Origin: Pelagomonas calceolata
Taxonomy: Eukaryota > Sar > Pelagophyceae > Pelagomonadales > Pelagomonadaceae
Assembly (NCBI GenBank): GCA_918797485.1
Contig: CAKKNE010000001.1
Coordinates: 5,580,001-5,644,000 of the forward strand
Direction: 5' to 3'
DNA: 64,000 nt
Below the pieces are notes generated by a model. It did not search any database. It saw nothing but the letters and a program-made list of their open reading frames with translations, and was not told where the DNA came from. Made by a program: the position numbers and the translations under genes. Positions 1 to 64,000 of this stretch are shown piece after piece. Within the stretch, counting starts at the first letter, position 1, and every line of letters begins with the position of its first letter.

Positions 1-813
1 TGGACGCTCGACGATGATGATGAAAATGTTGCGGGCGCGGCGCTCGAACAAGTGGTGGGGAAGCTGCGCCCCGGTGAAAGAGCCAGCGTGGACTTTAATG
101 GCAAGGGCCCCATGGATTCTACAAAAGGCGTCGTGACGCTCGAGAGAATTCATAGGCGCCAGGCGCTGATCGACCTGAAGCCGCGCCAGCGCATCGAGCG
201 GGCCGCGGACATGAAGGCCCGCGGGAACCGGGCCTTCGCTTCCAGAGATTTCGCCAAGGCCGTCCGGCGGTACGGTGGTGGCATCGACGCCGCTGCGAAA
301 GACCTGGAACCGGACCTCGACGACGAAGCCATTCAACAGAGACGATCGTTAGCGAGCGCATTGTATCTCAACCGGGCCGCGGCGCGGTTAGAAGTGAAAG
401 AGTTCAAGCTGGCGCTTTCAGACTGCGACGAGGTTTTAGAAAGCGAGCCGCGCCACGCCAAGGCCCTGTACCGGCGCGGCCGGTGCTGCCTCGAAATGGA
501 CGACTGGGCCGCGGCGAAGCAGGCCTTTGCGAGCGTGCTTGAAGTCGACGCTTCCAATAAAGACGCGCGGCGCGGGCTGCAGCGCGTCCGGGACGCGGTT
601 AGAAGGCAGAAGGCCTTGGACAAGGCGCGGTTCGGGGGCAAGACCGTGGCCAAGGGCTTCTCCGAGGCGCGGCCCGCGCCGGCGGCGCCGGCGGTGGCGA
701 AGCCGCCCGAGCCGACCCCGGCGAACCGGCGTTCCGCGGCGACGGCTGGGCTGGTCATCGCTGGGATGTTTGTTGCGGTGGCGGCGATTGGGTGGTATGG
801 CCTACTTGGATAA
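1..813 (+). CDS. FKBP-like/TPR tail-anchored co-chaperone, 5' end cut
   Basis: The frame is open from the first base, so the true start lies outside the window. The first 60 or so residues look like the end of an FKBP-type domain (a GER turn, then VTLERIH as the last strand). A block of about three TPR repeats follows (nt 208-600), beginning ADMKARGNRAFASRDF, and the chain ends in a proline-rich linker plus one hydrophobic segment (nt 738-805, TAGLVIAGMFVAVAAIGWYG). That order, FKBP-like, TPR, C-terminal anchor, is the order of FKBP38/FKBP8-type proteins, which bind Hsp90 from the mitochondrial or ER surface. The FKBP assignment rests on a short stretch; the TPR and anchor are clear. Confidence 0.6.
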   Translation, partial: WTLDDDDENVAGAALEQVVGKLRPGERASVDFNGKGPMDSTKGVVTLERIHRRQALIDLKPRQRIERAADMKARGNRAFASRDFAKAVRRYGGGIDAAAKDLEPDLDDEAIQQRRSLASALYLNRAAARLEVKEFKLALSDCDEVLESEPRHAKALYRRGRCCLEMDDWAAAKQAFASVLEVDASNKDARRGLQRVRDAVRRQKALDKARFGGKTVAKGFSEARPAPAAPAVAKPPEPTPANRRSAATAGLVIAGMFVAVAAIGWYGLLG

Positions 814-827
814 CTTTAAATTTATGA

Positions 828-2030
828 TCACAACAACCACACGGGCTCCAAGCCCGGCAACGCCGCGTCGCGGCGCCGCGCCCACGCTTTACGGTCCCAC
901 GTCTCCCACGCGTCGCCGTCGGGCCACGCGCAGAGGACGGTGCGCACCCACGGGCCCAGGGGCATCGTTCCCAAGACGCAGAGACCTGGCCAGTGCCTTT
1001 GCGCGATCTCGAGCGATTTCTCGTCAAGCAGTAGCGAAGCGCGGCCCGTCGGTCGGAGCACGCGCCGCATCTCGGAAAACGATTTCGCGTAGAGCGCGTC
1101 GAGGCCGTCTTGAGCCGTATATTGCCGGTCGAAGGGCGGACAACTCACGACGGCGTCGACGCTGCCATCTTCCAAGGGCAGCGCCGTCGCCGAGCCGTGC
1201 AGTAACGTCGCGTTACTACCGAGGTTGTTCGCCGCCGCGTCAAGTTGTGCCGGGTCCGAGTCGACGCCGATCACCGAGGCCCCCGGCCAGCAGAGCTGAG
1301 CCTCGGCAAGGAAGGTCGCTTTGCCGCAGAAGGGATCTAAGACCACGTCGCCCGGCTTTATTCGTGCGGCTTGCGCCACGACGTAGCTCTCGAGGCGCCG
1401 AAACCCCGGGCAGGGCAAGTCCCGATCCATGCGCTGCTTCAGCGCCAGGAGCTCGACCAGGACGCCTTCTTCGTGCAGCGTGACCTGAATCTCGACGGCC
1501 GCTCTTTCCCGCCGCGGCTCGGGCGTCAGCGCCTCCGGCAGGCGAAGGGCTAGAGCGCGCCGCAGCGGCGGCGAGATGCCCGCGGGCGCCCAGACCGCCG
1601 TCGTGTGTCGCTTGCATCTGACATGGGCGGGCAACGGCGCCGTGACAGCGTTGCCGAACGCGGACCACGCGTCGAGCGCAGCGCTCCACTCGGTGTGCTC
1701 GAGGATGGCGTCGGCTAGGTTTGTCGCGTCGGGCACGCTTGGGAGCACGCCGGCACGTGTCGCATACGACGGTAGGTCAGCCGCAACGATCCGTACCGAG
1801 AGCGGGCCGCGCAGCACGCGATGCCACTCTTTGCGTGGTGGGGCGTCGTCGCCCGGCTTAAAGAACACGCGGCCGCCCAGCTCACTTTTGTCAATGCGAC
1901 CGATCCGGCGGCGAATGCGGCCGCGTGCGTCATTGTTTACGGGTGCTCTCGGGTTGGGTGATGGCAGCACTGCAGAGTAGCGCAATGCGCTGCACACTGC
2001 AGACACTGCAACAAGCAAAAGCACACGCAT
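828..2030 (-). CDS. THUMP/Trm-type RNA guanine-N2 methyltransferase
   Basis: About 400 aa. The C-terminal half is a Rossmann-fold SAM-dependent methyltransferase: motif I region LDPFCGKATFLAEA, an acidic VDSD turn, and the catalytic-type motif SCPPF in place of the family's (N/D)PP(F/Y). This pattern belongs to the TRM11/THUMPD group that makes m2G in tRNA. The N-terminal part would hold the THUMP-like RNA-binding region but is too diverged to be sure. The start at 2030 was preferred to one 17 codons upstream because it opens with a hydrophobic leader (MRVLLLVAVSAVCSALRYS), suggesting ER or plastid import; the upstream extension runs through an introner-core sequence (2032-2043). It converges on the preceding gene with 14 bp between them. 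Confidence 0.7.
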   Translation of the reverse strand: MRVLLLVAVSAVCSALRYSAVLPSPNPRAPVNNDARGRIRRRIGRIDKSELGGRVFFKPGDDAPPRKEWHRVLRGPLSVRIVAADLPSYATRAGVLPSVPDATNLADAILEHTEWSAALDAWSAFGNAVTAPLPAHVRCKRHTTAVWAPAGISPPLRRALALRLPEALTPEPRRERAAVEIQVTLHEEGVLVELLALKQRMDRDLPCPGFRRLESYVVAQAARIKPGDVVLDPFCGKATFLAEAQLCWPGASVIGVDSDPAQLDAAANNLGSNATLLHGSATALPLEDGSVDAVVSCPPFDRQYTAQDGLDALYAKSFSEMRRVLRPTGRASLLLDEKSLEIAQRHWPGLCVLGTMPLGPWVRTVLCAWPDGDAWETWDRKAWARRRDAALPGLEPVWLL

Positions 2031-2031
2031 C

Positions 2032-2043
2032 GCATCGATGGCG
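2032..2043. mobile_element. solo introner core sequence
   Basis: GCATCGATGGCG matches, with one change, the GCGTCGATGGCG core found inside the introner introns of this window. It sits directly upstream of the methyltransferase start. No terminal repeats are visible here, so it is at most a relic. Confidence 0.3.
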
Positions 2044-2398
2044 TTGCAGCGACCGCACCAAGGCATCGCTCGCGTGCTCAAGCGCTTTTGTTTATGCAGT
2101 TTTGCTTTGCCAGAGCCTGTTTGCTAGTGCCCTTGTGCCGCTAGCTAATAATACGCGAGGCCGACGCGAGCTTGGTGCAATCTACGCATCAGACTGCCTA
2201 TAGCAGCATCCCCTCATCCCGCCTGCAGATCGAAATCGCTGCAGGCGCGGTTGTGCGGTTATCGCTACGATCCAAGTGTCGCCCTGCACGTGCCAACTCA
2301 TCTGCAAGGAGAGCAGTGTAATTTGTCCGCAGAGAACTGTCCGCGGGAATTAGCGCCGAGAACTCACCGCGGGCAAAGCGCCACGCACGTACAGCAGG

Positions 2399-3016
2399 AT
2401 GCGCGCATCACTCACCTGCATCTTACTTGCGACGGCCCGCGCCCTGGCGCCGGCGGCGCGCCCCCGGAGGACTCACCCGGCACGACACGGCGCGCCCAAG
2501 GACGGCCCGAGCTACGCGGACCTGCCGCGCGACGTCGAGCCCATCGACACGAGCTTCTTGGAGGAGAAGCCGCCGCCGTCCTGGGGGAGCGAAGGCTGGA
2601 ACTGGGGGTCCGCGAACGGCGCCGCGCACGACAAGGCCGCCATCGTCCGCGCACAATTCGCGAAGCGCCACCGACGAACAAGCTTCATGGCCTGGGCCAA
2701 GTGCGGCACGGTGGACGCCGGCGATTTAAAAATGGCCCTCGCTTTATCGTGCCAGCGCGCGCGCAACTTGGGGTATGACGAGGACGGCAAGTGGGAGTCG
2801 TTGATGGACGAGATGGCCGCCGCGCAGTACATGGACGCGAAGCTCGAGTTTATTGATTATCCGAAGCTTGCCGGTGCCGTGAACGAGCGGCTGCCCTCTC
2901 CATTCACATTTGACGAGTTCCTCGCTGCGGAAAGCGAGGGCACGTTGGAAGAATACCCCGTGGCCGTCGTCGCGCGCGCGCTGGACCACCTCGACTTTGT
3001 TAATAACGGCCTTTAA
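2399..3016 (+). CDS. secretory/plastid-leader protein of unknown function
   Basis: 205 aa. It begins with a short hydrophobic leader ending in Ala (MRASLTCILLATARALAPAA) followed by a basic, Pro-rich stretch, the layout of a complex-plastid presequence. The mature part is acidic and helical with a GWNWGSANG segment near residue 65 and no motif I recognise. I do not assign a function. Its TAA stop (3014-3016) overlaps the TAA stop of the convergent FHA gene (3013-3015 on the other strand). Confidence 0.55.
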   Translation: MRASLTCILLATARALAPAARPRRTHPARHGAPKDGPSYADLPRDVEPIDTSFLEEKPPPSWGSEGWNWGSANGAAHDKAAIVRAQFAKRHRRTSFMAWAKCGTVDAGDLKMALALSCQRARNLGYDEDGKWESLMDEMAAAQYMDAKLEFIDYPKLAGAVNERLPSPFTFDEFLAAESEGTLEEYPVAVVARALDHLDFVNNGL

Positions 3017-3696
3017 CCTAGTCCTTGCCTATTCCACGCGCCGCCTCTCCTACGCGCGGACTCGTACTGTCTTTCCAAATCGTCCTCTCCCTTGGAATCG
3101 GCCTTGCGCTTTTTTGCGGTCGCGCCGTGCTTCGCGCCGCCCAGCAGCTTGAGGAACTTGTCGCCGCGCGCGCCTCCCAATGATCCGGCGGCCTCGCCCC
3201 ACTTCTCGAGGGCGTCCTTCTTCGGGGCGCCCCAGAGCTTCTTGCGCTTCGCGTCGGCGTCGAGGGGCGCCGCGGCCGGCGCCGGCGCTGGCGCGGTCGA
3301 CGCCGGCGCCTGAGCGCCGCTCCGGTAGACGTAGCGCCGCGGCAGGGCCGCGAAGGTGACCGAGGCGCCCTCTTTGAGCCGCACGCGCTCGAGCGCCGCC
3401 AAAGGTGTAGACGCGCCGTCGAGAAACGTGCCCTGCGCCGAGCCCAGGTCCTCAATCAATACACCGCCCCGCGCGTCGACGGCGAGGCGCGCGTGGCGCC
3501 GCGAGCACGACGCGTGTTCGAGTGGCAGGTCGCACGCGTCCGTGTCGCGTCCCAAGCAGTGCGACCCCTCCGTCAGGCGTATCGTGTCGACCAATGCGTC
3601 GCCGTCGTAGACGTCGAAGCGCGGCCTGGCAGCCTGCGGTGCAGCCTCTGGCGCGGCGGCTGGCGTGCCGGCTGGGCCTCTGTCGAAGCGCGACAT
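3013..3696 (-). CDS. FHA-domain nuclear protein with SMAP-like tail
   Basis: 227 aa. Residues about 40-105 form a forkhead-associated domain: GSHCLGRDTDACDL, the SRRHA phosphothreonine-binding motif and GSAQGTFLDG. After an Ala/Pro linker the C-terminus has a WGAPKKDALEKWGEAA segment and DKFLKLLGG, which resembles the small-acidic-protein (SMAP) motif, and a lysine-rich end. FHA domains bind phosphothreonine peptides; NIPP1/kanadaptin-like splicing or nuclear proteins are the closest architecture I know. The partner is unknown. It shares stop-codon bases with the convergent upstream gene. Confidence 0.7.
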   Translation of the reverse strand: MSRFDRGPAGTPAAAPEAAPQAARPRFDVYDGDALVDTIRLTEGSHCLGRDTDACDLPLEHASCSRRHARLAVDARGGVLIEDLGSAQGTFLDGASTPLAALERVRLKEGASVTFAALPRRYVYRSGAQAPASTAPAPAPAAAPLDADAKRKKLWGAPKKDALEKWGEAAGSLGGARGDKFLKLLGGAKHGATAKKRKADSKGEDDLERQYESARRRGGAWNRQGLG

Positions 3697-3784
3697 CGAT
3701 GCGATGCGCAGGCGTACGAATCAACCAATTGTGCTTGATCGGTGCCGCTCCGGTCGGCAATTTGGCAAACTCCATTTTGGAGCA

Positions 3785-3812
3785 GCTAGCGTCCTGTAAG
3801 ACACTAGCAAGC
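3785..3812 (-). promoter_or_regulatory. CTAG palindrome promoter element, copy 1
   Basis: GCTAGCGTCCTGTAAGACAC followed by TAGCAAGC. It lies 89 bp upstream of the FHA start and about 160 bp upstream of the divergent EEP gene. Same family as the copies listed below. Confidence 0.6.
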
Positions 3813-3972
3813 AGCCGCACTTCTTTCGGCTGCCCGACCGTAACCCCTTGCTTCCAGGACGTCTCTGCGGACAGCTGCGCTAGTTTAGAACATGCGTCAC
3901 TAGGCTCAGACAGCCGCGAACAGTGCCGTCGTTGCGTGGACTCGTTCCCTCGTAGCGCGATGGCCTCCTAAT

Positions 3973-5364
3973 ATGGAGCCCATGGCGGTGAGCCCCCCAG
4001 CGGCCGGTGGGCCATGGACACCGCGGACGGGCTGGGGCGGCCAATGGGGGACGCCCGTAATGGCTTCTGGTGGGGAGGCTCGGGCAGCCGAACGCTGGCC
4101 CCAGACCGTCACCCCGCCGCCCGCCCAGGCGCGGCTCTGGGGCACGCCGCCGCCGCCGCCCGGGCACGTGGCCGCGACGCCGCCGGCGCCGAGCATTATT
4201 GCCCTCCACGCGCAGCACTACCCGCGCCGCTGGGTCGAGGCGCCGCGCGATGAAAGGGCGCGGGCCCGCTTCGCGGTGGCGACGCTCAACCTCGAGGCGG
4301 ACGCGGCCAAGAGCGCCGGCCACTCGAACGGCCGGCGCGACGGGTCCAGGCCCGCCGGCGAGGACTGGGAGGCGGCCTTCGCGGCGCTGGACCAGGCCCT
4401 CGTGCACCTGCCGGACGTGTTATGTCTGCAAGAAATGCAGCGCTGCACGCGGCACGACTGCCCGCATTGCGCCTCTGGACGTTGCAGCCTCGACCACGCC
4501 TCCAAGCTCCACGCGAAGCTGCTGGGAGAGGGCTTCGACGGCGACTACAAGAGGGATGGGAGGCCCCTGACGGTCGGCCTCTACGTGCGGGTGCGGACCT
4601 TCGCGCTCGAGAGCAAGGTCCGCACGGTGCGCTTTGCCTCGGGTAAGGGAGCCGTCCTGGCGGTCGCGCGGCACCTCGGCACGGGTCAGCGCGTCGCCTT
4701 AGGCTCGGCGCACCTCGAGGTGCCGCTGCGCAACGGGCAGCCCATGACCAAGGCTCAAGTCGCCTCGGCGGCGCAGCTCCAGGCCGCGCTGGCGAGCTAC
4801 TGGGGCCGCGCGGCCGTGCCCCTGCCGGTTATAGTAGCAGGCGACTTCAACACCCTCTCCTACAAGCACTGGGATCCCCGGATCGCGCCACCTGACGCCT
4901 TCGAGCAGTTGACGTCCCCAAAACCGTCCGCGAAGAAGCGGGCGGGCGCGGACCGCGGCGCGTGCAGATTACCGCTACGGTCGGCCTACGCGGACGTGCA
5001 GGGCGCCGAGCCGTGCTACACGTCCGTGGACCCGGCGTTCCCCCACTGCATCGACTACGTTTTTTACCACGGGCAAGGTCTCCGGCCGTCCCGTGTATTA
5101 GGCGTCGTCGACCGTAAGCAACAGCTGCCCGTGGCGCCGTGGCCGTCGGACCACCTTTGTCTCGTTGCGGCCTTCGACCTCACCGGGACCGGCGACAACC
5201 CCACGGGAAGGCCCTCGGGCAGCGCCTACCACGTCCGGCCGCCGCAGGGCCCGTCGCCGTGCAAGTTCGGCGACCGGTGCCGCTTCTTCGCCCGGGGCTG
5301 CTGCCGCAACTACCACCCCCAAGTACCAATCGAGCCCCTCGGCGACCACAACTGGTACTACTAG
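3973..5364 (+). CDS. CCR4/nocturnin-like EEP nuclease with C-terminal CCCH zinc finger
   Basis: 463 aa. The endonuclease/exonuclease/phosphatase fold is shown by LCLQE (residue about 151), a central SAHLEVP strand, GDFNT (about 289), CIDYVFYH and PWPSDH (about 391), the metal-binding and catalytic set of CCR4-type deadenylases and nocturnin. A cysteine/histidine cluster near residues 430-448 (C-x5-C-x6/7-C-x3/4-H) is a CCCH-like finger, which fits RNA binding. The first 80 residues are Pro/Gly-rich. The likely role is trimming of RNA or a phospho-substrate; which one cannot be read from sequence. Single exon; divergent from the FHA gene. Confidence 0.8.
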   Translation: MEPMAVSPPAAGGPWTPRTGWGGQWGTPVMASGGEARAAERWPQTVTPPPAQARLWGTPPPPPGHVAATPPAPSIIALHAQHYPRRWVEAPRDERARARFAVATLNLEADAAKSAGHSNGRRDGSRPAGEDWEAAFAALDQALVHLPDVLCLQEMQRCTRHDCPHCASGRCSLDHASKLHAKLLGEGFDGDYKRDGRPLTVGLYVRVRTFALESKVRTVRFASGKGAVLAVARHLGTGQRVALGSAHLEVPLRNGQPMTKAQVASAAQLQAALASYWGRAAVPLPVIVAGDFNTLSYKHWDPRIAPPDAFEQLTSPKPSAKKRAGADRGACRLPLRSAYADVQGAEPCYTSVDPAFPHCIDYVFYHGQGLRPSRVLGVVDRKQQLPVAPWPSDHLCLVAAFDLTGTGDNPTGRPSGSAYHVRPPQGPSPCKFGDRCRFFARGCCRNYHPQVPIEPLGDHNWYY

Positions 5365-5537
5365 GCCGCGCGCAAGCGCGGCCCTTGATCAAGCCCCTTG
5401 CTTGACCATTTTATGGTCTTCTCTTCGGCGCGGCCGCCCCGTCACACGGGGCCGCCGCGCCACGCTGTACACCCCCCCAAAAAAAAAGCCAACACGCAAA
5501 TTTCTGTTCATCAATCAAGACCACACAAGTAAGTATA

Positions 5538-7889
5538 TTATGTCTCCATGCCCGGGAACTGGACCGTGATGGCGTGCCCTTCTTTCCGACACGCGCGCGC
5601 GACGACGTTGAGCGCGAGGCGCTCTCCTCGAAACGCGACGGCGGACGTGTCGTTGAAGAGGCCGAAGCCGCGCACCTTTTCGACGTCGCAGAACCCCGCC
5701 GTGCTGAGCGTTCGATTTAGTAGATCGAAGTCGACGGCAGTTCTCTGGAACATGAGCTCCGTCAGCGCGTCCCGCTCGGCCGGCGCAAGGTCGTCGCGCG
5801 CCAGAAAGGCCGACAGCACCTTCATGTCCGGCGCGCTCAGGAAGAAGGCGCCGCCCGGTTGTAACACGCGCCACCACTCTTGGAGGACATGCAATGATGG
5901 CGGCGCCTCCTCGAGTGTCTGGGCTTCGGCGTAAATCGCGGCCACGGACGCGTCCTCGAAGTCCTTGAGATTGTCCAATTGTAGGACGTGGTCTACACTC
6001 TCACCTGGTACAGTGTGGACGTTGCGCCAGCCGGCCTTGTGCGTTTGGCCATGTATTCGTAGTAGTATCGCTTGGGACTCGTTTCCGTCGTGGACGTCGT
6101 CGATGTCGAATCTTGATGCATGTTGCGCGTCCTTGACGACGACGTGGGCGTTGCCATGAGAAAAGGCCTCGTAGGCCGCGTGTAAGGCATGAGAGAATGA
6201 TCTAGCCCACCTTTCAGTATCGAAGAGCGGCGCCGCGGTCAGGCGCTTCTTCAGTAACGAACGGACAGCTATCAATCTTCTAGAATCGCTTTCAAGTGAA
6301 GCAGCTAAACTCTCGTAGTCTCTCAGAGACAACGCCTCCGTGTAAGCTGATAGGCGCACGGCCCGTAACGCCGTCGCACCCGCGCGCGCCTCCATGCGAT
6401 TCCCAGCTAATGAGATAGACGGAACTTGAGCCCACAAGCCGTCCTGCACTACCGAATGACCCGACTTGACGATAGAGTCCAACATCACATCTAAATGACT
6501 CTTCTGCCACACATGGTCGAGCCAGGGTGCCATTTGGATGAACTCCAATCTTGAAGGATGCACACCTCGCGCCGCCAATTCCTCGCGCAGTCTCGGTTCG
6601 GCGAGGTCGTGCAAGGCGTAGCGCATCAACCTGAGTACGGATCTCTTGGAACTTCGTCGCAGGATGTTCGCCCACACATCAAAAATCGTAGAATCGAGCT
6701 TCTGGAAGGACGATAAGGAACCGAAGGCGAAACCGGAAGTGTGGTTCACGTCCTCCGCTGTAGCTCGCGGTCGCGATAGAACGGAACCCACGAGATTAGC
6801 GTGGTCGGCCGGCAGATACGACTCAGGAAGCATGATGAGTTTCTCCGTGAATTCCCTCGACGCTTGTTCAGGTACGGCCACGACCTTGTCGGCCACTATA
6901 GAATTGATGAACGACGCGCCTGTCGTCTGAGGCCAGCCGCAAAAGCTCAACCTTAGTACATTTGACAGTGAAGGGTGCGCTAATAGCGGTAAACCACTAT
7001 GTAAGGTGTGGCCGTGCAAATCAATAATGACGTCCAGGTCATCTCCGAGGAACCTCGATGCGGCCTTCACTGGACTATACGTATCGCCCAGATCCACGAA
7101 TCTATCCAGGAGCGTATCGGACACGTTCCGCCGCCACCAAGAATCACCAGAACCGAGAGAATAAACACGTACGTCACAGTGCGCGTCCAGCGCCAGCAAT
7201 GCCCCTCTTAAAGTCGCAGAGACGGGATGGGCTCCGAAGTCCGAAGTAACGAACCCGACGCGCAGCTTGCCGCGTTTTCGACTTGTTGGTGATGACGGAA
7301 CACCATCAATACTGGACGCGTGGGGCTGGTGCCTCGCGAGCTCCCTCAACACATCTAGAGGTAGTCGAGCAGCAACATGAGCCACCCCGAGGCCTTCCGT
7401 GGAAGAAGCGTCCTGCGCGACGGCCTCGACGGCGTAGTCGAAGCCGGCCCAGTCCGCGACCCAGGCTTTCGCTTTCACGAGCTTGGCCAACGCGTCCCGC
7501 GCCGTCGCGCCGTCCCCGGTCTTTATGGCCGCGTCGTTCGCGTTCGCGAAGGCCGCCGTCGCCGCCGGGATCTGGAACGCGCTGAGTAACGACGCTCCCA
7601 GGTGCAGCCAGCTCCGTGCATCATGAGGATCGTGCTCAACAGCGGCCAGGAACGCGTCGCGCGCGCCTCCGAGGTCGCCCCTTTGGAAGCGGGCCCATCC
7701 TAAGAAATGGTTGAATGATGGTTTCTGGCCGTCCTCTCCATGGCTGTCGAGCTGTGCTTGCGCTAGTTGTGCTACCGCGTTCGCGTCTCCTGATGCGTGG
7801 GCTTCGACTATGCGACGTCGCGCGTCACTGCCCTCGTCGTAGCGCTGCCAGGCCGCGGCGACCGCGACGACGGTGACAAGTTTCCGCAT
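5538..7889 (-). CDS. GT41 (SPINDLY/OGT-type) protein glycosyltransferase fused to a methyltransferase-like domain
   Basis: 783 aa. A short hydrophobic N-terminus (MRKLVTVVAVAAAW) is followed by TPR-like helices (about 50-170). From about residue 205 the catalytic GT41 region runs: LRVGFVTSDFGAHPVS, DLHGHTLHS, LRLSFCGWPQTTGA, GFAFGSLSSFQKLD and the nucleotide-sugar lobe (DVMLDSIVKSGHS). Members move GlcNAc or fucose to Ser/Thr. The last 190 residues add a domain with EEAPPSLHVLQEWWRVLQPGG and LSAPDMKVLSAF, the late motifs of class I SAM methyltransferases; the usual glycine-rich SAM loop is hard to see, so activity is doubtful. The leader, if real, would place this enzyme in an organelle rather than the cytosol. 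Confidence 0.8.
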   Translation of the reverse strand: MRKLVTVVAVAAAWQRYDEGSDARRRIVEAHASGDANAVAQLAQAQLDSHGEDGQKPSFNHFLGWARFQRGDLGGARDAFLAAVEHDPHDARSWLHLGASLLSAFQIPAATAAFANANDAAIKTGDGATARDALAKLVKAKAWVADWAGFDYAVEAVAQDASSTEGLGVAHVAARLPLDVLRELARHQPHASSIDGVPSSPTSRKRGKLRVGFVTSDFGAHPVSATLRGALLALDAHCDVRVYSLGSGDSWWRRNVSDTLLDRFVDLGDTYSPVKAASRFLGDDLDVIIDLHGHTLHSGLPLLAHPSLSNVLRLSFCGWPQTTGASFINSIVADKVVAVPEQASREFTEKLIMLPESYLPADHANLVGSVLSRPRATAEDVNHTSGFAFGSLSSFQKLDSTIFDVWANILRRSSKRSVLRLMRYALHDLAEPRLREELAARGVHPSRLEFIQMAPWLDHVWQKSHLDVMLDSIVKSGHSVVQDGLWAQVPSISLAGNRMEARAGATALRAVRLSAYTEALSLRDYESLAASLESDSRRLIAVRSLLKKRLTAAPLFDTERWARSFSHALHAAYEAFSHGNAHVVVKDAQHASRFDIDDVHDGNESQAILLRIHGQTHKAGWRNVHTVPGESVDHVLQLDNLKDFEDASVAAIYAEAQTLEEAPPSLHVLQEWWRVLQPGGAFFLSAPDMKVLSAFLARDDLAPAERDALTELMFQRTAVDFDLLNRTLSTAGFCDVEKVRGFGLFNDTSAVAFRGERLALNVVARACRKEGHAITVQFPGMET

Positions 7890-7935
7890 CGTGGCGCTGC
7901 CCCACGCCTTGTGGGCTGCCCAAGACGACGCTTAA

Positions 7936-7957
7936 TGCTAGCGCCTAAAGCTAGCGC
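7936..7957. promoter_or_regulatory. CTAG-type repeat, degenerate copy
   Basis: GCTAGCGCCTAAAGCTAGCG in the 200-bp gap between the divergent GT41 and RING-ligase starts. It has the doubled GCTAG of the element but lacks the TCTTAC centre. Confidence 0.35.
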
Positions 7958-8089
7958 GCCGAATTGTCCTGTTGCTGGACAAGCGGAGGCGCTGCGCCCG
8001 TCTTTGCCGCCCTTGACCGACGGGATCGCGCCGCGCGCCAGCCTGAGGTAGAGGCGCGGCGTTCCCGCGGCAGCCCCGGCGGCCCGAAG

Positions 8090-9850
8090 ATGAGACAGCC
8101 CCTGTTAGCAATAATCTTGACTGCGGCCGCGGGTGACCCCATCGTCTACCACGTGCGCAACGTGCTGGACGGCGTCGAGCCCATCTGGGTGCGCAGCCAG
8201 CAGGACGACGCCGCGCAAGCGCTCTTCACGGCAGTAGCAAAAAATAATCTCCTCAGACGGCCGCCCATCGAGGAGGGCCAGACGAGCGCGTGGTACTTCT
8301 TCAAGGAGACGGACAAGAGCTTTTCGCGGTTGTTGGGGCGCTTGACGGTGGGCGCGAACGGCGTGCAGAACCAGACTAGAGTTGCGGCTTGTGGCACGCG
8401 GGACGCGCGGCGGTCGGAGGCGTGTGCCGGTTTTCTGACGGAAGACGCACTAGCAGCGAGGGAGACGCAGTTCCAGGCGTCGGCGGCGTCCTTGGATGCG
8501 GATGACGCCTTCTCGAGGTTACTACTGGGTTGTGCTTTAGCTGATGCCGGGGATCTACCGTCCTCGATAAGGGAACTCGAAACGGCGAAGAAGCTAGCTG
8601 GAAGAGATGCGAACATCGCCGAAGCACTGGCTAGAGTAGTGGTCGCCGCTCGTGTCTTGGAAGGCGGCGACGGCACGGCCATAAACGCGGTGAGAAAAAT
8701 GGGTGTAGGGGATGTGGATGCGGCCATCACGACGGGCGCGGCCCTCGCGCAACGCATGGCCGGGCGCCATTTGAGAGATGAGTGTGCGAAGAGCGACCCT
8801 GATGTGGCCCTCGTCGCGAAGATGCTCGCGGCCGGCGCCGACGCCGGGGAGAGAGACGCGCATGGCCGGACCGCGGTCATGCTCGCCGCATCCGAGAAGC
8901 ACGCGCATTTGGTGGAGACGCTCTGCGCGTATTCCATGCCGTTCCCGGAAGACGCGGCCCACGCCGCATTAGCGTCGGAGCACGATGCAAACGTCGTGCG
9001 CGCCTTGGAGCGCGCCTGCGGTTATGTGATTCAAAAGCCGCCCCGGGAAGCCGTGGGGAAGCAATTGGTTCGTTTTGTAAAGAGGTGGGTCCGGGCTTTG
9101 AAACGGCGCATTACGGTGACGCTCGATGCTGATGTTTCGATAGGCTCGCTCCTGTGGGCTTTATTAGCCGTCGGCGTCGCGGTCCTCGCGGTTGATAAAT
9201 CGTGGTTTGGTAGGGCGAAGGCGCCGGTCCCGCGCGCCGACGAGGAGCCCCTGCGACGCCGACCTTCGACCGAGTCCACGACGTCGCTGCGGACGCACGC
9301 CGACGCACCGACGTCGCGGCGCGAGTCGTCGCCGCCGCCGGGCTTGGAGGCGCCGCGGCCGCCGCCGCACGAGTCGCCGCAGGGCCGCGAGCGCCGCGGG
9401 CGCGAGTCGCCGCGCAGTACTACGGCCCCGCCGCCGGAGCCGCGGCTCAGCGTCGGGGCGCGCGCGCGGCTGCGCCGCGAGCGCGAGCGCGCCGCGGCCG
9501 AGGCCGTGGCGGTCGTGGAGACCGTGAGCGACCCCCCAACTCCGGAAAGGCCCGAGCAGGGCGAGCTGGCCGCTTTACAGGCCCTCGACGCGCGGCGCCT
9601 CTCGCCCGCGGCGCTGGACGCGTCCATGGAGCTCCTGCCCGATCTGTTGAGAAGGTGCGCGATCGAGCGCGCGCGGCGCGCGGCGGCCGAGGACGCCGGG
9701 ACGGAGTGCGTCGTGTGCCTCGAGGACGCGCGGTCCGTGGCGTTTGGGTGCGGCCACCTCTGCGTCTGCGAGGCGTGCGCGCCGACGGTCGTCGCGTGCC
9801 CGCTCTGCCGGGAGCCGGTCCGCGCGAAGCAGCGGATCTACTTTGACTGA
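8090..9850 (+). CDS. membrane RING-type E3 ubiquitin ligase with ankyrin-like region
   Basis: About 586 aa from the chosen start, which opens with a signal-like leader (MRQPLLAIILTAAAG). The middle has helical repeats including an ankyrin-like unit (DAHGRTAVMLAASEKHAHLV, nt 8860-8930), then one transmembrane helix (nt 9138-9195, GSLLWALLAVGVAVLAV), a Ser/Arg/Pro-rich low-complexity stretch and a C-terminal C3HC4 RING (nt 9703-9830: CVVCLEDARSVAFGCGH, CxxC, CPLCREPV) of the kind found in MUL1/IAP-like E3s. The likely role is membrane-bound ubiquitylation with the RING on the cytosolic side. An in-frame ATG upstream at 7964 is less likely because it would bury the leader. Confidence 0.75.
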   Translation: MRQPLLAIILTAAAGDPIVYHVRNVLDGVEPIWVRSQQDDAAQALFTAVAKNNLLRRPPIEEGQTSAWYFFKETDKSFSRLLGRLTVGANGVQNQTRVAACGTRDARRSEACAGFLTEDALAARETQFQASAASLDADDAFSRLLLGCALADAGDLPSSIRELETAKKLAGRDANIAEALARVVVAARVLEGGDGTAINAVRKMGVGDVDAAITTGAALAQRMAGRHLRDECAKSDPDVALVAKMLAAGADAGERDAHGRTAVMLAASEKHAHLVETLCAYSMPFPEDAAHAALASEHDANVVRALERACGYVIQKPPREAVGKQLVRFVKRWVRALKRRITVTLDADVSIGSLLWALLAVGVAVLAVDKSWFGRAKAPVPRADEEPLRRRPSTESTTSLRTHADAPTSRRESSPPPGLEAPRPPPHESPQGRERRGRESPRSTTAPPPEPRLSVGARARLRRERERAAAEAVAVVETVSDPPTPERPEQGELAALQALDARRLSPAALDASMELLPDLLRRCAIERARRAAAEDAGTECVVCLEDARSVAFGCGHLCVCEACAPTVVACPLCREPVRAKQRIYFD

Positions 9851-9880
9851 CATAATCTTTTTTGTCCTGTAGTTGTTTTT

Positions 9881-9906
9881 TTGCTAGTATCTCTACGCCG
9901 CTAGCT
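9881..9906 (+). promoter_or_regulatory. CTAG palindrome promoter element, degenerate copy
   Basis: TTGCTAGTATCTCTACGCCG then CTAGCT; the centre reads TCTCTAC rather than TCTTAC. It lies about 130 bp upstream of the next start at 10035. Confidence 0.5.
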
Positions 9907-10034
9907 TTTTCCGTCTGCTCTTTTCCTGCCGTATCCAGCTCGTCTTGCTGCACAACAGCCGCGCTATACAGTCAGAAACCGAGACACACACCACTAACAA
10001 CTTCTGCGCCTTCTGTCGCGCGCGGCTCGGCGGG

Positions 10035-10955
10035 ATGGGAAATAGGAGGCTTGGATCGCGCGCTCTCGCCCAGGTACAGAGGGCCAAGCGTGATCACAAG
10101 CGACGCCACGACACCGTCGACGCCTCGACGGTGGTGGCCGCCGCGCCGCGCGCGAGAAAGCGCGCGAGAAGATTGGCACAAAAAGACGCCGTCGAGGAGA
10201 CGGTGCAAGCCGCCGATCTAGAATCGCAGCTGAACCTCGCCAAGTGGGTGGACCGCGGCATTCCTTTAAAGACGCTGGAAGAGGTGATAGACCCGGAGTC
10301 CGAGGAGGAGTTCGCCCTGCTCGCGGCCGCGCTGCGGAGCGGTAAGCCGCTCGCCAAGTTCAGAGAGCAGGTCGAAAGGTCTCGCCGGCGCGTCGAGCGG
10401 GACAAGAAGCTGCGCGCGGCCGGCGCCGCGCTGAGGGACAAAGACGGCTTCTCGACGACGTATGTTCAGCGGGTATTGAATGCAGCTGGTGGAGTCACGT
10501 TGCGGGAGATGAAGGTCGTGCAGACGGGCGCGCAAGCTCGAGCGAAGCGAAAGCGCGACCGCGCCGTCGCAGCGCGCCCGGCCAACCTGCGGCCGTCCTA
10601 CGAGACACAGACGGCGGCGCCGGGCAACAACCCCAGCATTAAATCTCGAAAGGGGGATCGGAGCGGCGGCGTGCGCCTGCACCCGGAGACGAAGCGGCCG
10701 CAGGCCGAGATCAACGCCCAGGCGCAGCGCGTCACAGGACCTTACGCTCGGGGCACGTACCAGATGAAGATCCCGAAGAGTCTGTTCAGCAACAAAGCCC
10801 TCGCTCGCATGGGCTTCCGGCCGACGAAGAAGCCGAAGCGGCTCTTCTCCTTCAGCGGCCCCACCGCGAAGGACGACGCGCGGGCCTTCGACAAGAAGCT
10901 GATGGGGTGGCTCAAGAAGTGGAAGAAAGGGGTCGGGTCGCCGCCGCAGCCTTAG
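10035..10955 (+). CDS. basic nuclear-type protein, function unknown
   Basis: 306 aa, strongly basic, no signal peptide or membrane segment. It starts MGNRRLGSRALAQVQRAKRD and has a helical, charged middle (LEEVIDPESEEEFALLAAALRSGKPL) and a Lys/Arg-rich tail. I do not recognise the family. The start at 10035 was taken because upstream in-frame codons are not protein-like and because the promoter-type palindrome sits 130 bp before it. Confidence 0.5.
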   Translation: MGNRRLGSRALAQVQRAKRDHKRRHDTVDASTVVAAAPRARKRARRLAQKDAVEETVQAADLESQLNLAKWVDRGIPLKTLEEVIDPESEEEFALLAAALRSGKPLAKFREQVERSRRRVERDKKLRAAGAALRDKDGFSTTYVQRVLNAAGGVTLREMKVVQTGAQARAKRKRDRAVAARPANLRPSYETQTAAPGNNPSIKSRKGDRSGGVRLHPETKRPQAEINAQAQRVTGPYARGTYQMKIPKSLFSNKALARMGFRPTKKPKRLFSFSGPTAKDDARAFDKKLMGWLKKWKKGVGSPPQP

Positions 10956-11018
10956 TCGGCGCGACCGGGGCGCGTAATGTGTTATGCACGTGATCTCGAA
11001 GGGGGAGCGCGTCCACAT

Positions 11019-12563
11019 CGCCGAAGGATCTCCGCCGCAGACGCCGTCAAGAAGTAGAATCGCCCCGTCTAGTAACCGAGGCCACGGGGCCTCGGGCGCG
11101 CATCCGGCGAGGCCTCGGATACGTCGGATGGCTAGATGGCTACGATAACAACATTGATTATGGGCCTAAGGACGCCCCGACCGCGTCCTCACGCCTCGCT
11201 TGCACGAACCCCAGCATCGCCGGTCCGTCGAGGCGCGCGGCGACGGCGTGGCGCCACGGAAGCCGCGAGGCGGGCCGGCGAGACGGGCACGCGGGGCGAA
11301 GGGATGCGACGCGGACGGACGTAGGCCGATACATTCGGCGCCTTCTCTCTCATAAAACCGTTTCCGCAAGCGCTCCGACTCCGTCCACGGCTCAACAGCC
11401 CGAGCCGTAGATAAAACGCAACCACACGTTTCACGAAGCGCGATCTGCTGGCAGTGGGCGCGGACGCCTTCCGAGGCAGCCGCGCAACGCGTATTGTTCT
11501 GAGAGTTGAGCGTATCGAGAACGTCGCGGCCGCGCGCCCGTGCGGATGCCGCCGCACGACGACGATTCAGACGCATGATAGCGGTCAAGCTCAAGCTGCA
11601 AGGAGACGAAGGACGCAAGCGCCGTGCGCCGCGCTCGAACCACAACTACTCCAAATAAGCTTTTGCAGGCGCGAGGCGCCGCGCCGACTCGCCTCCCGCC
11701 GCCGCACGCGTTCTAGAGATAGTACGACACCTCGTCGCGCGTCGATGGCGCGCGGCCCTGGCGCTCGCGATGGCGAGGAGCCAGGCTTGGAATGGCACTC
11801 CAACTCGAAGGCGTGGGCGTCGACGGCCGTGGGCGTGCTTCCTGCCCTACGCGGCGTCTCGCATGCAAGAGGCTGCAGGAGGACGCCGCAGGCAGCCCCC
11901 GGACCCGGCGCCTCCGGAAATCCGGGGAGCCTGGAAGCTTGAGGGCAAGGTCGGCTGCACCTCAGCCGGCGCAGGCCGTTTTTTTTCGGATAATCCGTAC
12001 GAAATGCCTTCAAGACTCTTAGTTCGGGTTCCTGAGAGGCAAACATTGACTTGGATTCGACTCGCAGCTCCCCGGCGTCCGCAGACTTGTCATCCAACTC
12101 TCCAAAACACACACTCGCTCCCTAGCTAGTTGCGGTGGTTAGCTAACACATGGCAGCTCCACAGCTTCTGAACAGCTCGTAACGAGCGGAAACTGAGCAT
12201 GTGCCGCGCGATTTGGTATCTTCCCAGCTCACGCCCGCGTGCAGCGAGCCTGCCACCCCAAACGCTTCAGGACGCCCCGAAGCAGTGCCTGCAAGGCGTG
12301 GCCGGCGGGGCGCTGCGCTGCGACGGCGTGAGGCGACGAAACCGTCTCACTCCGTGATCCGCGACGACGCGCGGCTCGGGCGCCTAGCCAGGCCCTCTAC
12401 CCACCTGGAGCCTGTGCGAGGGACCCCACACCAGCGATGGAGGACTGCGGGGCAAAAACGGCCGCGATTCCGCGACGGCGGGCTCGAGTGTGTTTTGGCG
12501 CATAGGCGGCCGTTCGACGAGCTCTCCGTCAACCCCCTCAGCAGCCAGTTCTCGCAGACAATC
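11019..12563. other. 1.5-kb stretch without a supported gene
   Basis: Several open frames overlap here on both strands, but none has a recognisable domain and their composition is Arg/Ser/Ala-rich, as antisense of GC-rich DNA tends to be. One minus-strand frame begins plausibly (about 12112 downward, acidic, MCFGELDDKSADAGEL) and could be a first exon. An introner core (11739-11750) lies inside, so a decayed or multi-exon gene is possible. No tRNA or snRNA was recognised. Confidence 0.4.
11739..11750. mobile_element. solo introner core sequence
   Basis: GCGTCGATGGCG, identical to the core of the introner in the class V aminotransferase gene. Terminal repeats were not found around it. Confidence 0.35.
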
Positions 12564-13278
12564 ATGCCCGAGGTCGCGAGCATCAAGGTCGTCCTCGACA
12601 CGTCGCTCCAAGGGGCCAACACGATGTTCGGCGAAGCCTGCGAGTACGGCCTCAACACGGGCGACGTGATCCAGTCGACGGACTTCGGCAAAATGGTGCC
12701 GCTGTGCGTCACCAAGCCGGGTGACCTGAAGTTCGACAACGACATCTTATCCTGCTGCAAAAAACAGTGGAGCCAGATCGAGCACAAGCTCGAGGACGGC
12801 GTCCTGGGCGTCATGGCCTCCCTCCCCATCAGCACGCTCTTCGACGACGGCGTCGAGCTCATCCTCGCGGCCGACGGCGCGCCCAAGGAGGGCACGGTCA
12901 CCTTCAAGAAGTTGATGCGGTCCATCGGACCCGTGACGGCCGTCGCCTGCACGCGCGCAGCGTCCCCTCGACCTCATCGCGTTGTCGTAGGTGTCCGGGT
13001 GGCGCCACTCACTCTGCCACGTGTTACGCGCAGGCGTGCTCCGCGCCAAGGGCCAGCACGAGGAGATCATCGACTCCTCGCTCCGCGAGTGCAAGGAGCG
13101 CCGCGCGCTCAAGAAGGCCGCCGTCGCGCAGCGCGAGCACGAGAACGTCACGGCGGCCGGGAGCAGCGAGGACGCGGCGGCGGGCGCCGGGCACTGGGCG
13201 CAGGTCAGCGAGCCGGCGGCGAAGAAGGCGCGGTCGTGCACGTGCAACCGCCGGCCGTGCGTCTGCCGCGTCGACTGA
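12564..13278 (+). CDS. unknown protein, two exons
   Basis: Exon 1 12564-12948 and exon 2 13034-13278 give 209 aa. The frame of exon 1 degenerates after GPVTAVAC, and a good frame resumes 85 nt later. Joining at a GC donor (12949) and a CAG acceptor (13031-13033) restores one reading frame (VACVLRAKGQHEEI). The protein has a mixed alpha/beta N-terminal part (MPEVASIKVVLDTSLQG), a basic coiled region and a Cys-rich end (CTCNRRPCVCRVD). I do not recognise it. The frame is open well upstream of 12564, but that extension is low-complexity and probably 5' UTR. Confidence 0.5.
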
Positions 13279-13337
13279 GGGTGTAGTCTTCGGGCGCGGC
13301 TAAGTATAGAGTAGGTCTATGAAACCTGAGGAGTATT

Positions 13338-13356
13338 CTAGTGTCTTACAGGCCAT
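13338..13356 (+). promoter_or_regulatory. CTAG palindrome element, half copy between convergent genes
   Basis: CTAGTGTCTTACAGGCC followed by ATCGATGCG instead of GCTAGC. It is the one clear copy lying between two gene ends rather than upstream of a start. Confidence 0.4.
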
Positions 13357-13427
13357 CGATGCGACCAGTGGGGACTACTAAGACTCTAGTAAGAGACTTC
13401 GGTATTTATAAGTGCGGGACACGCGAA

Positions 13428-15038
13428 CTAAGCGGCGACCTTCTCGTCGGGCTTCGTCGCCTCCTCCCAAGATTGTTCGTCGTGCTTCTCGCTGAGTAAC
13501 TTGACGGGCTCCTCGCCGCGCACGGCCAGTTCGTCCACCAGAACCGTGGCCACATCGTCATCCGGGGCCTGGAACATGGCCTCCAAGAGCATCGATTCCA
13601 AGATGTTCCGCAAGGCTCTAGCTCCGGTCCGCTTCTTGATCGCCAACCGAGCCACTTCCGAGATGGCGTCCCGCGTGACCACAAAGTCCGCATCATTCAA
13701 CGCAAACAAGTATCTATACTGCTTTAAGAGAGCGTTCTTCGGCTCCGTCAGGACCTGTTTCAACTCACCTTCCGTCAACCGCTTTGTGGTAGTGATGATT
13801 GGGAACCGTCCAACAAACTCGGGGATCAACCCGTACCTCACCAAATCCGACGGCTCCGCCCGTGACATGACTTCGTCGAACGCTTGGTCCGCCCGATGGT
13901 CATCATTACTCTTCTCCCTAAAATCATGATCTAACTCGCTCCTCCGTAAAGGTGCTTCGAACCCTATGGAGGCTCTCTGAACTCGTCGAGATACGATCTG
14001 CTCCAGGCCATCGAAGGCCCCGCCACAAATGAACAAAATATGCGACGTGTCGATGGTCAGCGCGTCGCGATCGCGAGGATTCTTCCTCGCACCATCCTTC
14101 GGAACGGTAACAGTAGTACCTTCGCAGATCTTGAGCAATGCTTGTTGGACGCCTTCCCCGGAAACATCTCGCGTGATGGAGACGTTCTCGCCACCTTTCC
14201 TTGAAACCTTGTCTATTTCATCGATATACACAATGCCGCGCTCCGCCCTCGCGACGTCCGAACCCGCTTCTCTGTAGAGTTTGTAGAGTATTGATTCGAC
14301 GTCATCTCCCACATAACCAGCTTGCGTTAACGACGTCGCATCCACGATCGCAAGCGGCGCGTCGACCAATTTGGCTAGGGTCTTGGCCATGAGCGTTTTA
14401 CCACTCCCTGTGGGGCCTAACAGGAGCACGTTGGACTTGTCCAGCTCCACGGCCTCCACGTCTAGTGATTTTTCGCTTGTCTGTTCCTCCTCTTGCGTCC
14501 CGGACAGCTGCGCGAGGTTGTGCAAACTCAATGGTTTTTCGAGGTGGTCGTCGGGGAGTAGTTGCTCGATCTCCTTGGGCTTGTGCTTCGCCTCCCGCTC
14601 CTTGGCGACGGCGAGGCGCTGGTAGTGGTTGTGCACGGCGACGCTCAAAGCCATCTTGACCGATCTTTGTCCTATAGCATGTTCTTCCAACCCGGCGAAG
14701 ATCTGGCGCGGCGTGGGGACGTGCTGCTTTGGGGCTTCTTGAGGCTGGTCCGGCTCCTCCACCAACCGATGTTCGCTCGCCACGAACCATCCCGAACAGA
14801 CCGAACAGTAGAAGGCCGAGTCTTCTTCCTTGGTTGATGCTCTAGCAAATACTAAGGACATGCTGCCGCACTTCGGGCACTTCGAGCCGAGGTGGGCGCC
14901 TCCATTTCCACCGTGCGAGGAGCTGCGGCGGACCTGCCGCGCCGTCGTCGCCAGCACTGGTAACGTGGTGAGCCGCGGCGTGCCGAAGCGGCGCGCGCAC
15001 GTCGCGAGGCGGCGCGAGCTTGCTCTGATGTTGCGCAT
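13428..15038 (-). CDS. clpX: ClpX, ATP-dependent unfoldase of the mitochondrial Clp protease
   Basis: 536 aa. An Arg/Ser-rich, acid-free N-terminus ([19 protein letters not shown]) fits a mitochondrial presequence. A four-cysteine zinc-binding domain follows (C54 and C57, then the CSVC pair), as in bacterial ClpX. The AAA+ module has Walker A GPTGSGKT (about 210), Walker [10 protein letters not shown] (about 270), [13 protein letters not shown] and the sensor-2 region [13 protein letters not shown]. ClpX unfolds substrates and feeds them to the ClpP peptidase in the matrix. Length and domain order match the family; single exon. Confidence 0.95.
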
Positions 15039-15617
15039 TGTTAGTTGCGTACCGTGTACACTATGGAGCGAGTAGAATCACCAGACAGCGGCCCGAGAGG
15101 CGCAACACGCACTTGTAGCAGTTTTTTCGTATGGCCTGTCCTCTTCAACGCCGGCACGTGGCTGCACGAAGTTTTGCGAGGGCCTTGAAATCGTTTAGTA
15201 GACACGTTTGCAGCGATCGAACGCGTGTGGGCTCGATCCGACAGCTCACACGTTGGGTCGGAGCACTTTGCTGAAGGTAGTGACAAGTGCGTTTATTCAC
15301 GCTGCCCGCGCCCGCCAAAAGGTCCGAAATGCACGCGACTCGTCCCGTGAGAGCTCCAAAGACCTCTCATTTTTGAATTTTTCGCTAAAGTTCATAAAAC
15401 GGGTTTTTCCACGACTGTGAATCGGGCTTTTTTCAGCGCGCAAGGCCTTAGAACTTGGTTTCGCGCTTTTTGGCAATCCCGCAGTGCCTACTTTCGGCAT
15501 CAATCAAAACCGGGCGTTCTGGGAGCCGTGAGGGGCCCTGCTAAGGCTGAGGCTTTGCACTGCGCGCAGAGCAACGCGGCCGACGCGCAGCACCAACACA
15601 AACACAAAAAAGCGTGA
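15039..15617. other. 580-bp intergenic stretch, AT-richer
   Basis: It lies upstream of the ClpX start and upstream of the next plus-strand gene, so it is a divergent promoter region. It contains A/T-rich blocks (about 15300-15440) unlike the GC-rich neighbours. No gene or repeat was identified. Confidence 0.5.
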
Positions 15618-16253
15618 ATGGGAGAAGCCCACCGCGCCTTCACGAGCATGGATCGAGTGTTACAAAGAACAACAACAAATTCAGACAACAAGGTGTCGAA
15701 ACTCATCGACCAGCTCAAAGCGAGGACCGACGAGTTCACGGCCGCGACGAACAAGACCATGAACGCGATCAACCCGACCGAAACTTTGGTAGCGCGCATG
15801 CGCGCGTATGGGACTGCCGTCTCCGTCGGCGTCTTTATTGGAGCCGCGGTGACGGCCGGCGTGCTGGCCGGGCTGGCGTCTTTAGCCGCTATGAGAGCAC
15901 CCCAACTGAAGGAAGCGCGCGAGGAGGCGAAACGGATATTTAAGAAGTTCACCGCCGGCGGGCCGTCGCCGCCCCCGGAGGACACTCACCTAGAAGAGCG
16001 CGTCGGTGACATGGAGCGGAGGCTCGGCGAGACGCGCGTCACGCTCCAGGAGCGCGTCACGGCCGTCGAGGCCATGGAGACCACCGGCCGCCAGGCCCTC
16101 GAGGCCCGGGTGCTGGAGCTCGAGATGCGCGTGCCGAACTTGGTAGCCTTGCAGGAGCGCATCGACAACGTCGAGCTGAGCATCGCGCGGCTCGCAGCGA
16201 TCGAGGAGCAGGTCGCGAGCGGCTCCAAGCTCTCATCACGTAGAATGTCATAA
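15618..16253 (+). CDS. coiled-coil membrane protein, unknown
   Basis: 211 aa. One hydrophobic segment (nt 15822-15890, SVGVFIGAAVTAGVLAGLASL) separates an N-terminal helical region from a long heptad-rich coil with repeated hydrophobic spacing (RLGETRVTLQERVTAVEAME, then VLELEMRVPNLVALQERI). It may be a tethering or organelle-shaping protein, but no family was recognised. A second Met ten codons in could be the start. Confidence 0.55.
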   Translation: MGEAHRAFTSMDRVLQRTTTNSDNKVSKLIDQLKARTDEFTAATNKTMNAINPTETLVARMRAYGTAVSVGVFIGAAVTAGVLAGLASLAAMRAPQLKEAREEAKRIFKKFTAGGPSPPPEDTHLEERVGDMERRLGETRVTLQERVTAVEAMETTGRQALEARVLELEMRVPNLVALQERIDNVELSIARLAAIEEQVASGSKLSSRRMS

Positions 16254-16318
16254 CGAGAAGTGTTTTTAACGTGCGCGGGGGGAGAGATGTCGCGACAAGC
16301 GCGACAAGGGAAGAGGAC

Positions 16319-17468
16319 CTAGTAGCCGCCGCCGCCGTAGCCGCCGCCGCCACCACCACTAGGAGCGTTCGGGCAGTCTCTTGAAATATGCCCGGGCTGG
16401 CCGCAGTTGTAGCAGAGGCGGTCGCCGCCGCCGCCGCCGCCGCCGTTCGGCGCGTTGGGGCAGTCTCTGGAGATATGCCCCGTCTGGCCGCAGTTGTAGC
16501 AGGCCCGGTCGGAGGACCGGCCGCCTCCAAAGGACGCGAAGGCGTCGTCGCGCGACCCGGCGTTCGGGCAGTCCCGCGATATGTGGCCTAATTGCCCGCA
16601 GTTGTAGCACTCCTTCTGGGAGCCGCCGCCGAACGACGCGAACGCGTCGTCGCGCTCGCGGCGCTGGCCGGACGGCGGGTTCGGGCAGTCCCTACTAATG
16701 TGGCCCGGCTGGCCGCAGTTGTAGCACGTCCTTCCGCCACCACCGCCCCCAAACGACGCGAAGGCGTCGTCGTCCTGGGAATTTCTTCGATCTCTGGTGG
16801 CATTGGTCCGCCCTTCCGAGACCCTCGTCCGGTAGGCCTCCTTGGCCTTCTTCGCCGCCTCGCTCTCCATCGTGCCGACCTTCACGCGCTGCACGTCGGC
16901 CGGCAGGAAGGTCTTCATGGCCGACTGGACGTGGTCGACCCAGCCCTCGCCCTCCGTGGCGTTTCTGATAATCACCTCCAATTCCCGCGCGTTCTTGCAG
17001 GCGAGGACCTTGGCGCCGTCGAGCTTGGCGCCTTCGAAGATCTTGACGAGCTTGGCTTCGCGGTCTTCGCGGATGAAGGCGGGCGTCGCCCGCAATTTGC
17101 CCGCCGCGACCATGGTATCACAACACTTCGCCGCGAGCTCGGCGCTCGTCCACTTCTCGTCGCAGGCGTTTTCTACAACAGGAGCGTCGCTCGTCGTCTT
17201 GACGATCTTGATCTCCGGCTTTTTCGGGGCTTCCTCTAGGGTAGTGTCGGCGACGGCTTGTGTGGCGTCGGCGACGGCGGCGTCCGTGGCCTGCGTTGCG
17301 TTGTAAGGGTTACGACGGCGGCGCGGTGACGTGCTCTCTGGTCCACGTCTGCTGTTCTCATGTTTTGGCTCTCCCTACTGTTTTGGCTCTCCCTATCTCT
17401 CTCTCGCATAAGGGTGGGCGTCGTTCACTACACTGCAAGATCACGGCGTTCTCGACGACTGCAGCCAT
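16319..17468 (-). CDS. CCHC zinc-knuckle nucleic-acid-binding protein, two exons
   Basis: The C-terminal half holds four CCHC knuckles of the form CYNCGQxGHISRDCP separated by repeats of DDAFASFGGG and glycine runs, as in CNBP/GIS2-type single-stranded nucleic-acid binders. The frame stays open upstream of the first internal Met (17113) through EKWTSAELAAKCCDT and an Ala/Asp-rich stretch to a CAG acceptor at 17291-17293. A short first exon MAAVVEN(A) at 17445-17468, ending at a GT donor at 17444 (or a GC donor at 17447), joins in frame and gives about 331 aa. The N-terminal 140 residues have a lysine-rich helical fold I do not recognise. The knuckles are certain; the first exon is inferred. 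Confidence 0.75.
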
Positions 17469-17785
17469 TTTCGTAGCAAACGTCCAGTTGTGCGGCTCTC
17501 ACCCAGCGTTTTTGCAAGCGCTTCCGCCTCGCTCATGAGCTGCCCAGCCTCCGCGAAACGCCCATCGACGCCTCTAAGCAAGCTTGCATACGCCGTTGAC
17601 GTGTCCGCGCGTGCATTTCACGCCTGTTTCAGCTACCGTTTCACAAACGCACTAGAGAGAGCAAAAACTCGACCGACATCGTAGCCTTGTTGCCTGCTGC
17701 ATACGGCACGCCCGACAAGCAGCGCTCGCTGTAGTGCCGCATCCGTGCTCGGACAGCACTGCCGAACTGCAAAACCAATTGCAAC
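17469..17785. other. divergent promoter region
   Basis: About 320 bp between the starts of the zinc-knuckle and TPR-AHA1 genes. No CTAG palindrome and no gene was seen. Confidence 0.5.
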
Positions 17786-19062
17786 ATGTCTGGAATGGGA
17801 GGCTCCCCCTTCGGCAGCGCCCACCAGGATGTCCTGGGCCAGACGCCGACGGATCCTGAATCTAAACAAAGATTGGTCGACGAGATCAAGGACCGGGCGA
17901 GAAAAGCGTTCGCGCGACGGGACATGCCCGTCTGCGAGGCTCTTTATTCGAAAGCTTTGAAGGTGTTACCCGACGCTCCTTTATATTCCAATAGATCCGC
18001 GGTGCGACTGGCCCTTGGACGCTTCGACGACGCCTTCGAGGACGCGACGAAAGCGACACAAACGGACAGTAGTTATGCCAAGGGCTACTATCGACTCGGG
18101 CAGGCGGGCGAGAAGTGCGGGAAATTCTCAGAGGCCCAGAAAGCGTACGAGAAGGGCAAAGAGCTCGAGCCCGAGTCCAAGGTCTGGCCCTCGTCCCTCC
18201 TAAAGCTGGAGAAGGCCAAACAAGCCTACGAGGCCAAGCCGAAGAAGAAGGCCGAGACCGCGCCTGATTTGTTAGCACCGAGAACCGCCCAGCCCATCCC
18301 GGAGAAGGGGAAGGAGAACGCGCGGAAGAGCGGTGCCGCGCCCGCGTCGGAATCACGCCGCGCGTCGACGGCGTGGAGGCGGCCGCACGCCATCGCCGCG
18401 ACGACAATTGACGCGACCGCGACGCAGGCGACACGTCCATGCGCGGCTATAAAGTAGACTCGCAAGGCCGCAAGACGACCTTCTTCAACAATGAACTTGA
18501 TGATAAGACCAAGGCGTTGATAGGAGATATTGCGCCCAAGAAAGTGTCAGCACCGACCCAGATGAAGGTCGACGCCGGGGCTTCTTCGTGGAACCAGGCC
18601 GGCACCTTCGAGAGCAAGGACCACACGAAGTGGATGCGGGCTTGGTTGGAATCCAAGTTCCGGGATTTTATGGTCGACCTGCCTGACCGGAAGGTCGGTG
18701 CTCTGACGGTGCCCTGCTACCTCACGGTAAAAAAAATCAAAGATATAAAAGGAGACGCGTCGACGGCCCAAGCGCGGGGCAAGAAGAAGTGGGTCCTGGA
18801 CGTGTCCTTCGTTCTAGATTGGGAGTTTCCCCTCGATGATGCTGGAGCGGTCGCGAAGGGGTCGATGACATTTCCGGATGTTTCGTGCGACGTCGTGGAC
18901 GACGAGGAGCCGCTGGAGTGGTCGCTGGACGTCGATCCGCTCACGCCTCAAACCGCGATCCCGCTGATCACGTCGCACTTGCAGTCTGATGATAAAGGTT
19001 TGCGGCCGGCGGTCTACGACGCGTGTGCGGAGCTGGTCAAGGAGTTCCGGGCGACGAAGTAG
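17786..19062 (+). CDS. TPR plus AHA1-N co-chaperone, two exons
   Basis: Exon 1 17786-18332 and exon 2 18428-19062 give 393 aa. Residues about 30-150 form three TPRs (KARAFARRDMPVCEALYSKAL-type, YSNRSAVRLALGRFDDA, GYYRLGQAGEKCGKFSEA) as in STI1-like proteins. The second exon encodes an AHSA1 N-terminal-like domain (WNQAGTFESKDHTKWMRAWL and KIKDIKGDASTAQARGKKKW), which in other eukaryotes binds the Hsp90 middle domain and stimulates its ATPase. Having both on one chain suggests an Hsp90 regulator that also grips the chaperone's EEVD tail. The join is in frame at GT-AG sites inside a diverged introner. Confidence 0.75.
18341..18427 (-). mobile_element. diverged introner forming the intron of the TPR-AHA1 gene
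   Basis: The intron 18333-18427 (95 nt) contains GCGTCGACGGCGTGGAGG, one base from the core of the intact introner, a decayed left end (GTCGGAATCAC) and ends TTGACGCGACCGCGACGCAG. Flanking octamers GTGCCGCG and GCGACACG agree at five of eight bases, as expected of an old target duplication. Confidence 0.6.
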
Positions 19063-19087
19063 GTGTTTTTACTAAATTATTGGTCTA

Positions 19088-20011
19088 TTAGGGCGTCTCG
19101 CGGGCGAGCGCGGCTCGCGCAGCTCGCAAATCGCTCTCCATCTTTACTGTGAGCGGGTGCGCGCCGCCAAAAACGCGCCGCGCGATCCGTTCCGTTTCCT
19201 CGAGCATCGTCATGGCCTCGCGGAGATCGTCGAACGTGGCGCTGGTGTCGAGGCAGAGCGCCACCGCGTAAATCCACCGCATCTTGAGCGTGATTCTATC
19301 ATTCTCGCCGAGAACGCGTCGCATAACGGGTAGCGTTCTGCGCAGCAGCGGCTTGACTTCTTCGAAGCGATGTAGTCCTTTTAGATTCAGCGCGTAGTTG
19401 AAGGCTGCCCAGAGGGTCCCCTCATCTTCTCCGCCCTTGAGCTCCAAATATCCAGAGTATACCTCTTGCCGCATGCGCAAGGTCTCTTCAAGCCGTCCAA
19501 GTCTATGATACGAGTTCGCAATATTGCCCTGCGCGTCGAGCATGCGTTCTTCCGATGCGCCAACACGCCGCAGAATAGCCAACTCTGTCTCTTTCACGGA
19601 CAACGCGTCCTCGTGTTGATTTGCTTCAGATAAGCCGTTCCCAAGCTGGCTTATCGCAAAGATCCGAGCCCGGTCTGTCTCCGGCCGCCCCAAATATGTC
19701 TTCCAGCACGCCCACCCGAGCGCGCACCGAACGACGCCGTGGTACTTCTGCTCACACAAGCTACACGCATACCACCGCCTCCACCTCGTTACCATCCTTT
19801 CGTCATCCAAATTATTCTCCTCGGCCTCCGCGAGCAAAATCTTCGCCTGCTCCGCCAGGCACGACACGTGGGCAAAGCCCGCCGTTCCGCGGCACGCATA
19901 CCCGCGCACGAGGCCCTCCTTTGTTTTCCAGTGGAGGGCCTGCGTGCAGATGTAGCACGTCTGGCCCTTCGTGTCCTCGGCGCACGCCTCGACCGCGACC
20001 GCGACGGCCTC
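19088..20011 (-). CDS. RING-CH-type zinc finger plus TPR (kinesin-light-chain-like) protein, 5' end unresolved
   Basis: The frame is open from 20011 but lacks an upstream ATG. It starts with a RING-variant cluster (TCYICTQA, YACRGTAGFAHVSCL, then a CSLC pair) and continues with long TPRs (ISQLGNGLSEANQHEDALS, GNIANSYHRLGRLEETLRM, NYALNLKGLHRFEEVKPLL). RING-CH proteins are mostly E3 ligases; in heterokonts this finger/TPR pairing is an expanded family of unknown role. The 5' part overlaps the end of the glycosyltransferase frame, so the first exon is either upstream or the two frames are linked by splicing. The stop is 25 bp from the convergent AHA1 gene. Confidence 0.6.
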   Translation of the reverse strand, partial: EAVAVAVEACAEDTKGQTCYICTQALHWKTKEGLVRGYACRGTAGFAHVSCLAEQAKILLAEAEENNLDDERMVTRWRRWYACSLCEQKYHGVVRCALGWACWKTYLGRPETDRARIFAISQLGNGLSEANQHEDALSVKETELAILRRVGASEERMLDAQGNIANSYHRLGRLEETLRMRQEVYSGYLELKGGEDEGTLWAAFNYALNLKGLHRFEEVKPLLRRTLPVMRRVLGENDRITLKMRWIYAVALCLDTSATFDDLREAMTMLEETERIARRVFGGAHPLTVKMESDLRAARAALARETP

Positions 20012-20837
20012 CTAGCTCGGAGTCGTCGACGGCGTCGAGCTCTACCATCTTATTGAATGCTCGGTGGTGATGCAGCGTCCGCTTGCCTCGTCCGCCCCGT
20101 TTCGACCGCGCGTCACCCCTACGCATCTTCGTCCGTTGGAACCAGTCGCGACTCTGCATGGGGTAGTGATTCAAGGCGAACGCCGCTGACGCGAGCGACG
20201 CTTCGGTTTGATTCCGGTCGCGCACGGGCAGCATCGGCTGATTCCTCATGCGGTGGCGATGGACGCCCAGACTCTCCAGCGCTCTGATGCGCGCGAACGC
20301 CTTGCCGACTCCGAGTCCGAACCCTCGCAAGGGCGGGTTGTACGGCCGGCCGCCATAGCGCCGTCGCGTGGTAAAGCCGCAGACCGTCCCGTTTTTTGGC
20401 TGCCGCCGGTGTCCCGCGCTACCGAACTGCTTCCAGGCCACGAGAACGGAGTCTGCCGGGCCCGGGTCCAGAATCGCCCGGACGGCATCGGCGAGCGTGT
20501 CTCGGCGCGCGTACGCGTACTCGTCGACGTCGACGATGAGGACCCAGTCATCTGAGTATTCACTTCTAAGCGTCGGCAGCCATAGGTTGTAGTTCTCGAC
20601 TTGCCTATGCGCGTGTCCGCTGCGGACGCGCACGCGCGCACCGTAGGGCTCGACGGCTTGTCGCCAGCTATCCGTCGAGTTGTCGTCGACGAGTAGCATC
20701 GCGGCGACGCCCTCGTCCGTCAAGTAGTGGTCAAGCCATTGCGGGAGGCTTTCGGCCTCGTTCTTGAACTGCGCGACGATCACTAGTTTGGCGTTTTGTG
20801 CAGACGCCGCGGCGAGCGTCGCGAGGAGGCGCAGCAT
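19812..20837 (-). CDS. GT92-like (DUF23-type) glycosyltransferase
   Basis: Up to 341 aa. A short leader is followed by a GT-A nucleotide-sugar fold: VIVAQFKNEAESLPQWLDHY, MLLVDDNSTDSW, then a D-x-D-like VDVDEYAYAR metal motif, and the family's late motif FALNHYPMQSRDWFQRTKM. Such enzymes add galactose or related sugars in the secretory pathway. Family members normally end soon after the segment VELDAVDDSEL; here the frame continues about 65 low-complexity residues across the RING-CH gene, so the last part is doubtful. The ATG lies 5 nt after the stop of a small upstream ORF. Confidence 0.7.
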   Translation of the reverse strand: MLRLLATLAAASAQNAKLVIVAQFKNEAESLPQWLDHYLTDEGVAAMLLVDDNSTDSWRQAVEPYGARVRVRSGHAHRQVENYNLWLPTLRSEYSDDWVLIVDVDEYAYARRDTLADAVRAILDPGPADSVLVAWKQFGSAGHRRQPKNGTVCGFTTRRRYGGRPYNPPLRGFGLGVGKAFARIRALESLGVHRHRMRNQPMLPVRDRNQTEASLASAAFALNHYPMQSRDWFQRTKMRRGDARSKRGGRGKRTLHHHRAFNKMVELDAVDDSELGGRRGRGRGVRRGHEGPDVLHLHAGPPLENKGGPRARVCVPRNGGLCPRVVPGGAGEDFARGGRGE

Positions 20838-20842
20838 CGTGG

Positions 20843-21043
20843 TTACGTACTAGAGGAGAGCCAAAGTGACAATAACGCGCCGACGATCATGACCACAAAA
20901 ATTCTGTTCAGTAACGTGCTGAGGAAGTCGGCCTCCTTACCCGGCTCTTTTAAATTATCATTTAGGTTTGTTTGTACCCTCTCATAGGTTTCCCTCTGGC
21001 CTCTGTGTAAGGCTCGCAGTTTCGACGCAGTCTTACGGGCCAT
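20843..21043 (-). CDS. 66-aa tail-anchored small protein
   Basis: MARKTASKLRALHRGQRETY opens a basic, helical 45-residue head, followed by one C-terminal membrane helix (NRIFVVMIVGALLSLWLS). This looks like a genuine tail-anchored microprotein rather than chance. It ends TAA, with only CCACG before the ATG of the downstream glycosyltransferase, so one mRNA could carry both. The family is unknown. Confidence 0.5.
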   Translation of the reverse strand: MARKTASKLRALHRGQRETYERVQTNLNDNLKEPGKEADFLSTLLNRIFVVMIVGALLSLWLSSST

Positions 21044-21097
21044 TGTGTGCCTATTGGACTCAAGTCGGTCTGATCCGCCGCTATTTACGGCTAGTAT

Positions 21098-21125
21098 GCT
21101 AGCGTCATGTAAGATACTAGCAAGC
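21098..21125 (-). promoter_or_regulatory. CTAG palindrome promoter element, copy 2
   Basis: GCTAGCGTCATGTAAGATAC then TAGCAAGC. It is 55 bp upstream of the small-protein start (21043) and about 130 bp upstream of the divergent dioxygenase gene. Confidence 0.6.
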
Positions 21126-21253
21126 AGCCATGCGAAAGACTCAAGTACTGAAATCGTACCACACGCACCACAAGGTTACACGAAATTGAGAGCAGCTGTC
21201 CTCTGTGTATATCCGGTGCTGCACAGCATCGCTTACCTATGGAAATTGCATAG

Positions 21254-22501
21254 ATGGCGGATGCAGCAGCTGCCACAGCAGACGCCAGCGGCGGCGAACA
21301 GATCGAATTAGAGGACTCCCTCGTCGCGTACTGCGAGTCGCATGCCGACACGACACCTGCGGATCTTCTGCGAGCGTTTAACGTGCGCTGCTACCTCTGG
21401 CCGCGCCTCACGGACGCCGAGCGCGATGCTGGAGCCGTCGTGTCGGACGCGAGGGTCGCGGACTGCTCGCAGGACGAGCTCGTTTCCTGTCTCGCAAGTT
21501 GGATACGGCTGCGCGAGGCCGAGGCTGCGTTCCGGCAAGCTTTGGCGGCGGCGGAGCGCGTCGTCGTCGTGCATGGTTCGATAAACGCCAACGCCATGCG
21601 CGCGCTCGCTGCGCTGGCGCCCAGCAGCGATGCAGAGCGGCCAGTGAAGCGCCGCCGTGGCGACGAGGTCGACGCGCGCGATACACCGCCATCGATGGCC
21701 GTCCGCGCCCTAGACGCCCGCGCCGCGCGGAGCCACGGCCGCCAGCTCCGACAAAGCGGCTACTGCGTCCTTCCGACCTTGGTGACCGGCGACCTCGACG
21801 CCTGGATCCGGCGGCGACACCTGCCGCGCGAGCTTTCGTTTTACCCGAACTGGAAGAGCTCGGACTTCTTCCACAACGCCGATTCCGAGCCGCCGATCCC
21901 GCTCAGCGGCGACCTGGAACCGCTGCGGGCGCTGCTCCCTGGCATCGAGGCCGCGGCGTCGAGCATCGCGGGCGAGCGCCTCGTGTGCCTCCAGGCGAAC
22001 GCGACGCTCTACTCGTCGAGAACGAACGCGCAGCTCGGCGACCACAAAGACGGCTCGCCGTTTTCCGTCGTCGTCCACGTCTCGGCGTCGCGGCCCGAGA
22101 CGGCGGGGCTCATTTTCAACGAGGAGCTCGTCCTATTTTCCGAGCCCGGCGCCGCGGTATTATTACGTGGCGACGAGTACACGCACCGGTCCTGCGCGGT
22201 CGACGAGGGCCAGGACCGCCTCGTGCTCGTATTTTTTCTCGATTATGCGAGTGCGAGCCGCGCGGCGCACCCGCGGCCCCCGGCGTCGGCGCGCGAAGTG
22301 TCATTCCACGCGCCAGACGAGCCCCTGGCCGACGCGCTCCGGGCGGCGGACCTGACGCTCGTCGTCGGCTGCGCGGCGCCCGACCTCGCATCCGTAAAGG
22401 GCAAGGTCGCCGCCTTCCGCGCGCCCGTACAAAGCGCGGACTTCGTGTTCGGGGCGGGCCCGCTCGAGCGCGTCCTCGGCCACGCCGTCGGGACCTACTA
22501 A
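21254..22501 (+). CDS. 2-oxoglutarate/Fe(II)-dependent dioxygenase-like protein
   Basis: 415 aa. The second half shows a double-stranded beta-helix signature: GDHKDGSPFSVVVHVS supplies the H-x-D pair, RGDEYTHRSC the distal His, and DRLVLVFFLDY the Arg that would bind 2-oxoglutarate. The first 150 residues are helical and acidic with a KRRR nuclear-type patch. Substrate unknown; prolyl hydroxylase-like enzymes share this layout. The last 75 residues carry no known motif. Confidence 0.65.
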   Translation: MADAAAATADASGGEQIELEDSLVAYCESHADTTPADLLRAFNVRCYLWPRLTDAERDAGAVVSDARVADCSQDELVSCLASWIRLREAEAAFRQALAAAERVVVVHGSINANAMRALAALAPSSDAERPVKRRRGDEVDARDTPPSMAVRALDARAARSHGRQLRQSGYCVLPTLVTGDLDAWIRRRHLPRELSFYPNWKSSDFFHNADSEPPIPLSGDLEPLRALLPGIEAAASSIAGERLVCLQANATLYSSRTNAQLGDHKDGSPFSVVVHVSASRPETAGLIFNEELVLFSEPGAAVLLRGDEYTHRSCAVDEGQDRLVLVFFLDYASASRAAHPRPPASAREVSFHAPDEPLADALRAADLTLVVGCAAPDLASVKGKVAAFRAPVQSADFVFGAGPLERVLGHAVGTY

Positions 22502-22636
22502 CGATGTATGTCTGTATCGCTATCTTTGCTTTGCTTAGAGCTAGGCCGCCTAGCAGCCCCCATACGCCGTCGCCCCGAGTATTAGCTCGGCATCTTTACT
22601 CGCGGGCACAGGGACGAAGAAAGAAGGGAAACTCAC

Positions 22637-23476
22637 TCACTCGCTCGTGGACTTGTGGTGGTCCTCGTCGATCGTCGAGTAGAGGTGGCCCTCGCTCGAG
22701 AGGAACTCGACGGCGGCCTTGACCTGGCCGAGGTCCAATCCCAAAGAAGCCGCGACGCTGTCCGTGTTGCAGCCCTCGTCGCCCGTGCCGTTCTCCGTGT
22801 AGTAGTCCAGGACCCGCTTCTGTAAGGACGTCATGCCGTCGGCGCCGTCGGCGCCGCCGGCCGCGGACTGGCCGTGCGTCGTCGGGTGGAAGCCGGCCAT
22901 CGAGTCGCGCTTCGCGGCCGGGGCGGCGCCGGACGACACCTGGATCTTGCCCACTCTTTTGGCGTGCACGTAGATCGCCTCCAAATAGTGGTGCGTCACT
23001 TGATTAAAGTCCTCGACGGGCCGCATGTCGTAGGCCGAGATCGTCAGCCGCCCGTCGTACTCCTTGATGTTGCCGTGGACCACGACGTACGCGCCGGGCG
23101 TCATCTTCGCGAGCTTCTGGCGCGCCCACGAGTCCTCGTCCTGGGCGTCGTTCAGCCAGAACGTGACTTCCACAGACCCAGTCCCGTCTTCGATGTTGTA
23201 CGTGGCCTTCGTCTCGCGGACCTCGTCCGTCTGCACGCACGCGACGACGCGCACGGAGTGAATCTCGGCGTTGTCAATTTTGTAACCATCGTCGTCGCCG
23301 ACGCCCTTCTCGGCACTTTGTAACTGCTTGATCGTCACGGGCGTCAGCGTCTGCTTGTCGCGGGGCTTCTTCTCCTTCTCGCCGCCCTCGGACTCGCGGT
23401 TCGACTGGCTCAGGAAGCCGCCGCCGCCGCTGTCGGCGTTCGCGTTGTCGTACTCGTAGCCGCCGTAGCCGGACAT
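22637..23476 (-). CDS. RPA2: Replication protein A 32-kDa subunit (RPA2)
   Basis: 279 aa. It has a Gly/Ser-rich phosphorylation-type N-terminus, then an OB fold with LTPVTIKQL, VRVVACVQTDEVRETKATYN, DGTGSVEVTFWLND and AYVVVHGNIKEYDGRLTISA, the diagnostic RPA32 series. The end (LQKRVLDYYTENGTGDEGCN and following) is the winged helix that binds repair factors. Part of the single-stranded-DNA-binding heterotrimer in replication and repair. Single exon. Confidence 0.95.
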   Translation of the reverse strand: MSGYGGYEYDNANADSGGGGFLSQSNRESEGGEKEKKPRDKQTLTPVTIKQLQSAEKGVGDDDGYKIDNAEIHSVRVVACVQTDEVRETKATYNIEDGTGSVEVTFWLNDAQDEDSWARQKLAKMTPGAYVVVHGNIKEYDGRLTISAYDMRPVEDFNQVTHHYLEAIYVHAKRVGKIQVSSGAAPAAKRDSMAGFHPTTHGQSAAGGADGADGMTSLQKRVLDYYTENGTGDEGCNTDSVAASLGLDLGQVKAAVEFLSSEGHLYSTIDEDHHKSTSE

Positions 23477-24045
23477 CTTTGTTTTGTTGTGCGGCTGCTT
23501 CTATGGGCGCGCGGTTTCGGACCTGCGTGGCGGAACGGTCCGCTTCGGCCGGCGGCGCGGCGACGGCGCGTTCTGTGGGCGGGAGTGGTTTCTCTGGTCG
23601 CTTCTTCATGTCGTGTGGGCTGTGCGCGCGGCGCAGCCTTGCGCGGGCGCGCAGCAGCGGTTTTGAGGCTGCTTTGGTTTTGAGCCGAGAACGCGCGCGC
23701 TGGTGGATTTTGAGTGTTGCGCGCCGAGCAGCGGATGCAGGTGAGAGGAATATTGACCTCGACGCAGGCTGGCCACGGATAAGCTGCGCTAGGACGTCGG
23801 TACGTTCAAAATGGATTGTCCTGCCGCGCCCGCTCTCTGGGCTAGTGGCGGTACTACGCTAGCGTCGCAGTTGTTTAAAAATTGAACGCGTCTGCAGCGC
23901 GCGTCAGGTGTCCCTGGGAGACACATGAAACTTCTAGGCGGCCGACCGGGCCTCTGGGCGGGCCAGTACGTATGAGACGCGAGGACGCAAGCAGTAGTGT
24001 AATGAGATCTTAAGTACGACATGATAGCACGCGTCCAGGCCAGCT
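23477..24045. other. 570-bp stretch upstream of RPA2, no gene seen
   Basis: Open frames here are low-complexity. It contains a degenerate CTAG palindrome at 23841-23863 and the 3' flank of the FoP gene. Confidence 0.45.
23841..23863. promoter_or_regulatory. CTAG-type repeat, degenerate copy
   Basis: GCTAGTGGCGGTACTACGCT then AGC. The ends match; the centre is rearranged. It lies 365 bp upstream of the RPA2 start. Confidence 0.35.
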
Positions 24046-24636
24046 CTACGCCTCGGCGGCCGCCTCTTCCGCGGCGGGCTCGGCCGCGGCGTCCTCCGCG
24101 GCGGCGGGCGCGTCCTCCTCGGCCGCGGGCGACGGCGCGGCCCAGTACGCGTCCATGCCGGCGTCCAAGGCCTTGTTCGGGTCGGCCTTGAACCAGTACT
24201 TGTCCATCTCGGCATCTAAATCCTCGCCCGTCTTCGGTTTCGCGCGGCCCTTGCCGCGGCCGCCGCGCCCGCGGCCCTTGCCGCCGCGCCCGCGGCCGCC
24301 GCCGCGGCCCCGGCCGCCCTTCTGCTGCTGCTGCTTCTTGCCTTTTTGCTGCTGCTTCTGCTGCTGGCCCTTCTTCTTCCTGCCGCCGCCCTGGTTCACG
24401 ACGACGGTCACCGTCTTCTTGCCGGGGCTCTTGCCGCCCTGCTTCTTCTTGGCGGGGCCTGCGTTGTGGGCGAATCGTGAGTCGTTGGGTGCGTTGCTCT
24501 TGCAAATCAACCAGGGCGGGCGTCGCTCGGCGCCGCGGCGGCCATCGCGTCGACCACCAAGCCATCGCCGCGAGTCTGCTCGATGGCGTGACAGTGCGGC
24601 TGTCTCACCGCCGGATTTCAGTGCTGAAGGCGCCAT
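24046..24636 (-). CDS. FoP-duplication (CHTOP/ALYREF-like) RNA-export factor, two exons
   Basis: Exon 1 24609-24636 and exon 2 24046-24458 give 146 aa: MAPSALKSGGPAKKKQGGKS. A Lys/Gln-rich stretch and an RG-repeat (GGRGRGGGRGRGG) precede the paired motifs LDAEMDKYW and LDAGMDAYW, which are the duplicated C-terminal helices of Friend-of-PRMT1/ALYREF proteins that contact UAP56-type helicases. An Ala/Glu-rich tail follows. The frame without splicing would insert 50 residues encoded by the introner; splicing at GTGAGA and CAACGCAG removes them in frame. Confidence 0.75.
   Translation of the reverse strand: MAPSALKSGGETAALSRHRADSRRWLGGRRDGRRGAERRPPWLICKSNAPNDSRFAHNAGPAKKKQGGKSPGKKTVTVVVNQGGGRKKKGQQQKQQQKGKKQQQQKGGRGRGGGRGRGGKGRGRGGRGKGRAKPKTGEDLDAEMDKYWFKADPNKALDAGMDAYWAAPSPAAEEDAPAAAEDAAAEPAAEEAAAEA
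24459..24608 (-). mobile_element. introner-derived intron in the FoP gene
   Basis: The 150-nt intron holds CACGCCATCGAGCAG and a GTTGATTT block near its 3' end, both shared with the aminotransferase and ligase introners, and ends CAACGCAG. The intron starts GTGAGA. The flanking octamers no longer match, so it is an older copy. Confidence 0.6.
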
Positions 24637-25053
24637 GATATCTGTTTGCGCGCCGGGGCTGGACTCTTAGCCTTGCCGCCGCCGCCACCGGAACCTGCTC
24701 GCCGACGGCCCATGACTTCTGTGGCACTGCTGGACGGTGAACAAAGCTGCCACGCGTAAGCAGAAGGCCTCTGGAGCGAGCACAAGCCGCAACAGAGATG
24801 TCGAGCCCGATTTGGCAGCGCTAGCGCCTTACACGACGCTAGCGCAGGCCGATTGGCAAAGTCGAGGTACGGCCCCACGAGCGAGCCGGGACGACAGTGA
24901 ATAGGCGCTGGCAGTCCTTCTTGACCAGCCCTTCCATCGCTCAAACGACTGGGCGCGCGCCGACCCCCCAGCAGGCGCGCACAGCCGTGCACCCTGGAGC
25001 CGCCCGGAACGCAGCGCGGCGCGCGGCCACCCGTAGACAGGGAAGGAAACAGC
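24637..25053. other. divergent promoter region with CTAG palindrome
   Basis: The 417-bp gap between the FoP and MAD1 starts. Only the palindrome at 24820-24843 was recognised. Confidence 0.5.
24820..24843. promoter_or_regulatory. CTAG palindrome promoter element, copy 3
   Basis: GCTAGCGCCTTACACGACGC then TAGC. It is 184 bp upstream of the FoP start and 211 bp upstream of the MAD1 start. Confidence 0.55.
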
Positions 25054-26703
25054 ATGATCACGACCCGCCGCGGCCGCGCCAAGAAGCGCCGAGCCGAGGA
25101 AGAAGAGCCCGACGACGACCCGACCGACGCGCTCGTGCGGACCACCGCTGCGTTAAAAGACGCGCACAAGACCGCGCGTGAAGCAGAAAAAAAGCGGCTC
25201 GCCCAGGAGACCGAGGCCGCCGCCCTGAAAGCGGAGCGCGACGCGCTGGCCACGCGCTGCGCCTTCCTCGAGAGTGAATCTGCTGACGCCCAGAAGGCCG
25301 TCCAGAGCGCTCAAGCGGAGAAAACGTCGGCCGCCGCTGCTTCACAGCTCGAGCTCGAGAAGGCCAACCAGGCGCGGAGAAAAGCAGAGGCGAAGCAGCA
25401 GGCCGACCGCGGGTCGCTGGATGCCGCTCTATGTCGCGTCGCGGCCCTGAAACGCGACCTCGAGATCGCCGAAAGTAAAGCGCAGGACATACCGGAGCCG
25501 CCGCCCGCGCCTTCCGGTTCTGTCCTCGACGCGCTCGAAGTAAAGCCCTCGGTCGAAAAACTAAGTGAAGATGCGCAGAACGCCCTTTCTCAAGCTACTG
25601 CTGCAAGGGCCGACCTCGCCAAAGAACGAGCTGTTACGACGAGGCTCCGAGCTGAGATTGATCAATCTAAAAGGGAGGCCCGCGGCGCGGCTCTTGAGAG
25701 AGAAAAAGTGCGCGCGTTAGAGGCTCAAATTAAAGTTCTTTCTGAGCAAGACGCCGAAGACTCGAAGGTAAGGGCCGAGCGCGACGCGTTGCTAGCCGAA
25801 CGGCGCGAGTGGGCGACGCGCTTTCGAGGATTAGTTGATAGTGATGATGACAAAAATGTCGCGCGGCAAGCTTTAGATTTGCTCAAGGTGACCATCGACG
25901 CGAAAACGCGGGCCGACTGCGACGCCGCCGACGCGCGGTCGCAGTCGAAGAAGCACGAGCAGGCGCTGAAGCAGTGCGAGAGTCGCTTAGCGACCGCCGA
26001 CGCTGAAACAAGAAGGCTGCGGACGCAGTTGTCCCGAGTAGATGCGGATAAAAAAGCATGGGAGGGCGAGCGCTCGTTATATATCAAGGAGACCGAGAGT
26101 TTGAGGAGACTGGCGGCGACGTACGACAATGATGCCGACGCAACCCTCAAGAAGCGTGTGAGCGACCTCGAGTCGCAGCTCGAGGCCGCTGCCAAAGCAT
26201 TAAGGGACTCGAAGCCGCCCGCTTCAGAACCTGCAAACGCGGCGCCACAACCCTCAAAAAATGAGACCGAGGAATTTAGGATAGTCCATCTGGTCGACAA
26301 CCCCGCCGCCGCGGCCGCGGCGAAGCGCGCCGCGGCCAAGAAGGAGGAGGTACAGGGTGGTGTCGACCCGGCCACGCTCCACGCGCGGCTCAAGGAGCGG
26401 TTCCGGGAGCACCTGAACTGGTTTCGCGACGCCGTGTATCTGTTAACGGGCTTCAAGGTCGACATGCAGGGTCTGGGCGAGGGCCACCCGCAAGTTCGAC
26501 TGAGGTCGATGTTCGCCGAGCGCGAGGACGACTCCTTACTCTTCGCCTGGAGCGACGACGGCGTCAACTTATTAGCGACGCCCTTCGCGGACCAGCTCGA
26601 CGAGCGCCTGTTCGCGAACCTCAAGTTCTGCAACTCGGTGCCGGCGTTCCTTGCTTCGGTCCAACTCAACCTGTTCGAGCGGCAGACGCTCTTCCCCGGG
26701 TAA
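25054..26703 (+). CDS. MAD1: MAD1, spindle-assembly-checkpoint scaffold
   Basis: 549 aa. Residues about 25-400 are almost continuous coiled coil. Near 409-425 the segment RIVHLVDNP followed by Ala/Lys matches the conserved hydrophobic motif before the Mad1 C-terminal domain. The last 110 residues form the RWD-like CTD: RFREHLNWFRDAVYLLTGFK, VRLRSMFAEREDDSLLF and VPAFLASVQLNLFERQT, very close to the family pattern. Mad1 docks at unattached kinetochores and recruits Mad2. It is shorter than animal Mad1 (about 720 aa), mainly in the coil. Single exon. Confidence 0.9.
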   Translation: MITTRRGRAKKRRAEEEEPDDDPTDALVRTTAALKDAHKTAREAEKKRLAQETEAAALKAERDALATRCAFLESESADAQKAVQSAQAEKTSAAAASQLELEKANQARRKAEAKQQADRGSLDAALCRVAALKRDLEIAESKAQDIPEPPPAPSGSVLDALEVKPSVEKLSEDAQNALSQATAARADLAKERAVTTRLRAEIDQSKREARGAALEREKVRALEAQIKVLSEQDAEDSKVRAERDALLAERREWATRFRGLVDSDDDKNVARQALDLLKVTIDAKTRADCDAADARSQSKKHEQALKQCESRLATADAETRRLRTQLSRVDADKKAWEGERSLYIKETESLRRLAATYDNDADATLKKRVSDLESQLEAAAKALRDSKPPASEPANAAPQPSKNETEEFRIVHLVDNPAAAAAAKRAAAKKEEVQGGVDPATLHARLKERFREHLNWFRDAVYLLTGFKVDMQGLGEGHPQVRLRSMFAEREDDSLLFAWSDDGVNLLATPFADQLDERLFANLKFCNSVPAFLASVQLNLFERQTLFPG

Positions 26704-26715
26704 GATACATAAATA

Positions 26716-28509
26716 TTACTCTCTGATAACAGGCCTCGTCACGCCCGTCGCCGAGATCTCCTGCATGTTCCTCAGGGAGACCTCTCCGCCGTCAACAGCT
26801 ACCGTAGGATACTGCGGGCCGCTACCGCTCTGCAGATCCCGGTAGGCTTCCTCCAGCCTCCTCTGCACAGCATCGGCGTACTCCGTCCGTTTCTCACCGT
26901 CGGTGACGTACCACCGCACCTCCCGGTTCGACTCGAAGATCGCGTGGACTTTCGCGCCGCCAGAGTTCACGATGTCCATGAAGGGCACGAAGCCTTCCTC
27001 GTGCGTGAAGGGCACCGAGAAGTTCTTCGCGTCGTACTTCTTCCCGCTGCTATACCGTTTCATCTTTTGCTCTTTACTCGGTTGCGTCTGGCCATCATTC
27101 AAAATGAGCTCGTCGATCAGCAGGATGTTCCGGTACTCCCGCACCTTGAGAATGAGCTTGATGATGAGATACATGGTCAGGGAGATGACGCCCAGGAAAA
27201 TGGCGCAGCGCACGCCGCGGTGGAGCTGCGCGAGTTTAGTCCGTTGGAGCCCATTCTCGACGAAGATGTTCAGAAACTCAAAAGACCGCTCGTCCCGCTT
27301 GTCGTACTCGTAGATGGATACATCGGCAATGTTCCCGATGGGCTCGACGGCATTCTGCTCAAACGCCTCAAAGGTATCTCTACCTACAAGTTTCCGCCGC
27401 TTTCGCGCGTAGGCGTTCATGGAGCCTTGTTTCACAGTCAGCGCTGCCCAGTGCACCGTCTCGTAGGCCCACATGTTGTCCAAGAGCCCAAAAAAAGTAA
27501 CAATGATAGAGTAAAAAATAACTTGGTCCATGAAGGTATTGACCGGTAGATCAGGTAACGCTGAATGTGCCGCCGACAGGAAGGCGAACAATGCCAAAAG
27601 AATGGTCACGAGTGTCGCCGTCCGCTCGTTAAACCCCTCGTGCGGCGGCGGGAAGACGCGCATCCTGAACGTACTGATGGTGGCAAAATTAGTGATCAGT
27701 AAAGGGATGATCATGTTGCGGATCACGGGGAACGGATGCCGTAGTAATGGTACTCGATACACGACTGCAGGATAGTACCACGACTTCGAATGCTTCCGTT
27801 TCGACTGGGGGAACTTCACGCCGACCCCTGAAAGCATGAGCTCGAACGCGGGTAACGCATCGGTCGTTTCCTTGAAACTGACCATCGTCCTGACTCTGTC
27901 ATACGCATCATCTTTTGCTATCACTTCATGCAAAGTGTATCGTACCTTAAACCCTTTGAAAAAACCAGGCACGTTAATCGTATGCCCCGACGCCTCGATC
28001 TTGATGAAGATCTCCGGGTGGTCGAACGGGAAGCGGCCCCACTGGCCGTAGCCCTTTTCCTTGTCCGACGACGTGAACAAATGCTTTTCTAGGTTGATGC
28101 GCGACGTGATCATCGCTAAATCGCCCTTCCAGGCGAAGTTCGTGTCTCTGGATTTCAAGTCGGTCGCCTCTGGCTTCGGCACGTCGTTGACCCGCAACAG
28201 AATCTTGTCGAGGCATTCTTGCCTTAGCTGTTCATCGATGCCCTTGAACTGGATGCGCACGACCATGGTCAGCAGGACGTCGAGCGTCTCCTCCTCCTCT
28301 TTCATGTTCCGCAGCGACTTGACCACTACGGCGAGGTATGCGGGTATATACAAAGATTGATCTCGTTTATCGAAGAACACTTCGTTCGCGAAGATGGCCT
28401 CATCTGCCTGACCGGTGGCCTCCTTGATGCCCGCCGGGGGGCTGGCCATCTCGGCTCGTGTCGGCCGCTTTCGCGCCCCCGCTGCACCGGATGCCTGGTC
28501 CAGCAGCAA
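26716..28509 (-). CDS. pentameric ligand-gated ion channel-like protein with C-terminal WWE domain
   Basis: 597 aa. A beta-rich N-terminal region leads into a Pro-initiated first membrane helix (VIRNMIIPLLITNFATISTF, about 262-282), a second helix beginning NERTATLVTILLALF with the SALPDLP turn, a third (DQVIFYSIIVTFFGLL) and, after an intracellular loop, a fourth (AIFLGVISLTMYLIIKLIL). This is the Cys-loop/GLIC plan. Residues 528-597 form a WWE domain (EVRWYVTDG, RLEEAYRDL, NMQEISATGVTRPVIR), a module that binds poly-ADP-ribose in ubiquitin and PARP proteins. No signal peptide is evident, and a downstream Met (MASPPAG) is an alternative start. The ligand is unknown. Confidence 0.75.
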   Translation of the reverse strand: MLLDQASGAAGARKRPTRAEMASPPAGIKEATGQADEAIFANEVFFDKRDQSLYIPAYLAVVVKSLRNMKEEEETLDVLLTMVVRIQFKGIDEQLRQECLDKILLRVNDVPKPEATDLKSRDTNFAWKGDLAMITSRINLEKHLFTSSDKEKGYGQWGRFPFDHPEIFIKIEASGHTINVPGFFKGFKVRYTLHEVIAKDDAYDRVRTMVSFKETTDALPAFELMLSGVGVKFPQSKRKHSKSWYYPAVVYRVPLLRHPFPVIRNMIIPLLITNFATISTFRMRVFPPPHEGFNERTATLVTILLALFAFLSAAHSALPDLPVNTFMDQVIFYSIIVTFFGLLDNMWAYETVHWAALTVKQGSMNAYARKRRKLVGRDTFEAFEQNAVEPIGNIADVSIYEYDKRDERSFEFLNIFVENGLQRTKLAQLHRGVRCAIFLGVISLTMYLIIKLILKVREYRNILLIDELILNDGQTQPSKEQKMKRYSSGKKYDAKNFSVPFTHEEGFVPFMDIVNSGGAKVHAIFESNREVRWYVTDGEKRTEYADAVQRRLEEAYRDLQSGSGPQYPTVAVDGGEVSLRNMQEISATGVTRPVIRE

Positions 28510-29111
28510 GCGCTATGCTGTGCTTATGCTACTCGATGGCTGGGCAGCAGCCGCCGCGCGTCGCCTGAGTCTGCGTGCAGCTCGCACTGTTTCGTCGTGC
28601 GTGGAGCGGTGTGGAGGCAGCCGCGGGCTGCTCCCGGTTTTTGAGCGGCCGAGATGCAACGCGTTGCGCGATGGGTTGGGAGGGCGCTGCCGGATGGGGC
28701 GCTAGAGCCCAGCGCCGCAGGGCTCCGCGGCGCAAGCGTCCGGTGAGTGATCTCCGAAAGCTCGCTCTCTGCTGCTCTTGCAAAACGGCGGCATCGTGGT
28801 GGCTAGTGGCGGGACCGCGCGTCGACGCGCCCGCCGCCGATGTGAATCCGCCGACTCGTCTCAGCACCGCAAGCGGGACGAGTGGCTGCTTAGAGGGATC
28901 TTTAGGAAGCTAGCTCTACGCTGTCTTGTAAAAAGGGAGCGTCGCTGGTGGCTACTTGCGGCGCGTCGGCCCGCGCCATGCCCGCGCCATCCCCGCGCCG
29001 CCCAGCACCGAAACAATAATCAGCATCGGTCCGCGCCGCGCCGTCGATGCGAATCTCCGCCGACTAGTCCCGGTACCGCAAACAACTTAGTCTTCAATCT
29101 TACGCGAACAG
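28510..29111. repeat. 600-bp intergenic stretch with an imperfect tandem duplication
   Basis: Two copies of a 130-190 bp unit, about 28750-28880 and 28899-29085, share AGCT(C/A)GCTCT, CTTG(C/T)AAAA, GTGGTGGCTA, GATG(T)GAATC(T)CGCCGACT and CAGCACCG blocks in the same order. It lies upstream of the channel gene start, and the right copy abuts the 3' end of the Cys-rich gene. No reading frame was supported. Confidence 0.5.
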
Positions 29112-30614
29112 CTAGCCGTCCGGGTACGCGAGGCCGAGGTGCACAGCACAAGCCTCGCCGCACGTGAAGATACCGTGGTCGCAGTCGGACTCGCGCGCTC
29201 GCGTGCCGTCGTGGCACTCGCAGTAGCCCGACGCGCCGGCAGGGACCTCCTCGGCGCAGCCCCGGTCGCTCCCGGCCTCGCGCGGGCCGTGCGGCGAGCA
29301 GCCGCCCGTCTGCCGCCAGCCCTCGCAGACGTCGCCGTCCTTCGTGTAGGCCTGGCGCGCGGCGCACATCGCCTGGCACTTGAAGGAGGCGTGGTCGCAG
29401 TCCGACTTCGCGGCCTTGCCGTCGCCACATTCACAGTAGCCGGACGCGCCCGCGGGCACGTCGTCGTCGCAGGACCGGTCGGAGTGCGCTTCCCGCGGGC
29501 CGTCGGGCGTGCACCTCCCCGTCTGGTGCCATCCGGTACACGTCGCGCCTCTAGCCGCCTCGCGCGCCTTCGCGAGCGGCTCGAGCGCGGCCTTGGCCTT
29601 CGCTTCTCGTGCGGCGATTTCCGCCGCTTCTTGCTTCGCCGCCTCGTCGAAGGCAGCTTTTTCTGCCGCGGCCTGGGCCATGAACGCCGCCGCGGCGGCC
29701 TCGTCGTCGTCCGCGGCCGCCGCCGGCTCAGGTTCCGGCTCCGGCTCAGGTTCCGGCTCCGGCTCCGCGGGTTTCGTGTCGAGCACGACAGGCGCCTCGG
29801 GCGCCTCCGCCGCCTCGCGCGCCTCGGCGACGGCCGCGCGCGCCTCTTGGGCGATAGTTTCGGCCTCGGCGGCGGCCTCGGTGTTGCCCGCGCGCTTCGC
29901 CTCGTCGGCGTAGGCTTGCGCTTCGGCGGCGATTTTTTCCGCCTCCTCGACGCGCCCCTGCTCCGCTTTTCTCAAAGCCGCGGCCGCCTCGGCGTCGGCC
30001 GCGGCGTCCGCGGCGGCGGCGGCCGCCGCCGCCTCCGCGGCCCTGCGCTCGAACGCCGCGGCCTCGGCCGCCTTCTTCGCGGCGCGCTCTTCCTCCCTCC
30101 GCGCCTTCTCGGCCGCGCGCCGCTGCTCCTCGGCTTTAGCTTTTTCTTCGGCCGCCGCCATGGCGAGCTTCGTCGCTTCGCGGCGTTTCTCGGCCGCCGC
30201 TTCTGCTTCCCTACGCTTGTCGTCGGCCGTCGCGAGCTTGACGTTCGCCGGTTTCGTTGATGGATTGCTGTCGCCAGGTAGTAAAACCTGGCCTTGCTCG
30301 TCGCGGTCGTAGCGCGCGAAGGCCACTGACTTAGCAAAGGCCAGCTCCTCGTCGGACAGCTGGCCCTTGTCGTGGAGCACGCCCATCGCCGCCAAGGAGG
30401 CGGTGAGCGGTCCGAGCACGGTCGTCTCGTGCACGGCGTGCGCGAAGGTCATGTCGTTGAGCGTGCCCCGCGCCTTCATGGCCTCGAGCTCCTTGAGCTG
30501 TAGTGCGACGCCTCCGAGCTTCGGTTCCAGCAGCTCCAGGGTGTCGGCCTGCACGGCCACATCCGTGCCACGCACGACGGCTGCGACGAGTGCTGCGACG
30601 AGGCCGCGCATCAT
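29112..30614 (-). CDS. secreted/ER coiled-coil protein with two Cys-rich modules
   Basis: About 500 aa, starting MMRGLVAALVAAVVRG, a signal peptide. Residues about 130-330 are an Ala/Glu/Lys-rich single-helix or coiled-coil region, then a short Pro-Glu repeat. The C-terminus has two copies of a cysteine module: C-x-GW-x-QTG-x-C, GPREA, C, VPAGASGYCEC, DC-x-H and FxC. I have seen this module described with heterokont glycosylation-type proteins, but no function is established. The repetition and conserved cysteines point to an extracytoplasmic location. Confidence 0.65.
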   Translation of the reverse strand: MMRGLVAALVAAVVRGTDVAVQADTLELLEPKLGGVALQLKELEAMKARGTLNDMTFAHAVHETTVLGPLTASLAAMGVLHDKGQLSDEELAFAKSVAFARYDRDEQGQVLLPGDSNPSTKPANVKLATADDKRREAEAAAEKRREATKLAMAAAEEKAKAEEQRRAAEKARREEERAAKKAAEAAAFERRAAEAAAAAAAADAAADAEAAAALRKAEQGRVEEAEKIAAEAQAYADEAKRAGNTEAAAEAETIAQEARAAVAEAREAAEAPEAPVVLDTKPAEPEPEPEPEPEPEPAAAADDDEAAAAAFMAQAAAEKAAFDEAAKQEAAEIAAREAKAKAALEPLAKAREAARGATCTGWHQTGRCTPDGPREAHSDRSCDDDVPAGASGYCECGDGKAAKSDCDHASFKCQAMCAARQAYTKDGDVCEGWRQTGGCSPHGPREAGSDRGCAEEVPAGASGYCECHDGTRARESDCDHGIFTCGEACAVHLGLAYPDG

Positions 30615-30677
30615 CGTCGAAGACGACGTATGCTGCCCGGGCAGCCCCGCGTACAAGTACGCTGAGATGTTCCAAGG

Positions 30678-30705
30678 CTTGCTAGTGTCTTACCGGCCGC
30701 TAGCT
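30678..30705 (+). promoter_or_regulatory. CTAG palindrome promoter element, copy 4
   Basis: CTTGCTAGTGTCTTACCGGC then CGCTAGCT. It is 64 bp upstream of the Cys-rich gene and 266 bp upstream of the divergent ACBP gene. Confidence 0.6.
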
Positions 30706-30970
30706 CACGCCGGGATAATTTTTGCTTTGTCGGCCGCTACCGCGCATTTGTCACGCCGACGCGACGCGCGCACAGCCTCGTCAATAGCTAACAGCTTGCA
30801 GGCACGACCGACGCAGTTCTGTCGTCTGCAGTGCAAAACTCTAGCCGCCACAGTACTGCTGCGGTTTCATCCACACACTGCCGACGCGCGCACGCAATCC
30901 AGAGACGCCGTGCCATCGACCGCTGCAGCATCAGTCATCAAGCACTGTCTCATAACTAGCACTCTAAAAA

Positions 30971-31252
30971 ATGTCCACGCAAAGCGACTTCGACGCGAAG
31001 GTCGCGTTCGTCAAAAGCTGGACCTACGGCGGCAGCAAGGTCACGAATGCCGAGAAGCTCGCGTGCTACGGCCTCTTCAAGCAGGTGACGGTCGGCGACA
31101 ACACGACCCCCCAACCCTGGGCCATGCAAGTCACAGCTAGAGCGAAGTGGGACGCGTGGGCGAGCCGCAAGGGCATGTCCAAGCCGGACGCCATCGCGGC
31201 CTACATCGCCGAGGTCGACAGCCAGCACGCCAAGTACGGCGACGGGCCCTAG
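30971..31252 (+). CDS. ACBP: Acyl-CoA-binding protein
   Basis: 93 aa, the usual length. FDAKVAFVKSW, the YGLFKQVTVGD turn, then AKWDAWASRKGMSKPDAIAAYI give the four-helix ACBP fold; the ligand-contacting YGLFKQ and KWDAW residues are present. It would carry long-chain acyl-CoA in the cytosol for lipid synthesis, consistent with (though not linked to) the MGDG synthase gene further on. Confidence 0.93.
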   Translation: MSTQSDFDAKVAFVKSWTYGGSKVTNAEKLACYGLFKQVTVGDNTTPQPWAMQVTARAKWDAWASRKGMSKPDAIAAYIAEVDSQHAKYGDGP

Positions 31253-31373
31253 GTGTGTGTTGTCCTGTGTTTAAGTGATTATTCAACAATGACGGACGCC
31301 GTCCACGCCGGACCACGGGATTGTCGTCCACCGTGGCGGGTTGGAGGCACAAACAACGTAGTCTTTGTAGTTT

Positions 31374-32384
31374 TTACTCCTCTGGCGGCGGTGCGTCGTC
31401 GCCGCCCTCCTCCGGCTCCTCCTCCTCCGGCTCCTCGGGCGGCGGCGGCGGTTTCGGCGGCTCGAGCTCCGGATGATAATTGCATCCATCAACGCAGCCC
31501 TGAATGACATCGTCGAGCACCTTCTGCGCGAGCAGCATCTCGCCCTGGAGCTGCTCCGCCACACCATTGATAAGAGAAGGCAGGAACTCCTTGCGGATCT
31601 CGTACTCCACGGGGTCCGGCCACGCGCCCCGGCTCTCAAAGTGCTGGAACGCAGCTTCAAAAATAGGGTCGACGTTCTGCGCCATGAACTCGACAGCACC
31701 AATTTTGCGAGCCAAATCGCGCTCGCGAGCCAAGCGCTGCTTGTGGTACTCCAGGTCCGACAGCTTCTGGGCCTCGTCGTCCATCGTCGCCTTCTCGAGG
31801 GCCTTGACCTTCGCTGCCTCCGCATTCTTCGCAGCGGTCAGCTCGTCGTTCCTCGCCTGGATGCCTTCTAATTCAAACTCCTGCTCCGCCTCCAGGAGAG
31901 CTTGTTCCAAAGTCTTCTCACAGAGGACGTCAACCAACATGTCTTCGCCCTCGCGGCCCTCGTCGAACGGCTGGCTCTCGGTCATGTCCGTCTCCACATC
32001 AATACCCGTCTTCGGCGGGACGTAGGGCGCCGGCGGCGGCTGCTCCAGGAAGCCGTCGGTCTGCTCGCTCGCAGTCGTTGTGCTCCGCTGCTCCTCGCGC
32101 TCGGTGAGGTACGGTGTCAGGTCGAGCGGCACATATCGCGGCGCGGGCACCTGGGCCTTCTCGAAGACGGTGGGCTCCCGCTTCTTGGCGCGCCGTCGCC
32201 GCGGGCGGCGCCTTGCGACGGCGTCGAGCGCCGAGCCCGCGGCAGGTAGGGAGTCGTCTCGATACAACGAGTGCGTCGATCCTCGTATTACCCTCGGGTC
32301 CGACATGAGCGTGAGGCCCTGGAGGTCCTCCTCATTGTACCGGGGGCGCTGTGTTCGTGTTGCTGTTTGCGTTGGGGCGACCAT
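31374..32384 (-). CDS. RSPH3: Radial spoke protein 3 (RSP3/RSPH3)
   Basis: About 336 aa. The family signature is clear: YNEEDLQGLTLMSDPRVIRG, an EQTDGFLEQPPPAPYVPPKT segment with acidic GIDVETDM, and the helix MLVDVLCEKTLEQALLEAEQ, followed by coiled coil (KQRLARERDLARKIGAVEFM) and a Pro/Glu tail. RSP3 anchors the radial spoke to outer doublets and is an AKAP, so it implies a 9+2 motile flagellum. The start MVAPTQTATRTQRPRY at 32384 aligns with the usual RSP3 beginning; the frame stays open upstream, but that part is basic and Pro-rich, unlike the family. Confidence 0.85.
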   Translation of the reverse strand: MVAPTQTATRTQRPRYNEEDLQGLTLMSDPRVIRGSTHSLYRDDSLPAAGSALDAVARRRPRRRRAKKREPTVFEKAQVPAPRYVPLDLTPYLTEREEQRSTTTASEQTDGFLEQPPPAPYVPPKTGIDVETDMTESQPFDEGREGEDMLVDVLCEKTLEQALLEAEQEFELEGIQARNDELTAAKNAEAAKVKALEKATMDDEAQKLSDLEYHKQRLARERDLARKIGAVEFMAQNVDPIFEAAFQHFESRGAWPDPVEYEIRKEFLPSLINGVAEQLQGEMLLAQKVLDDVIQGCVDGCNYHPELEPPKPPPPPEEPEEEEPEEGGDDAPPPEE

Positions 32385-32950
32385 GGTCGCGTCGCGGGGC
32401 AGCCCGGTGCTATCGGTCTGCGGGGCAGCCCGGTCCGCGCGTCTCGCGGTCGCTGGCGCTGCGGTGGCGTCTAGGGAGTCCGACTGAATGTCACTAGGCC
32501 CGCGGTGGTGTTTGGGCGTGCTTTTTGGGTGCTTTTGCCTTGGCAAGCGCCTCGCGCTAGGCCGGGGGCATTTGGAACGGACCTGAAGGCAGCCCGACAG
32601 GCGCGAACCGGCGACGACGGGCTCGGGAGGAGAGGTAACGCGACGCATCCTTCCCAGGTAGAATTCGTCGCACGGATCCTAGTGTCTTACAGGACGCTAA
32701 GCAACATCTTGGGTCGCGCTCTCCGCGGTTTTTTAGAGGCGCACTCCTCGCACCTGTGGTGGCAGCATCACATTTTGATTGCCAGAGATCACACGTTCCG
32801 CTTGCGCTTGCTTTTGCCGCGTAAAAACGCTTAGAAAGCGGAAACGCCGCCGGCGCTGTGCAGCGCTGCGAGTTACAGCACGCGCACGCATTTACTCACC
32901 GCCGCCGCGGCCCAACGAGACGCAGCGCTACAGCTGAAGAACTACAAAAG
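32385..32950. other. divergent promoter region with CTAG palindrome
   Basis: The gap between the RSP3 and PH-domain starts. The minus frame is open but unlikely to be coding. It holds the palindrome copy at 32678-32701. Confidence 0.45.
32678..32701 (+). promoter_or_regulatory. CTAG palindrome promoter element, copy 5
   Basis: TCCTAGTGTCTTACAGGACG then CTAA; the outer GCTAG/CTAGC pairing is partly lost. It is 294 bp from the RSP3 start and 250 bp from the PH gene start. Confidence 0.5.
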
Positions 32951-34420
32951 ATGCTGCACACCCTCGGCGCCCGCTTAGCGGACGCGGCGTCGAGCGCCGC
33001 GGACGGTCTGCTGGGCGGCCAGCCCTACGCGGCAAGACTCGCGAGGGCCAGCGTCAAGGCGGGCTACCTCCACGGTCTAGGCGAGAACCACCAGTGGAAG
33101 CGGCGCTTCTTCGTCCTGAAGCCGACGACGATGCTGTATTATTTCGGCAGCGACGCCGACGAGGAGCCGCTCGGCTGTGTGGACGTCGAGGCTTTCACTT
33201 CTGTATCTTGCAGAGAAGTGCATCAAGACGGCCGCGTGACGATTGAATTGGCGCGGGCCGCGCCGCCGGGCGCGGACAACGCCAAGCCCCTGATCTTCTC
33301 GTTGCGAGCGCCCGGCGAGAGCGAAGGCTACGGCTGGATCGACGCCCTCAAGGGGAGTTCCTACGCGCGCCTGAAAGAAGCGAATGAAGTGATGAGGCAG
33401 CAGTGCGACGATTTTGCTGCTGATATATCTTCCTTGGAACGCGCGGCGGCCGCCGCTTCAGAAGCGGAGCAGCAGGCGAAACGTTCAGCTTTGGCGGCCG
33501 ACGCGCGGCGCCAGCGCGTTCTAGATGGCGTCGCGTCGATCTATGAACGCGGCGTCGCGCAGCGCGACGACGTGAGGCCGCCCGTTCCCGGTGATGATGA
33601 TGCTTTATTGGCGGCCGTCGAGGCGTTGTTAGATGCTCATTCAGCAGATTTGGCCTCCCTAAAACAAGAACACGAGGCCCAGGCGGAAAAACGGCGAGAG
33701 GCGGGACAGCATTTGGCAGCGGAGCTCGCGGAGGCCCAGCAGCAAGCGAGAGACGCGCAGGCCGACGTGGCCGCGCTGCGGACGGCGAACGATGCGCTGC
33801 GGGCGCGCCACAAGCTCTTGGTGAGAGAGGTGAAGAAGAGCCGGTCCGCCCAAGCAGGGCCGCCCGCGGAAGACACCGACGAGGCGTCGCAGGAGGAGGC
33901 GCCGGCAGCACCGGAACCCGCCGTGCCGCCGTCGCCGGAGCCGGAGGACGACGAAGAGGCAGCAAGGGCGTCCGACGCGCGGCGCGCGGCCTTCCGCGCC
34001 GACATCCGGCAAGCGCTCGACCTGAATGTCGCGCGGACGGCGGCCGCGGAGTTCGAGCGCCAGGGCCTCTCGGCGCCGGACGACGACGCCGCCATTGATT
34101 CTGAAAAGCCCGACGAGTCTTGGTTAGAGACCGACGAGGACGCGCCGATCGCGGGCCTCCCGGGCGTGCAAGTACTAAAATACGAGCGGCCGACGATCGG
34201 CATCAACTTCGAGGTCCGCGAGGCGGCGTTGGTCGTGAGCGGCACGACGGACGCCTACGATGCTGCTTTGGAGAAACCTATCATAGGGAGCCGCCTCGCG
34301 GCGCTGAACGGCGAGTCGTGCGTCGGCGAGGCGCCGGACGTCGTCATGGAGCGGCTGCGCAACGCGAGCCGGCCGCTCGAGCTCGAGTTCTGGAGCCGTG
34401 GCGCCAAGGCGGCGAGCTGA
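32951..34420 (+). CDS. PH domain / coiled-coil / PDZ-like protein
   Basis: About 489 aa. A pleckstrin-homology fold occupies residues about 35-130 (VKAGYLHGLGENHQWKRRFF, MLYYFGSDADEEPLGCVDV, then GYGWIDAL). A long coiled coil (ADLASLKQEHEAQAEKRREA) and an acidic Pro-rich linker follow. The last 80 residues (GINFEVREAALVVSG, GSRLAALNGESC) resemble a PDZ fold, which would bind C-terminal peptides. The likely role is a membrane-phosphoinositide scaffold. The start at 32951 was chosen because the PH domain begins soon after. Confidence 0.65.
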   Translation: MLHTLGARLADAASSAADGLLGGQPYAARLARASVKAGYLHGLGENHQWKRRFFVLKPTTMLYYFGSDADEEPLGCVDVEAFTSVSCREVHQDGRVTIELARAAPPGADNAKPLIFSLRAPGESEGYGWIDALKGSSYARLKEANEVMRQQCDDFAADISSLERAAAAASEAEQQAKRSALAADARRQRVLDGVASIYERGVAQRDDVRPPVPGDDDALLAAVEALLDAHSADLASLKQEHEAQAEKRREAGQHLAAELAEAQQQARDAQADVAALRTANDALRARHKLLVREVKKSRSAQAGPPAEDTDEASQEEAPAAPEPAVPPSPEPEDDEEAARASDARRAAFRADIRQALDLNVARTAAAEFERQGLSAPDDDAAIDSEKPDESWLETDEDAPIAGLPGVQVLKYERPTIGINFEVREAALVVSGTTDAYDAALEKPIIGSRLAALNGESCVGEAPDVVMERLRNASRPLELEFWSRGAKAAS

Positions 34421-34474
34421 CTAATGTGATCAAAGTGAATATTACATACTTCGCCAGCCGCCGCCGCGGAACAC

Positions 34475-35770
34475 TCAGATGTGTCGCGGTCGCGGCGCCG
34501 TCGTGTTCTGTCCGGGGGGCAGGCTCGTCTTCCAGCGGTCCTGGGGCGGGAGCGAGTCGGAGGAGCCCGCGGAGAGGAACTTGGCCTCGGTCTCCTGCCA
34601 CCGGTGGTTGTTGAGCGAGTCCGCTCGGATCAGCCTGTGTGTGGTATCGAGTCGGGATTTCCACAGACTCAGCTCTCGGTCGAGCAGGTGTCGCGTCGAT
34701 GGCGTGTGATTCGACGCGGGCCCGCGCGTGTGGAACTTGTCGCGCGGCCGCAGCATCGTCGGGTCCTCGGGCGTCGACATCGGCGACGGCAGCGACCCGG
34801 ACTCGCTCGCGTCGCAGACCACGCGGCTCTCGAGCGTGGACAGCTCCTCGAGCGCGACGAGCGAGTCCTCGCGCGTCGGGAGCTCGCCCGTCGGCGACAA
34901 CGACTCGCGGCGGCGCCTGGCGCGCGCGGGACACGTCGCGACGGGCGTCATCAGGCTGAGCTTCTGGAGCGACGGCGACCTGTGTGGACCGTCTCATCAA
35001 CCTCCGCGCCATCGAGCAGGAGTTAAAGAGAAAATGTAGCGCGCTGACGGCGACTCCCGGAAGAGTTGTCGGTGCTCCGCTTCCGCAAGTTTGTGAGCCG
35101 CGGCCGCGCTCTCGGCCGTGAGCTGGTGCGCGGCGCTTCCCTCGGCGTTCACCTGGGCGGCGACCTCATCATAAACGTGGCTCCAGTCTTCGCCGTCGCG
35201 GGACGCCTGCTTTTGATATTCAAAGATCTGATCGCGCTCCACCTTCTTCCGGATATTCCTAGCTTTCCGCGGGCCCAGAATGCTGGACTCGAGGGGGTCG
35301 ATGCCGAGGCCGCGTCGCGACTCGTCGGGGTCCGGCTTTTCAGAGGAAGTAATGCCCTTGAGCCGCTGTTTGGCCGCCTTGATCGCCAAGGAACGCCGCT
35401 CCTGAAACATGCGGTTGAACTCCTCCTGCTGGAAGTAGACCTCGTTCCGCAGGCGCGGGCCGTAGTCGTCGAGCGCCGGCGTACGCCGAGTGAACTTGTT
35501 GTAGTCCGTCGCCAAACGACCTCCGCCACTGGCCGTGCTTAAGTTAGGAACGGTCTTGGACACCAGCTTGATCAAACATTCCGCCCGCCGCTTTGCGCAC
35601 GCGACGCCCCAATCCCTGATGATCTCGCCCAAGACGCGACCGTATCCCGTATCCTTTGTCACTGCGTCCACATCGCCCTCCGACATAGCTTCCTTGCTTA
35701 TCGCCTCCGCACAGGCTTTCGCGTGATCCAACACGCTCGAGCTGGCCTCACCAACAGCCCCGAAGGCCAT
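34475..35770 (-). CDS. unknown coiled-coil protein, two exons
   Basis: Exon 1 35055-35770 and exon 2 34475-34979 give 406 aa when a 75-nt introner-type intron (34980-35054) is removed. The spliced frame reads HRQLFRESPSLQKLSLMTPV, whereas unspliced it stops at once. The protein has helical segments (YFQQEEFNRMFQERRSLAIK) and a Ser-rich C-terminal half with phosphorylation-like SLSPTG. No domain was recognised. An introner core lies inside the second exon (34693-34704) without breaking the frame. Confidence 0.65.
34647..34760 (-). mobile_element. introner-like segment inside an open coding frame
   Basis: On the minus strand CACGCCATCGACGCGACACC then TGCTCGA matches the core of the intact introner at about 26 of 30 bases, and a CTGTGGAAATC block plus a CCACACACAG end follow within 60 nt. 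The surrounding frame stays open, so it may be an exonised copy or a short unspliced intron (39 nt between GCTGAGTC and GCTGATCC). Confidence 0.4.
34980..35054 (-). mobile_element. short introner forming a 75-nt intron, perfect 8-bp duplication
   Basis: On the minus strand GTCGCCGT occurs at both ends (35054-35047 and 34979-34972). The intron starts with the first copy, giving a GT donor, and ends GGTCCACACAG just before the second. It keeps CTGCTCGATGGCGCGG and GGTTGATG from the family, but the 5' terminal repeat is gone. Confidence 0.8.
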
Positions 35771-35778
35771 ACCAATGA

Positions 35779-36279
35779 CATGGCCGCGGATCAGAAGACG
35801 CCATTCTCTCCGTCAAAGCTAATATCGCTGCCATGTATTCCAAGCTGGGGCGGATTGATTCCGCCTTACAGATGGAGAAGGACGTATACTCCGGCCGTCT
35901 GAGGCTCAACGCAGAACAGAGAGAGACCCTCCTAGCAGCCAACAACTACGCGCTGTCCCTTTTTTCAGCAGAGCGCTCCGAAGAGGCCAAGTCGGTGCTG
36001 CGCAAGATGATGCCCGTGGCGCGACGCACTCTCGGAGAGAGTGATCAACTTGCACTCTCGATGAGGTGGTGTTACGCGGGTGCGCTCTACGGCGACCCTG
36101 GCGCCACGCTCGCCGAGCTCCGCGAGGCCGTGGAAACGCTCGAGAGCGTCGCACCTTTATGGAGGCGCGTCTTCGGTGATTCTCATCCCGAGACGCCGAG
36201 GATCCATGATGCGCTGGCAAATGCACGCGAAAGGTTCGCCCGTGCGGCCGCCGCGTCCGAGTCGGAGTCGCCGCCGTGA
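35779..36279 (+). pseudogene. TPR fragment of the RING-CH/TPR family
   Basis: About 160 codons, open from 35779 with the first ATG at 35833. It aligns end-to-end with the C-terminal half of the RING-CH/TPR protein at 19-20 kb: NIAAMYSKLGRIDSALQMEK, NNYALSLFSAERSEEAKSVL, ARRTLGESDQLALSMRWCYA. The zinc finger and first TPRs are missing. Homology begins about 10 bp from the divergent start of the gene at 35770, so it is probably a truncated duplicate. It could still be expressed as a short TPR protein. Confidence 0.55.
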
Positions 36280-36623
36280 ACTAAGCTTCTCTGTGTTTTC
36301 TTAACCCACTCCCTGGAGCCGAATGGGTGCCGGGGAGTCGTCCATCAACCCCGACCGAGCCCCAGAGCGTCATGCTGCACCAAAAAGCAGCCCGGCGTCG
36401 CACGAGGCAACTAAAGCCCACGCGTGCCCACAGCTCGCGCGATCGCTGCAGCATCTTTTGACCACAATAGTCGCCAGCGCGAAAGCTCTCGAATCGCGCG
36501 CAACAATGGCTTAGAGCTGTCAAGCACAAGAGGCAACAGGCAGCAGCAAGCATCAATACAGGCGAGGCCGCAGCGGTGGAGCTGCCTTCTTGCTCCACCT
36601 TAATCTAAAAACAGGACAGCACC
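36280..36623. other. 340-bp upstream region of the kinase gene
   Basis: No gene, palindrome or introner was seen; codon-like composition is absent. Confidence 0.45.
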
Positions 36624-38480
36624 ATGGACAAGAGCACGCGCCACCTCCCCGCGAGACTGGCGCCCCTCTTCCACGGCGTCGGCACGATCATCCACGAGAC
36701 GGGCGTGGAACGAGCGGCGTCGACGGGCTACGTCGCCTCGGCCGCCGGCCCGCGCGAGGGCCTCAAGCGAAGCGACAGCCAGACGACCTTCGCCGACGAC
36801 GTGCGGCCGCCGACACCTCCGTCCCTCGAAGAGCACGACTTCGATCGTGAAAGATTAAAGGCGACGCGCGACCGGACGGACGCAGTCTGGGCCGCTTGTG
36901 CTGCCAGCGCGGGTAGTATGTGGGACGACGCGTGTATTCGAGCTAGAGCGGCGCTCGAGACGGAGCGCTATCGCGTGGACCACCACCGGGGGCCTCGCGA
37001 TACGTACGGGATTATTCGAAGTTTCTCGGCGGTTCACGACCGGCTGCTGTCAGCCTTGGCGGCGGCGTCGCGTAGAGCTTTTGAAGAATTACCGAAGCCG
37101 GTCCTGTTCCATTTGCTCTTCTTAAAGGCGAAGGAGGCGGCCATGGCGCAACGAGCCCACGGCGTCGGGGCGTTGGTGTCCCAGGAGCTCGTGGGAGAAG
37201 CGCGGGGCGCGATGCTCGCCGCCGGTGCTTCGTTCGCGGCCAAGGCCGAGTCGTGCGTGCTCTGTGCGCCTCGTAGTGTGGATGCGGATGAACTAGCTCG
37301 ATTGTTGGCCCCGCCCAAGGAATTGGAAGCACTGCAAGCTCGCTTACTGTTGAGAGCTACGCCTACCTCGCATGGTGGCGCCGCGGCCGGTAGAAGACGA
37401 GCTAAAAGATTTATGACTTTGATGACGGGCTGGATCGACGACTTGCATGCGCTAGGATTGGAGCTCGAGACGGCCGTGCTCGCACCGTGCTTGGAACCTC
37501 CGTCAAAAAGATCATTGCTAGGATTCTTGCGAAAGAACCCACCCACGGAAAATACGAGGGTCGTAGGACGACCGAAATCCGCCGTGGAGCGGGGCAATCC
37601 GGCCTTAGCAGTCACTGGTGAAAAAGAATTTGATGCGGAAGAAATAAAGCTGCGGGAGGAGATCGGGCAAGGCAGGGGCGGTCTTGTGCGGCGAGGTGTG
37701 TATCGGGGTAGGGATGTCGCGGTCAAGCTTGTTTTTTCCGAGGCGCTGGCTTCTACAAGACAAAGGGGCCCGTCCGAGCTGAGGACGGAATTTGACCGAG
37801 AAGTTGCTATGCTTAGACGTGTATCACATATAAATTGTGTCGCTTTTTTTGGTACGTTTGGTGATCCCAAATACGGCGCCCACGGCTTGGTCATGGAGTT
37901 TCTCAGGGATGGCTCCCTACAACAAAGGCTGGAGGCGCCGCATCTACCGTCGGTAGATGACGTCGCCTTGCAGTTGGCGGACGGCGTCGCGGCGGGCTTG
38001 GCGCATTTACACGGTGTCGGTATCCTCCATCGCGACCTCAAGCCGGCCAACGTGCTCTTGGACGGCGATCGAGCGAAACTTGCAGATTTTGGCTACTCGT
38101 CCGCGGTCGTCGGCGACGGGGCCGACCAGTCGGTTTGTGGAACACCTAGGTGGATGGCGCCCGAAGTCGTGTTCGGCCGACCTTATTCTTTCGGTGCTGA
38201 TGTCTACTCGTACGCTCTCATATTATGGCAGCTACTGGCCTGGGACCCGAAGCCGTATCTGGAGTACGGCAACGACATGAAGCGCTTCCTGAAAGCTCTC
38301 GATGGCGGCTCGCGGCCGGACGTCGAGGCCTGTCGGCGTCGAGGCGCGCCCGAGGTCCTCTGCGCGATGCTGGATAAGGCTTGGCAGAAGGACGCGGAGA
38401 AGCGGCCTGCCATGACGGCTGTTTTGGACGCCATCGACGCGGGGCGCAAGGCCGTCGCGGCCAGTTGGTCTCAAGTTTGA
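36624..38480 (+). CDS. TKL-like protein kinase with unknown N-terminal domain
   Basis: 618 aa. The kinase domain spans about residues 343-605: GQGRGGLVRRGVYRGRDVAVK (glycine loop and the VAIK-type Lys), catalytic loop HRDLKPANVLL (about 470), DFGYS, and GTPRWMAPE with FSFGADVYSYALILWQLL, which resembles tyrosine-kinase-like (MAPKKK/RAF-type) Ser/Thr kinases. All catalytic residues are present, so it should be active. The 340 residues before are helical and unlike any domain I know. Single exon. Confidence 0.85.
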   Translation: MDKSTRHLPARLAPLFHGVGTIIHETGVERAASTGYVASAAGPREGLKRSDSQTTFADDVRPPTPPSLEEHDFDRERLKATRDRTDAVWAACAASAGSMWDDACIRARAALETERYRVDHHRGPRDTYGIIRSFSAVHDRLLSALAAASRRAFEELPKPVLFHLLFLKAKEAAMAQRAHGVGALVSQELVGEARGAMLAAGASFAAKAESCVLCAPRSVDADELARLLAPPKELEALQARLLLRATPTSHGGAAAGRRRAKRFMTLMTGWIDDLHALGLELETAVLAPCLEPPSKRSLLGFLRKNPPTENTRVVGRPKSAVERGNPALAVTGEKEFDAEEIKLREEIGQGRGGLVRRGVYRGRDVAVKLVFSEALASTRQRGPSELRTEFDREVAMLRRVSHINCVAFFGTFGDPKYGAHGLVMEFLRDGSLQQRLEAPHLPSVDDVALQLADGVAAGLAHLHGVGILHRDLKPANVLLDGDRAKLADFGYSSAVVGDGADQSVCGTPRWMAPEVVFGRPYSFGADVYSYALILWQLLAWDPKPYLEYGNDMKRFLKALDGGSRPDVEACRRRGAPEVLCAMLDKAWQKDAEKRPAMTAVLDAIDAGRKAVAASWSQV

Positions 38481-38507
38481 AATGGTGATGTCGTGCCGCC
38501 ACCGTAA

Positions 38508-38689
38508 GAGCCACAAAGCTCCTGCGCCGGTCGGCGCGACTTGTACATAGACTGTGAATTGTCGCAATCACAAGCGCAAAATCTGAGCGACGCCGCGGCG
38601 TATGGCGTGCGTGTCCCCCCGTAGGAGCAACACAGCTCCTGCGCCGGTCGACGCGCTTGTACATATATTGTGAATTGTCGTAATCACAC
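38508..38689 (+). repeat. two direct copies of a 65-bp unit between convergent genes
   Basis: 38508-38572 and 38625-38689 read GAGC(C/A)ACA(A/C)AGCTCCTG, CGCCGGTCG(G/A)CGCG, CTTGTACATA and TGTGAATTGTCG(C/T)AATCACA with few differences. The pair fills the gap between the kinase and DNA-ligase stop codons. Confidence 0.75.
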
Positions 38690-38694
38690 TTCTC

Positions 38695-41492
38695 TTACTT
38701 ACTCACATTGCTCTGCGCGCGGTAGCGCTCCGCGACCTCCGCAAAGGTGGCCGCGTCCCGAACACTCTTGTCCGGCCGCTCGCGCAGGAACCGCGGGAAG
38801 CGGAGCGAGATGCCGCGCTGTGAATGCACGAGGCCCGCGGCGGCCTTGTGCACCGGTGACAGCGACAGGTCCGCGCCCTTGATCTCCCAGACGATCCGTG
38901 GTTCGAACCAAAAACGACACGTCTCGCCGGTCACGACTCCTGGCGCTGGTCCGTTGCGGAGCAGGCCGCCGCTCGGTCGTCGGTCGCCCACGATCTCGCC
39001 GCCTAGCACCCGCGTCGTGAAATCCCGGTAAAATACGTCCGTGAGCCCGCTCATCACACGACATACGCTTCCTAATGCGCCCGTCGCCGGATCTCTCGCA
39101 GCGACCAGGACCGGCGAGACCCACTTGTTCTTGCGTCCTTGCCCGCGCCACCCACCAATGACGACGAGATCGAAGCTATCGCCCAAGCCATCTAAATAAT
39201 CCTTCTTGAGCTTGACCCAGGCGTTGGAGCGAGGGCCCGCCGAGAACTCGTAGGGCGCGTCGAGCCGCTTCAGCATAAGTCCTTCGGTCCCGGCATCGAC
39301 AGCGTCGTGTAAAGCGCTCATGATCGTCTCCTCGTCGTCGTCTCCGTCAACGGTCACGTCCGCGCAACCGTCGTCGGCGTAGCAGACGTCTCGCGACGGT
39401 GGCCCGAACGCAGCCTTCAGCGCCCGGCGCCGCTCGACGAGCGGTCGCGACGTGATGTCCTCGGCTCCTAACCATAGCAAGTCGAAAATGGCGACCCTGA
39501 CTCGTACGTCCACGACCGCCGACGCGACGTCGACGCGCTTCCGCGTAGAGAGCTCCTGAAACGGGCGCGGCTTGTTGTCTTCGCCGACGGGGACGATCTC
39601 GGCGTCGAGGCAAAACGCGACGCCACGCGGCGCTGCGGCGTTCACGTACTCGACGACGTCCGGGAACTTGGCCGTCATGTCGTCGTTCTTGCGCGAGAAG
39701 ATGCGGACTTCACCCGACGCGGTACGATGGATCGCGGCGCGCTGGCCGTCGTACTTGCGCTCGACGGCGATGGCCGGGTATCGCCCGATGACCGTCGTTC
39801 CTTTCTTGTATTTCAAGAGGCGAGCGACGGCATCTTTCACAGAATTCGCGGGGTTCGCGAGCATGGGCGCCGGCGGCACGCCGGGCGCGAGGCAGCACGC
39901 GCGGCCGAGCGCCTCGACGAGCGCGCCGTGGAAATCTGATTCACCACCACGAATAACGCCGAGCACGGCGTCCGCGACGACCTCGACGTCGCCGCGCCGC
40001 GCGTAGGCCTCACGGATGCTCTTGCCGGCCCGTTGGAGGTCGGTCTTCGCAACACGTGGGCCCTTGCAGCGCACGAGAGCGGCCCGGCCCAGGCACGGCA
40101 GCACTGTGGCTTCCAGGGAGATCCCCACACCCTGCATCGCCGGCGGCAGCGTCTTGACGAGCCACTTCGCCTCGTGGCCCCGCGTCATCCGGACCTGTGT
40201 GGAAATCAACCACTGACGCCATCGAGCAGACGCAGTCACGGGGAAGACATCGCGTCGATGGCGTGGGGCGCCTGAAATGTGATTTCCACGCAGATGCGCA
40301 CCAGCGCCGCGATGCCGTCGACCTTCGCCCGGTCCGAGCGCGCCCGGCCGAGCGCGCGGAGGCTCGCGCGGACGTCCGCGGCGGCCCGCGACCGCGCGAC
40401 GGCCTGATTAGGCGCTTTAGCCTTGAAGAACGACGGCGGGCCGGCGCGCACGGCGACGACGGCATCCGCGAGGCCGCCCGTTCTCCGCGCGGCGGCTTTC
40501 AATGCTTCTGGCGAGGCGCCCGCGCCCGCCGCGCAGCCCGCCGCTATGGCCTTGGAAGGGAGTCCGAGCGCCACGTGCTGCCAGTCGGGCTCCAAACGGT
40601 GGCCGCCGCCTTGCGAGTCGCGCGTCGGAGCGAGGAGGTAACACAGCGCCGCGAGGTCTTGCGCGCTCGTCGTCGGCGCCGCCAGGCCCCAGCGTAAGGC
40701 GTTTGTTAAAGCGTTTTCCTTGGCCAAGCGGCTCCGCGTCGCGGAGACGGCGTCCAGTGCGCGCGCGACGATGGCATAGGCGGGCCGGCCATCTACTGAT
40801 AAGACGGCGTCGAGGCCGCGCGCCGGGTCGAAGTCCGGGAGCGCGTCGTCGACGGATGAGGGCTCGACGGTCGGCGTTTGTGGCGGCGGCGGCGGCGGCG
40901 GCGGCGCGGCCCGCGGCGGCGACGCCGACCGCGCGGCGACAATGTTCTCGCGCTTCAGCGCCAGCGTCCGGCCGTCGACCGTGACAGCGACGCGGCCGGC
41001 CGCGAGATCCGCCGGCGGCGCCGCGACGACGCCGCGGCGCCCGTTGAACTCGGCGTTTGATAAACCGACGAGCTCGACAGCGGCGCCGAGAGAGAGCCGG
41101 TACCGGCGCGGCTGCGGCGGCGGCGGCGCCTCGTCGTCGCTTGACCCGCGGAGGTCGACGACGACCGGTTCGCTGCGCGGCGACGCCGCCGGCGCCGGCG
41201 CCATCGCGGCGGCCGATGCCTCGTCCGGCGGGCCTTTGGGCGGGCGGCGGAAGTAGTCGGCGATGGTCGGGCCTTTTTGCGGCGACACTGACGAGCGCCG
41301 CCGCTTCGCCGGTTTCTTGGGCGACGGCGACGGGCGCCTCTTCGGCGGCGAGGGCCGCGCCGCCGGCGCCGGAGCGGCGGTTTCGGTGGCTTTGCTGCCG
41401 CCGCACATCGCGCACTGCAAGAAGCCGGCTTCACTTCCCTCGTGGCGGTAGGTGCAGGCTGGACAGGCCCACGGCGCTGCGAGCTCTGCCAT
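38695..41492 (-). CDS. LIG1: ATP-dependent DNA ligase I with N-terminal RanBP2-type zinc finger, two exons
   Basis: Exon 1 40302-41492 and exon 2 38695-40194 give about 896 aa. A zinc finger (WACPACTYRH ... LQCAMCG) opens the protein; near it TIADYFRR resembles a PCNA-interacting PIP box. A long Ala/Pro-rich linker precedes the DNA-binding domain, where the intron lies. The adenylation domain carries VERKYDGQRAAIH; the Lys that takes AMP is encoded at 39754-39756. The OB-fold end includes WVKLKKDYLDGLGDSFDLVV and a conserved PRFLRERPDK-type segment. It joins Okazaki fragments. The start at 41492 is set by the zinc finger. Confidence 0.92.
40195..40293 (-). mobile_element. 99-bp introner, intron of DNA ligase I
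   Basis: Terminal repeats CTGTGTGGAAATCAAC and, inverted, CTGCGTGGAAATCAC; inside are CGCCATCGAGCAG and GCGTCGATGGCG. Flanking octamers ATCCGGAC (40187-40194) and ATGCGCAC (40294-40301) match at six of eight. The intron is 40195-40301: its GT donor is the first two bases of the duplicated target and its CACACAG acceptor is the terminal repeat. Confidence 0.85.
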
Positions 41493-41984
41493 TGCTCGCA
41501 AATGCGTCAAAAAGCTCTCGTTTCTTCGACCGCAGCACACGCGCTGGCTATATTAGAGCACATTCGTCCAGTAATTCGTGTCGTGACGCTTGCGCAGCGC
41601 CTAAAAACAAATAAAAACAAAGTGACTTGGCTGCTCACTAGCTGAGACTCTCTAGCCAGGCCCCCCGCCCTTTTGCGTTTTAGTTCGGGCTTGAGAGGCC
41701 TGAAGGGAGGCGTTCACGACGCCCGACGACGCGTCGATGACTCCGTCCTGACGCCAGACATGGAATTTGGCCGCGGGGCAGATTGAGGCAAAGCACCGCC
41801 GCGCGCGACCTCCTGCACGCGGGGTAGGCGTACTGCTCGTCGCAGACGCTTTTGTAGACGACGTGCAACGTGTGCGCTTGGGAGCCTCGCTGCGCAGGGC
41901 CCTAGCAGCTAGGCTTGGACCTCAGCTGCACAAAGAAGAAGGGGCGCCGCGGCGTAGGGGCACCTCTTAAAAAAAGCTGCAAAG
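41493..41984. other. 490-bp divergent promoter region
   Basis: Between the DNA ligase and cytochrome c1 starts. Short frames on each strand have no recognisable domain. A pair of CTAG-type motifs (CCCTAGCAGCTAGG, near 41900) may be a weak relative of the palindrome family. Confidence 0.4.
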
Positions 41985-42806
41985 ATGTGGGCCGCGCGCC
42001 AAGCCGCGAGGACCCTGTCCCAAGCGGCCCGACCCATCGGCGCCGCCGCGACGGCCGTCGCCGCCGGCGCCGTCGCGTCCTGCAACGAGGACCACATCGG
42101 GGCCCAGGAATTACATTGGTCCAACCATGGGGCACTAGCAGCATTGGACGCCAAGTCCGTAAGGCGAGGCTTCCAGGTCTATAAGGAGGTCTGTGCTTCG
42201 TGCCACTCGGTCGAACGACTGGCCTTCCGCAATCTGGTCGAGTACGGCGCCTGGTCCGAGGAGGAGGTCAAGGCCATGGCCGAGGAGGTGGAGATTGTGG
42301 ATGGGCCCAACGACGAGGGCGAGATGTTCGAAAGGCCTGGGAAGCTGTCGGACTATATGCCCGGGCCGTACGCGAACGAGGAGGCCGGCCGAGCGGCCAA
42401 CAACGGCGCCTTACCTCCAGACTTATCACTCATCGTCAAGGCGCGGCACGGCGGCGCGGACTACATCTTTTCTCTACTTTCTGGATATTGTGAAGCCCCA
42501 GCCGGCAAGGCCATGCTTCCTGGTCTGTATTACAACCCCTACTTCGCGGGCGGCGCCATCGGCATGCCCGCACCGCTCATGGACGAGCAGGTCGAATACC
42601 CCGACGGCACGCCGGCCACGGTCTCGCAGATGGCGAAAGATGTGGCAGTGTTTTTAGCTTGGGTCGCCGAGCCCGAGCACGACGAGCGCAAGAAGGGTGG
42701 CTTCCGGTGGATCACGGCCTTGGGGCTGGCGGCGCTGGTCGCCGGGTATACGAAACGCTTCCGCTGGGCGAACCTCAAGGCGCGCAAGATCACGTACCAG
42801 TTCTGA
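41985..42806 (+). CDS. CYC1: Cytochrome c1, complex III heme subunit
   Basis: 273 aa. A basic, Ala-rich presequence (MWAARQAARTLSQAARPIG) is followed by the mature c1: CASCH at residues 70-74 binds heme c, then MPGPYANEEAGRAANNGALP with PDLSLIVKARHGGADY, the GMPAPL Met ligand, and a C-terminal helix (RWITALGLAALVAGY) with the basic anchor KARKITYQF. It passes electrons from the Rieske protein to cytochrome c. Length is normal; single exon. Both heme cysteines are present, unlike the single-cysteine variant of euglenozoans. Confidence 0.96.
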   Translation: MWAARQAARTLSQAARPIGAAATAVAAGAVASCNEDHIGAQELHWSNHGALAALDAKSVRRGFQVYKEVCASCHSVERLAFRNLVEYGAWSEEEVKAMAEEVEIVDGPNDEGEMFERPGKLSDYMPGPYANEEAGRAANNGALPPDLSLIVKARHGGADYIFSLLSGYCEAPAGKAMLPGLYYNPYFAGGAIGMPAPLMDEQVEYPDGTPATVSQMAKDVAVFLAWVAEPEHDERKKGGFRWITALGLAALVAGYTKRFRWANLKARKITYQF

Positions 42807-42860
42807 GCTTGTCCGTCCCTCTCCCCCCTGACGTCTAACGGACTTAGTATATAGACACTT

Positions 42861-42872
42861 GCGTCGATGGCG
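42861..42872. mobile_element. solo introner core sequence
   Basis: GCGTCGATGGCG in the 110-bp gap between cytochrome c1 and the carrier gene. No terminal repeats were found. Confidence 0.35.
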
Positions 42873-42918
42873 TATAACGGGAGATTCGAGGAGGTATGTG
42901 AAACGAGTGGGGCGAGAT

Positions 42919-43893
42919 CTACGCTCGCTTCCGCTTTTTCAACTCGCCGTAGGCGACGAGTGCGAGGGCGGAGGTGATGGTGCGGAGCGCGTTGTAGCCG
43001 GCGCCACGGAAGAGCGCCCTGACGCCTTCGACGCGATAGATCTTCTTGAGGCAATCCAGGTTCCCTTTGTAGCGGCGCTCGCCGAGGGGCCGTTGCGCGT
43101 CCGCCTGCAGGCGGCGGCGCACCGTGTCGAAGGGGTAGCTGGCGTACGCGGCGCACAGTGCTGCGGACTGCGCGCACGTGAATTTAGAAACGATACCCTT
43201 GAGGCCCTCGTCGCGGATCCACGGCAGGATTGCTCGGAGCGTATCGTTCACGATGAAGTAGATCGCCCGGAACGGGATGATGCCGGCGACCGAGACGACG
43301 TAGCCTTCGTAGAGCCTCCGCACGTCGCCGTTCCAGTCTCGGAAGAAGTCGGCCATATTTGCGTATTTGGGCGACCCGTCATCATTCGTACAAATAAGAA
43401 GTTGCGTGCGGGCGGTGTCGAGTGGATACACCAAAGACAGCGAGCCGGCGCCCGCGATGCCTCCCGCGACGACGTTCACCGCCAAGGCGCGCCAGGGGTG
43501 CTTCTTGCGGTCCACCTTTGGCATCAGGCGCTTGATCTTGTCCTTGAAGGCGAAGTTGAAGGCCTGCGTCGGGAAGTAGCCCAGCACGTTCGCGAGGTTG
43601 CCGCGGTAGAACCCCTGCCAGCCCTCCCTTTCAAAAATTCGCCGCGCGCAGTCGAGCGCGCCCTCGTCGTCGTCTTCCGTACACTGGAGCTTGAGCTTGA
43701 TCGCCGCGAGGGGCGCGCTAATCGTCTTCGCGACGGCACCCGAGATGCCACCGGCGACGAATCGTCTGACCGCTTCAGTAAACCCTAAGCCGTCGACGGC
43801 CCCGGCCAGCTTGGCGCCCAGCGCGCCCGCGGCCACGGACAGCGCGACGCCGCCGCTGGCCAACGCGATCTCGCTGGTCCAGGTGCGCGGCAT
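42919..43893 (-). CDS. mitochondrial carrier of the ADP/ATP-carrier type, atypical signature
   Basis: 324 aa with three repeats. Repeat 1 has SAPLAAIKLKLQ and the AAC-like run GFYRGNLANVLGYFPTQAFN; repeat 2 has YPLDTARTQLL; repeat 3 has YPFDTVRRRLQ. The overall pattern is that of adenine-nucleotide carriers of the inner mitochondrial membrane, but the hallmark RRRMMM is RRRLQA here, and the first Px(D/E)xx(K/R) motif has Ala for the acid. So it may carry a related nucleotide or another substrate. Confidence 0.8.
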   Translation of the reverse strand: MPRTWTSEIALASGGVALSVAAGALGAKLAGAVDGLGFTEAVRRFVAGGISGAVAKTISAPLAAIKLKLQCTEDDDEGALDCARRIFEREGWQGFYRGNLANVLGYFPTQAFNFAFKDKIKRLMPKVDRKKHPWRALAVNVVAGGIAGAGSLSLVYPLDTARTQLLICTNDDGSPKYANMADFFRDWNGDVRRLYEGYVVSVAGIIPFRAIYFIVNDTLRAILPWIRDEGLKGIVSKFTCAQSAALCAAYASYPFDTVRRRLQADAQRPLGERRYKGNLDCLKKIYRVEGVRALFRGAGYNALRTITSALALVAYGELKKRKRA

Positions 43894-44189
43894 TCCTGTT
43901 CAATGCTGTGCACGCAGGGGGCTGCCTCGCCGTCGGCAGCAGTTTGCACGTGGCTCGCGGCGCGCGGGGCAGCTGTTTCGCGCAGCCGGTCCAGGGCGCA
44001 ACGGTAGGACTCTGGCTTGCGAAAATCGGGAGAGCGCGGCCGGGCAGAGGATAGCGGTGAGACACTAGCACCGAACCGGGAAAGATGATTGTGGCGTGAT
44101 TACACGGACTTCTACTACGACACGGCACGCGCGCACACCGTTGCGATATATCATACAATGGAAAGGTGAAGCAAGGTCAAACAACACAC

Positions 44190-46301
44190 TTACCCAGCCG
44201 CGTACCGGTCCCGCCCCGCACGGTGCCAGACGTGGACGTGGTCGAGGCCCTCGCGGGCGCGGAGCGACGAGCGCATGTCCTTCTCGAGGCAGTCGCAGAC
44301 GGCGCCGTGGAGGACCGGCCGCCCGCCCGCGGAGTGGCGGCCCTGGCCGACCTGGAAGAAGAGGTCCGGGTCGTTGCGCCACTCCGCGCGCTGCAGCACG
44401 TCCAGGACCTCGTCGACGACGAAGGTCGCGTCGCGCCGCGTCAGCCAGTGCAGGTCGACCTGGACGCGCTCGCCGTTCGAAAAGGCCGCGTGTAAATTCA
44501 CCAGCGCCTCGTTCAGCACGCCCTCCAATCCTAAATTGCGCGCCCGCTCGACGTCGCGCGCCTCGTCGAGGATGTGGCCGTTGTTCGCCGCGAAGTACAG
44601 CCCGGCCGCGCGGTCGCCCTGCTTCTCCGCGCGCTGGCGGAGCGCGGCGGCCCGCAACCTGTTGGAGTCGTCCGGCCGGTGCGACGCCCGCGCCAGCAGC
44701 TCGCGCCGCTGGTCGTACGTGCGGTCCGCCGCGAGGCGCTCCGCGTCGGCGGCCCGCCCGAGGGCGTAGTCGATGTTCCCAAAGACGTCGCCGCCGCTCT
44801 GCGCCGCGATCGCGTGCGCCGCCGACGTGCGGCTGGTCGTCGCCGCGCCCGCCGCCTGGTCGCGCGCCGCCTGGTCGGCGAGCTCGTCGAGCGACGGGTC
44901 CCGGCCCAGGCTCATAGCCGCCCTCTTTTCGATCTCGCGGGCCTCCTCGAGCAGCATGCGCTCGCGCCGCTGTTTTCTGTTCTCCTTTTGAGGCGCCTCG
45001 GCGGGCCGCGTTAATCGCGACGGCGGCTCGAGCTCGCGACGCCGTGCTGCCGCCTTTTCGTCCTCCTCGCGCGCCGTGAGCTCGCGCTGCACGCGCGCCG
45101 CCACCGAAAAGTCGTCCTCGGCCCGTTTCATGGCCTCGTGCTGCTGCCGCTCGAGCTCGAAGGCCAGGCGCGCGTCTTCATTTTCATCGCGCGCCGCGAG
45201 GCGCCTGACGGCCTCGAGGTTCGCCTCCTCCTCGAGGCGCCGCGCGAGCGCCTCATCGTCGAAGGCGAAAGCTTGATGGCGGTCGTCCTCCTGGGACTGG
45301 AGCGCGCGCGCGAGCGCCTCGTCGTCCGAGCCCGCCGCTTCGTAGGCGTCGCGGCGCGCGGCCTCCTCCTCGTCGAGCGTCATCGCGAGCGCGAGGTCCA
45401 GGTCGGCGTCGCCGCGGCGCCGCGGCGCGCGCTCCGCGTCGTGCGCCTCCTCGTGCTGCAGCGCGCGCGCGAGGAGCGCGTCGTCGCGCGTCCGCGCCTC
45501 GTCCTCCTCGTCCTCGTCCTCGAGCGCGAGCGCGACGGCGCGCGCGTAGGCCTCGTCCGAGCTCCCGCGGCGCAGCGGAACCTCGCCCGCCAGGCGCCGC
45601 GCCACCGCCGCGTCGCTCTCCGCCCGCATTTCCAGAGCGCGCTCGGCGTCGGCCATCTCGGACGCGAGGCGCGCCGCCGCCGCCGCGTCGTCGAGCTCGC
45701 GCTGCGCCGCGGCCGCCCGGGCCTCCCGCTCGTCGTCCTCGAGGAGCTGCGCCGCCAGCTCTTCGTCGCGCTTCCGCGCGGCGTCCCGTTCGCGCTCGTC
45801 GTCCGCCGCGAGCCGCGCCGCCAGCTCCTCGTCGCGCCGCCGCGCCTCGTCGAGCTCGCGCGCGCGCGCCGCGTCCGCCTCGTGGAGCTCCCGCGCGATC
45901 TCCGAGTCCCGCCGGCACGGCGTCGGTACTTCTGTTTGTTGCGGGATCGTTGCTCCCGTCGGTGTTGTCGGCTCGTCGAACAGCGCCGGCGCCGCCCCGG
46001 CGTCCTCCGCGGCGAATGGGTTCGGCGGGATCGGCGCCGGCGTCGTCGGCGTCGTGGGCTCGTCGAAGGGCTGGTCGAACGGGTTCGGCGGCTCGTCGAT
46101 TGTTTGTGGTGTGGTCTCCTCGTCGAAGGGCGTCGCTGCTGGCTCGTCAGGCGGCGGTGGCGGCGCAGCGGCGAGTGGCGGCTCCGGCGGACGCTCGTCG
46201 AGCGCGACCTCGACGCCCGTCACGTCGATTTGCTTCTCCTCGTCCTTGACCTCGTCTGCGACCTCGCCGCCGACGACGTCGTAGCTTGTCGTTTCATACA
46301 T
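44190..46301 (-). CDS. UIM-rich, NPF-containing protein with DUF1771-Smr C-terminus
   Basis: 703 aa. The N-terminus carries NPF motifs (PPNPFDQPFDEP, PPNPFAAED) of the kind bound by EH domains in endocytosis. Residues about 130-420 repeat acidic, Ala-centred helices (DDALLARALQHEEA, SDDEALARALQSQEDD, DDEALARRLEEEA), which match the ubiquitin-interacting-motif pattern. The C-terminal 180 residues have DUF1771 (RLRAAALRQRAEKQGDRAAG) and an Smr domain (VQVDLHWLTRRDAT and GQGRHSAGGRPVL), a nuclease/DNA-mismatch-type fold. Role unknown; the layout hints at a ubiquitin-reading adaptor. Confidence 0.75.
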   Translation of the reverse strand: MYETTSYDVVGGEVADEVKDEEKQIDVTGVEVALDERPPEPPLAAAPPPPPDEPAATPFDEETTPQTIDEPPNPFDQPFDEPTTPTTPAPIPPNPFAAEDAGAAPALFDEPTTPTGATIPQQTEVPTPCRRDSEIARELHEADAARARELDEARRRDEELAARLAADDERERDAARKRDEELAAQLLEDDEREARAAAAQRELDDAAAAARLASEMADAERALEMRAESDAAVARRLAGEVPLRRGSSDEAYARAVALALEDEDEEDEARTRDDALLARALQHEEAHDAERAPRRRGDADLDLALAMTLDEEEAARRDAYEAAGSDDEALARALQSQEDDRHQAFAFDDEALARRLEEEANLEAVRRLAARDENEDARLAFELERQQHEAMKRAEDDFSVAARVQRELTAREEDEKAAARRRELEPPSRLTRPAEAPQKENRKQRRERMLLEEAREIEKRAAMSLGRDPSLDELADQAARDQAAGAATTSRTSAAHAIAAQSGGDVFGNIDYALGRAADAERLAADRTYDQRRELLARASHRPDDSNRLRAAALRQRAEKQGDRAAGLYFAANNGHILDEARDVERARNLGLEGVLNEALVNLHAAFSNGERVQVDLHWLTRRDATFVVDEVLDVLQRAEWRNDPDLFFQVGQGRHSAGGRPVLHGAVCDCLEKDMRSSLRAREGLDHVHVWHRAGRDRYAAG

Positions 46302-46919
46302 GAATGCTGGTCTCCTTTACGCGCCGCGCGCGCGTTGCTGAAGTTGCCTTGTGGTGCGAATTCGATTGTATGGGCAGCGCACGCACGTGAACGCTCCAAG
46401 AACTTTGCGTAAGAGCTGCAGCGCTACGCGCACGTAGCTTCTATAGCGCCAGGTCCACGAATAGAGCCTGCTACAGCCCGTTTCCTGTCGTCTCCTGCAA
46501 ATTTGAGTCTAGCTAGCGGCTGTAAGACACTAGCAAGCAGCAAGGCCCAGGATCGCTTCCCGCCCGGCCAAGGGGTCTCTTGATCCCCCATCCGCGCGGG
46601 ATTGCTCTCAACCTATCGACGGTTTGCTCGATTATTTTGCCGCACTGAGTCGTTTGGAGCTCACAGCTACTCACCCAAGGGCTTTCAGGTGTCGCCACTC
46701 CCTGAGAAGGAGGCTGTGTATACGTATTCTCGCGCCACGCGCCCGCCGGTCTCGACGCGTCGCCCCTGAATAGCGCGGAGCACTCGAAGCTGTAAGTGCC
46801 CGGCCTAAAAAGTCTGCGCCCGCGCGCCGCGCGACACCCCCAGGGCACTGACGCGACGCCCCTCGCCCATCTGACCGCCGCCGCCGCCGTGGACGCGCCG
46901 CCGCACCGTCTGACCCCAG
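46302..46919. other. 620-bp region between divergent genes, holds a CTAG palindrome
   Basis: Besides the palindrome at 46512-46538, a good donor GTAAGT lies near 46793 and an acceptor CCCCAG at 46914-46919, so part may be the 5' UTR/first intron of the bromodomain-like gene. No ATG-opened exon was found. Confidence 0.4.
46512..46538 (-). promoter_or_regulatory. CTAG palindrome promoter element, copy 6
   Basis: GCTAGCGGCTGTAAGACACT then AGCAAGC. It is 211 bp upstream of the Smr-protein start. Confidence 0.6.
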
Positions 46920-47774
46920 GACGCGGAGTCGCGGACGCGACAAAAAGAATTCACGCTGGCGTCGCCGCCGCTCTACCGGCCGCCGCCGCCCGGCGCCCCG
47001 CAAGACAGCATAGACATCATCATGATGGCGCCCGGCCCGCTGGAGGCCCTGCCGGCGCTCCTCGACATCGTGGCCAACGACGAGCGCGCCGCGGAGCTCT
47101 CGGCCGCCCCCTCGAAGGAGCCGATGACGCTCAAGATCATCCGCGCGCGCGTGCGCATCGACTTCTACCCGTCGGCGCCGGCCATGGCCGTCGACGTGCG
47201 CAACCTGCTGCTGAGCGCCCGGGACCACTACGCCGGACGCGACACCGCCCTCGCCGGCCGCGCCATGGCGCTCCTGAGGCGCTTCGAGAACGCCCTTGCC
47301 CAGGAGGAGGGCCTCCCCGTCGACCCGGCGCACGAGGAGCCCATCTCCGCGCTCCAGGCCGAGCGGCTCGCCAAGCAAGACCAAAGAATTTCCCTTCTCC
47401 CCGTGCATAAGGCATATACGCTTAGTAAAAACCGACATGGGCCCAGAAGTCGACGACGAGGGGTACCACGTCGGCGGGGATGCGGAGCTTCGGGACAAAC
47501 GTCGCGACGAGCCGCGCGCGGTGCGCCTTCTCGTGAGCCTTCCAGCCGCCCGCGGACACCACTTTGTGGATGTAGTCGTGGCCCGGTTTATTCTTCACCC
47601 TGTCAATATCATAATCTTGTGACACTCCACCGGCACGGAGGAGTAGAGGCCAGATGCGACGGCGTTTTCTCGTGTTCACAAGTTCTTTGGCCGGATCATC
47701 GTACGAGACAAAGGCGTTATCGAGCGGAGTCCGACCCCTTTCGCTCGCTTTGTTCACGTTCGCACCCGCCTTGA
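46920..47774 (+). CDS. bromodomain-like protein, ends uncertain
   Basis: From the putative acceptor the frame reads DAESRTRQKEFTLASPPLYR, a Pro-rich run, then LPALLDIVANDERAAEL, EPMTLKIIRARVRIDFYPSA and VDVRNLLLSARDHYAGRDTA with AMALLRRFENAL. This is the PM-x-L ... DVR-x-(hydrophobic) ... A-x-x-Y ... F spacing of a bromodomain's later helices; the acetyl-lysine Asn position is Ser here. The first ATG in frame is 47022; the upstream frame suggests an exon entered by splicing. The frame runs antisense into the ankyrin gene from about 47420 and that part is unlikely to be real coding. Confidence 0.45.
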   Translation, partial: DAESRTRQKEFTLASPPLYRPPPPGAPQDSIDIIMMAPGPLEALPALLDIVANDERAAELSAAPSKEPMTLKIIRARVRIDFYPSAPAMAVDVRNLLLSARDHYAGRDTALAGRAMALLRRFENALAQEEGLPVDPAHEEPISALQAERLAKQDQRISLLPVHKAYTLSKNRHGPRSRRRGVPRRRGCGASGQTSRRAARGAPSREPSSRPRTPLCGCSRGPVYSSPCQYHNLVTLHRHGGVEARCDGVFSCSQVLWPDHRTRQRRYRAESDPFRSLCSRSHPP

Positions 47775-48189
47775 TGAGCCGAAGCATGCACTCGCTGAGG
47801 CTACACGTTGCCGCGTCGTGCAATGGTGTTTCGCCCCAATGATCGGCCGCGTCCACCTTTGCACCGGCTTGTAAGAGCGAGTCTACAATGCGAACCCTGT
47901 CGCCATTTTCAACCCTGTCAACATCGGCTTCTGGAACATTAATCGTCAAATGCAGAGGCGTACTGACGTTATCGTCGACCTCGTTTGGGTCGGCGCCCGC
48001 TTTGAGGAGCTCGACAACACACTCGCGCTGACCAGCAATACACGCCCTATGAAGTACAGTCCGAGAGTAGGGAATTTGGGAATAATCGCGTGTCAAGCCA
48101 TAGTGGCCGAGCAGTCTCCGCAAGTTGGCCGCGTCTCCAGTCTCTGCGCAGTGGATCAGTTGTGCCGTCTCGCATTCTGACCGTAACAT
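47422..48189 (-). CDS. ankyrin-repeat protein
   Basis: 255 aa. Three or four ankyrin repeats: TVLHRACIAGQRECVVELLK, TPLHLTINV, AADHWGETPLHDAATCSLSE, with AGADPNEVD and AGANVNKAS turns. After them comes a basic helix and an end with FVPKLRIPADVVPLVVDFWA, which I recall as common in heterokont ankyrin proteins. Likely a protein-protein adaptor. Convergent with the bromodomain-like gene. Confidence 0.8.
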   Translation of the reverse strand: MLRSECETAQLIHCAETGDAANLRRLLGHYGLTRDYSQIPYSRTVLHRACIAGQRECVVELLKAGADPNEVDDNVSTPLHLTINVPEADVDRVENGDRVRIVDSLLQAGAKVDAADHWGETPLHDAATCSLSECMLRLIKAGANVNKASERGRTPLDNAFVSYDDPAKELVNTRKRRRIWPLLLRAGGVSQDYDIDRVKNKPGHDYIHKVVSAGGWKAHEKAHRARLVATFVPKLRIPADVVPLVVDFWAHVGFY

Positions 48190-48285
48190 GACGCGCCCTG
48201 CTGATGATATAGGACACGCTCGCTAATGGCCGTGGGAAAACCCGTTTTGAAGGCTCGAGACGCAAGACTCCGAGTCGACCCCCAA

Positions 48286-48297
48286 CGCCATCGACGC
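48286..48297. mobile_element. solo introner core sequence
   Basis: CGCCATCGACGC, reverse of the introner core, 20 bp past the MGDG synthase stop codon. No terminal repeats. Confidence 0.35.
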
Positions 48298-48316
48298 GAG
48301 ACTAGTAATCCCCACA

Positions 48317-49717
48317 TTACGCTTGCTGCGGCGCCTTCCCCTCGAAGAGCAGTCCGCCGATGTCCCGCGCGATGTCTAGCGTCGCGGACGGCCGCGCGGC
48401 CTCGAGCGCCTTCGACGACAGCCGCTCCCGCAGATTCAAGTCCGAAAACCACTTCGCGATGGTCTCGCCGATCTTCGCGGGCTTCTTGACGAACGCGCCG
48501 AAGCCATTCTCTACCACAAATTTCACGTTGCCGGCTTCTTGCCCCGGCAAGTGGGAAGATAATAAACAAGGCAAACCCCGCGTCGCGGCCTCGGCAATCG
48601 TACCGGGACCAGCTTTGGTCACGATGCAGTCGCTCGCCGCCATCCACTCGTCCATGTTATCAACAAAACCGAGGATCGTGGGTTTCACGTTGTCGGGCCA
48701 CTGTCTCTCCTCCAGCTCCTTTTTTACTTGCGCGTTCTTGCCGCAGACTACCACGAGTCCCGACGGGTCCTTCGCTTCGCCTAGAGCATCACCAAGGGCA
48801 GTCGCGACCTTGGCGATGCCCCCGACGCCGTCGCCGCCGCCGACGACTAATGCTGTAGGGACACCTGTGGTAAGTCCCAACTTGTTGCGTGTCGCTTCTT
48901 TGATTTTTTCAGAACCAGCAAGGTCCCAGAAGCCCTCCCGCAGCGGTAGGCCCCGCTTGATGATCTTGTCGTCCGGCACGCCACACCTCGAGGCCATCTT
49001 CTCCAAGGCATCTGAGGGTACAAACGTATAATCCCCTCGTCCGTCGAACCAGGTGTTGTGTGCGCTTCCCAGATCCGTGACTACGGTGACGAAGGGTGTC
49101 TTGCGAGAACCTCCGTCGATCTTCGCGAGCTGCCTCAGAGGTATGTCCTGGCACAACGGGTGGACGGACACAACTAAGTCCGGCTTGGCGTCCGCGATGC
49201 ACTTGCCAAATCTACGAGAACACTGGATCCGCGTCGCGATCTCCTGCAATTTCCGCGTCGGCCAGAAGCGCCCGTAGTACCACATCATGCGCCACATCCA
49301 CGTGCGCTTGGCCATCACTGCGTAGTACGGTACGAAATTCTTATAAGGCCAGCCCGCGTGCTCCGTCCAGATGTCGACGATCTCCGCGTCTATTTTTCCT
49401 GGGTATAACCTCTCAAGGGCATTCACCAGCGCTTTGGAGGAGGCGCGGTGGCCGCCGCCGGTATCAGACATGAGGAAGAGGACCTTCTTCTTCTTTCCCG
49501 TTGACGGTGTTTGTGCTTGCGCCGTACTATCAGAAGTGACGGCGGCGGCGGGACGCGACGTGAGCGTATGCGTGCGCCGCGCGTCGGGCCGGGCGATGCC
49601 CACATCTTGCGGCCTCGTGAGGTACTTGACTGCATCGACGCGCGGTCGTCGGCCGACCCGACTCCCGCGGAAGGCCGACGCGCTGCTCAGGAGCGCGAGG
49701 CACGCAGCGAGACGCAT
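48317..49717 (-). CDS. MGD1: Monogalactosyldiacylglycerol synthase, plastid
   Basis: 466 aa. A signal peptide ending ASAF (MRLAACLALLSSASAFRGSR) is the bipartite complex-plastid presequence of heterokonts. The GT28 enzyme follows: LFLMSDTGGGHRASSKALVN, DIWTEHAGWPYKNFVPYY, VVSVHPLCQDIP, then KIIKRGLPLREGFW, ALVVGGGDGVGGIAKVA and VTKAGPGTIAEAATRGLPC (UDP-sugar site). It moves galactose from UDP-galactose to diacylglycerol, the main step of thylakoid-membrane lipid synthesis. Full length, single exon. Confidence 0.93.
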   Translation of the reverse strand: MRLAACLALLSSASAFRGSRVGRRPRVDAVKYLTRPQDVGIARPDARRTHTLTSRPAAAVTSDSTAQAQTPSTGKKKKVLFLMSDTGGGHRASSKALVNALERLYPGKIDAEIVDIWTEHAGWPYKNFVPYYAVMAKRTWMWRMMWYYGRFWPTRKLQEIATRIQCSRRFGKCIADAKPDLVVSVHPLCQDIPLRQLAKIDGGSRKTPFVTVVTDLGSAHNTWFDGRGDYTFVPSDALEKMASRCGVPDDKIIKRGLPLREGFWDLAGSEKIKEATRNKLGLTTGVPTALVVGGGDGVGGIAKVATALGDALGEAKDPSGLVVVCGKNAQVKKELEERQWPDNVKPTILGFVDNMDEWMAASDCIVTKAGPGTIAEAATRGLPCLLSSHLPGQEAGNVKFVVENGFGAFVKKPAKIGETIAKWFSDLNLRERLSSKALEAARPSATLDIARDIGGLLFEGKAPQQA

Positions 49718-50078
49718 TTTGACGCGTACGCTGCGGTAAAGCTAGCTTCGTCCAAGGGCAAGTTGCAAGCGCTAGATAAGGGCGCTAGGAATTTTCGGGC
49801 AGCGGAAGCAGCCCTCTGGCGCTTCCCATACGACTTACGAACGCCCTCGCGGCGTCTGGCGCCTGTTCGTCGGGATTTGCGAGGCCCTGGTTTTCGCATG
49901 CCACAGCGCTTGCCCACCGGACGCGCGCGCACGGAAGCGTGGGGCAGCCTTTACACCACTATCCGTCTGTTTCAAGGCCTCACCCATTGAGGGCATCCGT
50001 CGCACAGCGCGCACGCGGCGGGGAGAGCCACACCAATACCAGCCAGGCCTACTGCCCAGGTAGAGCCGCGGGACAAAC
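49718..50078. other. 360-bp divergent promoter region
   Basis: Between the MGDG synthase and Tctex1 starts. Three CTAG motifs (GCTAGC at about 49741, GCGCTAG at about 49770 and 49785) cluster near the MGDG start but lack the TCTTAC centre. No gene. Confidence 0.4.
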
Positions 50079-50447
50079 ATGGGCGAGGAGTGGCAGAACT
50101 CCGAGGACACGGCCTTCCAGCCCGAAGAGGTCGAACCTCTCCTGAATGATGTGGTCGCAAAAGTACTGGCGAACGAGGTCTACGACGAAAGTAAGGTCGC
50201 CACCTGGGTTGATAGAATATGCGACCAAAGCATGCAGAAGCTCACGCAGATGAACAAGCCCTTCAAATACGTCGTGACCTGCATCCTCATGCAGAAGAAC
50301 GGCGCGGGCGTGCACACCGGGCAGAGTTGCTTCTGGGACGTCGCGAACGACAACTGCGCGCGCATCGCGTATCCGTTGGCTTCGAAGAAGCAGGCCTACG
50401 ACCCGCGGATGTACTGCGTCGTGACCTGCTTCGGGGTGTCCATGTAG
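50079..50447 (+). CDS. DYNLT: Tctex1-type dynein light chain
   Basis: 122 aa. QPEEVEPLLNDVVAKVL, DRICDQSMQKLTQMNKPFKY, VVTCILMQKNGAGVHTGQSC and YCVVTCFGVSM follow the Tctex1/DYNLT pattern closely. It is a dimeric cargo or assembly subunit of dynein; with RSP3 in the same window it fits axonemal or cytoplasmic dynein. Single exon. Confidence 0.93.
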   Translation: MGEEWQNSEDTAFQPEEVEPLLNDVVAKVLANEVYDESKVATWVDRICDQSMQKLTQMNKPFKYVVTCILMQKNGAGVHTGQSCFWDVANDNCARIAYPLASKKQAYDPRMYCVVTCFGVSM

Positions 50448-50468
50448 TAAAAACAGTTATCACATTTC

Positions 50469-50480
50469 GCGTCGATGGCG
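50469..50480. mobile_element. solo introner core sequence
   Basis: GCGTCGATGGCG, with TTCGCG before and TGGAGGCG after, as in the intact introners, in the 46-bp gap between Tctex1 and the TrmB-like gene. Confidence 0.4.
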
Positions 50481-50493
50481 TGGAGGCGTAGAG

Positions 50494-52794
50494 CTAGCTC
50501 CAGGCCATGCCCCCGACGGGCAGTCTTCGTCGTAGTTCGTCCGGGAGCGATCCCGAAGGCGTCAGCACGAAGGACCCGACGAGCGCCGAGTACTCCATGT
50601 CCGGGATGTCGCCGAATAGAACAGGCCCTGAAGCACGGTCGGGCGGGCGGTCGACGCCGCTCCGCAGGGCCAGTTCCGCCAGGGGGTCGTCGTACTCGAT
50701 TTTGCCGTGCAAACGCAGGTCGCCGTGCAGTCCCGACGCTCCCCGACACTTCGATCGCCGGATCCATATCCACACGTGCGAGCCGCGGCCGTCGCGCGGC
50801 GGGTCTCGGACGCCCTCGTCGTAGACGCCCCAGCGTCCGCCAATCTCGCACGGGGCGTCAGAACCCGCCGTGTCGACGAAGTCGCCCGACTCCTGAAAGT
50901 CGAGGATGAAGAAGCACTGCTCGTCGTCGACCGTGGCCGACAGGAGCCACTGGCGGCCCGCAAGCGCGCCCTTGCCGACGCGAGCGGGAGGCGCGGGGCG
51001 CGTGGCGCGTTTTGTCGCCGCTTTTTCTAGCGCCGCGTCGACGGTGGACTCGTTGGCCGCGCGGGACGTCAGCGCGAGGCGGAATCTTCCGACAAAATCA
51101 GGGTCGCTCGCGCCTTCCAATACAACACCTTCGACGGCGTCGCCTCCCCGCGAGCTGACTGAGCCCTGCAGGTTGTACCTCCCGAGGGACAGGTGGATCT
51201 TGCAATGAGTCGAGTTGTTGCGGATCCGCTCTATTCTCCAGCGACCATCTTGTGCGCCGCCGCGGCCCGCGCCCGAGCTATCATCGTAGATATCGCGCAA
51301 GGCTGTAGCTCGCCCGTCGGCGCCGAGGAAGACGCGATTCGGTTCGCTCGTGTCCTCAACGAATTCGTAAGTGCCCGCGTGCATGACCCTCGTAAGGGCG
51401 GCATCGAGCACGACGTCGGCGTCGTCGCCACCGTCGAGGTCGTCGCGCGGCGCCGCGAAGAGGCGTAACCGGTCGCCGCGCCGCGGCCGCCGGGACGCGA
51501 CGAAGCGGTGCACCGGCTGGCCCAACAACTCGCAGCGTTTTTCCGACTCCGGTGCCGCGTCGGCGGGCAGCGGCGACGTTGCCCGCCAGGGACCGCCGAC
51601 GGCGCGCCTTGCCGAGCCGACGCGTTCATCCCTGAGCCGCTTCGGCGCCTCCGTCGTGACGGGCTCCTCGGCCGGCTCCAAACGGAGTCCCGCGCCCTCG
51701 AGGGCGTCGGCCGAAGCGAGAGCCACGTCCTCAACTTGCGAAGAAACGTAGGCGGCTCCCTCAGTGCCTACGGCCGTCGCGACGAGCTCCGCCACATCCC
51801 TTGATAGGAGAAACGGCCGCCCCTCGCGGACCGTGGCCTCGCCGCCCAGCGAGAAGGGCGTCGGGAACTGCACCAGGACGTAGACCGGGCCTTCGTGCGT
51901 CGCCGCCCACCGCAGCGCGTCCGAGGCGTCGGCCACGGCGAAGCGACAGCTGCTGCCGAGGCGATTCGCGAAGCCGCGCGCAGCTCTGATACAAGCACGG
52001 CTAGTGTCGACCGCCAGGACGTTCGCGTCTGTTTTACTGAGCGCGAGCCCGATGGCCGAGCCGCCCATGCCACAACCGAGGTCCAGCACGAGCGGCCCTG
52101 GGGGAAACGCCACACTCAGCACGTCGGCGGCGGGCGTCGTCCGCGCGTCCCTGGCATACCTCCATCTCCACTGGCAGGCGCGGGGCGCGAAGAAGGCGTC
52201 CCGGCCCCGCAGGCCGCAGGCGCCGAGGCGCTCCTCGGCCTGGAGGTCGTTGACCGTCCGCCGCTTCGCCCGGTTGCTCGCATGTCGGTCGAGTAATAAA
52301 TCGAAGAGCGCGTCGTCGCGGCAGCCCGCCAGCGCGAACGCAAAGGCCGCGTCGGAGGCCTGGCGGCCCGGCGCCGCGTCGGGCTCCGCGAGCGCTTCAC
52401 GCGCCTCTCGGGCCCGATCAGCCACGAAGGCTGCCACGTCGTCGTCGCTGAGATCGCCTCGAGCGGCGTAGTCACGCGCTGCCTTGGCTAAATCGAGGAC
52501 CGACGGCGCGTCGGTGGCGCGGCGTCGCAGCGTGTATGTCGACGTGCCGTTGGCGTGGTCTCTCACGATAGCGCCGTATTGCTTGGCGCGGTCGAGGAGC
52601 GCGTCGGCCTCGTCATAATTCTTTTGTTGTCGGAGGAGCGTTCGCTGCTGGAGCAGCGCGGCGACGTCCTCGTCCTGTGGCGCCGCAAGCACGTGCAGCT
52701 GTGATCTTTGTGACCGGCACACTATTTTATTGACATGTGTTGGTTGGAGCCCTACGGCGGTCGCAAGGATGGCTGCCAAAAACCGCTGAGGCAT
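50494..52794 (-). CDS. TrmB-like tRNA methyltransferase fused to CysRS-type helix and unknown C-terminal domains
   Basis: 766 aa with a hydrophobic leader (MPQRFLAAILATAVGLQP). Residues about 43-90 read RTLLRQQKNYDEADALLDRA and GAIVRDHANGTSTY, the helical hairpin seen at the end of cysteinyl-tRNA synthetases. From about 215 a class I methyltransferase has VLDLGCGMGGSAIGLALS, and VLVQFPTPFSL stands where TrmB (m7G46) has FPDPW. The second half has beta-rich repeats (YNLQGSVSSRGGDAVEGVVL; DLRLHGKIEYDDPLAELALR) with no named family. The leader suggests plastid tRNA modification. Confidence 0.65.
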   Translation of the reverse strand: MPQRFLAAILATAVGLQPTHVNKIVCRSQRSQLHVLAAPQDEDVAALLQQRTLLRQQKNYDEADALLDRAKQYGAIVRDHANGTSTYTLRRRATDAPSVLDLAKAARDYAARGDLSDDDVAAFVADRAREAREALAEPDAAPGRQASDAAFAFALAGCRDDALFDLLLDRHASNRAKRRTVNDLQAEERLGACGLRGRDAFFAPRACQWRWRYARDARTTPAADVLSVAFPPGPLVLDLGCGMGGSAIGLALSKTDANVLAVDTSRACIRAARGFANRLGSSCRFAVADASDALRWAATHEGPVYVLVQFPTPFSLGGEATVREGRPFLLSRDVAELVATAVGTEGAAYVSSQVEDVALASADALEGAGLRLEPAEEPVTTEAPKRLRDERVGSARRAVGGPWRATSPLPADAAPESEKRCELLGQPVHRFVASRRPRRGDRLRLFAAPRDDLDGGDDADVVLDAALTRVMHAGTYEFVEDTSEPNRVFLGADGRATALRDIYDDSSGAGRGGAQDGRWRIERIRNNSTHCKIHLSLGRYNLQGSVSSRGGDAVEGVVLEGASDPDFVGRFRLALTSRAANESTVDAALEKAATKRATRPAPPARVGKGALAGRQWLLSATVDDEQCFFILDFQESGDFVDTAGSDAPCEIGGRWGVYDEGVRDPPRDGRGSHVWIWIRRSKCRGASGLHGDLRLHGKIEYDDPLAELALRSGVDRPPDRASGPVLFGDIPDMEYSALVGSFVLTPSGSLPDELRRRLPVGGMAWS

Positions 52795-52937
52795 TCTTTT
52801 ATCTCTAGCGCGCTCCTAACCTAATCTCGCGATACCGCTTCAAATGTGTGATTCGTTCGGTCACCTGAGGACCCTGCGAACGTGAAATGAGCTGCGTAAA
52901 GTGGTTCCTGGCCGCTCGAGCCCAAAAAGTGGCTGAT

Positions 52938-52962
52938 TGCTAGTATCTTACAGGCCGCTAGA
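52938..52962 (+). promoter_or_regulatory. CTAG palindrome promoter element, copy 7
   Basis: TTGCTAGTATCTTACAGGCC then GCTAG. It is 144 bp upstream of the TrmB-like start and 120 bp upstream of the divergent methyltransferase gene, which are 287 bp apart. Confidence 0.6.
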
Positions 52963-53081
52963 TAATCGACTCAGTCGTCAGGGAACGCGTGCACGCCACC
53001 AACGCAGTGCATTGCTCGTCCCAGTGCAGCATAACGTAGCCTCACTACTGCTGAGACTGGCCAAGGACAGCTTTTGCAGCC

Positions 53082-53921
53082 TTGCTCGCCATGCTGCGCC
53101 AGTCGACCATGCTCATGGCCCTAAGAGGCTTTGCCAGCGCTTTCTCTCCGTTCAAGAATTTAGGAGGCAAGCCCGTGCCCTTCGCGCCGATGCCGGGCTT
53201 TCCCGCGCGCGCCGTCGGCGTCGCCGATGTGCTGGCGTCTCCGAAATGGCCGGCGGAGTGGCCGTACTCGCCGCGCGATTTCATGCGGGGCGACGAGAGC
53301 CCGGACCCCTATTTTTACGATCAGCCGCGGTTCTGTTTTCATGTGGATGACGCTGCTGTTGCTGCTTTAACAGAGTTCTACGGCACGGCTTTGAGGGAGT
53401 GGGAGAAGCCCGCCATTCTCGACATCTGCGCGTCCCATGTTTCTCATTTCCCGACGGACATTGCTGACTTCGCTGGTAACAGAGTAGCGTTGGGTATGAA
53501 CGAGGAGGAGCTCAGGAACAACGGTCAGGTCGATTCGTACGTCGTCAAGGATCTCAATGAAGATCCGACGTTACCCTTCGAGGACAATTCGTTTGATGTG
53601 GTCACGAACGTCGTGTCCATCGACTACTTGACCAAACCCCTGGCGATCTGCAAGGAGATAAGACGCGTCCTCAAGCCCGGCGGGCAAGCATTGATGGCGT
53701 TGTCCAATAGATGCTTCCCGACGAAGGCCGTCGACATCTGGCTCCGTACGAACGACCTCGAGCACGTCTTCGTGGTTGGTAGTTATTTCCACTACGCGGG
53801 GGGCTTCAAGCCCCCGTCCGCTATCGAAGTGTCGCCGAACCAGGACCAGATCCCCTGGGCCGGCGGCCGGTCGCAGAATATTGCCTATTTAGCGGTCGTG
53901 CGGGCCGAGGTCGACAAGTAA
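53082..53921 (+). CDS. SAM-dependent methyltransferase with plastid-type leader
   Basis: 279 aa. The leader contains ALRGFASAFSPF, an ASAF motif for heterokont plastid import. The enzyme has ILDICASHVSHFP in place of the usual motif I glycines, VALGMNEEEL as the acidic strand end, LPFEDNSFDVVTNVVSIDYL and EIRRVLKPGGQALMALSNRC, the type-11 methyltransferase pattern. The altered motif I recurs in algal and plant members of this group. Substrate unknown. The stop is 17 bp from the convergent RRM gene. Confidence 0.75.
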   Translation: MLAMLRQSTMLMALRGFASAFSPFKNLGGKPVPFAPMPGFPARAVGVADVLASPKWPAEWPYSPRDFMRGDESPDPYFYDQPRFCFHVDDAAVAALTEFYGTALREWEKPAILDICASHVSHFPTDIADFAGNRVALGMNEEELRNNGQVDSYVVKDLNEDPTLPFEDNSFDVVTNVVSIDYLTKPLAICKEIRRVLKPGGQALMALSNRCFPTKAVDIWLRTNDLEHVFVVGSYFHYAGGFKPPSAIEVSPNQDQIPWAGGRSQNIAYLAVVRAEVDK

Positions 53922-53938
53922 CAGCACATTTAGTAAAA

Positions 53939-55087
53939 CTAGGCGGGGAGGAAGAAGCGACCGGGGTGTGTGCGACCTCTCCCTCGTCCTCGTCCTCGTC
54001 CCCGCCCCCCTTTGCCTCGACCCTTGCCCTTGCCCCTGCCGCGGCCGCCGTCCGCGCCCTTGCCCCGGCCACGACCGCGACCCTTGCCCGGCGCGGGAGG
54101 CTTCTCCTTCGAGTGCTTGAGCAGGCCCATCAAATAAACCGACGCCGAGCCGATCCCCGGCCGCCCCATGCGCTTCACACATTTGGAAAGAGCGTCGACG
54201 ACCTCGCCCTCGGAAAACTCGCGCATGTACGACCGGCACCTTTGATCGACGTCCGCGCGGCCCAGTTTATCGGGCGCCGCTGCCACGCTCTGGTCGATCA
54301 GCGCGTCGACGTGCGCCGCGGTGAGGCGGTAGGCCGGCGCGTCCGCCGCGGCGTTCCGGAGCACGCCGAGCGCGTAAGCATTGGGGTTCTCGACGACCGC
54401 GTCGCCACCAAGGGCCTTGGCCACGTCCCTACAGACGCGGCAGGCCACGCGGTAGCCCGCGTTTTGTAGTGCTTTCTTGACGCCGCCGTCGAGCACCCCA
54501 TCCAAGCCCTTCTCCACGATATATGAATCGACGGCCTGGGCGTCGGCGGAGCCCTTCTTCTCCTTCGCCGCCGCCGTGCGCCTTCCTGTGTCGTCGTGGT
54601 CGGCGTCGAGCGGCTTTATTTGGACGGCGCGGCCATTGATTGTATACGTCGTCGCCGCCGCCGTTGTCGCGTCGTCCGCCGTATCATACACAGCGTAGGC
54701 CAGGCCCGCGTGCTTGCGGTTATTAGCAGAAGCGGCCTGATCCGTCACGAGCCGCACGGTCGGCCGGCGCCCGTCCACCGCCAGCGCTTCGGCGACGGCG
54801 CTCGCGTCGGCCTCGTACGAGAGCTGCGTCACGACGAGCGTGAGGGCACGCTGGTCGCGCCAGCGCGGCTTCTTCTTCTTCTTCTTTGCCGGTGCGTCCG
54901 CCGGCGCTGGCGGCACGGCCCCTGCTACCGGCTGGGCCTCGGCGGCTGGCGGCGCGGCGTCGGCTTCGCGCCGTTTCTTCTTCTTCTTGTCTTTTTTCTT
55001 GCGTTTTGCATCGTCTGGCAGTGCTGCGGCGTCTGGCGATGCATCGTCGTCGCGGCGTCGCTTCTTTTTCTCTTCCCCCTTTGCCAT
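53939..55087 (-). CDS. RRM and RG-rich RNA-binding protein
   Basis: About 382 aa starting MAKGEEKKKRRRDDD. A Lys-rich head is followed by an RRM-like fold (ALTLVVTQLSYEADASAVAE, HAGLAYAVYDTADDA, INGRAVQIKPL), then a helical domain with paired cysteines (YRVACRVCRDVAKALGG; CRSYMREFSEGEVVDALSKC), and a long RG/KG-rich tail (GRGRGKGADGGRGRGKGKG). Probably a nucleolar or mRNA-binding protein. The frame stays open upstream into a CTAG palindrome, which argues for the downstream start. Confidence 0.65.
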   Translation of the reverse strand: MAKGEEKKKRRRDDDASPDAAALPDDAKRKKKDKKKKKRREADAAPPAAEAQPVAGAVPPAPADAPAKKKKKKPRWRDQRALTLVVTQLSYEADASAVAEALAVDGRRPTVRLVTDQAASANNRKHAGLAYAVYDTADDATTAAATTYTINGRAVQIKPLDADHDDTGRRTAAAKEKKGSADAQAVDSYIVEKGLDGVLDGGVKKALQNAGYRVACRVCRDVAKALGGDAVVENPNAYALGVLRNAAADAPAYRLTAAHVDALIDQSVAAAPDKLGRADVDQRCRSYMREFSEGEVVDALSKCVKRMGRPGIGSASVYLMGLLKHSKEKPPAPGKGRGRGRGKGADGGRGRGKGKGRGKGGRGRGRGRGRGRTHPGRFFLPA

Positions 55088-55246
55088 TGCAGGCAGGCAG
55101 TGCAGTGAGTGTGTTACGCGCGGCTGCGCGCTGCGAATCGCTGGCGAGCTTTTGGCTCTGCACTCGCAGTGCAATGACGTGTTCTCTCTGTGATTTTGAG
55201 CAGCGATGGGGTTCAATTCAGCGATTTGACCCTTGCCAAGTCTTGA

Positions 55247-55277
55247 GCTAGCGGCCTGTAAGACACTAGCAAGCAAG
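55247..55277 (-). promoter_or_regulatory. CTAG palindrome promoter element, copy 8
   Basis: GCTAGCGGCCTGTAAGACAC then TAGCAAGCAAG, 160 bp upstream of the RRM gene start. Confidence 0.6.
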
Positions 55278-55466
55278 CTGCCTTAAACGGAAGCGTAAGG
55301 CGCAAGACGGGGGCGGGCCGCAGGAGTGCGGGGAGAGGGCTGCTGCGCACGGCGACGCGTAGGCGACGAGGGGACGCGGGGAACGGCGGTCGCGAAAAGG
55401 CAAAAGGAAGGCGCAGCCCAAAACACGCGCGAGGCTGCCGTCTTTTGTGTCTTCGGTGGGTAGGGT

Positions 55467-55482
55467 GGTTTTTAGAAAAACC
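55467..55482 (-). terminator. histone H2B 3' stem-loop
   Basis: On the minus strand GGTTTTTCTAAAAACC forms a 6-bp stem with a 4-nt loop and is followed by ACCC, the animal/plant histone mRNA 3' signal. It lies 72 nt past the H2B stop. Confidence 0.8.
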
Positions 55483-55554
55483 GGGTGTAATGTGGGTGCC
55501 GTCGTCACAAGAGCGTATCGCAGCGCGAGCTGCTACTCAGACGGCAGTGAGCGC

Positions 55555-55905
55555 TTACGAGCTCGAGAACTTGGTGACGGCCTTGGTGCCCTCGGACACG
55601 GCGTGCTTGGAGAGCTCGCCCGGGAGCATGAGGCGGACGGACGTCTGGATCTCGCGGGACGAGAGCGTCGCCTTCTTGGAGAAGCGGCACAGCTTGGAGG
55701 CCTCGAGGGCGATGCGCTCGAAGATGTCGTTGATGAACGAGTTCATGATCGACATGCCCTTCTTGGAGATGCCCGTGTCCGGGTGCACCTGCTTGAGCAC
55801 GCGGTAGATGTACGTCGAGTACGACTCCGTGCGCGACTTCTTCTTCTTGGCGCCGCCGGCCTTCTTGGGGGCTTTCGCCGACTTCTTGGAGGGGGTCTTG
55901 GCCAT
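55555..55905 (-). CDS. H2B: Histone H2B
   Basis: 116 aa. A Lys-rich tail ([20 protein letters not shown]) is followed by the fold: [40 protein letters not shown] and the end [20 protein letters not shown]. All core features of H2B are present. It is divergent from H2A with 247 bp between starts. Intronless, replication-type gene by its 3' stem-loop. Confidence 0.98.
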
Positions 55906-55920
55906 GTTGCTGGTGGTGTT

Positions 55921-56141
55921 GTTTTTTTTCCGATGTGTTGGTGTGGAGGGCAGCCCGCTGGAGCGCACACATTTCCGGGGCGCGGGCGAGCCGCTAACTT
56001 TTGGCGACGAATGAAATTGTGACCCTAGTATCTGGTCGCAAAATGATTCGTCGCCAAAAATTAGCGGCGCGCTGACGCCCCGGAAATGTGTGCGCTCCAG
56101 CGGGCTGCCTCTCCACTCCAACACATCGGAAAAAAAACACC
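55921..56141. promoter_or_regulatory. mirror-image bidirectional histone promoter
   Basis: Arm 55921-56012 is repeated, inverted, at 56046-56141 at roughly 85-90% identity, around a 33-bp spacer. Conserved blocks are GGCGACGAAT, CCGCTAA, CCGGAAATGTGTGCGCTCC, AGCGGGCTGCC and TTTTTTCCGATGTGTTGG. Each arm reaches to 12-15 bp of its histone ATG, so both promoters and 5' UTRs are the same sequence. Confidence 0.9.
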
Positions 56142-56152
56142 CCCAAAACATC

Positions 56153-56542
56153 ATGTCTGGCAAAGGAAAAGGTGGCCGCGGCAAGGGCAAGTCCAAGTCC
56201 AGCGGCTCGACGTCGTCGGCGTCCAAGGCTGGCCTCCAGTTCCCGGTGGCGCGCCTCAACCGCTACCTCCGCAAGGGCAAGTACGCCTCGCGCGTCGGCG
56301 TCGGTGCCGGTGTCTACATGGGCGCCGTCCTCGAGTACCTCTGCGCCGAGATCCTCGAGCTCGCGGGCAACGCCGCGCGCGACAACAAGAAGACGCGCAT
56401 CGTGCCGCGCCACATCCAGCTCGCCGTCCGCAACGACGAGGAGCTCAACAAGCTCCTGGGCTCGGTCACGATCGCGTCCGGCGGTGTTCTCCCGAACATC
56501 CACGCCACGCTTCTCCCCAAGAAGTCGGCGTCCAAGAAGTAA
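56153..56542 (+). CDS. H2A: Histone H2A
   Basis: 129 aa. [20 protein letters not shown], then [40 protein letters not shown] and [20 protein letters not shown], ending [20 protein letters not shown]. The end lacks the SQ(E/D) motif of H2A.X, so this is canonical H2A. Intronless; replication-type 3' stem-loop. Confidence 0.98.
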
Positions 56543-56601
56543 GCGTCTCGCTTGCTGACTTCGGCGGCCGCTCCCACGAGCGCGCCAACATCATCTTACC
56601 C

Positions 56602-56617
56602 GGTTTTTACAAAAACC
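56602..56617 (+). terminator. histone H2A 3' stem-loop
   Basis: GGTTTTTACAAAAACC, a 6-bp stem with a 4-nt loop, followed by ACCC, 59 nt past the H2A stop. About 40 bp around it match, inverted, the H2B 3' flank. Confidence 0.8.
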
Positions 56618-56676
56618 ACCCTACTACCGAAGCTCATCCTGTTGATGACTTGACGCGCCCGTCGCCCCGCGCCTGT

Positions 56677-56807
56677 GCTAGTGGCCCTGGGGTGCTAGGA
56701 TACGCACAACTGGGGGTACACCCAGGGTGTGGGTGTAACACCCAGGTGCTGGGGGTACCCCGGTGTACCCCCAGTCGTGCGTATCCTAGCACCCCAGGGC
56801 CACTAGC
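56677..56807. repeat. 131-bp near-perfect inverted repeat (hairpin), MITE-like
   Basis: Arms 56677-56721 and 56763-56807 pair at 44 of 45 bases and start GCTAGTGGCCCTGGGGTGCT. The 41-bp loop itself contains smaller repeats of CACCC/GGGTG. An outer CTTGACGC (56649-56656) and GCGTCAAG (56806-56813) also pair, with a 20-bp offset on the left. Non-coding. Confidence 0.85.
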
Positions 56808-56840
56808 GTCAAGCGCCTTCAAAAATAATACACACCGAGC

Positions 56841-58019
56841 TTAGGCCCCACTAATCATCGCCGCCGCGCCGAGCGCCGCGGCGCGCCGCCGCCGCCGCGC
56901 GCCGCGGCCCGGCCTTATATCGTCGTCGAGGAGGAGGTACTGGCGGTCGTCCTCGAACGGCTTCTCGGAAAGCTTCTCGAAGGCCGCGATGCGCTTTCTA
57001 ATACTAGAGACCACTCGCTTCGTCTCGCACGGCTCCGAGTCGTCCGATGATGAATCACCCGCCTGGACGCTCAACACGTCCAACTCCGCGGTGAGGATCA
57101 CTTCCTCCGCCAGACAATTCCCGCAGAGCGCCGTCTTCTGCTCGCGCACGGCCGCGATTTTGAGGGAATCTAAAGCTAACGGCGCGAGGGCGTGGCCCAG
57201 CTTCGCGGCTTGGGCCGCTTGGCCTGCCGCCGCGGCCAACGCCGCGCGCCGGTCTCCCTCTTTATTTTCTGTGGAGAGTAAGCTACAAAGCTTCATCCTC
57301 GCTTCGCCCTCCAACCTGCCCTTCTGCGCCGCTAGTATTTCGAAGCAGCGTCTTGCTGTTGTCTTGTCCGGCGGGCCGCAGACCCCATTAAAGCACGCCG
57401 TGCCCAGCTTCAGGAGCGCCGCGGGGCAATGTAAAGCTGCCGCCTTGCCTAGCGTCTCTCGTGCTTTGGGATCCTCCCTTTGTAGTTCATCAAGCCCTCG
57501 GTTGCACAGCGACTCGCGATCGCCTCTGGCGATGGCGATGTCGCGCAATCGAAGCGCCTCGTTCGGATTTTGTGGAATGCCCTCGCCCCGCATATGGTGG
57601 CCGCTCAACAGATTCAAGGCCTGGCCCGCGTCCTGCTCATTGATCTGGATCCTTTGTTCGAGCCGCTCCAACGCCTCGGTCGTCGTCTCGCAAGGCTTAA
57701 CTCCACAAAAACCGCACCGATGGTCTTTGTGTTTGCGACCACATTCCACGCAACACGTTTTACCGCAGCAGCTATTATATACAATGTCTCTCACGTCCTC
57801 GGGCAAATCACAAGCGCACGTCGCGCACGTCTTCGGTTTGACATTTCGCGGAATTTGGGGGATGACGGGTTTGGGCACCGGTTTCTTCGGTATGGCACAA
57901 GCCGGCGCGTGCCGCTTCCAGTCGTCGCGCTGGCAGTCCCTGCTACAGTACCAGGGCCCCTTGCAGCGGCCACATCTTAACTTCGCCGGCTCGGCGCAGA
58001 GGAAGCAGTAGGAGGGCAT
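56841..58019 (-). CDS. MYND zinc finger, Cys-rich and Sel1-repeat protein
   Basis: 392 aa. The N-terminus is a MYND finger (CFLCAEPAKLRCGRCKGPWY, CSRDCQ, HAPAC). Next a second Cys cluster (CATCAC, CCGKTCCVECGRKHKDH, CGFC) resembles the RING-like domain common in heterokont Sel1 proteins. Sel1-like repeats follow (ALNLLSGHHMRGEGIPQNPN, LLKLGTACFNGVCGP), then an acidic Ser-rich end. Role unknown; a protein-binding adaptor is likely. Confidence 0.8.
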   Translation of the reverse strand: MPSYCFLCAEPAKLRCGRCKGPWYCSRDCQRDDWKRHAPACAIPKKPVPKPVIPQIPRNVKPKTCATCACDLPEDVRDIVYNSCCGKTCCVECGRKHKDHRCGFCGVKPCETTTEALERLEQRIQINEQDAGQALNLLSGHHMRGEGIPQNPNEALRLRDIAIARGDRESLCNRGLDELQREDPKARETLGKAAALHCPAALLKLGTACFNGVCGPPDKTTARRCFEILAAQKGRLEGEARMKLCSLLSTENKEGDRRAALAAAAGQAAQAAKLGHALAPLALDSLKIAAVREQKTALCGNCLAEEVILTAELDVLSVQAGDSSSDDSEPCETKRVVSSIRKRIAAFEKLSEKPFEDDRQYLLLDDDIRPGRGARRRRRAAALGAAAMISGA

Positions 58020-58432
58020 CGTTTTTGGCCTCGCCGGGCAGCCCTTTCGAGCCCGATTGGCGCTGGGCAGCCTTTTGGTGCTTTTTTCCAGGCTTGCTAG
58101 TGTCTTACTGACGCTAGCAAGCGCCGTTGGCGTGCTGCAGATTTGTGGCTACTGCGAGCTTCCAGGCGCGTAGCTGCAGCTCGGAGGAGAGCTTAGTGAG
58201 GCCTTGTGCGGAAGAGAAGGAGAATCCGGGCTTCAAGCGACCGCCACGCGCTGCACAGCAACAGTTAGGCTTACCCCAGCGAAACCGCCGTGCAGCGACC
58301 GCGAGGTGCTGCTATCAGCCCGGAACTTGCATCGCCAGCCCTGCCGCGCTGCGCCGCAACCGCTGCGCACGTTATCGACGCCGGCGCCGCGTTCGTCGTG
58401 GGAGCCGTTCCGACGACGCGCACGTTATAGAG
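58020..58432. other. 413-bp divergent promoter region with CTAG palindrome
   Basis: The plus frame is open through it to 58127, but the ATG at 58433 begins the protein-like part. It contains the palindrome at 58093-58122. Confidence 0.5.
58093..58122 (+). promoter_or_regulatory. CTAG palindrome promoter element, copy 9
   Basis: CTTGCTAGTGTCTTACTGAC then GCTAGCAAGC, the most symmetrical copy: CTTGCTAG pairs exactly with CTAGCAAG. It is 74 bp upstream of the MYND gene. Confidence 0.7.
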
Positions 58433-59431
58433 ATGGCCGACGACGCCGCCGGCGCGTCGTGGGAGGAGCAGAAGGCCAAGTGGGGCGCGCGCGGCGCGCG
58501 CGGCATGCGCACCTGCGCGCCGGGCCGGGAGTGCCTCGCCGACGGCCGCACGGGCCGCCAGGCCCTCGAGGACGTTGGTGGGAATGAGGCGCCCGAGGAC
58601 GCGTTCGTCCGCGGCCTCGCCGAGGCGCGCGCGGAGAAGGAGCGGCGGCGCGCGAGCCGCGGCGGCGAGGGCTCGCGCGCGAGCCAGCGGCGCCGCAAGC
58701 GCGCCGGCGCCGGCGGCGCGGCCGCCGCGTCGGCGCCCGCGCCCGCGCCCGCTCGCGCCCCGGCGCCCGCGCCCGCTGCAGCGGCGCGCAAGCCGGTGCC
58801 CGCCGCGAAACCACGCGCGACGCCGCGCCCTCAAAAACGCCGGAGCGGCGAGACCGCGGGCGACGCGGACAAGCCGAAGCGCGCGCGCAAGTCGTCCGTC
58901 TCGGCCGGCGTGTCGTCGCTCTTCCTCACGTCGCCGACGACGCACACGCACGCGCAGTCGGCCGCCGCCGCGGCGCCGCGGAACCTGGGCGAGGGGCTCT
59001 GGGTGCGCGACACCGCCGCGGGGACCGGCGCCTCCGCCGAAGCGGGCGCGACGGTGGCCGTGCTCTACACGTGCCGGCTCCACGCGACGAACAAGCGCGT
59101 CGACCACCGGTCGAACCCGAACTCGCCCTTTACGTTCATCCTGGGCCGCGGCGCCGTCGTCGAGGGTTTGGATCGCGGGCTCGAGGGCATGGCTGTGGGT
59201 GGGGAACGGGAGCTCGTCGTGCCGGCGCACCTCGGCTACGGCGCCGCCGGCGCGCCGCCGAAGATCCCGCCCGACGCGGCCTTGCACTTCGCCATCAAGC
59301 TCCTGCGCGTCGGCGACGGCGAGGACGCCGCGAAGGGCGGCAAGCGCCGGCGCGCGCGCGGCGCGCGGGGCGGCGCCCGCGCGGCGAAGAAGAAGCTGGC
59401 CGCGAAGCTGCGCGCCGCGGGCGAGAAGTGA
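58433..59431 (+). CDS. nuclear FKBP-type peptidyl-prolyl isomerase
   Basis: 332 aa. The C-terminal 110 residues are an FKBP domain: LGEGLWVRDTAAGTGASAEA, VAVLYTCRLHATNKRVD, SPFTFILGRGAVVEGLDRG, HLGYGAAGAPPKIPPDAALH. The tryptophan at the bottom of the active site is Leu and the FD pair is VD, so rapamycin-type binding may be weakened. Before it come an Ala/Pro linker and basic clusters, and after it an RR/KK-rich tail, as in nuclear FKBPs of the FKBP39/Fpr3 type that act on histones. Confidence 0.85.
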   Translation: MADDAAGASWEEQKAKWGARGARGMRTCAPGRECLADGRTGRQALEDVGGNEAPEDAFVRGLAEARAEKERRRASRGGEGSRASQRRRKRAGAGGAAAASAPAPAPARAPAPAPAAAARKPVPAAKPRATPRPQKRRSGETAGDADKPKRARKSSVSAGVSSLFLTSPTTHTHAQSAAAAAPRNLGEGLWVRDTAAGTGASAEAGATVAVLYTCRLHATNKRVDHRSNPNSPFTFILGRGAVVEGLDRGLEGMAVGGERELVVPAHLGYGAAGAPPKIPPDAALHFAIKLLRVGDGEDAAKGGKRRRARGARGGARAAKKKLAAKLRAAGEK

Positions 59432-60375
59432 CTGCTCTACGCGGTCCGTTAATAAGCTCTAACCTTAGCTGACGCGTTGATTCGGGGGGTGGTGGTGGTC
59501 TCTCTTACCTCTTGACGTGGTCATGGGCGCCGTCGACGTGATCGCGCCGGCGGCGCAGAAGGCCCTCTTCAGAAGAACGACTTGTTCTCGTAGGTGCGGA
59601 TGGCCAGATAAAGATGTTCACGTCCCAAGCGTGGGCAGCCAAAAGTACCCTTCTCGTGGTGTAGATGTCATATACTCGTAATTGACTATCGGTGGGGTAG
59701 TATGGGGTCCAACAAGACCGCTATCACGATTACTGGGGGGCCTCGGGTAATTGACGTTTTTGACGGGAATGGGGCGCGATCGGGTCCAAATTGCACACTT
59801 TTTTCGGGGGCGGATCGGCTCCTGGAGGGCTCTCGGGGTAGGTCTGGTAGTGGGTAGTCGCCTGTGCCGCATACGCCATCGATGCGGCGGCTTAGTGCTC
59901 TCGGGGAGCTCTGGAAGCCATTACCAAGTAATTCATGCTAAATCTCCGTGGTCTGCTGAGAGAAATCGGCCAAAAAGGCTTGAAGCGCCGGCGTATGCGG
60001 TGTAGGCGCTTGCACGTGTATAGCATCGACCCTCACCCAGAGAGACCTCTTTGGCAGGGATTGACAGGATTCCACCGGCGCGGCCGCCATGGACCATGGA
60101 GGCGTCGTCGGCGCGATATTCAAAAAGCAGCTTTTTCGGCCCCCAGTACGTGTCCCATTGATCTCTTTGGACCATTAGCGAACTGAACGGTGCTCAAACG
60201 GCTGCAGGTCGTGTTTGCTTTTGCTTGCTAGTGCCTTACATGGCCGCTAGCTCGGCCGGCCATCGACAAAAAAACGACCTAAGTGGTGCAAATAAATGCA
60301 TAGAAAGCTGTGACGCGTTGCAGCTGTGACCCGCGCGCTGGCGGGCTGCAACCTACAGCGTTGCCACACAGCAGG
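59432..60375. other. 940-bp stretch, mostly non-coding, possible coding relic
   Basis: Lower GC than its neighbours. Around 59512-59592 a short run reads VDVIAPAAQKALF and, two bases out of frame, KNDLFS-stop, which looks like the end of a dead gene copy. The rest has no supported frame. The CTAG palindrome lies at 60224-60252, close to the next gene. Confidence 0.45.
60224..60252 (+). promoter_or_regulatory. CTAG palindrome promoter element, copy 10
   Basis: CTTGCTAGTGCCTTACATGG then CCGCTAGCT, 124 bp upstream of the next gene start. Confidence 0.6.
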
Positions 60376-61557
60376 ATGATGCTGCCGGCGCTCCGCAGAG
60401 CCTGCACTGCTTCACGGCTCCGCCTCGCCTCGCGCTACGCATCGGATTTCGGTAGGCGAAATGGCGGTGCCATCGCGAACAAGGCGTCAATCCTCTCAGA
60501 CGTCGACGACGCGCTGACGGGCGGGCGACCGCCAGACCTCGAAGTGCTGCTCGCCGATCATCTGACAGCGGTGGACTCGCCGGCGGCTGAATGGGCGCAC
60601 ACGCTCTTCCTGCGCTACGGCCACGTGTCCGTCCGATACACGACGTCAGATGGCCGGCAACGCGTCATGAACATTCTCGGAGGCGTCGAGGGCGCCGACA
60701 TGGTGAATATGGTGGAGCCAAGCGATTATCTCTACGGCACCCATGGCTGGGACACGTACGCGCAGCAGGGCGGCGCCTACAACCGCGACTTCGTGGGCGT
60801 CCGAGTGGAGCGGTGTGCACCGGGCGCCATCGACGCTTTGCACGCGTATTACGAGGCCCTGAACAAGCGCTCGCACATCGAAGACGGGGGCGCGCAGTTC
60901 CAGCTCGTCGACGCGCGGCTCTCGACGTTGGCAGCGCAATTGCCGCCGCCGCTCGGCCGGCTGGTCGCGGGCGCGGCTGGTCAGCTGAAGAACGCGACGG
61001 AGTTCCTCGTGCGCGGGAAGCGGTCCGCACCCGGGGCGAAGGCGCATCAAATCGTGGCCGACGAGTTTCGTCATGCCAGAAAGACCGCGGGCAACTGCGC
61101 GCAGTGGACGTCTTCAGGAATAGTATTTGCCGGGCTAATCCCCCGCACGCGCTTGTTCCCGAAATCTATTCTCATCGACTTGCTGGAGAGCGAGACGCGG
61201 CACGGGCGCGAAAAGAACGTGCACGTTATATTATACGAGCACGTCAAGGCCGCGCCGCCGTACCTCGAGGGCTTCCGGTTCAAGCGACCGGCGTTCGTGC
61301 ATCCGCTCTCGCCGGCACGAAATCTGATTTACTCAAATATGCGAGACTTCGCCGATATTATCGTGAGCGTGAAGGACGAGAGGGCAGTCGTCGACAGGAT
61401 GAAGAGCCCGCGCCGGCCGCCACCCTGGCTTCCCATGTGGCGCGCCGCGTCGGTCGGCGGCCCGACTTTGATACTCGTCGGCGCCGTCGACCACATCGGG
61501 CCCATGGGCCCCGTCGCCGCCGCGGTGTGGCTCGGGATGTGTTGGTGGTTGTATTAA
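60376..61557 (+). CDS. organelle-targeted papain-like protein of unknown function
   Basis: 393 aa with a basic, Ser/Arg/Leu-rich presequence (MMLPALRRACTASRLRLASR). YGHVSVRYTTSDGRQRVMNI and, later, GNCAQWTSSGIVFAGLI place a His and a Cys as in DUF4105/NlpC-type thiol enzymes; the family with these two blocks is conserved in plants and algae. Also present is YNRDFVGVRVERCAPGAIDA. The C-terminus is hydrophobic (LILVGAVDHIGPMGPVAAAV). Activity is inferred only from the two motifs. The stop is 22 bp from the convergent aminotransferase gene. Confidence 0.6.
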   Translation: MMLPALRRACTASRLRLASRYASDFGRRNGGAIANKASILSDVDDALTGGRPPDLEVLLADHLTAVDSPAAEWAHTLFLRYGHVSVRYTTSDGRQRVMNILGGVEGADMVNMVEPSDYLYGTHGWDTYAQQGGAYNRDFVGVRVERCAPGAIDALHAYYEALNKRSHIEDGGAQFQLVDARLSTLAAQLPPPLGRLVAGAAGQLKNATEFLVRGKRSAPGAKAHQIVADEFRHARKTAGNCAQWTSSGIVFAGLIPRTRLFPKSILIDLLESETRHGREKNVHVILYEHVKAAPPYLEGFRFKRPAFVHPLSPARNLIYSNMRDFADIIVSVKDERAVVDRMKSPRRPPPWLPMWRAASVGGPTLILVGAVDHIGPMGPVAAAVWLGMCWWLY

Positions 61558-61579
61558 ATAAGTACTGTTACACAAAATT

Positions 61580-63047
61580 TCACACAAGCTCGAGGACGGC
61601 GTCGCGCAGCCGCTCTAGATCGTCGTCCGACGTATATACCGCGTGCGAGAGGCGGAGGAAGCCTCCATCCGGGAAGCCGCCGACGGCCGCCTCGACCCCA
61701 TAGCCGTCGCCTGTGTGGAAATCAACCCATGTGTCGGGTGCACCCGACAATTCTTCACTAAGTCATTTCTCGACGATGACGCGGCCGTGCTGGCTCTGTC
61801 GAGCGATGAGGAACCGGCATCGCCACGCCATCGAGCAGGCGGCGCGTCGATGGCGTGGAGGACGACGCGAAGATTCAGCACGAACGCGCCGTAAAATTTT
61901 GATTTCCACACAGGCCGTCGCGCAGCCGCGATCGGACGGAGTCGGGGCCGACGGGCTGCCCCGGTACGTCCCGAGATAAGTCGAGGCCCGCGGGTAAGCG
62001 CACCATACCCATGGATCCGAGACACTCCTCGTGGTACGGCGCGTCGACAGACCAAGCCGCGGACAACTCGTCGACGGCGCGCCGCAGGCCTACTCGATTG
62101 AACTCCGGCGTGGCGAGCCCGTCGAGCGACCGCCAGTCGCGGAGGTACGCCAACGCCGCCGGGACCGCGCGCATCGCGGCGTAGTCCCGCGTGCCCGTCC
62201 AGCGACACTCCGCCGCGAAGTCGCCCGCTCCCCAGGACGGAACGACGTGCCGCAGCCCACGGAGCGAGTGTAGGATCGTGGCCGTCGGCGCCGCGAACGC
62301 CCACTTGTGGAGGTTGGAGAAGAAGTAGTCCGCGCCGATGGCGTCGACGTTAATTGGAACCTGCCCCAGGGCGTGCGCGCCGTCCACCGCAACTTCAGCG
62401 ACGCCGCGGCGCCGACAGAGCGCCACCATCTCGGCGACGGGGCAGACAACAGCCGGTTGCGACGAAACATGATCGATGATTACGTAGCGCGGGTCGTGCT
62501 GTTTCAGTGCTTGGTCGAGCCAGTCCAGAATGTGCGCATGCGTCGTGCCCGGGAAGGGAAACGGCCACTCCTTGACGCGCTGCGGGCCGAAGGCCGCGAG
62601 CGCCGAGGCCTTGACGCCGCCGTAGGCGTTCGCAGGCAGCAGGACCGTGCCGTCCAGCTGACACCAGCGCCGGAAGACGATCGCGGCAGCCACTGTCGCG
62701 TTCTCCACGAGTGAAGTCTCCTCAGCCGGAGCGCCGATCGCGTCGGCCGCGGCGGCCGTCGCCTCTTGCAAGTCGGCGTCGAGCGCTCCCGAAAAGTAGT
62801 CCTCGTCCGGTTGCGCGAGCCAGCGCGCACGGCAAGCCTCCGTCGCTGCTAGAACCGGCGCGGGCGTGGCCCCAAACGAGCCGTGATTCAGCCGTGCAAT
62901 GCCAGGAGCATGGTGGTCGAAGTCCGATGCGAATTTCGCAGCGCTACGGCGCGTGAAGGTCGATGAAGAGGCTGCCCTCCTTGAGATGGCTGCCCTTGTT
63001 CTAGATACAGATGGCAGCTTCGTCAAAGGAAGCGAGCGCAGGCGCAT
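61580..63047 (-). CDS. class V PLP aminotransferase (isopenicillin-N-epimerase/cysteine-desulfurase-like), two exons
   Basis: Exon 1 61922-63047 and exon 2 61580-61710 give 418 aa. Ser/Arg-rich presequence, then LNHGSFGATPAPVLAATEAC, ENATVAAAIVFRRW, IIDHVSSQPAVVCPV, VDGAHALGQVPINVDAIGAD and SNLHKWAFAAP, whose Lys holds PLP. The second exon supplies GYGVEAAVGGFPDGGFLRLS and the normal end (HAVYTSDDDLERLRDAVLEL); without splicing the frame would end in introner sequence. The substrate is unknown; this epimerase-like group acts on cysteine or related amino acids. Confidence 0.88.
61711..61913 (-). mobile_element. intact introner element, 203 bp, perfect TIR and 8-bp duplication
   Basis: Both ends read CTGTGTGGAAATCAA inward (15 of 15 bases). 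The octamer GCCGTCGC stands on each side (61703-61710 and 61914-61921). Inside are CGCCATCGAGCAG and GCGTCGATGGCGTGGAGG and a small palindrome GTCGGGTGCACCCGAC. The intron is 61711-61921: on the gene strand it begins with the first target copy (GCGACGGC, a GC donor) and ends CACACAG. No protein is encoded, so mobility would need an outside transposase. Confidence 0.95.
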
Positions 63048-63345
63048 CGCATCAATATTTTGGGCTGCGGAATGCAGCGATTTGCCTCGATACGACCGTA
63101 CGCTCTCCTGTTTTATAAATACGCTTCCGAACTTGCTAGTATGTCTTACAGGCCGCTAGCTAATTCACTGAGCCTTATTGCCAGCACGCTACAAAGCCAT
63201 ACGAGTACCGCGCGGGTGCCGTTGGAAGCGTGACGCAACCGCCGCAACGCCTTGCGCTGGAACTCTGCGCTGGAACTCGGAGTTTTGCCGCTGCATAGCC
63301 AAAAAGGCTCTCACTGTGGCAAAGGCCATCTGAGGCGCGGACAAA
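63048..63345. other. 298-bp divergent promoter region
   Basis: It contains the CTAG palindrome at 63132-63161 and nothing else recognisable. Confidence 0.5.
63132..63161 (+). promoter_or_regulatory. CTAG palindrome promoter element, copy 11
   Basis: CTTGCTAGTATGTCTTACAG then GCCGCTAGCT. It is 85 bp upstream of the aminotransferase start and 185 bp upstream of the last gene. Confidence 0.6.
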
Positions 63346-64000
63346 ATGGTCACAGCGTACGGAAGTGACGTGGAAGCCATGAAGAGCAGCGTCCGCGCCA
63401 TGAGCGTCCGCGACCTCAAGGCGGCGCTGCTAGCGGAGGGCATGCCGCCGCAGACGCTGGCCACGTTCGTCGAGAAGAAGGAGTTCCAGGACCGGCTCAT
63501 CAGCAAGTGGCAGCAGAACATGATCAACGAAATGGCGTGTGGCCGCGGTCTCGGAGGCCCGGAGGAGATACGCGAGCAACTGAAGACGTTTCAGAAGCCC
63601 TCCGACGTGCCCGCGTCCGAGCGGATCCCGGACCTGCCCGACGACGTCGTGCTGGGCATCTACTGCTCATATCCGGCCGACGAGGTACCCGTCAGCGCGG
63701 CGACGCTCGAAGCGCTGAACGCCATCGTGTCCGGGGCGCCGTCGCCGCCGGAGGTGCGCGCGCGGTGGCCGCGCAGCGCGGGCGGAGGGGCGGACCCGGT
63801 CGCCAGCCTGCGCCTCTTCGACAGGGGCGACGCAAAGGTTCTGGCCTTTGCGTTCGACTCGCCCCGGGACGCGATGCTCTGGGTCTGGAAGGTCAACTAC
63901 CAGATCTTCGCGGGCGAAGGGGCGCTGCTCATCCACACGCAGAACCTGCCTCCCGAGTACCACGGCTTCCGCATCACGACGACGCTGCACTACATCATGA
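63346..64000 (+). CDS. SAP-like-helix protein, 3' end cut
   Basis: The frame opens at ATG 63346 and is still open at the window end (218 codons). MSVRDLKAALLAEGMPPQTL with ATFVEKKEFQDRLIS is a SAP/ARMET-type helix-turn-helix, used by MANF-like and DNA-binding proteins. The following 130 residues (PDLPDDVVLGIYCSYPADEV; VLAFAFDSPRDAMLWVWKVN) form an alpha/beta domain I do not recognise. Function unassigned. Confidence 0.6.
   Translation, partial: MVTAYGSDVEAMKSSVRAMSVRDLKAALLAEGMPPQTLATFVEKKEFQDRLISKWQQNMINEMACGRGLGGPEEIREQLKTFQKPSDVPASERIPDLPDDVVLGIYCSYPADEVPVSAATLEALNAIVSGAPSPPEVRARWPRSAGGGADPVASLRLFDRGDAKVLAFAFDSPRDAMLWVWKVNYQIFAGEGALLIHTQNLPPEYHGFRITTTLHYIM

What the first reader, a model, noticed from the sequence alone, without database searches (positions are those of the whole stretch)
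3785..63161. A recurring 24-30 bp CTAG palindrome marks promoters across the window
The sequence GCTAGTGTCTTACAGGCCGC then TAGC, or its reverse, occurs with small changes at 3785, 21098, 24820, 30678, 32678, 46512, 52938, 55247, 58093, 60224 and 63132, with weaker copies at 7936, 9881 and 23841 and a half copy at 13338. Nearly all lie 50-365 bp upstream of a start codon, mostly between divergent genes; only 13338 sits between two gene ends. It is never inside a gene. The GCTAG/CTAGC arms pair and the TCTTAC centre is asymmetric, so it could be a dimeric-factor site, a core-promoter/initiator block or a domesticated tiny transposon. I know of no named element with this sequence.
Basis: partly seen in the sequence, partly recalled or inferred. 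Interest (0 to 1): 0.88.

Follow-up and report, generated by a model that had tools for sequence, protein, structure and literature searches.

The report
Long two-armed promoter motif in alga
In a tiny, very abundant ocean alga (by all signs Pelagomonas calceolata), thousands of copies of one unusually long, two-armed DNA word sit in front of genes and are mostly kept at the same places in a related genome, so it is most likely the landing site of an unknown protein that marks promoters.

Summary
A ~26-bp block, TT-GCTAGTGTCTTAC-(AGG)-MCGCTAGC-T, recurs in the window and across the 32.4-Mb genome, which fits Pelagomonas calceolata (inferred). Exact left-plus-right matches: 1329 genome-wide against 0 for the reversed control. 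In 264 kb of contig 1, 41 sites score >=16/20 against 1-3 in shuffles. None of the 41 lies in a called gene; 20 of 42 divergent, 13 of 40 tandem and 1 of 35 convergent gaps carry one. In three contigs of a relative, 9 of 10 copies have a partner in the same gap although flanks are largely diverged. Arms stay, interiors drift. Symmetric-arm versions are rare (41 and 21 sites). That, no target-site duplications and ortholog retention argue against an RNA hairpin and a mini-transposon. Orientation towards the gene is 18 of 26 in tandem gaps: inconclusive, so a core-promoter role is not excluded. Best reading: a proximal promoter site for an unidentified bipartite DNA-binding factor, working like a general-regulatory-factor site. 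No start-site, binding or expression data were available.

The parts
3785..3808 (-). motif copy, 20/20, divergent gap
7937..7956 (-). degenerate copy: two right-type arms (CGCTAGC) 6 bp apart in the same direction, between divergent genes; below model threshold
9883..9905 (+). motif copy, 16/20, tandem gap
13337..13357 (+). left-half copy without proper right arm, 16/20, convergent gap
21098..21121 (-). motif copy, 19/20, divergent gap
23841..23863 (-). weak motif copy, 16/20, tandem gap
24820..24843 (+). motif copy with the rare symmetric arms GCTAGCG..CGCTAGC, 18/20, divergent gap
30681..30704 (+). motif copy, 20/20, divergent gap
32678..32701 (+). motif copy, 17/20, divergent gap
46512..46534 (-). 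motif copy, 20/20, divergent gap
52939..52962 (+). motif copy, 18/20, divergent gap
55247..55270 (-). motif copy, 20/20, tandem gap
58096..58118 (+). motif copy, 20/20, divergent gap
60227..60251 (+). motif copy, 19/20, tandem gap
63135..63160 (+). motif copy with 2-bp insert (CTAGTATGTCTTAC), 15/20, divergent gap

Best explanation
The element is a proximal promoter site, about 26 bp long, bound by one sequence-specific factor or a heteromeric complex that reads two unlike CTAG arms (left GCTAGTG, usually continued as TCTTAC; right MCGCTAGC) across an elastic interior of about 7-13 bp. It is set mostly some 100-300 bp upstream of start codons, often in divergent gaps where one copy could serve two genes. 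SHOWN here: the recurrence, the promoter-gap location, the asymmetry of the arms, the elastic spacing and retention at orthologous positions. INFERRED: that a protein binds it, and that binding opens chromatin and recruits the transcription machinery in the manner of a general regulatory factor. The protein is not identified.
For: Genome-wide, 1329 exact left+right matches vs 0 reversed control; 1741 of the exact left 13-mer vs 0; 3905 CTAGT..CGCTAGC vs 200. Location: 0 of 41 in called genes, 20/42 divergent, 13/40 tandem, 1/35 convergent gaps; Fisher p=1.3e-5 for 5' versus convergent gaps. CGCTAGC density 1.46/kb in divergent, 0.80 in tandem, 0 in convergent gaps, 0.05 in genes. Conservation ends at the block edges. 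Ortholog retention 9 of 10, where about 0.3 chance hits at >=15 would be expected in the 4.9 kb of own gaps (my arithmetic). Identity in 8 same-orientation pairs: motif 0.81 (arms 0.875 and 0.863, middle 0.68), flanks 0.62 and 0.54, unrelated DNA 0.48 (motif identity is inflated because sites were picked by likeness to the motif). Interior length 9-12 bp in 88 of the 100 places listed, although 0-30 was allowed. Symmetric arms rare.
Against: No binding, TSS, chromatin or expression data. 22 of 42 divergent and 27 of 40 tandem gaps lack a copy at >=16, so it is not universal. About 38 bits of pattern (23.8 of them fixed by the search anchors) is far above the ~14 bits needed to specify ~4000 sites, unusual for one factor; it could also mean recent dispersal. 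The orientation ratio (18 to 8) lies inside the range reported for oomycete core motifs, so a core-promoter role is not excluded. Symmetric left-left sites, though few, exceed their control (41 vs 2 sites). One copy (13337) lies in a convergent gap; L050 461 has no partner; one orthologous gap carries copies in opposite orientation.
Confidence: 0.77

Rival explanations
1. Core-promoter/initiator element: the block fixes the transcription start and is read by basal factors, mostly in one orientation.
For: In the even sample 11 of 13 tandem copies point with the downstream gene. The own-genome total of 18 to 8 (2.25) lies within the forward/reverse ratios of 1.8-5.9 of oomycete core motifs (PMC3599244, passages).
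Against: Motif-centred loci give 7 of 11; two of two tandem copies in own ortholog stretches and five of five in the relative point the other way (some gene calls weak). Distance to the start codon is 107-537 bp in the 13 tandem cases, whereas oomycete core motifs peak within 50-100 nt; 5'-UTR lengths here are unknown. One gap holds opposite orientations in two genomes.
Confidence: 0.12
2. Tiny transposon or inverted-repeat relic that prefers promoter DNA.
For: Sharp ends, inverted arms, over a thousand near-identical copies; one gap with opposite orientation in the relative.
Against: No excess of target-site duplications for words of 2, 3, 4, 5, 6 and 8 bp at 65 sites. 9 of 10 relative copies retained in the orthologous gap. 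Constraint is uneven: arms kept, interior freer. 24 bp is too short for a usual mobile element (general knowledge).
Confidence: 0.05
3. RNA hairpin in 5' untranslated regions (GCUAGUG pairs with CGCUAGC through one G.U).
For: The stem can form on the + reading: pairs 2-23 to 7-18 are kept in 40-43 of 43 sites (sites chosen by similarity to the arms). At pair 1-24 one site has a two-sided change to C-G, and pair 6-19 has one C-G and one T-A.
Against: Better-pairing versions GCTAGCG..CGCTAGC (21 sites) and GCTAGTG..CACTAGC (41 sites) are rare against at least 1329 asymmetric sites. Of 10 sites departing from G-C at pair 1-24, 8 cannot pair; pair 8-17 forms in 11 of 43. Orientation relative to genes is not fixed.
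Confidence: 0.03
4. Replication-origin or recombination-hotspot mark that merely favours nucleosome-poor promoter DNA.
For: Such sites often lie in promoters in other eukaryotes (general knowledge, not looked up); nothing here excludes it.
Against: About 4000 copies, roughly one per 8 kb (extrapolated), is dense for origins; clear 5'-gap preference.
Confidence: 0.03

Closest known systems
ZNF143/THAP11 promoter site (mammals)
   Same: From passages of a preprint (PMC11118474): most binding sites lie in the upstream promoter region, the motif class is enriched in bidirectional promoters, and the factor stimulates initiation. That the motif is long and frequent is recalled.
   Different: Different DNA word as recalled (no alignment made); here two unlike CTAG arms with elastic spacing; factor unknown; different kingdom.
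Yeast general regulatory factor sites (Abf1, Reb1, Rap1) and NRF1, M1BP, DREF, BEAF-32 sites (all recalled, not looked up)
   Same: One frequent word marks many promoters; Abf1 is bipartite with a spacer; some favour head-to-head genes.
   Different: Those words are shorter and carry less information; sequences differ.
Oomycete INR, FPR and DPEP core motifs (stramenopiles; PMC3599244, passages)
   Same: Stramenopile promoter words; the paper also mentions upstream motifs at 75-300 nt without orientation bias, which it calls probable enhancers or proximal elements.
   Different: INR YCAYTYY, FPR MWTTTNC and DPEP SAASMMS are 7-nt words near the start site with a forward bias (1.8-2.9; 5.9 for INR+FPR), peaking within 50-100 nt of the start codon.
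Introner elements of pelagophytes
   Same: The P. calceolata genome has introns with a ~210-bp peak described as introner length (PMC9481584, passages).
   Different: Introners are longer and lie in genes; this is ~26 bp, in promoter gaps.

Membership tests
General-regulatory-factor type promoter element | Enriched in 5' gaps, depleted in genes and convergent gaps | tested here: met
General-regulatory-factor type promoter element | Conserved at orthologous promoters above flanks | tested here: met
   9 of 10 copies; motif 0.81 vs flanks 0.54-0.62, with pick bias
General-regulatory-factor type promoter element | Bound by a sequence-specific protein that makes a nucleosome-free region | not testable with these tools
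   no binding or chromatin data
Core promoter/initiator | Preferred orientation towards the gene | tested here: inconclusive
   11/13, 7/11 and 0/2 in the own genome; 0/5 in the relative
Core promoter/initiator | Fixed distance to the start site | not testable with these tools
   no TSS data; ATG distances broad
MITE or tiny transposon | Target-site duplication | tested here: not met
   no excess for 2, 3, 4, 5, 6, 8 bp at 65 sites
MITE or tiny transposon | Presence/absence polymorphism at orthologous sites | tested here: inconclusive
   9 of 10 retained; 1 without partner, not examined as an empty site
Structured RNA hairpin | Compensatory base changes in the stem | tested here: not met
   1 two-sided change among 10 variants at pair 1-24; fully pairing symmetric forms rare
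Introner element | ~200-bp intron inside genes | tested here: not met
   ~26 bp, 0 of 41 in called genes

The most novel reading that the evidence does not exclude
Pelagophytes run a large share of their promoters, divergent ones above all, through a single lineage-specific 'two-armed' code read by an unknown heteromeric factor, perhaps a domesticated transposase still recognising end-like sequences of fixed left/right identity, with interior modules (TGTCTTACAGGC, TATGTCGATTA, TATGTCAATCAA, TATGTTACAGGC) giving gene-set-specific variants.
Probability: 0.15. Interest if true: 0.85.

Novelty: new member of a known kind. Interest (0 to 1): 0.6.

Why it matters
[quoted passage not shown] A near-exact 26-bp word in an estimated 4000 copies gives a direct handle: it helps call promoters, offers a bait to pull down the factor, and can guide promoters for genetic tools. 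Its excess information and strong left/right asymmetry raise the question how so long a site spreads to and is kept at thousands of promoters.

Tried and rejected
RNA hairpin: rejected because better-pairing versions are rare and of 10 variants at the outer pair 8 cannot pair. Mini-transposon: no target-site duplication, retained at orthologs. Strict directionality: I first thought the motif pointed with the gene (11 of 13 in the even sample), but motif-centred loci (7 of 11) and ortholog stretches (0 of 2 own, 0 of 5 relative) took that away. Other promoter words: with the motif masked, GGCAGCC, AGCGAT and CGCAGCG were promoter-enriched; not pursued. Viral contigs: no exact match. Prokaryote genome collection: 5 stretches; about 6 are expected by chance for 20 fixed bases x 13 gaps in 257 Gb (my arithmetic). 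L050 and 1.6 kb of L049 are homologous to the own genome. L053 (inside a Streptococcus ORF, gap 9) is taken as chance; L051 and L052 were not compared with the own genome (the MAG of L051 holds a second motif-like word). In one search the reversed control outnumbers the motif in all four MAGs (166 vs 1, 37 vs 10, 35 vs 2, 4 vs 1), so counts there are not evidence; the ortholog alignments are.

Literature: two papers hold the 12-mer TGTCTTACAGGC; I saw only the listing (heart-disease markers; spermatogonial stem cells) and did not open them. No paper holds GCTAGTGTC as a whole word. Listings showed no title or abstract about such a motif; most were not opened. The one paper with 'Pelagophyceae' and 'promoter motif' (PMC5917014, passages) concerns a viral AAAAATGA motif. 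The library lacks most subscription papers.

Rows dropped: in the ortholog count I left out score-15 hits inside genes (L056 5628; L059 3863 and 5714) and all score-14 hits; L058 (relative) was not compared. The profile used 43 of 65 sites (gap 4), chosen by similarity to the arms, so columns 1-13 and 18-24 are biased upward. One search also listed score 14-15 copies with CTAGTATG; one search uses >=16 only, and 6 of its 41 sites lie outside gaps bounded by two called genes. One search used the 100 places listed (all + strand, contig 1) of the 3905 counted. All 20 even stretches come from contig 1.
Full report
SOURCE. The window is G000:C1:5580001-5644000 of a genome of 32,445,274 bases in 8 contigs, about 64% GC in the window, with matches to Pfam families MAD (mitotic checkpoint), Glyco_transf_41, ATP-dependent DNA ligase and MGDG synthase, a plastid-lipid enzyme. 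This fits Pelagomonas calceolata RCC100: 32.4 Mb in six nuclear contigs plus plastid and mitochondrion, 63% GC, 16,667 genes, 0.45 introns per gene (PMC9481584, passages). The species name is an inference, not a label from a tool.

THE OBSERVATION. All 15 places listed were read and carry the sequence or a weak form of it. In the window plus 20 evenly spaced 10-kb stretches of contig 1 (264 kb), 41 sites score >=16, 26 of them outside the window, against 3, 1 and 1 in three shuffles; at >=14 there is no excess. Genome-wide counts on both strands against the reversed pattern: TGTCTTACAGGC 457 vs 3; GCTAGTGTCTTAC 1741 vs 0; with the exact right arm within 12 bp 1329 vs 0; CTAGT-N0..30-CGCTAGC 3905 vs 200; CTAGTATGT-N0..16-CGCTAGC 172 vs 1. 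The 26 sites in 200 kb of contig 1 extrapolate to roughly 4000 copies (my arithmetic, assuming the other contigs are alike); the window is denser than the sample (15 in 64 kb).

ANATOMY. In 43 aligned copies the conserved block runs from TT before the left arm to a T after the right arm; beyond about -4 and +26 columns are near background (the scored columns are biased by selection, the flanks and columns 14-17 are not). Between CTAGT and CGCTAGC, 88 of the 100 listed copies have 9-12 bp (51 of them 11) although 0-30 was allowed. TTAC is present in 69 of 100; others carry interiors such as GTGTCGATGA, ATGTCAATACA or ATATCTATAGA. The arms are seldom alike: GCTAGTG..CACTAGC occurs at 41 sites (82 strand hits vs 4 in the reversed control) and GCTAGCG..CGCTAGC at 21 (42 vs 34), against at least 1329 asymmetric sites.

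LOCATION. Genes were called by hexamer-scored ORFs. None of the 41 sites is in a called gene although these cover about 70% of the 264 kb. Of gaps over 30 bp, 20 of 42 divergent, 13 of 40 tandem and 1 of 35 convergent carry a site (Fisher p=1.3e-5 for 5' gaps versus convergent); 6 of 41 sites lie outside gaps bounded by two called genes. Distance to the start codon in tandem gaps is 107-537 bp (median 160, 13 sites); in divergent gaps the medians are 211 bp on the motif's 3' side and 177 bp on its 5' side, with wide outliers (21 sites). In 28 motif-centred loci, 34 sites gave 19 divergent, 11 tandem, 0 convergent, 0 with midpoint inside a gene (one, L030, overlaps a called start by a few bases) and 4 undetermined. 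Orientation with the gene in tandem gaps: 11 of 13, 7 of 11, 0 of 2 in own ortholog stretches and 0 of 5 in the relative. The own total is 18 of 26: inconclusive, and comparable to the forward bias of some oomycete core motifs (1.8-5.9).

ORTHOLOGS. The prokaryote genome collection returned a contig filed under a marine 'Spirochaeta' MAG (L050) that is syntenic with own contig 6 at 83-94% identity, that is, a misbinned relative. Two more contigs of the same MAG (L056, L057) match own contigs 3 and 6 at 76-87%. Aligning the three pairs, 9 of 10 relative motif copies have an own partner in the same gap, 8 in the same and 1 in opposite orientation; L050 461 has none. Conversely all 9 own gap sites at >=15 have a partner. 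By the shuffle rate at >=15, about 0.3 chance sites are expected in the 4.9 kb of these own gaps (my arithmetic). In the 8 same-orientation pairs identity is 0.81 in the motif (left arm 0.875, middle 0.68, right arm 0.863), 0.62 and 0.54 in the two 40-bp flanks, and 0.48 for unrelated DNA under the same aligner; because sites were picked by likeness to the motif, the motif value is inflated. At L050 4290 recognisable alignment begins at the motif edge. Partners such as CTAGTATCTTTATACGCTAGC and CTAGTGTGTCTTACAGGCCGCTAGC show arms held while interior and length drift.

RIVALS. A mini-transposon predicts target-site duplications; no excess at 65 sites for words of 2-6 and 8 bp. An RNA hairpin predicts compensation and tolerance of better pairs; symmetric, better-pairing forms are rare, and of 10 sites departing from G-C at the outer pair one is a two-sided change to C-G, one a G-T pair and 8 cannot pair. 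An initiator predicts a preferred orientation and a fixed distance to the start; orientation is inconclusive, distances to the start codon are broad, and start sites are unmapped, so it stays as the leading rival. A proximal factor site explains location, asymmetry, elastic spacing and retention.

MECHANISM. Shown: recurrence, promoter-gap location, asymmetric arms, elastic interior, orthologous retention. Inferred: a bipartite protein or heteromer binds the two arms and, like general regulatory factors, opens chromatin or recruits initiation for one or both neighbours. Unexplained: the information is far above what about 4000 sites need (38 against 14 bits; 23.8 of the 38 are fixed by the search anchors), and one orthologous gap holds opposite orientations. 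These two facts keep a mobile or domesticated origin open.

NOVELTY. I found no paper describing this motif: two papers hold the 12-mer by listing only, with unrelated titles, not opened; none holds GCTAGTGTC as a whole word; the topic searches listed nothing on it, though most listed papers were not opened, and most subscription journals are not held. By analogy it works like ZNF143-type or general-regulatory-factor sites (passages; yeast and fly examples recalled). I file it as a new member of that kind, with unusual length and arm asymmetry.

Noticed in passing
L050, L056, L057 (contigs of MAG 'Spirochaeta sp.' MED672) and L049:2043-3615: Contigs in marine bacterial MAGs are syntenic with or homologous to the window's algal genome at about 76-96% identity: misbinned pelagophyte DNA, useful as a comparative genome.
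   Followed up: partly
L050:299-455: A ~157-bp sequence with about 39 matches at 80-88% identity listed across the own genome (a lower bound), likely an introner-type element.
   Followed up: no
L057:1432-1545 and 2251-2400: Short interspersed repeats with many genome copies in both orientations; the two hit the same places on opposite strands, so they are partly each other's reverse complement.
   Followed up: no
promoter gaps of window and L009-L028: With the motif masked, GGCAGCC (1.34/kb in promoters vs 0.26 in coding), AGCGAT, CGCAGCG and TCGCTGCA are also promoter-enriched words.
   Followed up: no
L003:1496-1556 and L044:734-791: Two motif copies within about 40 bp of each other, in the same (L003) or opposite (L044) orientation.
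   Followed up: no
L050:5352-5374 versus L054:2685-2708: Orthologous gap holds the motif in opposite orientation relative to the same gene in the two genomes, implying inversion or replacement.
   Followed up: partly
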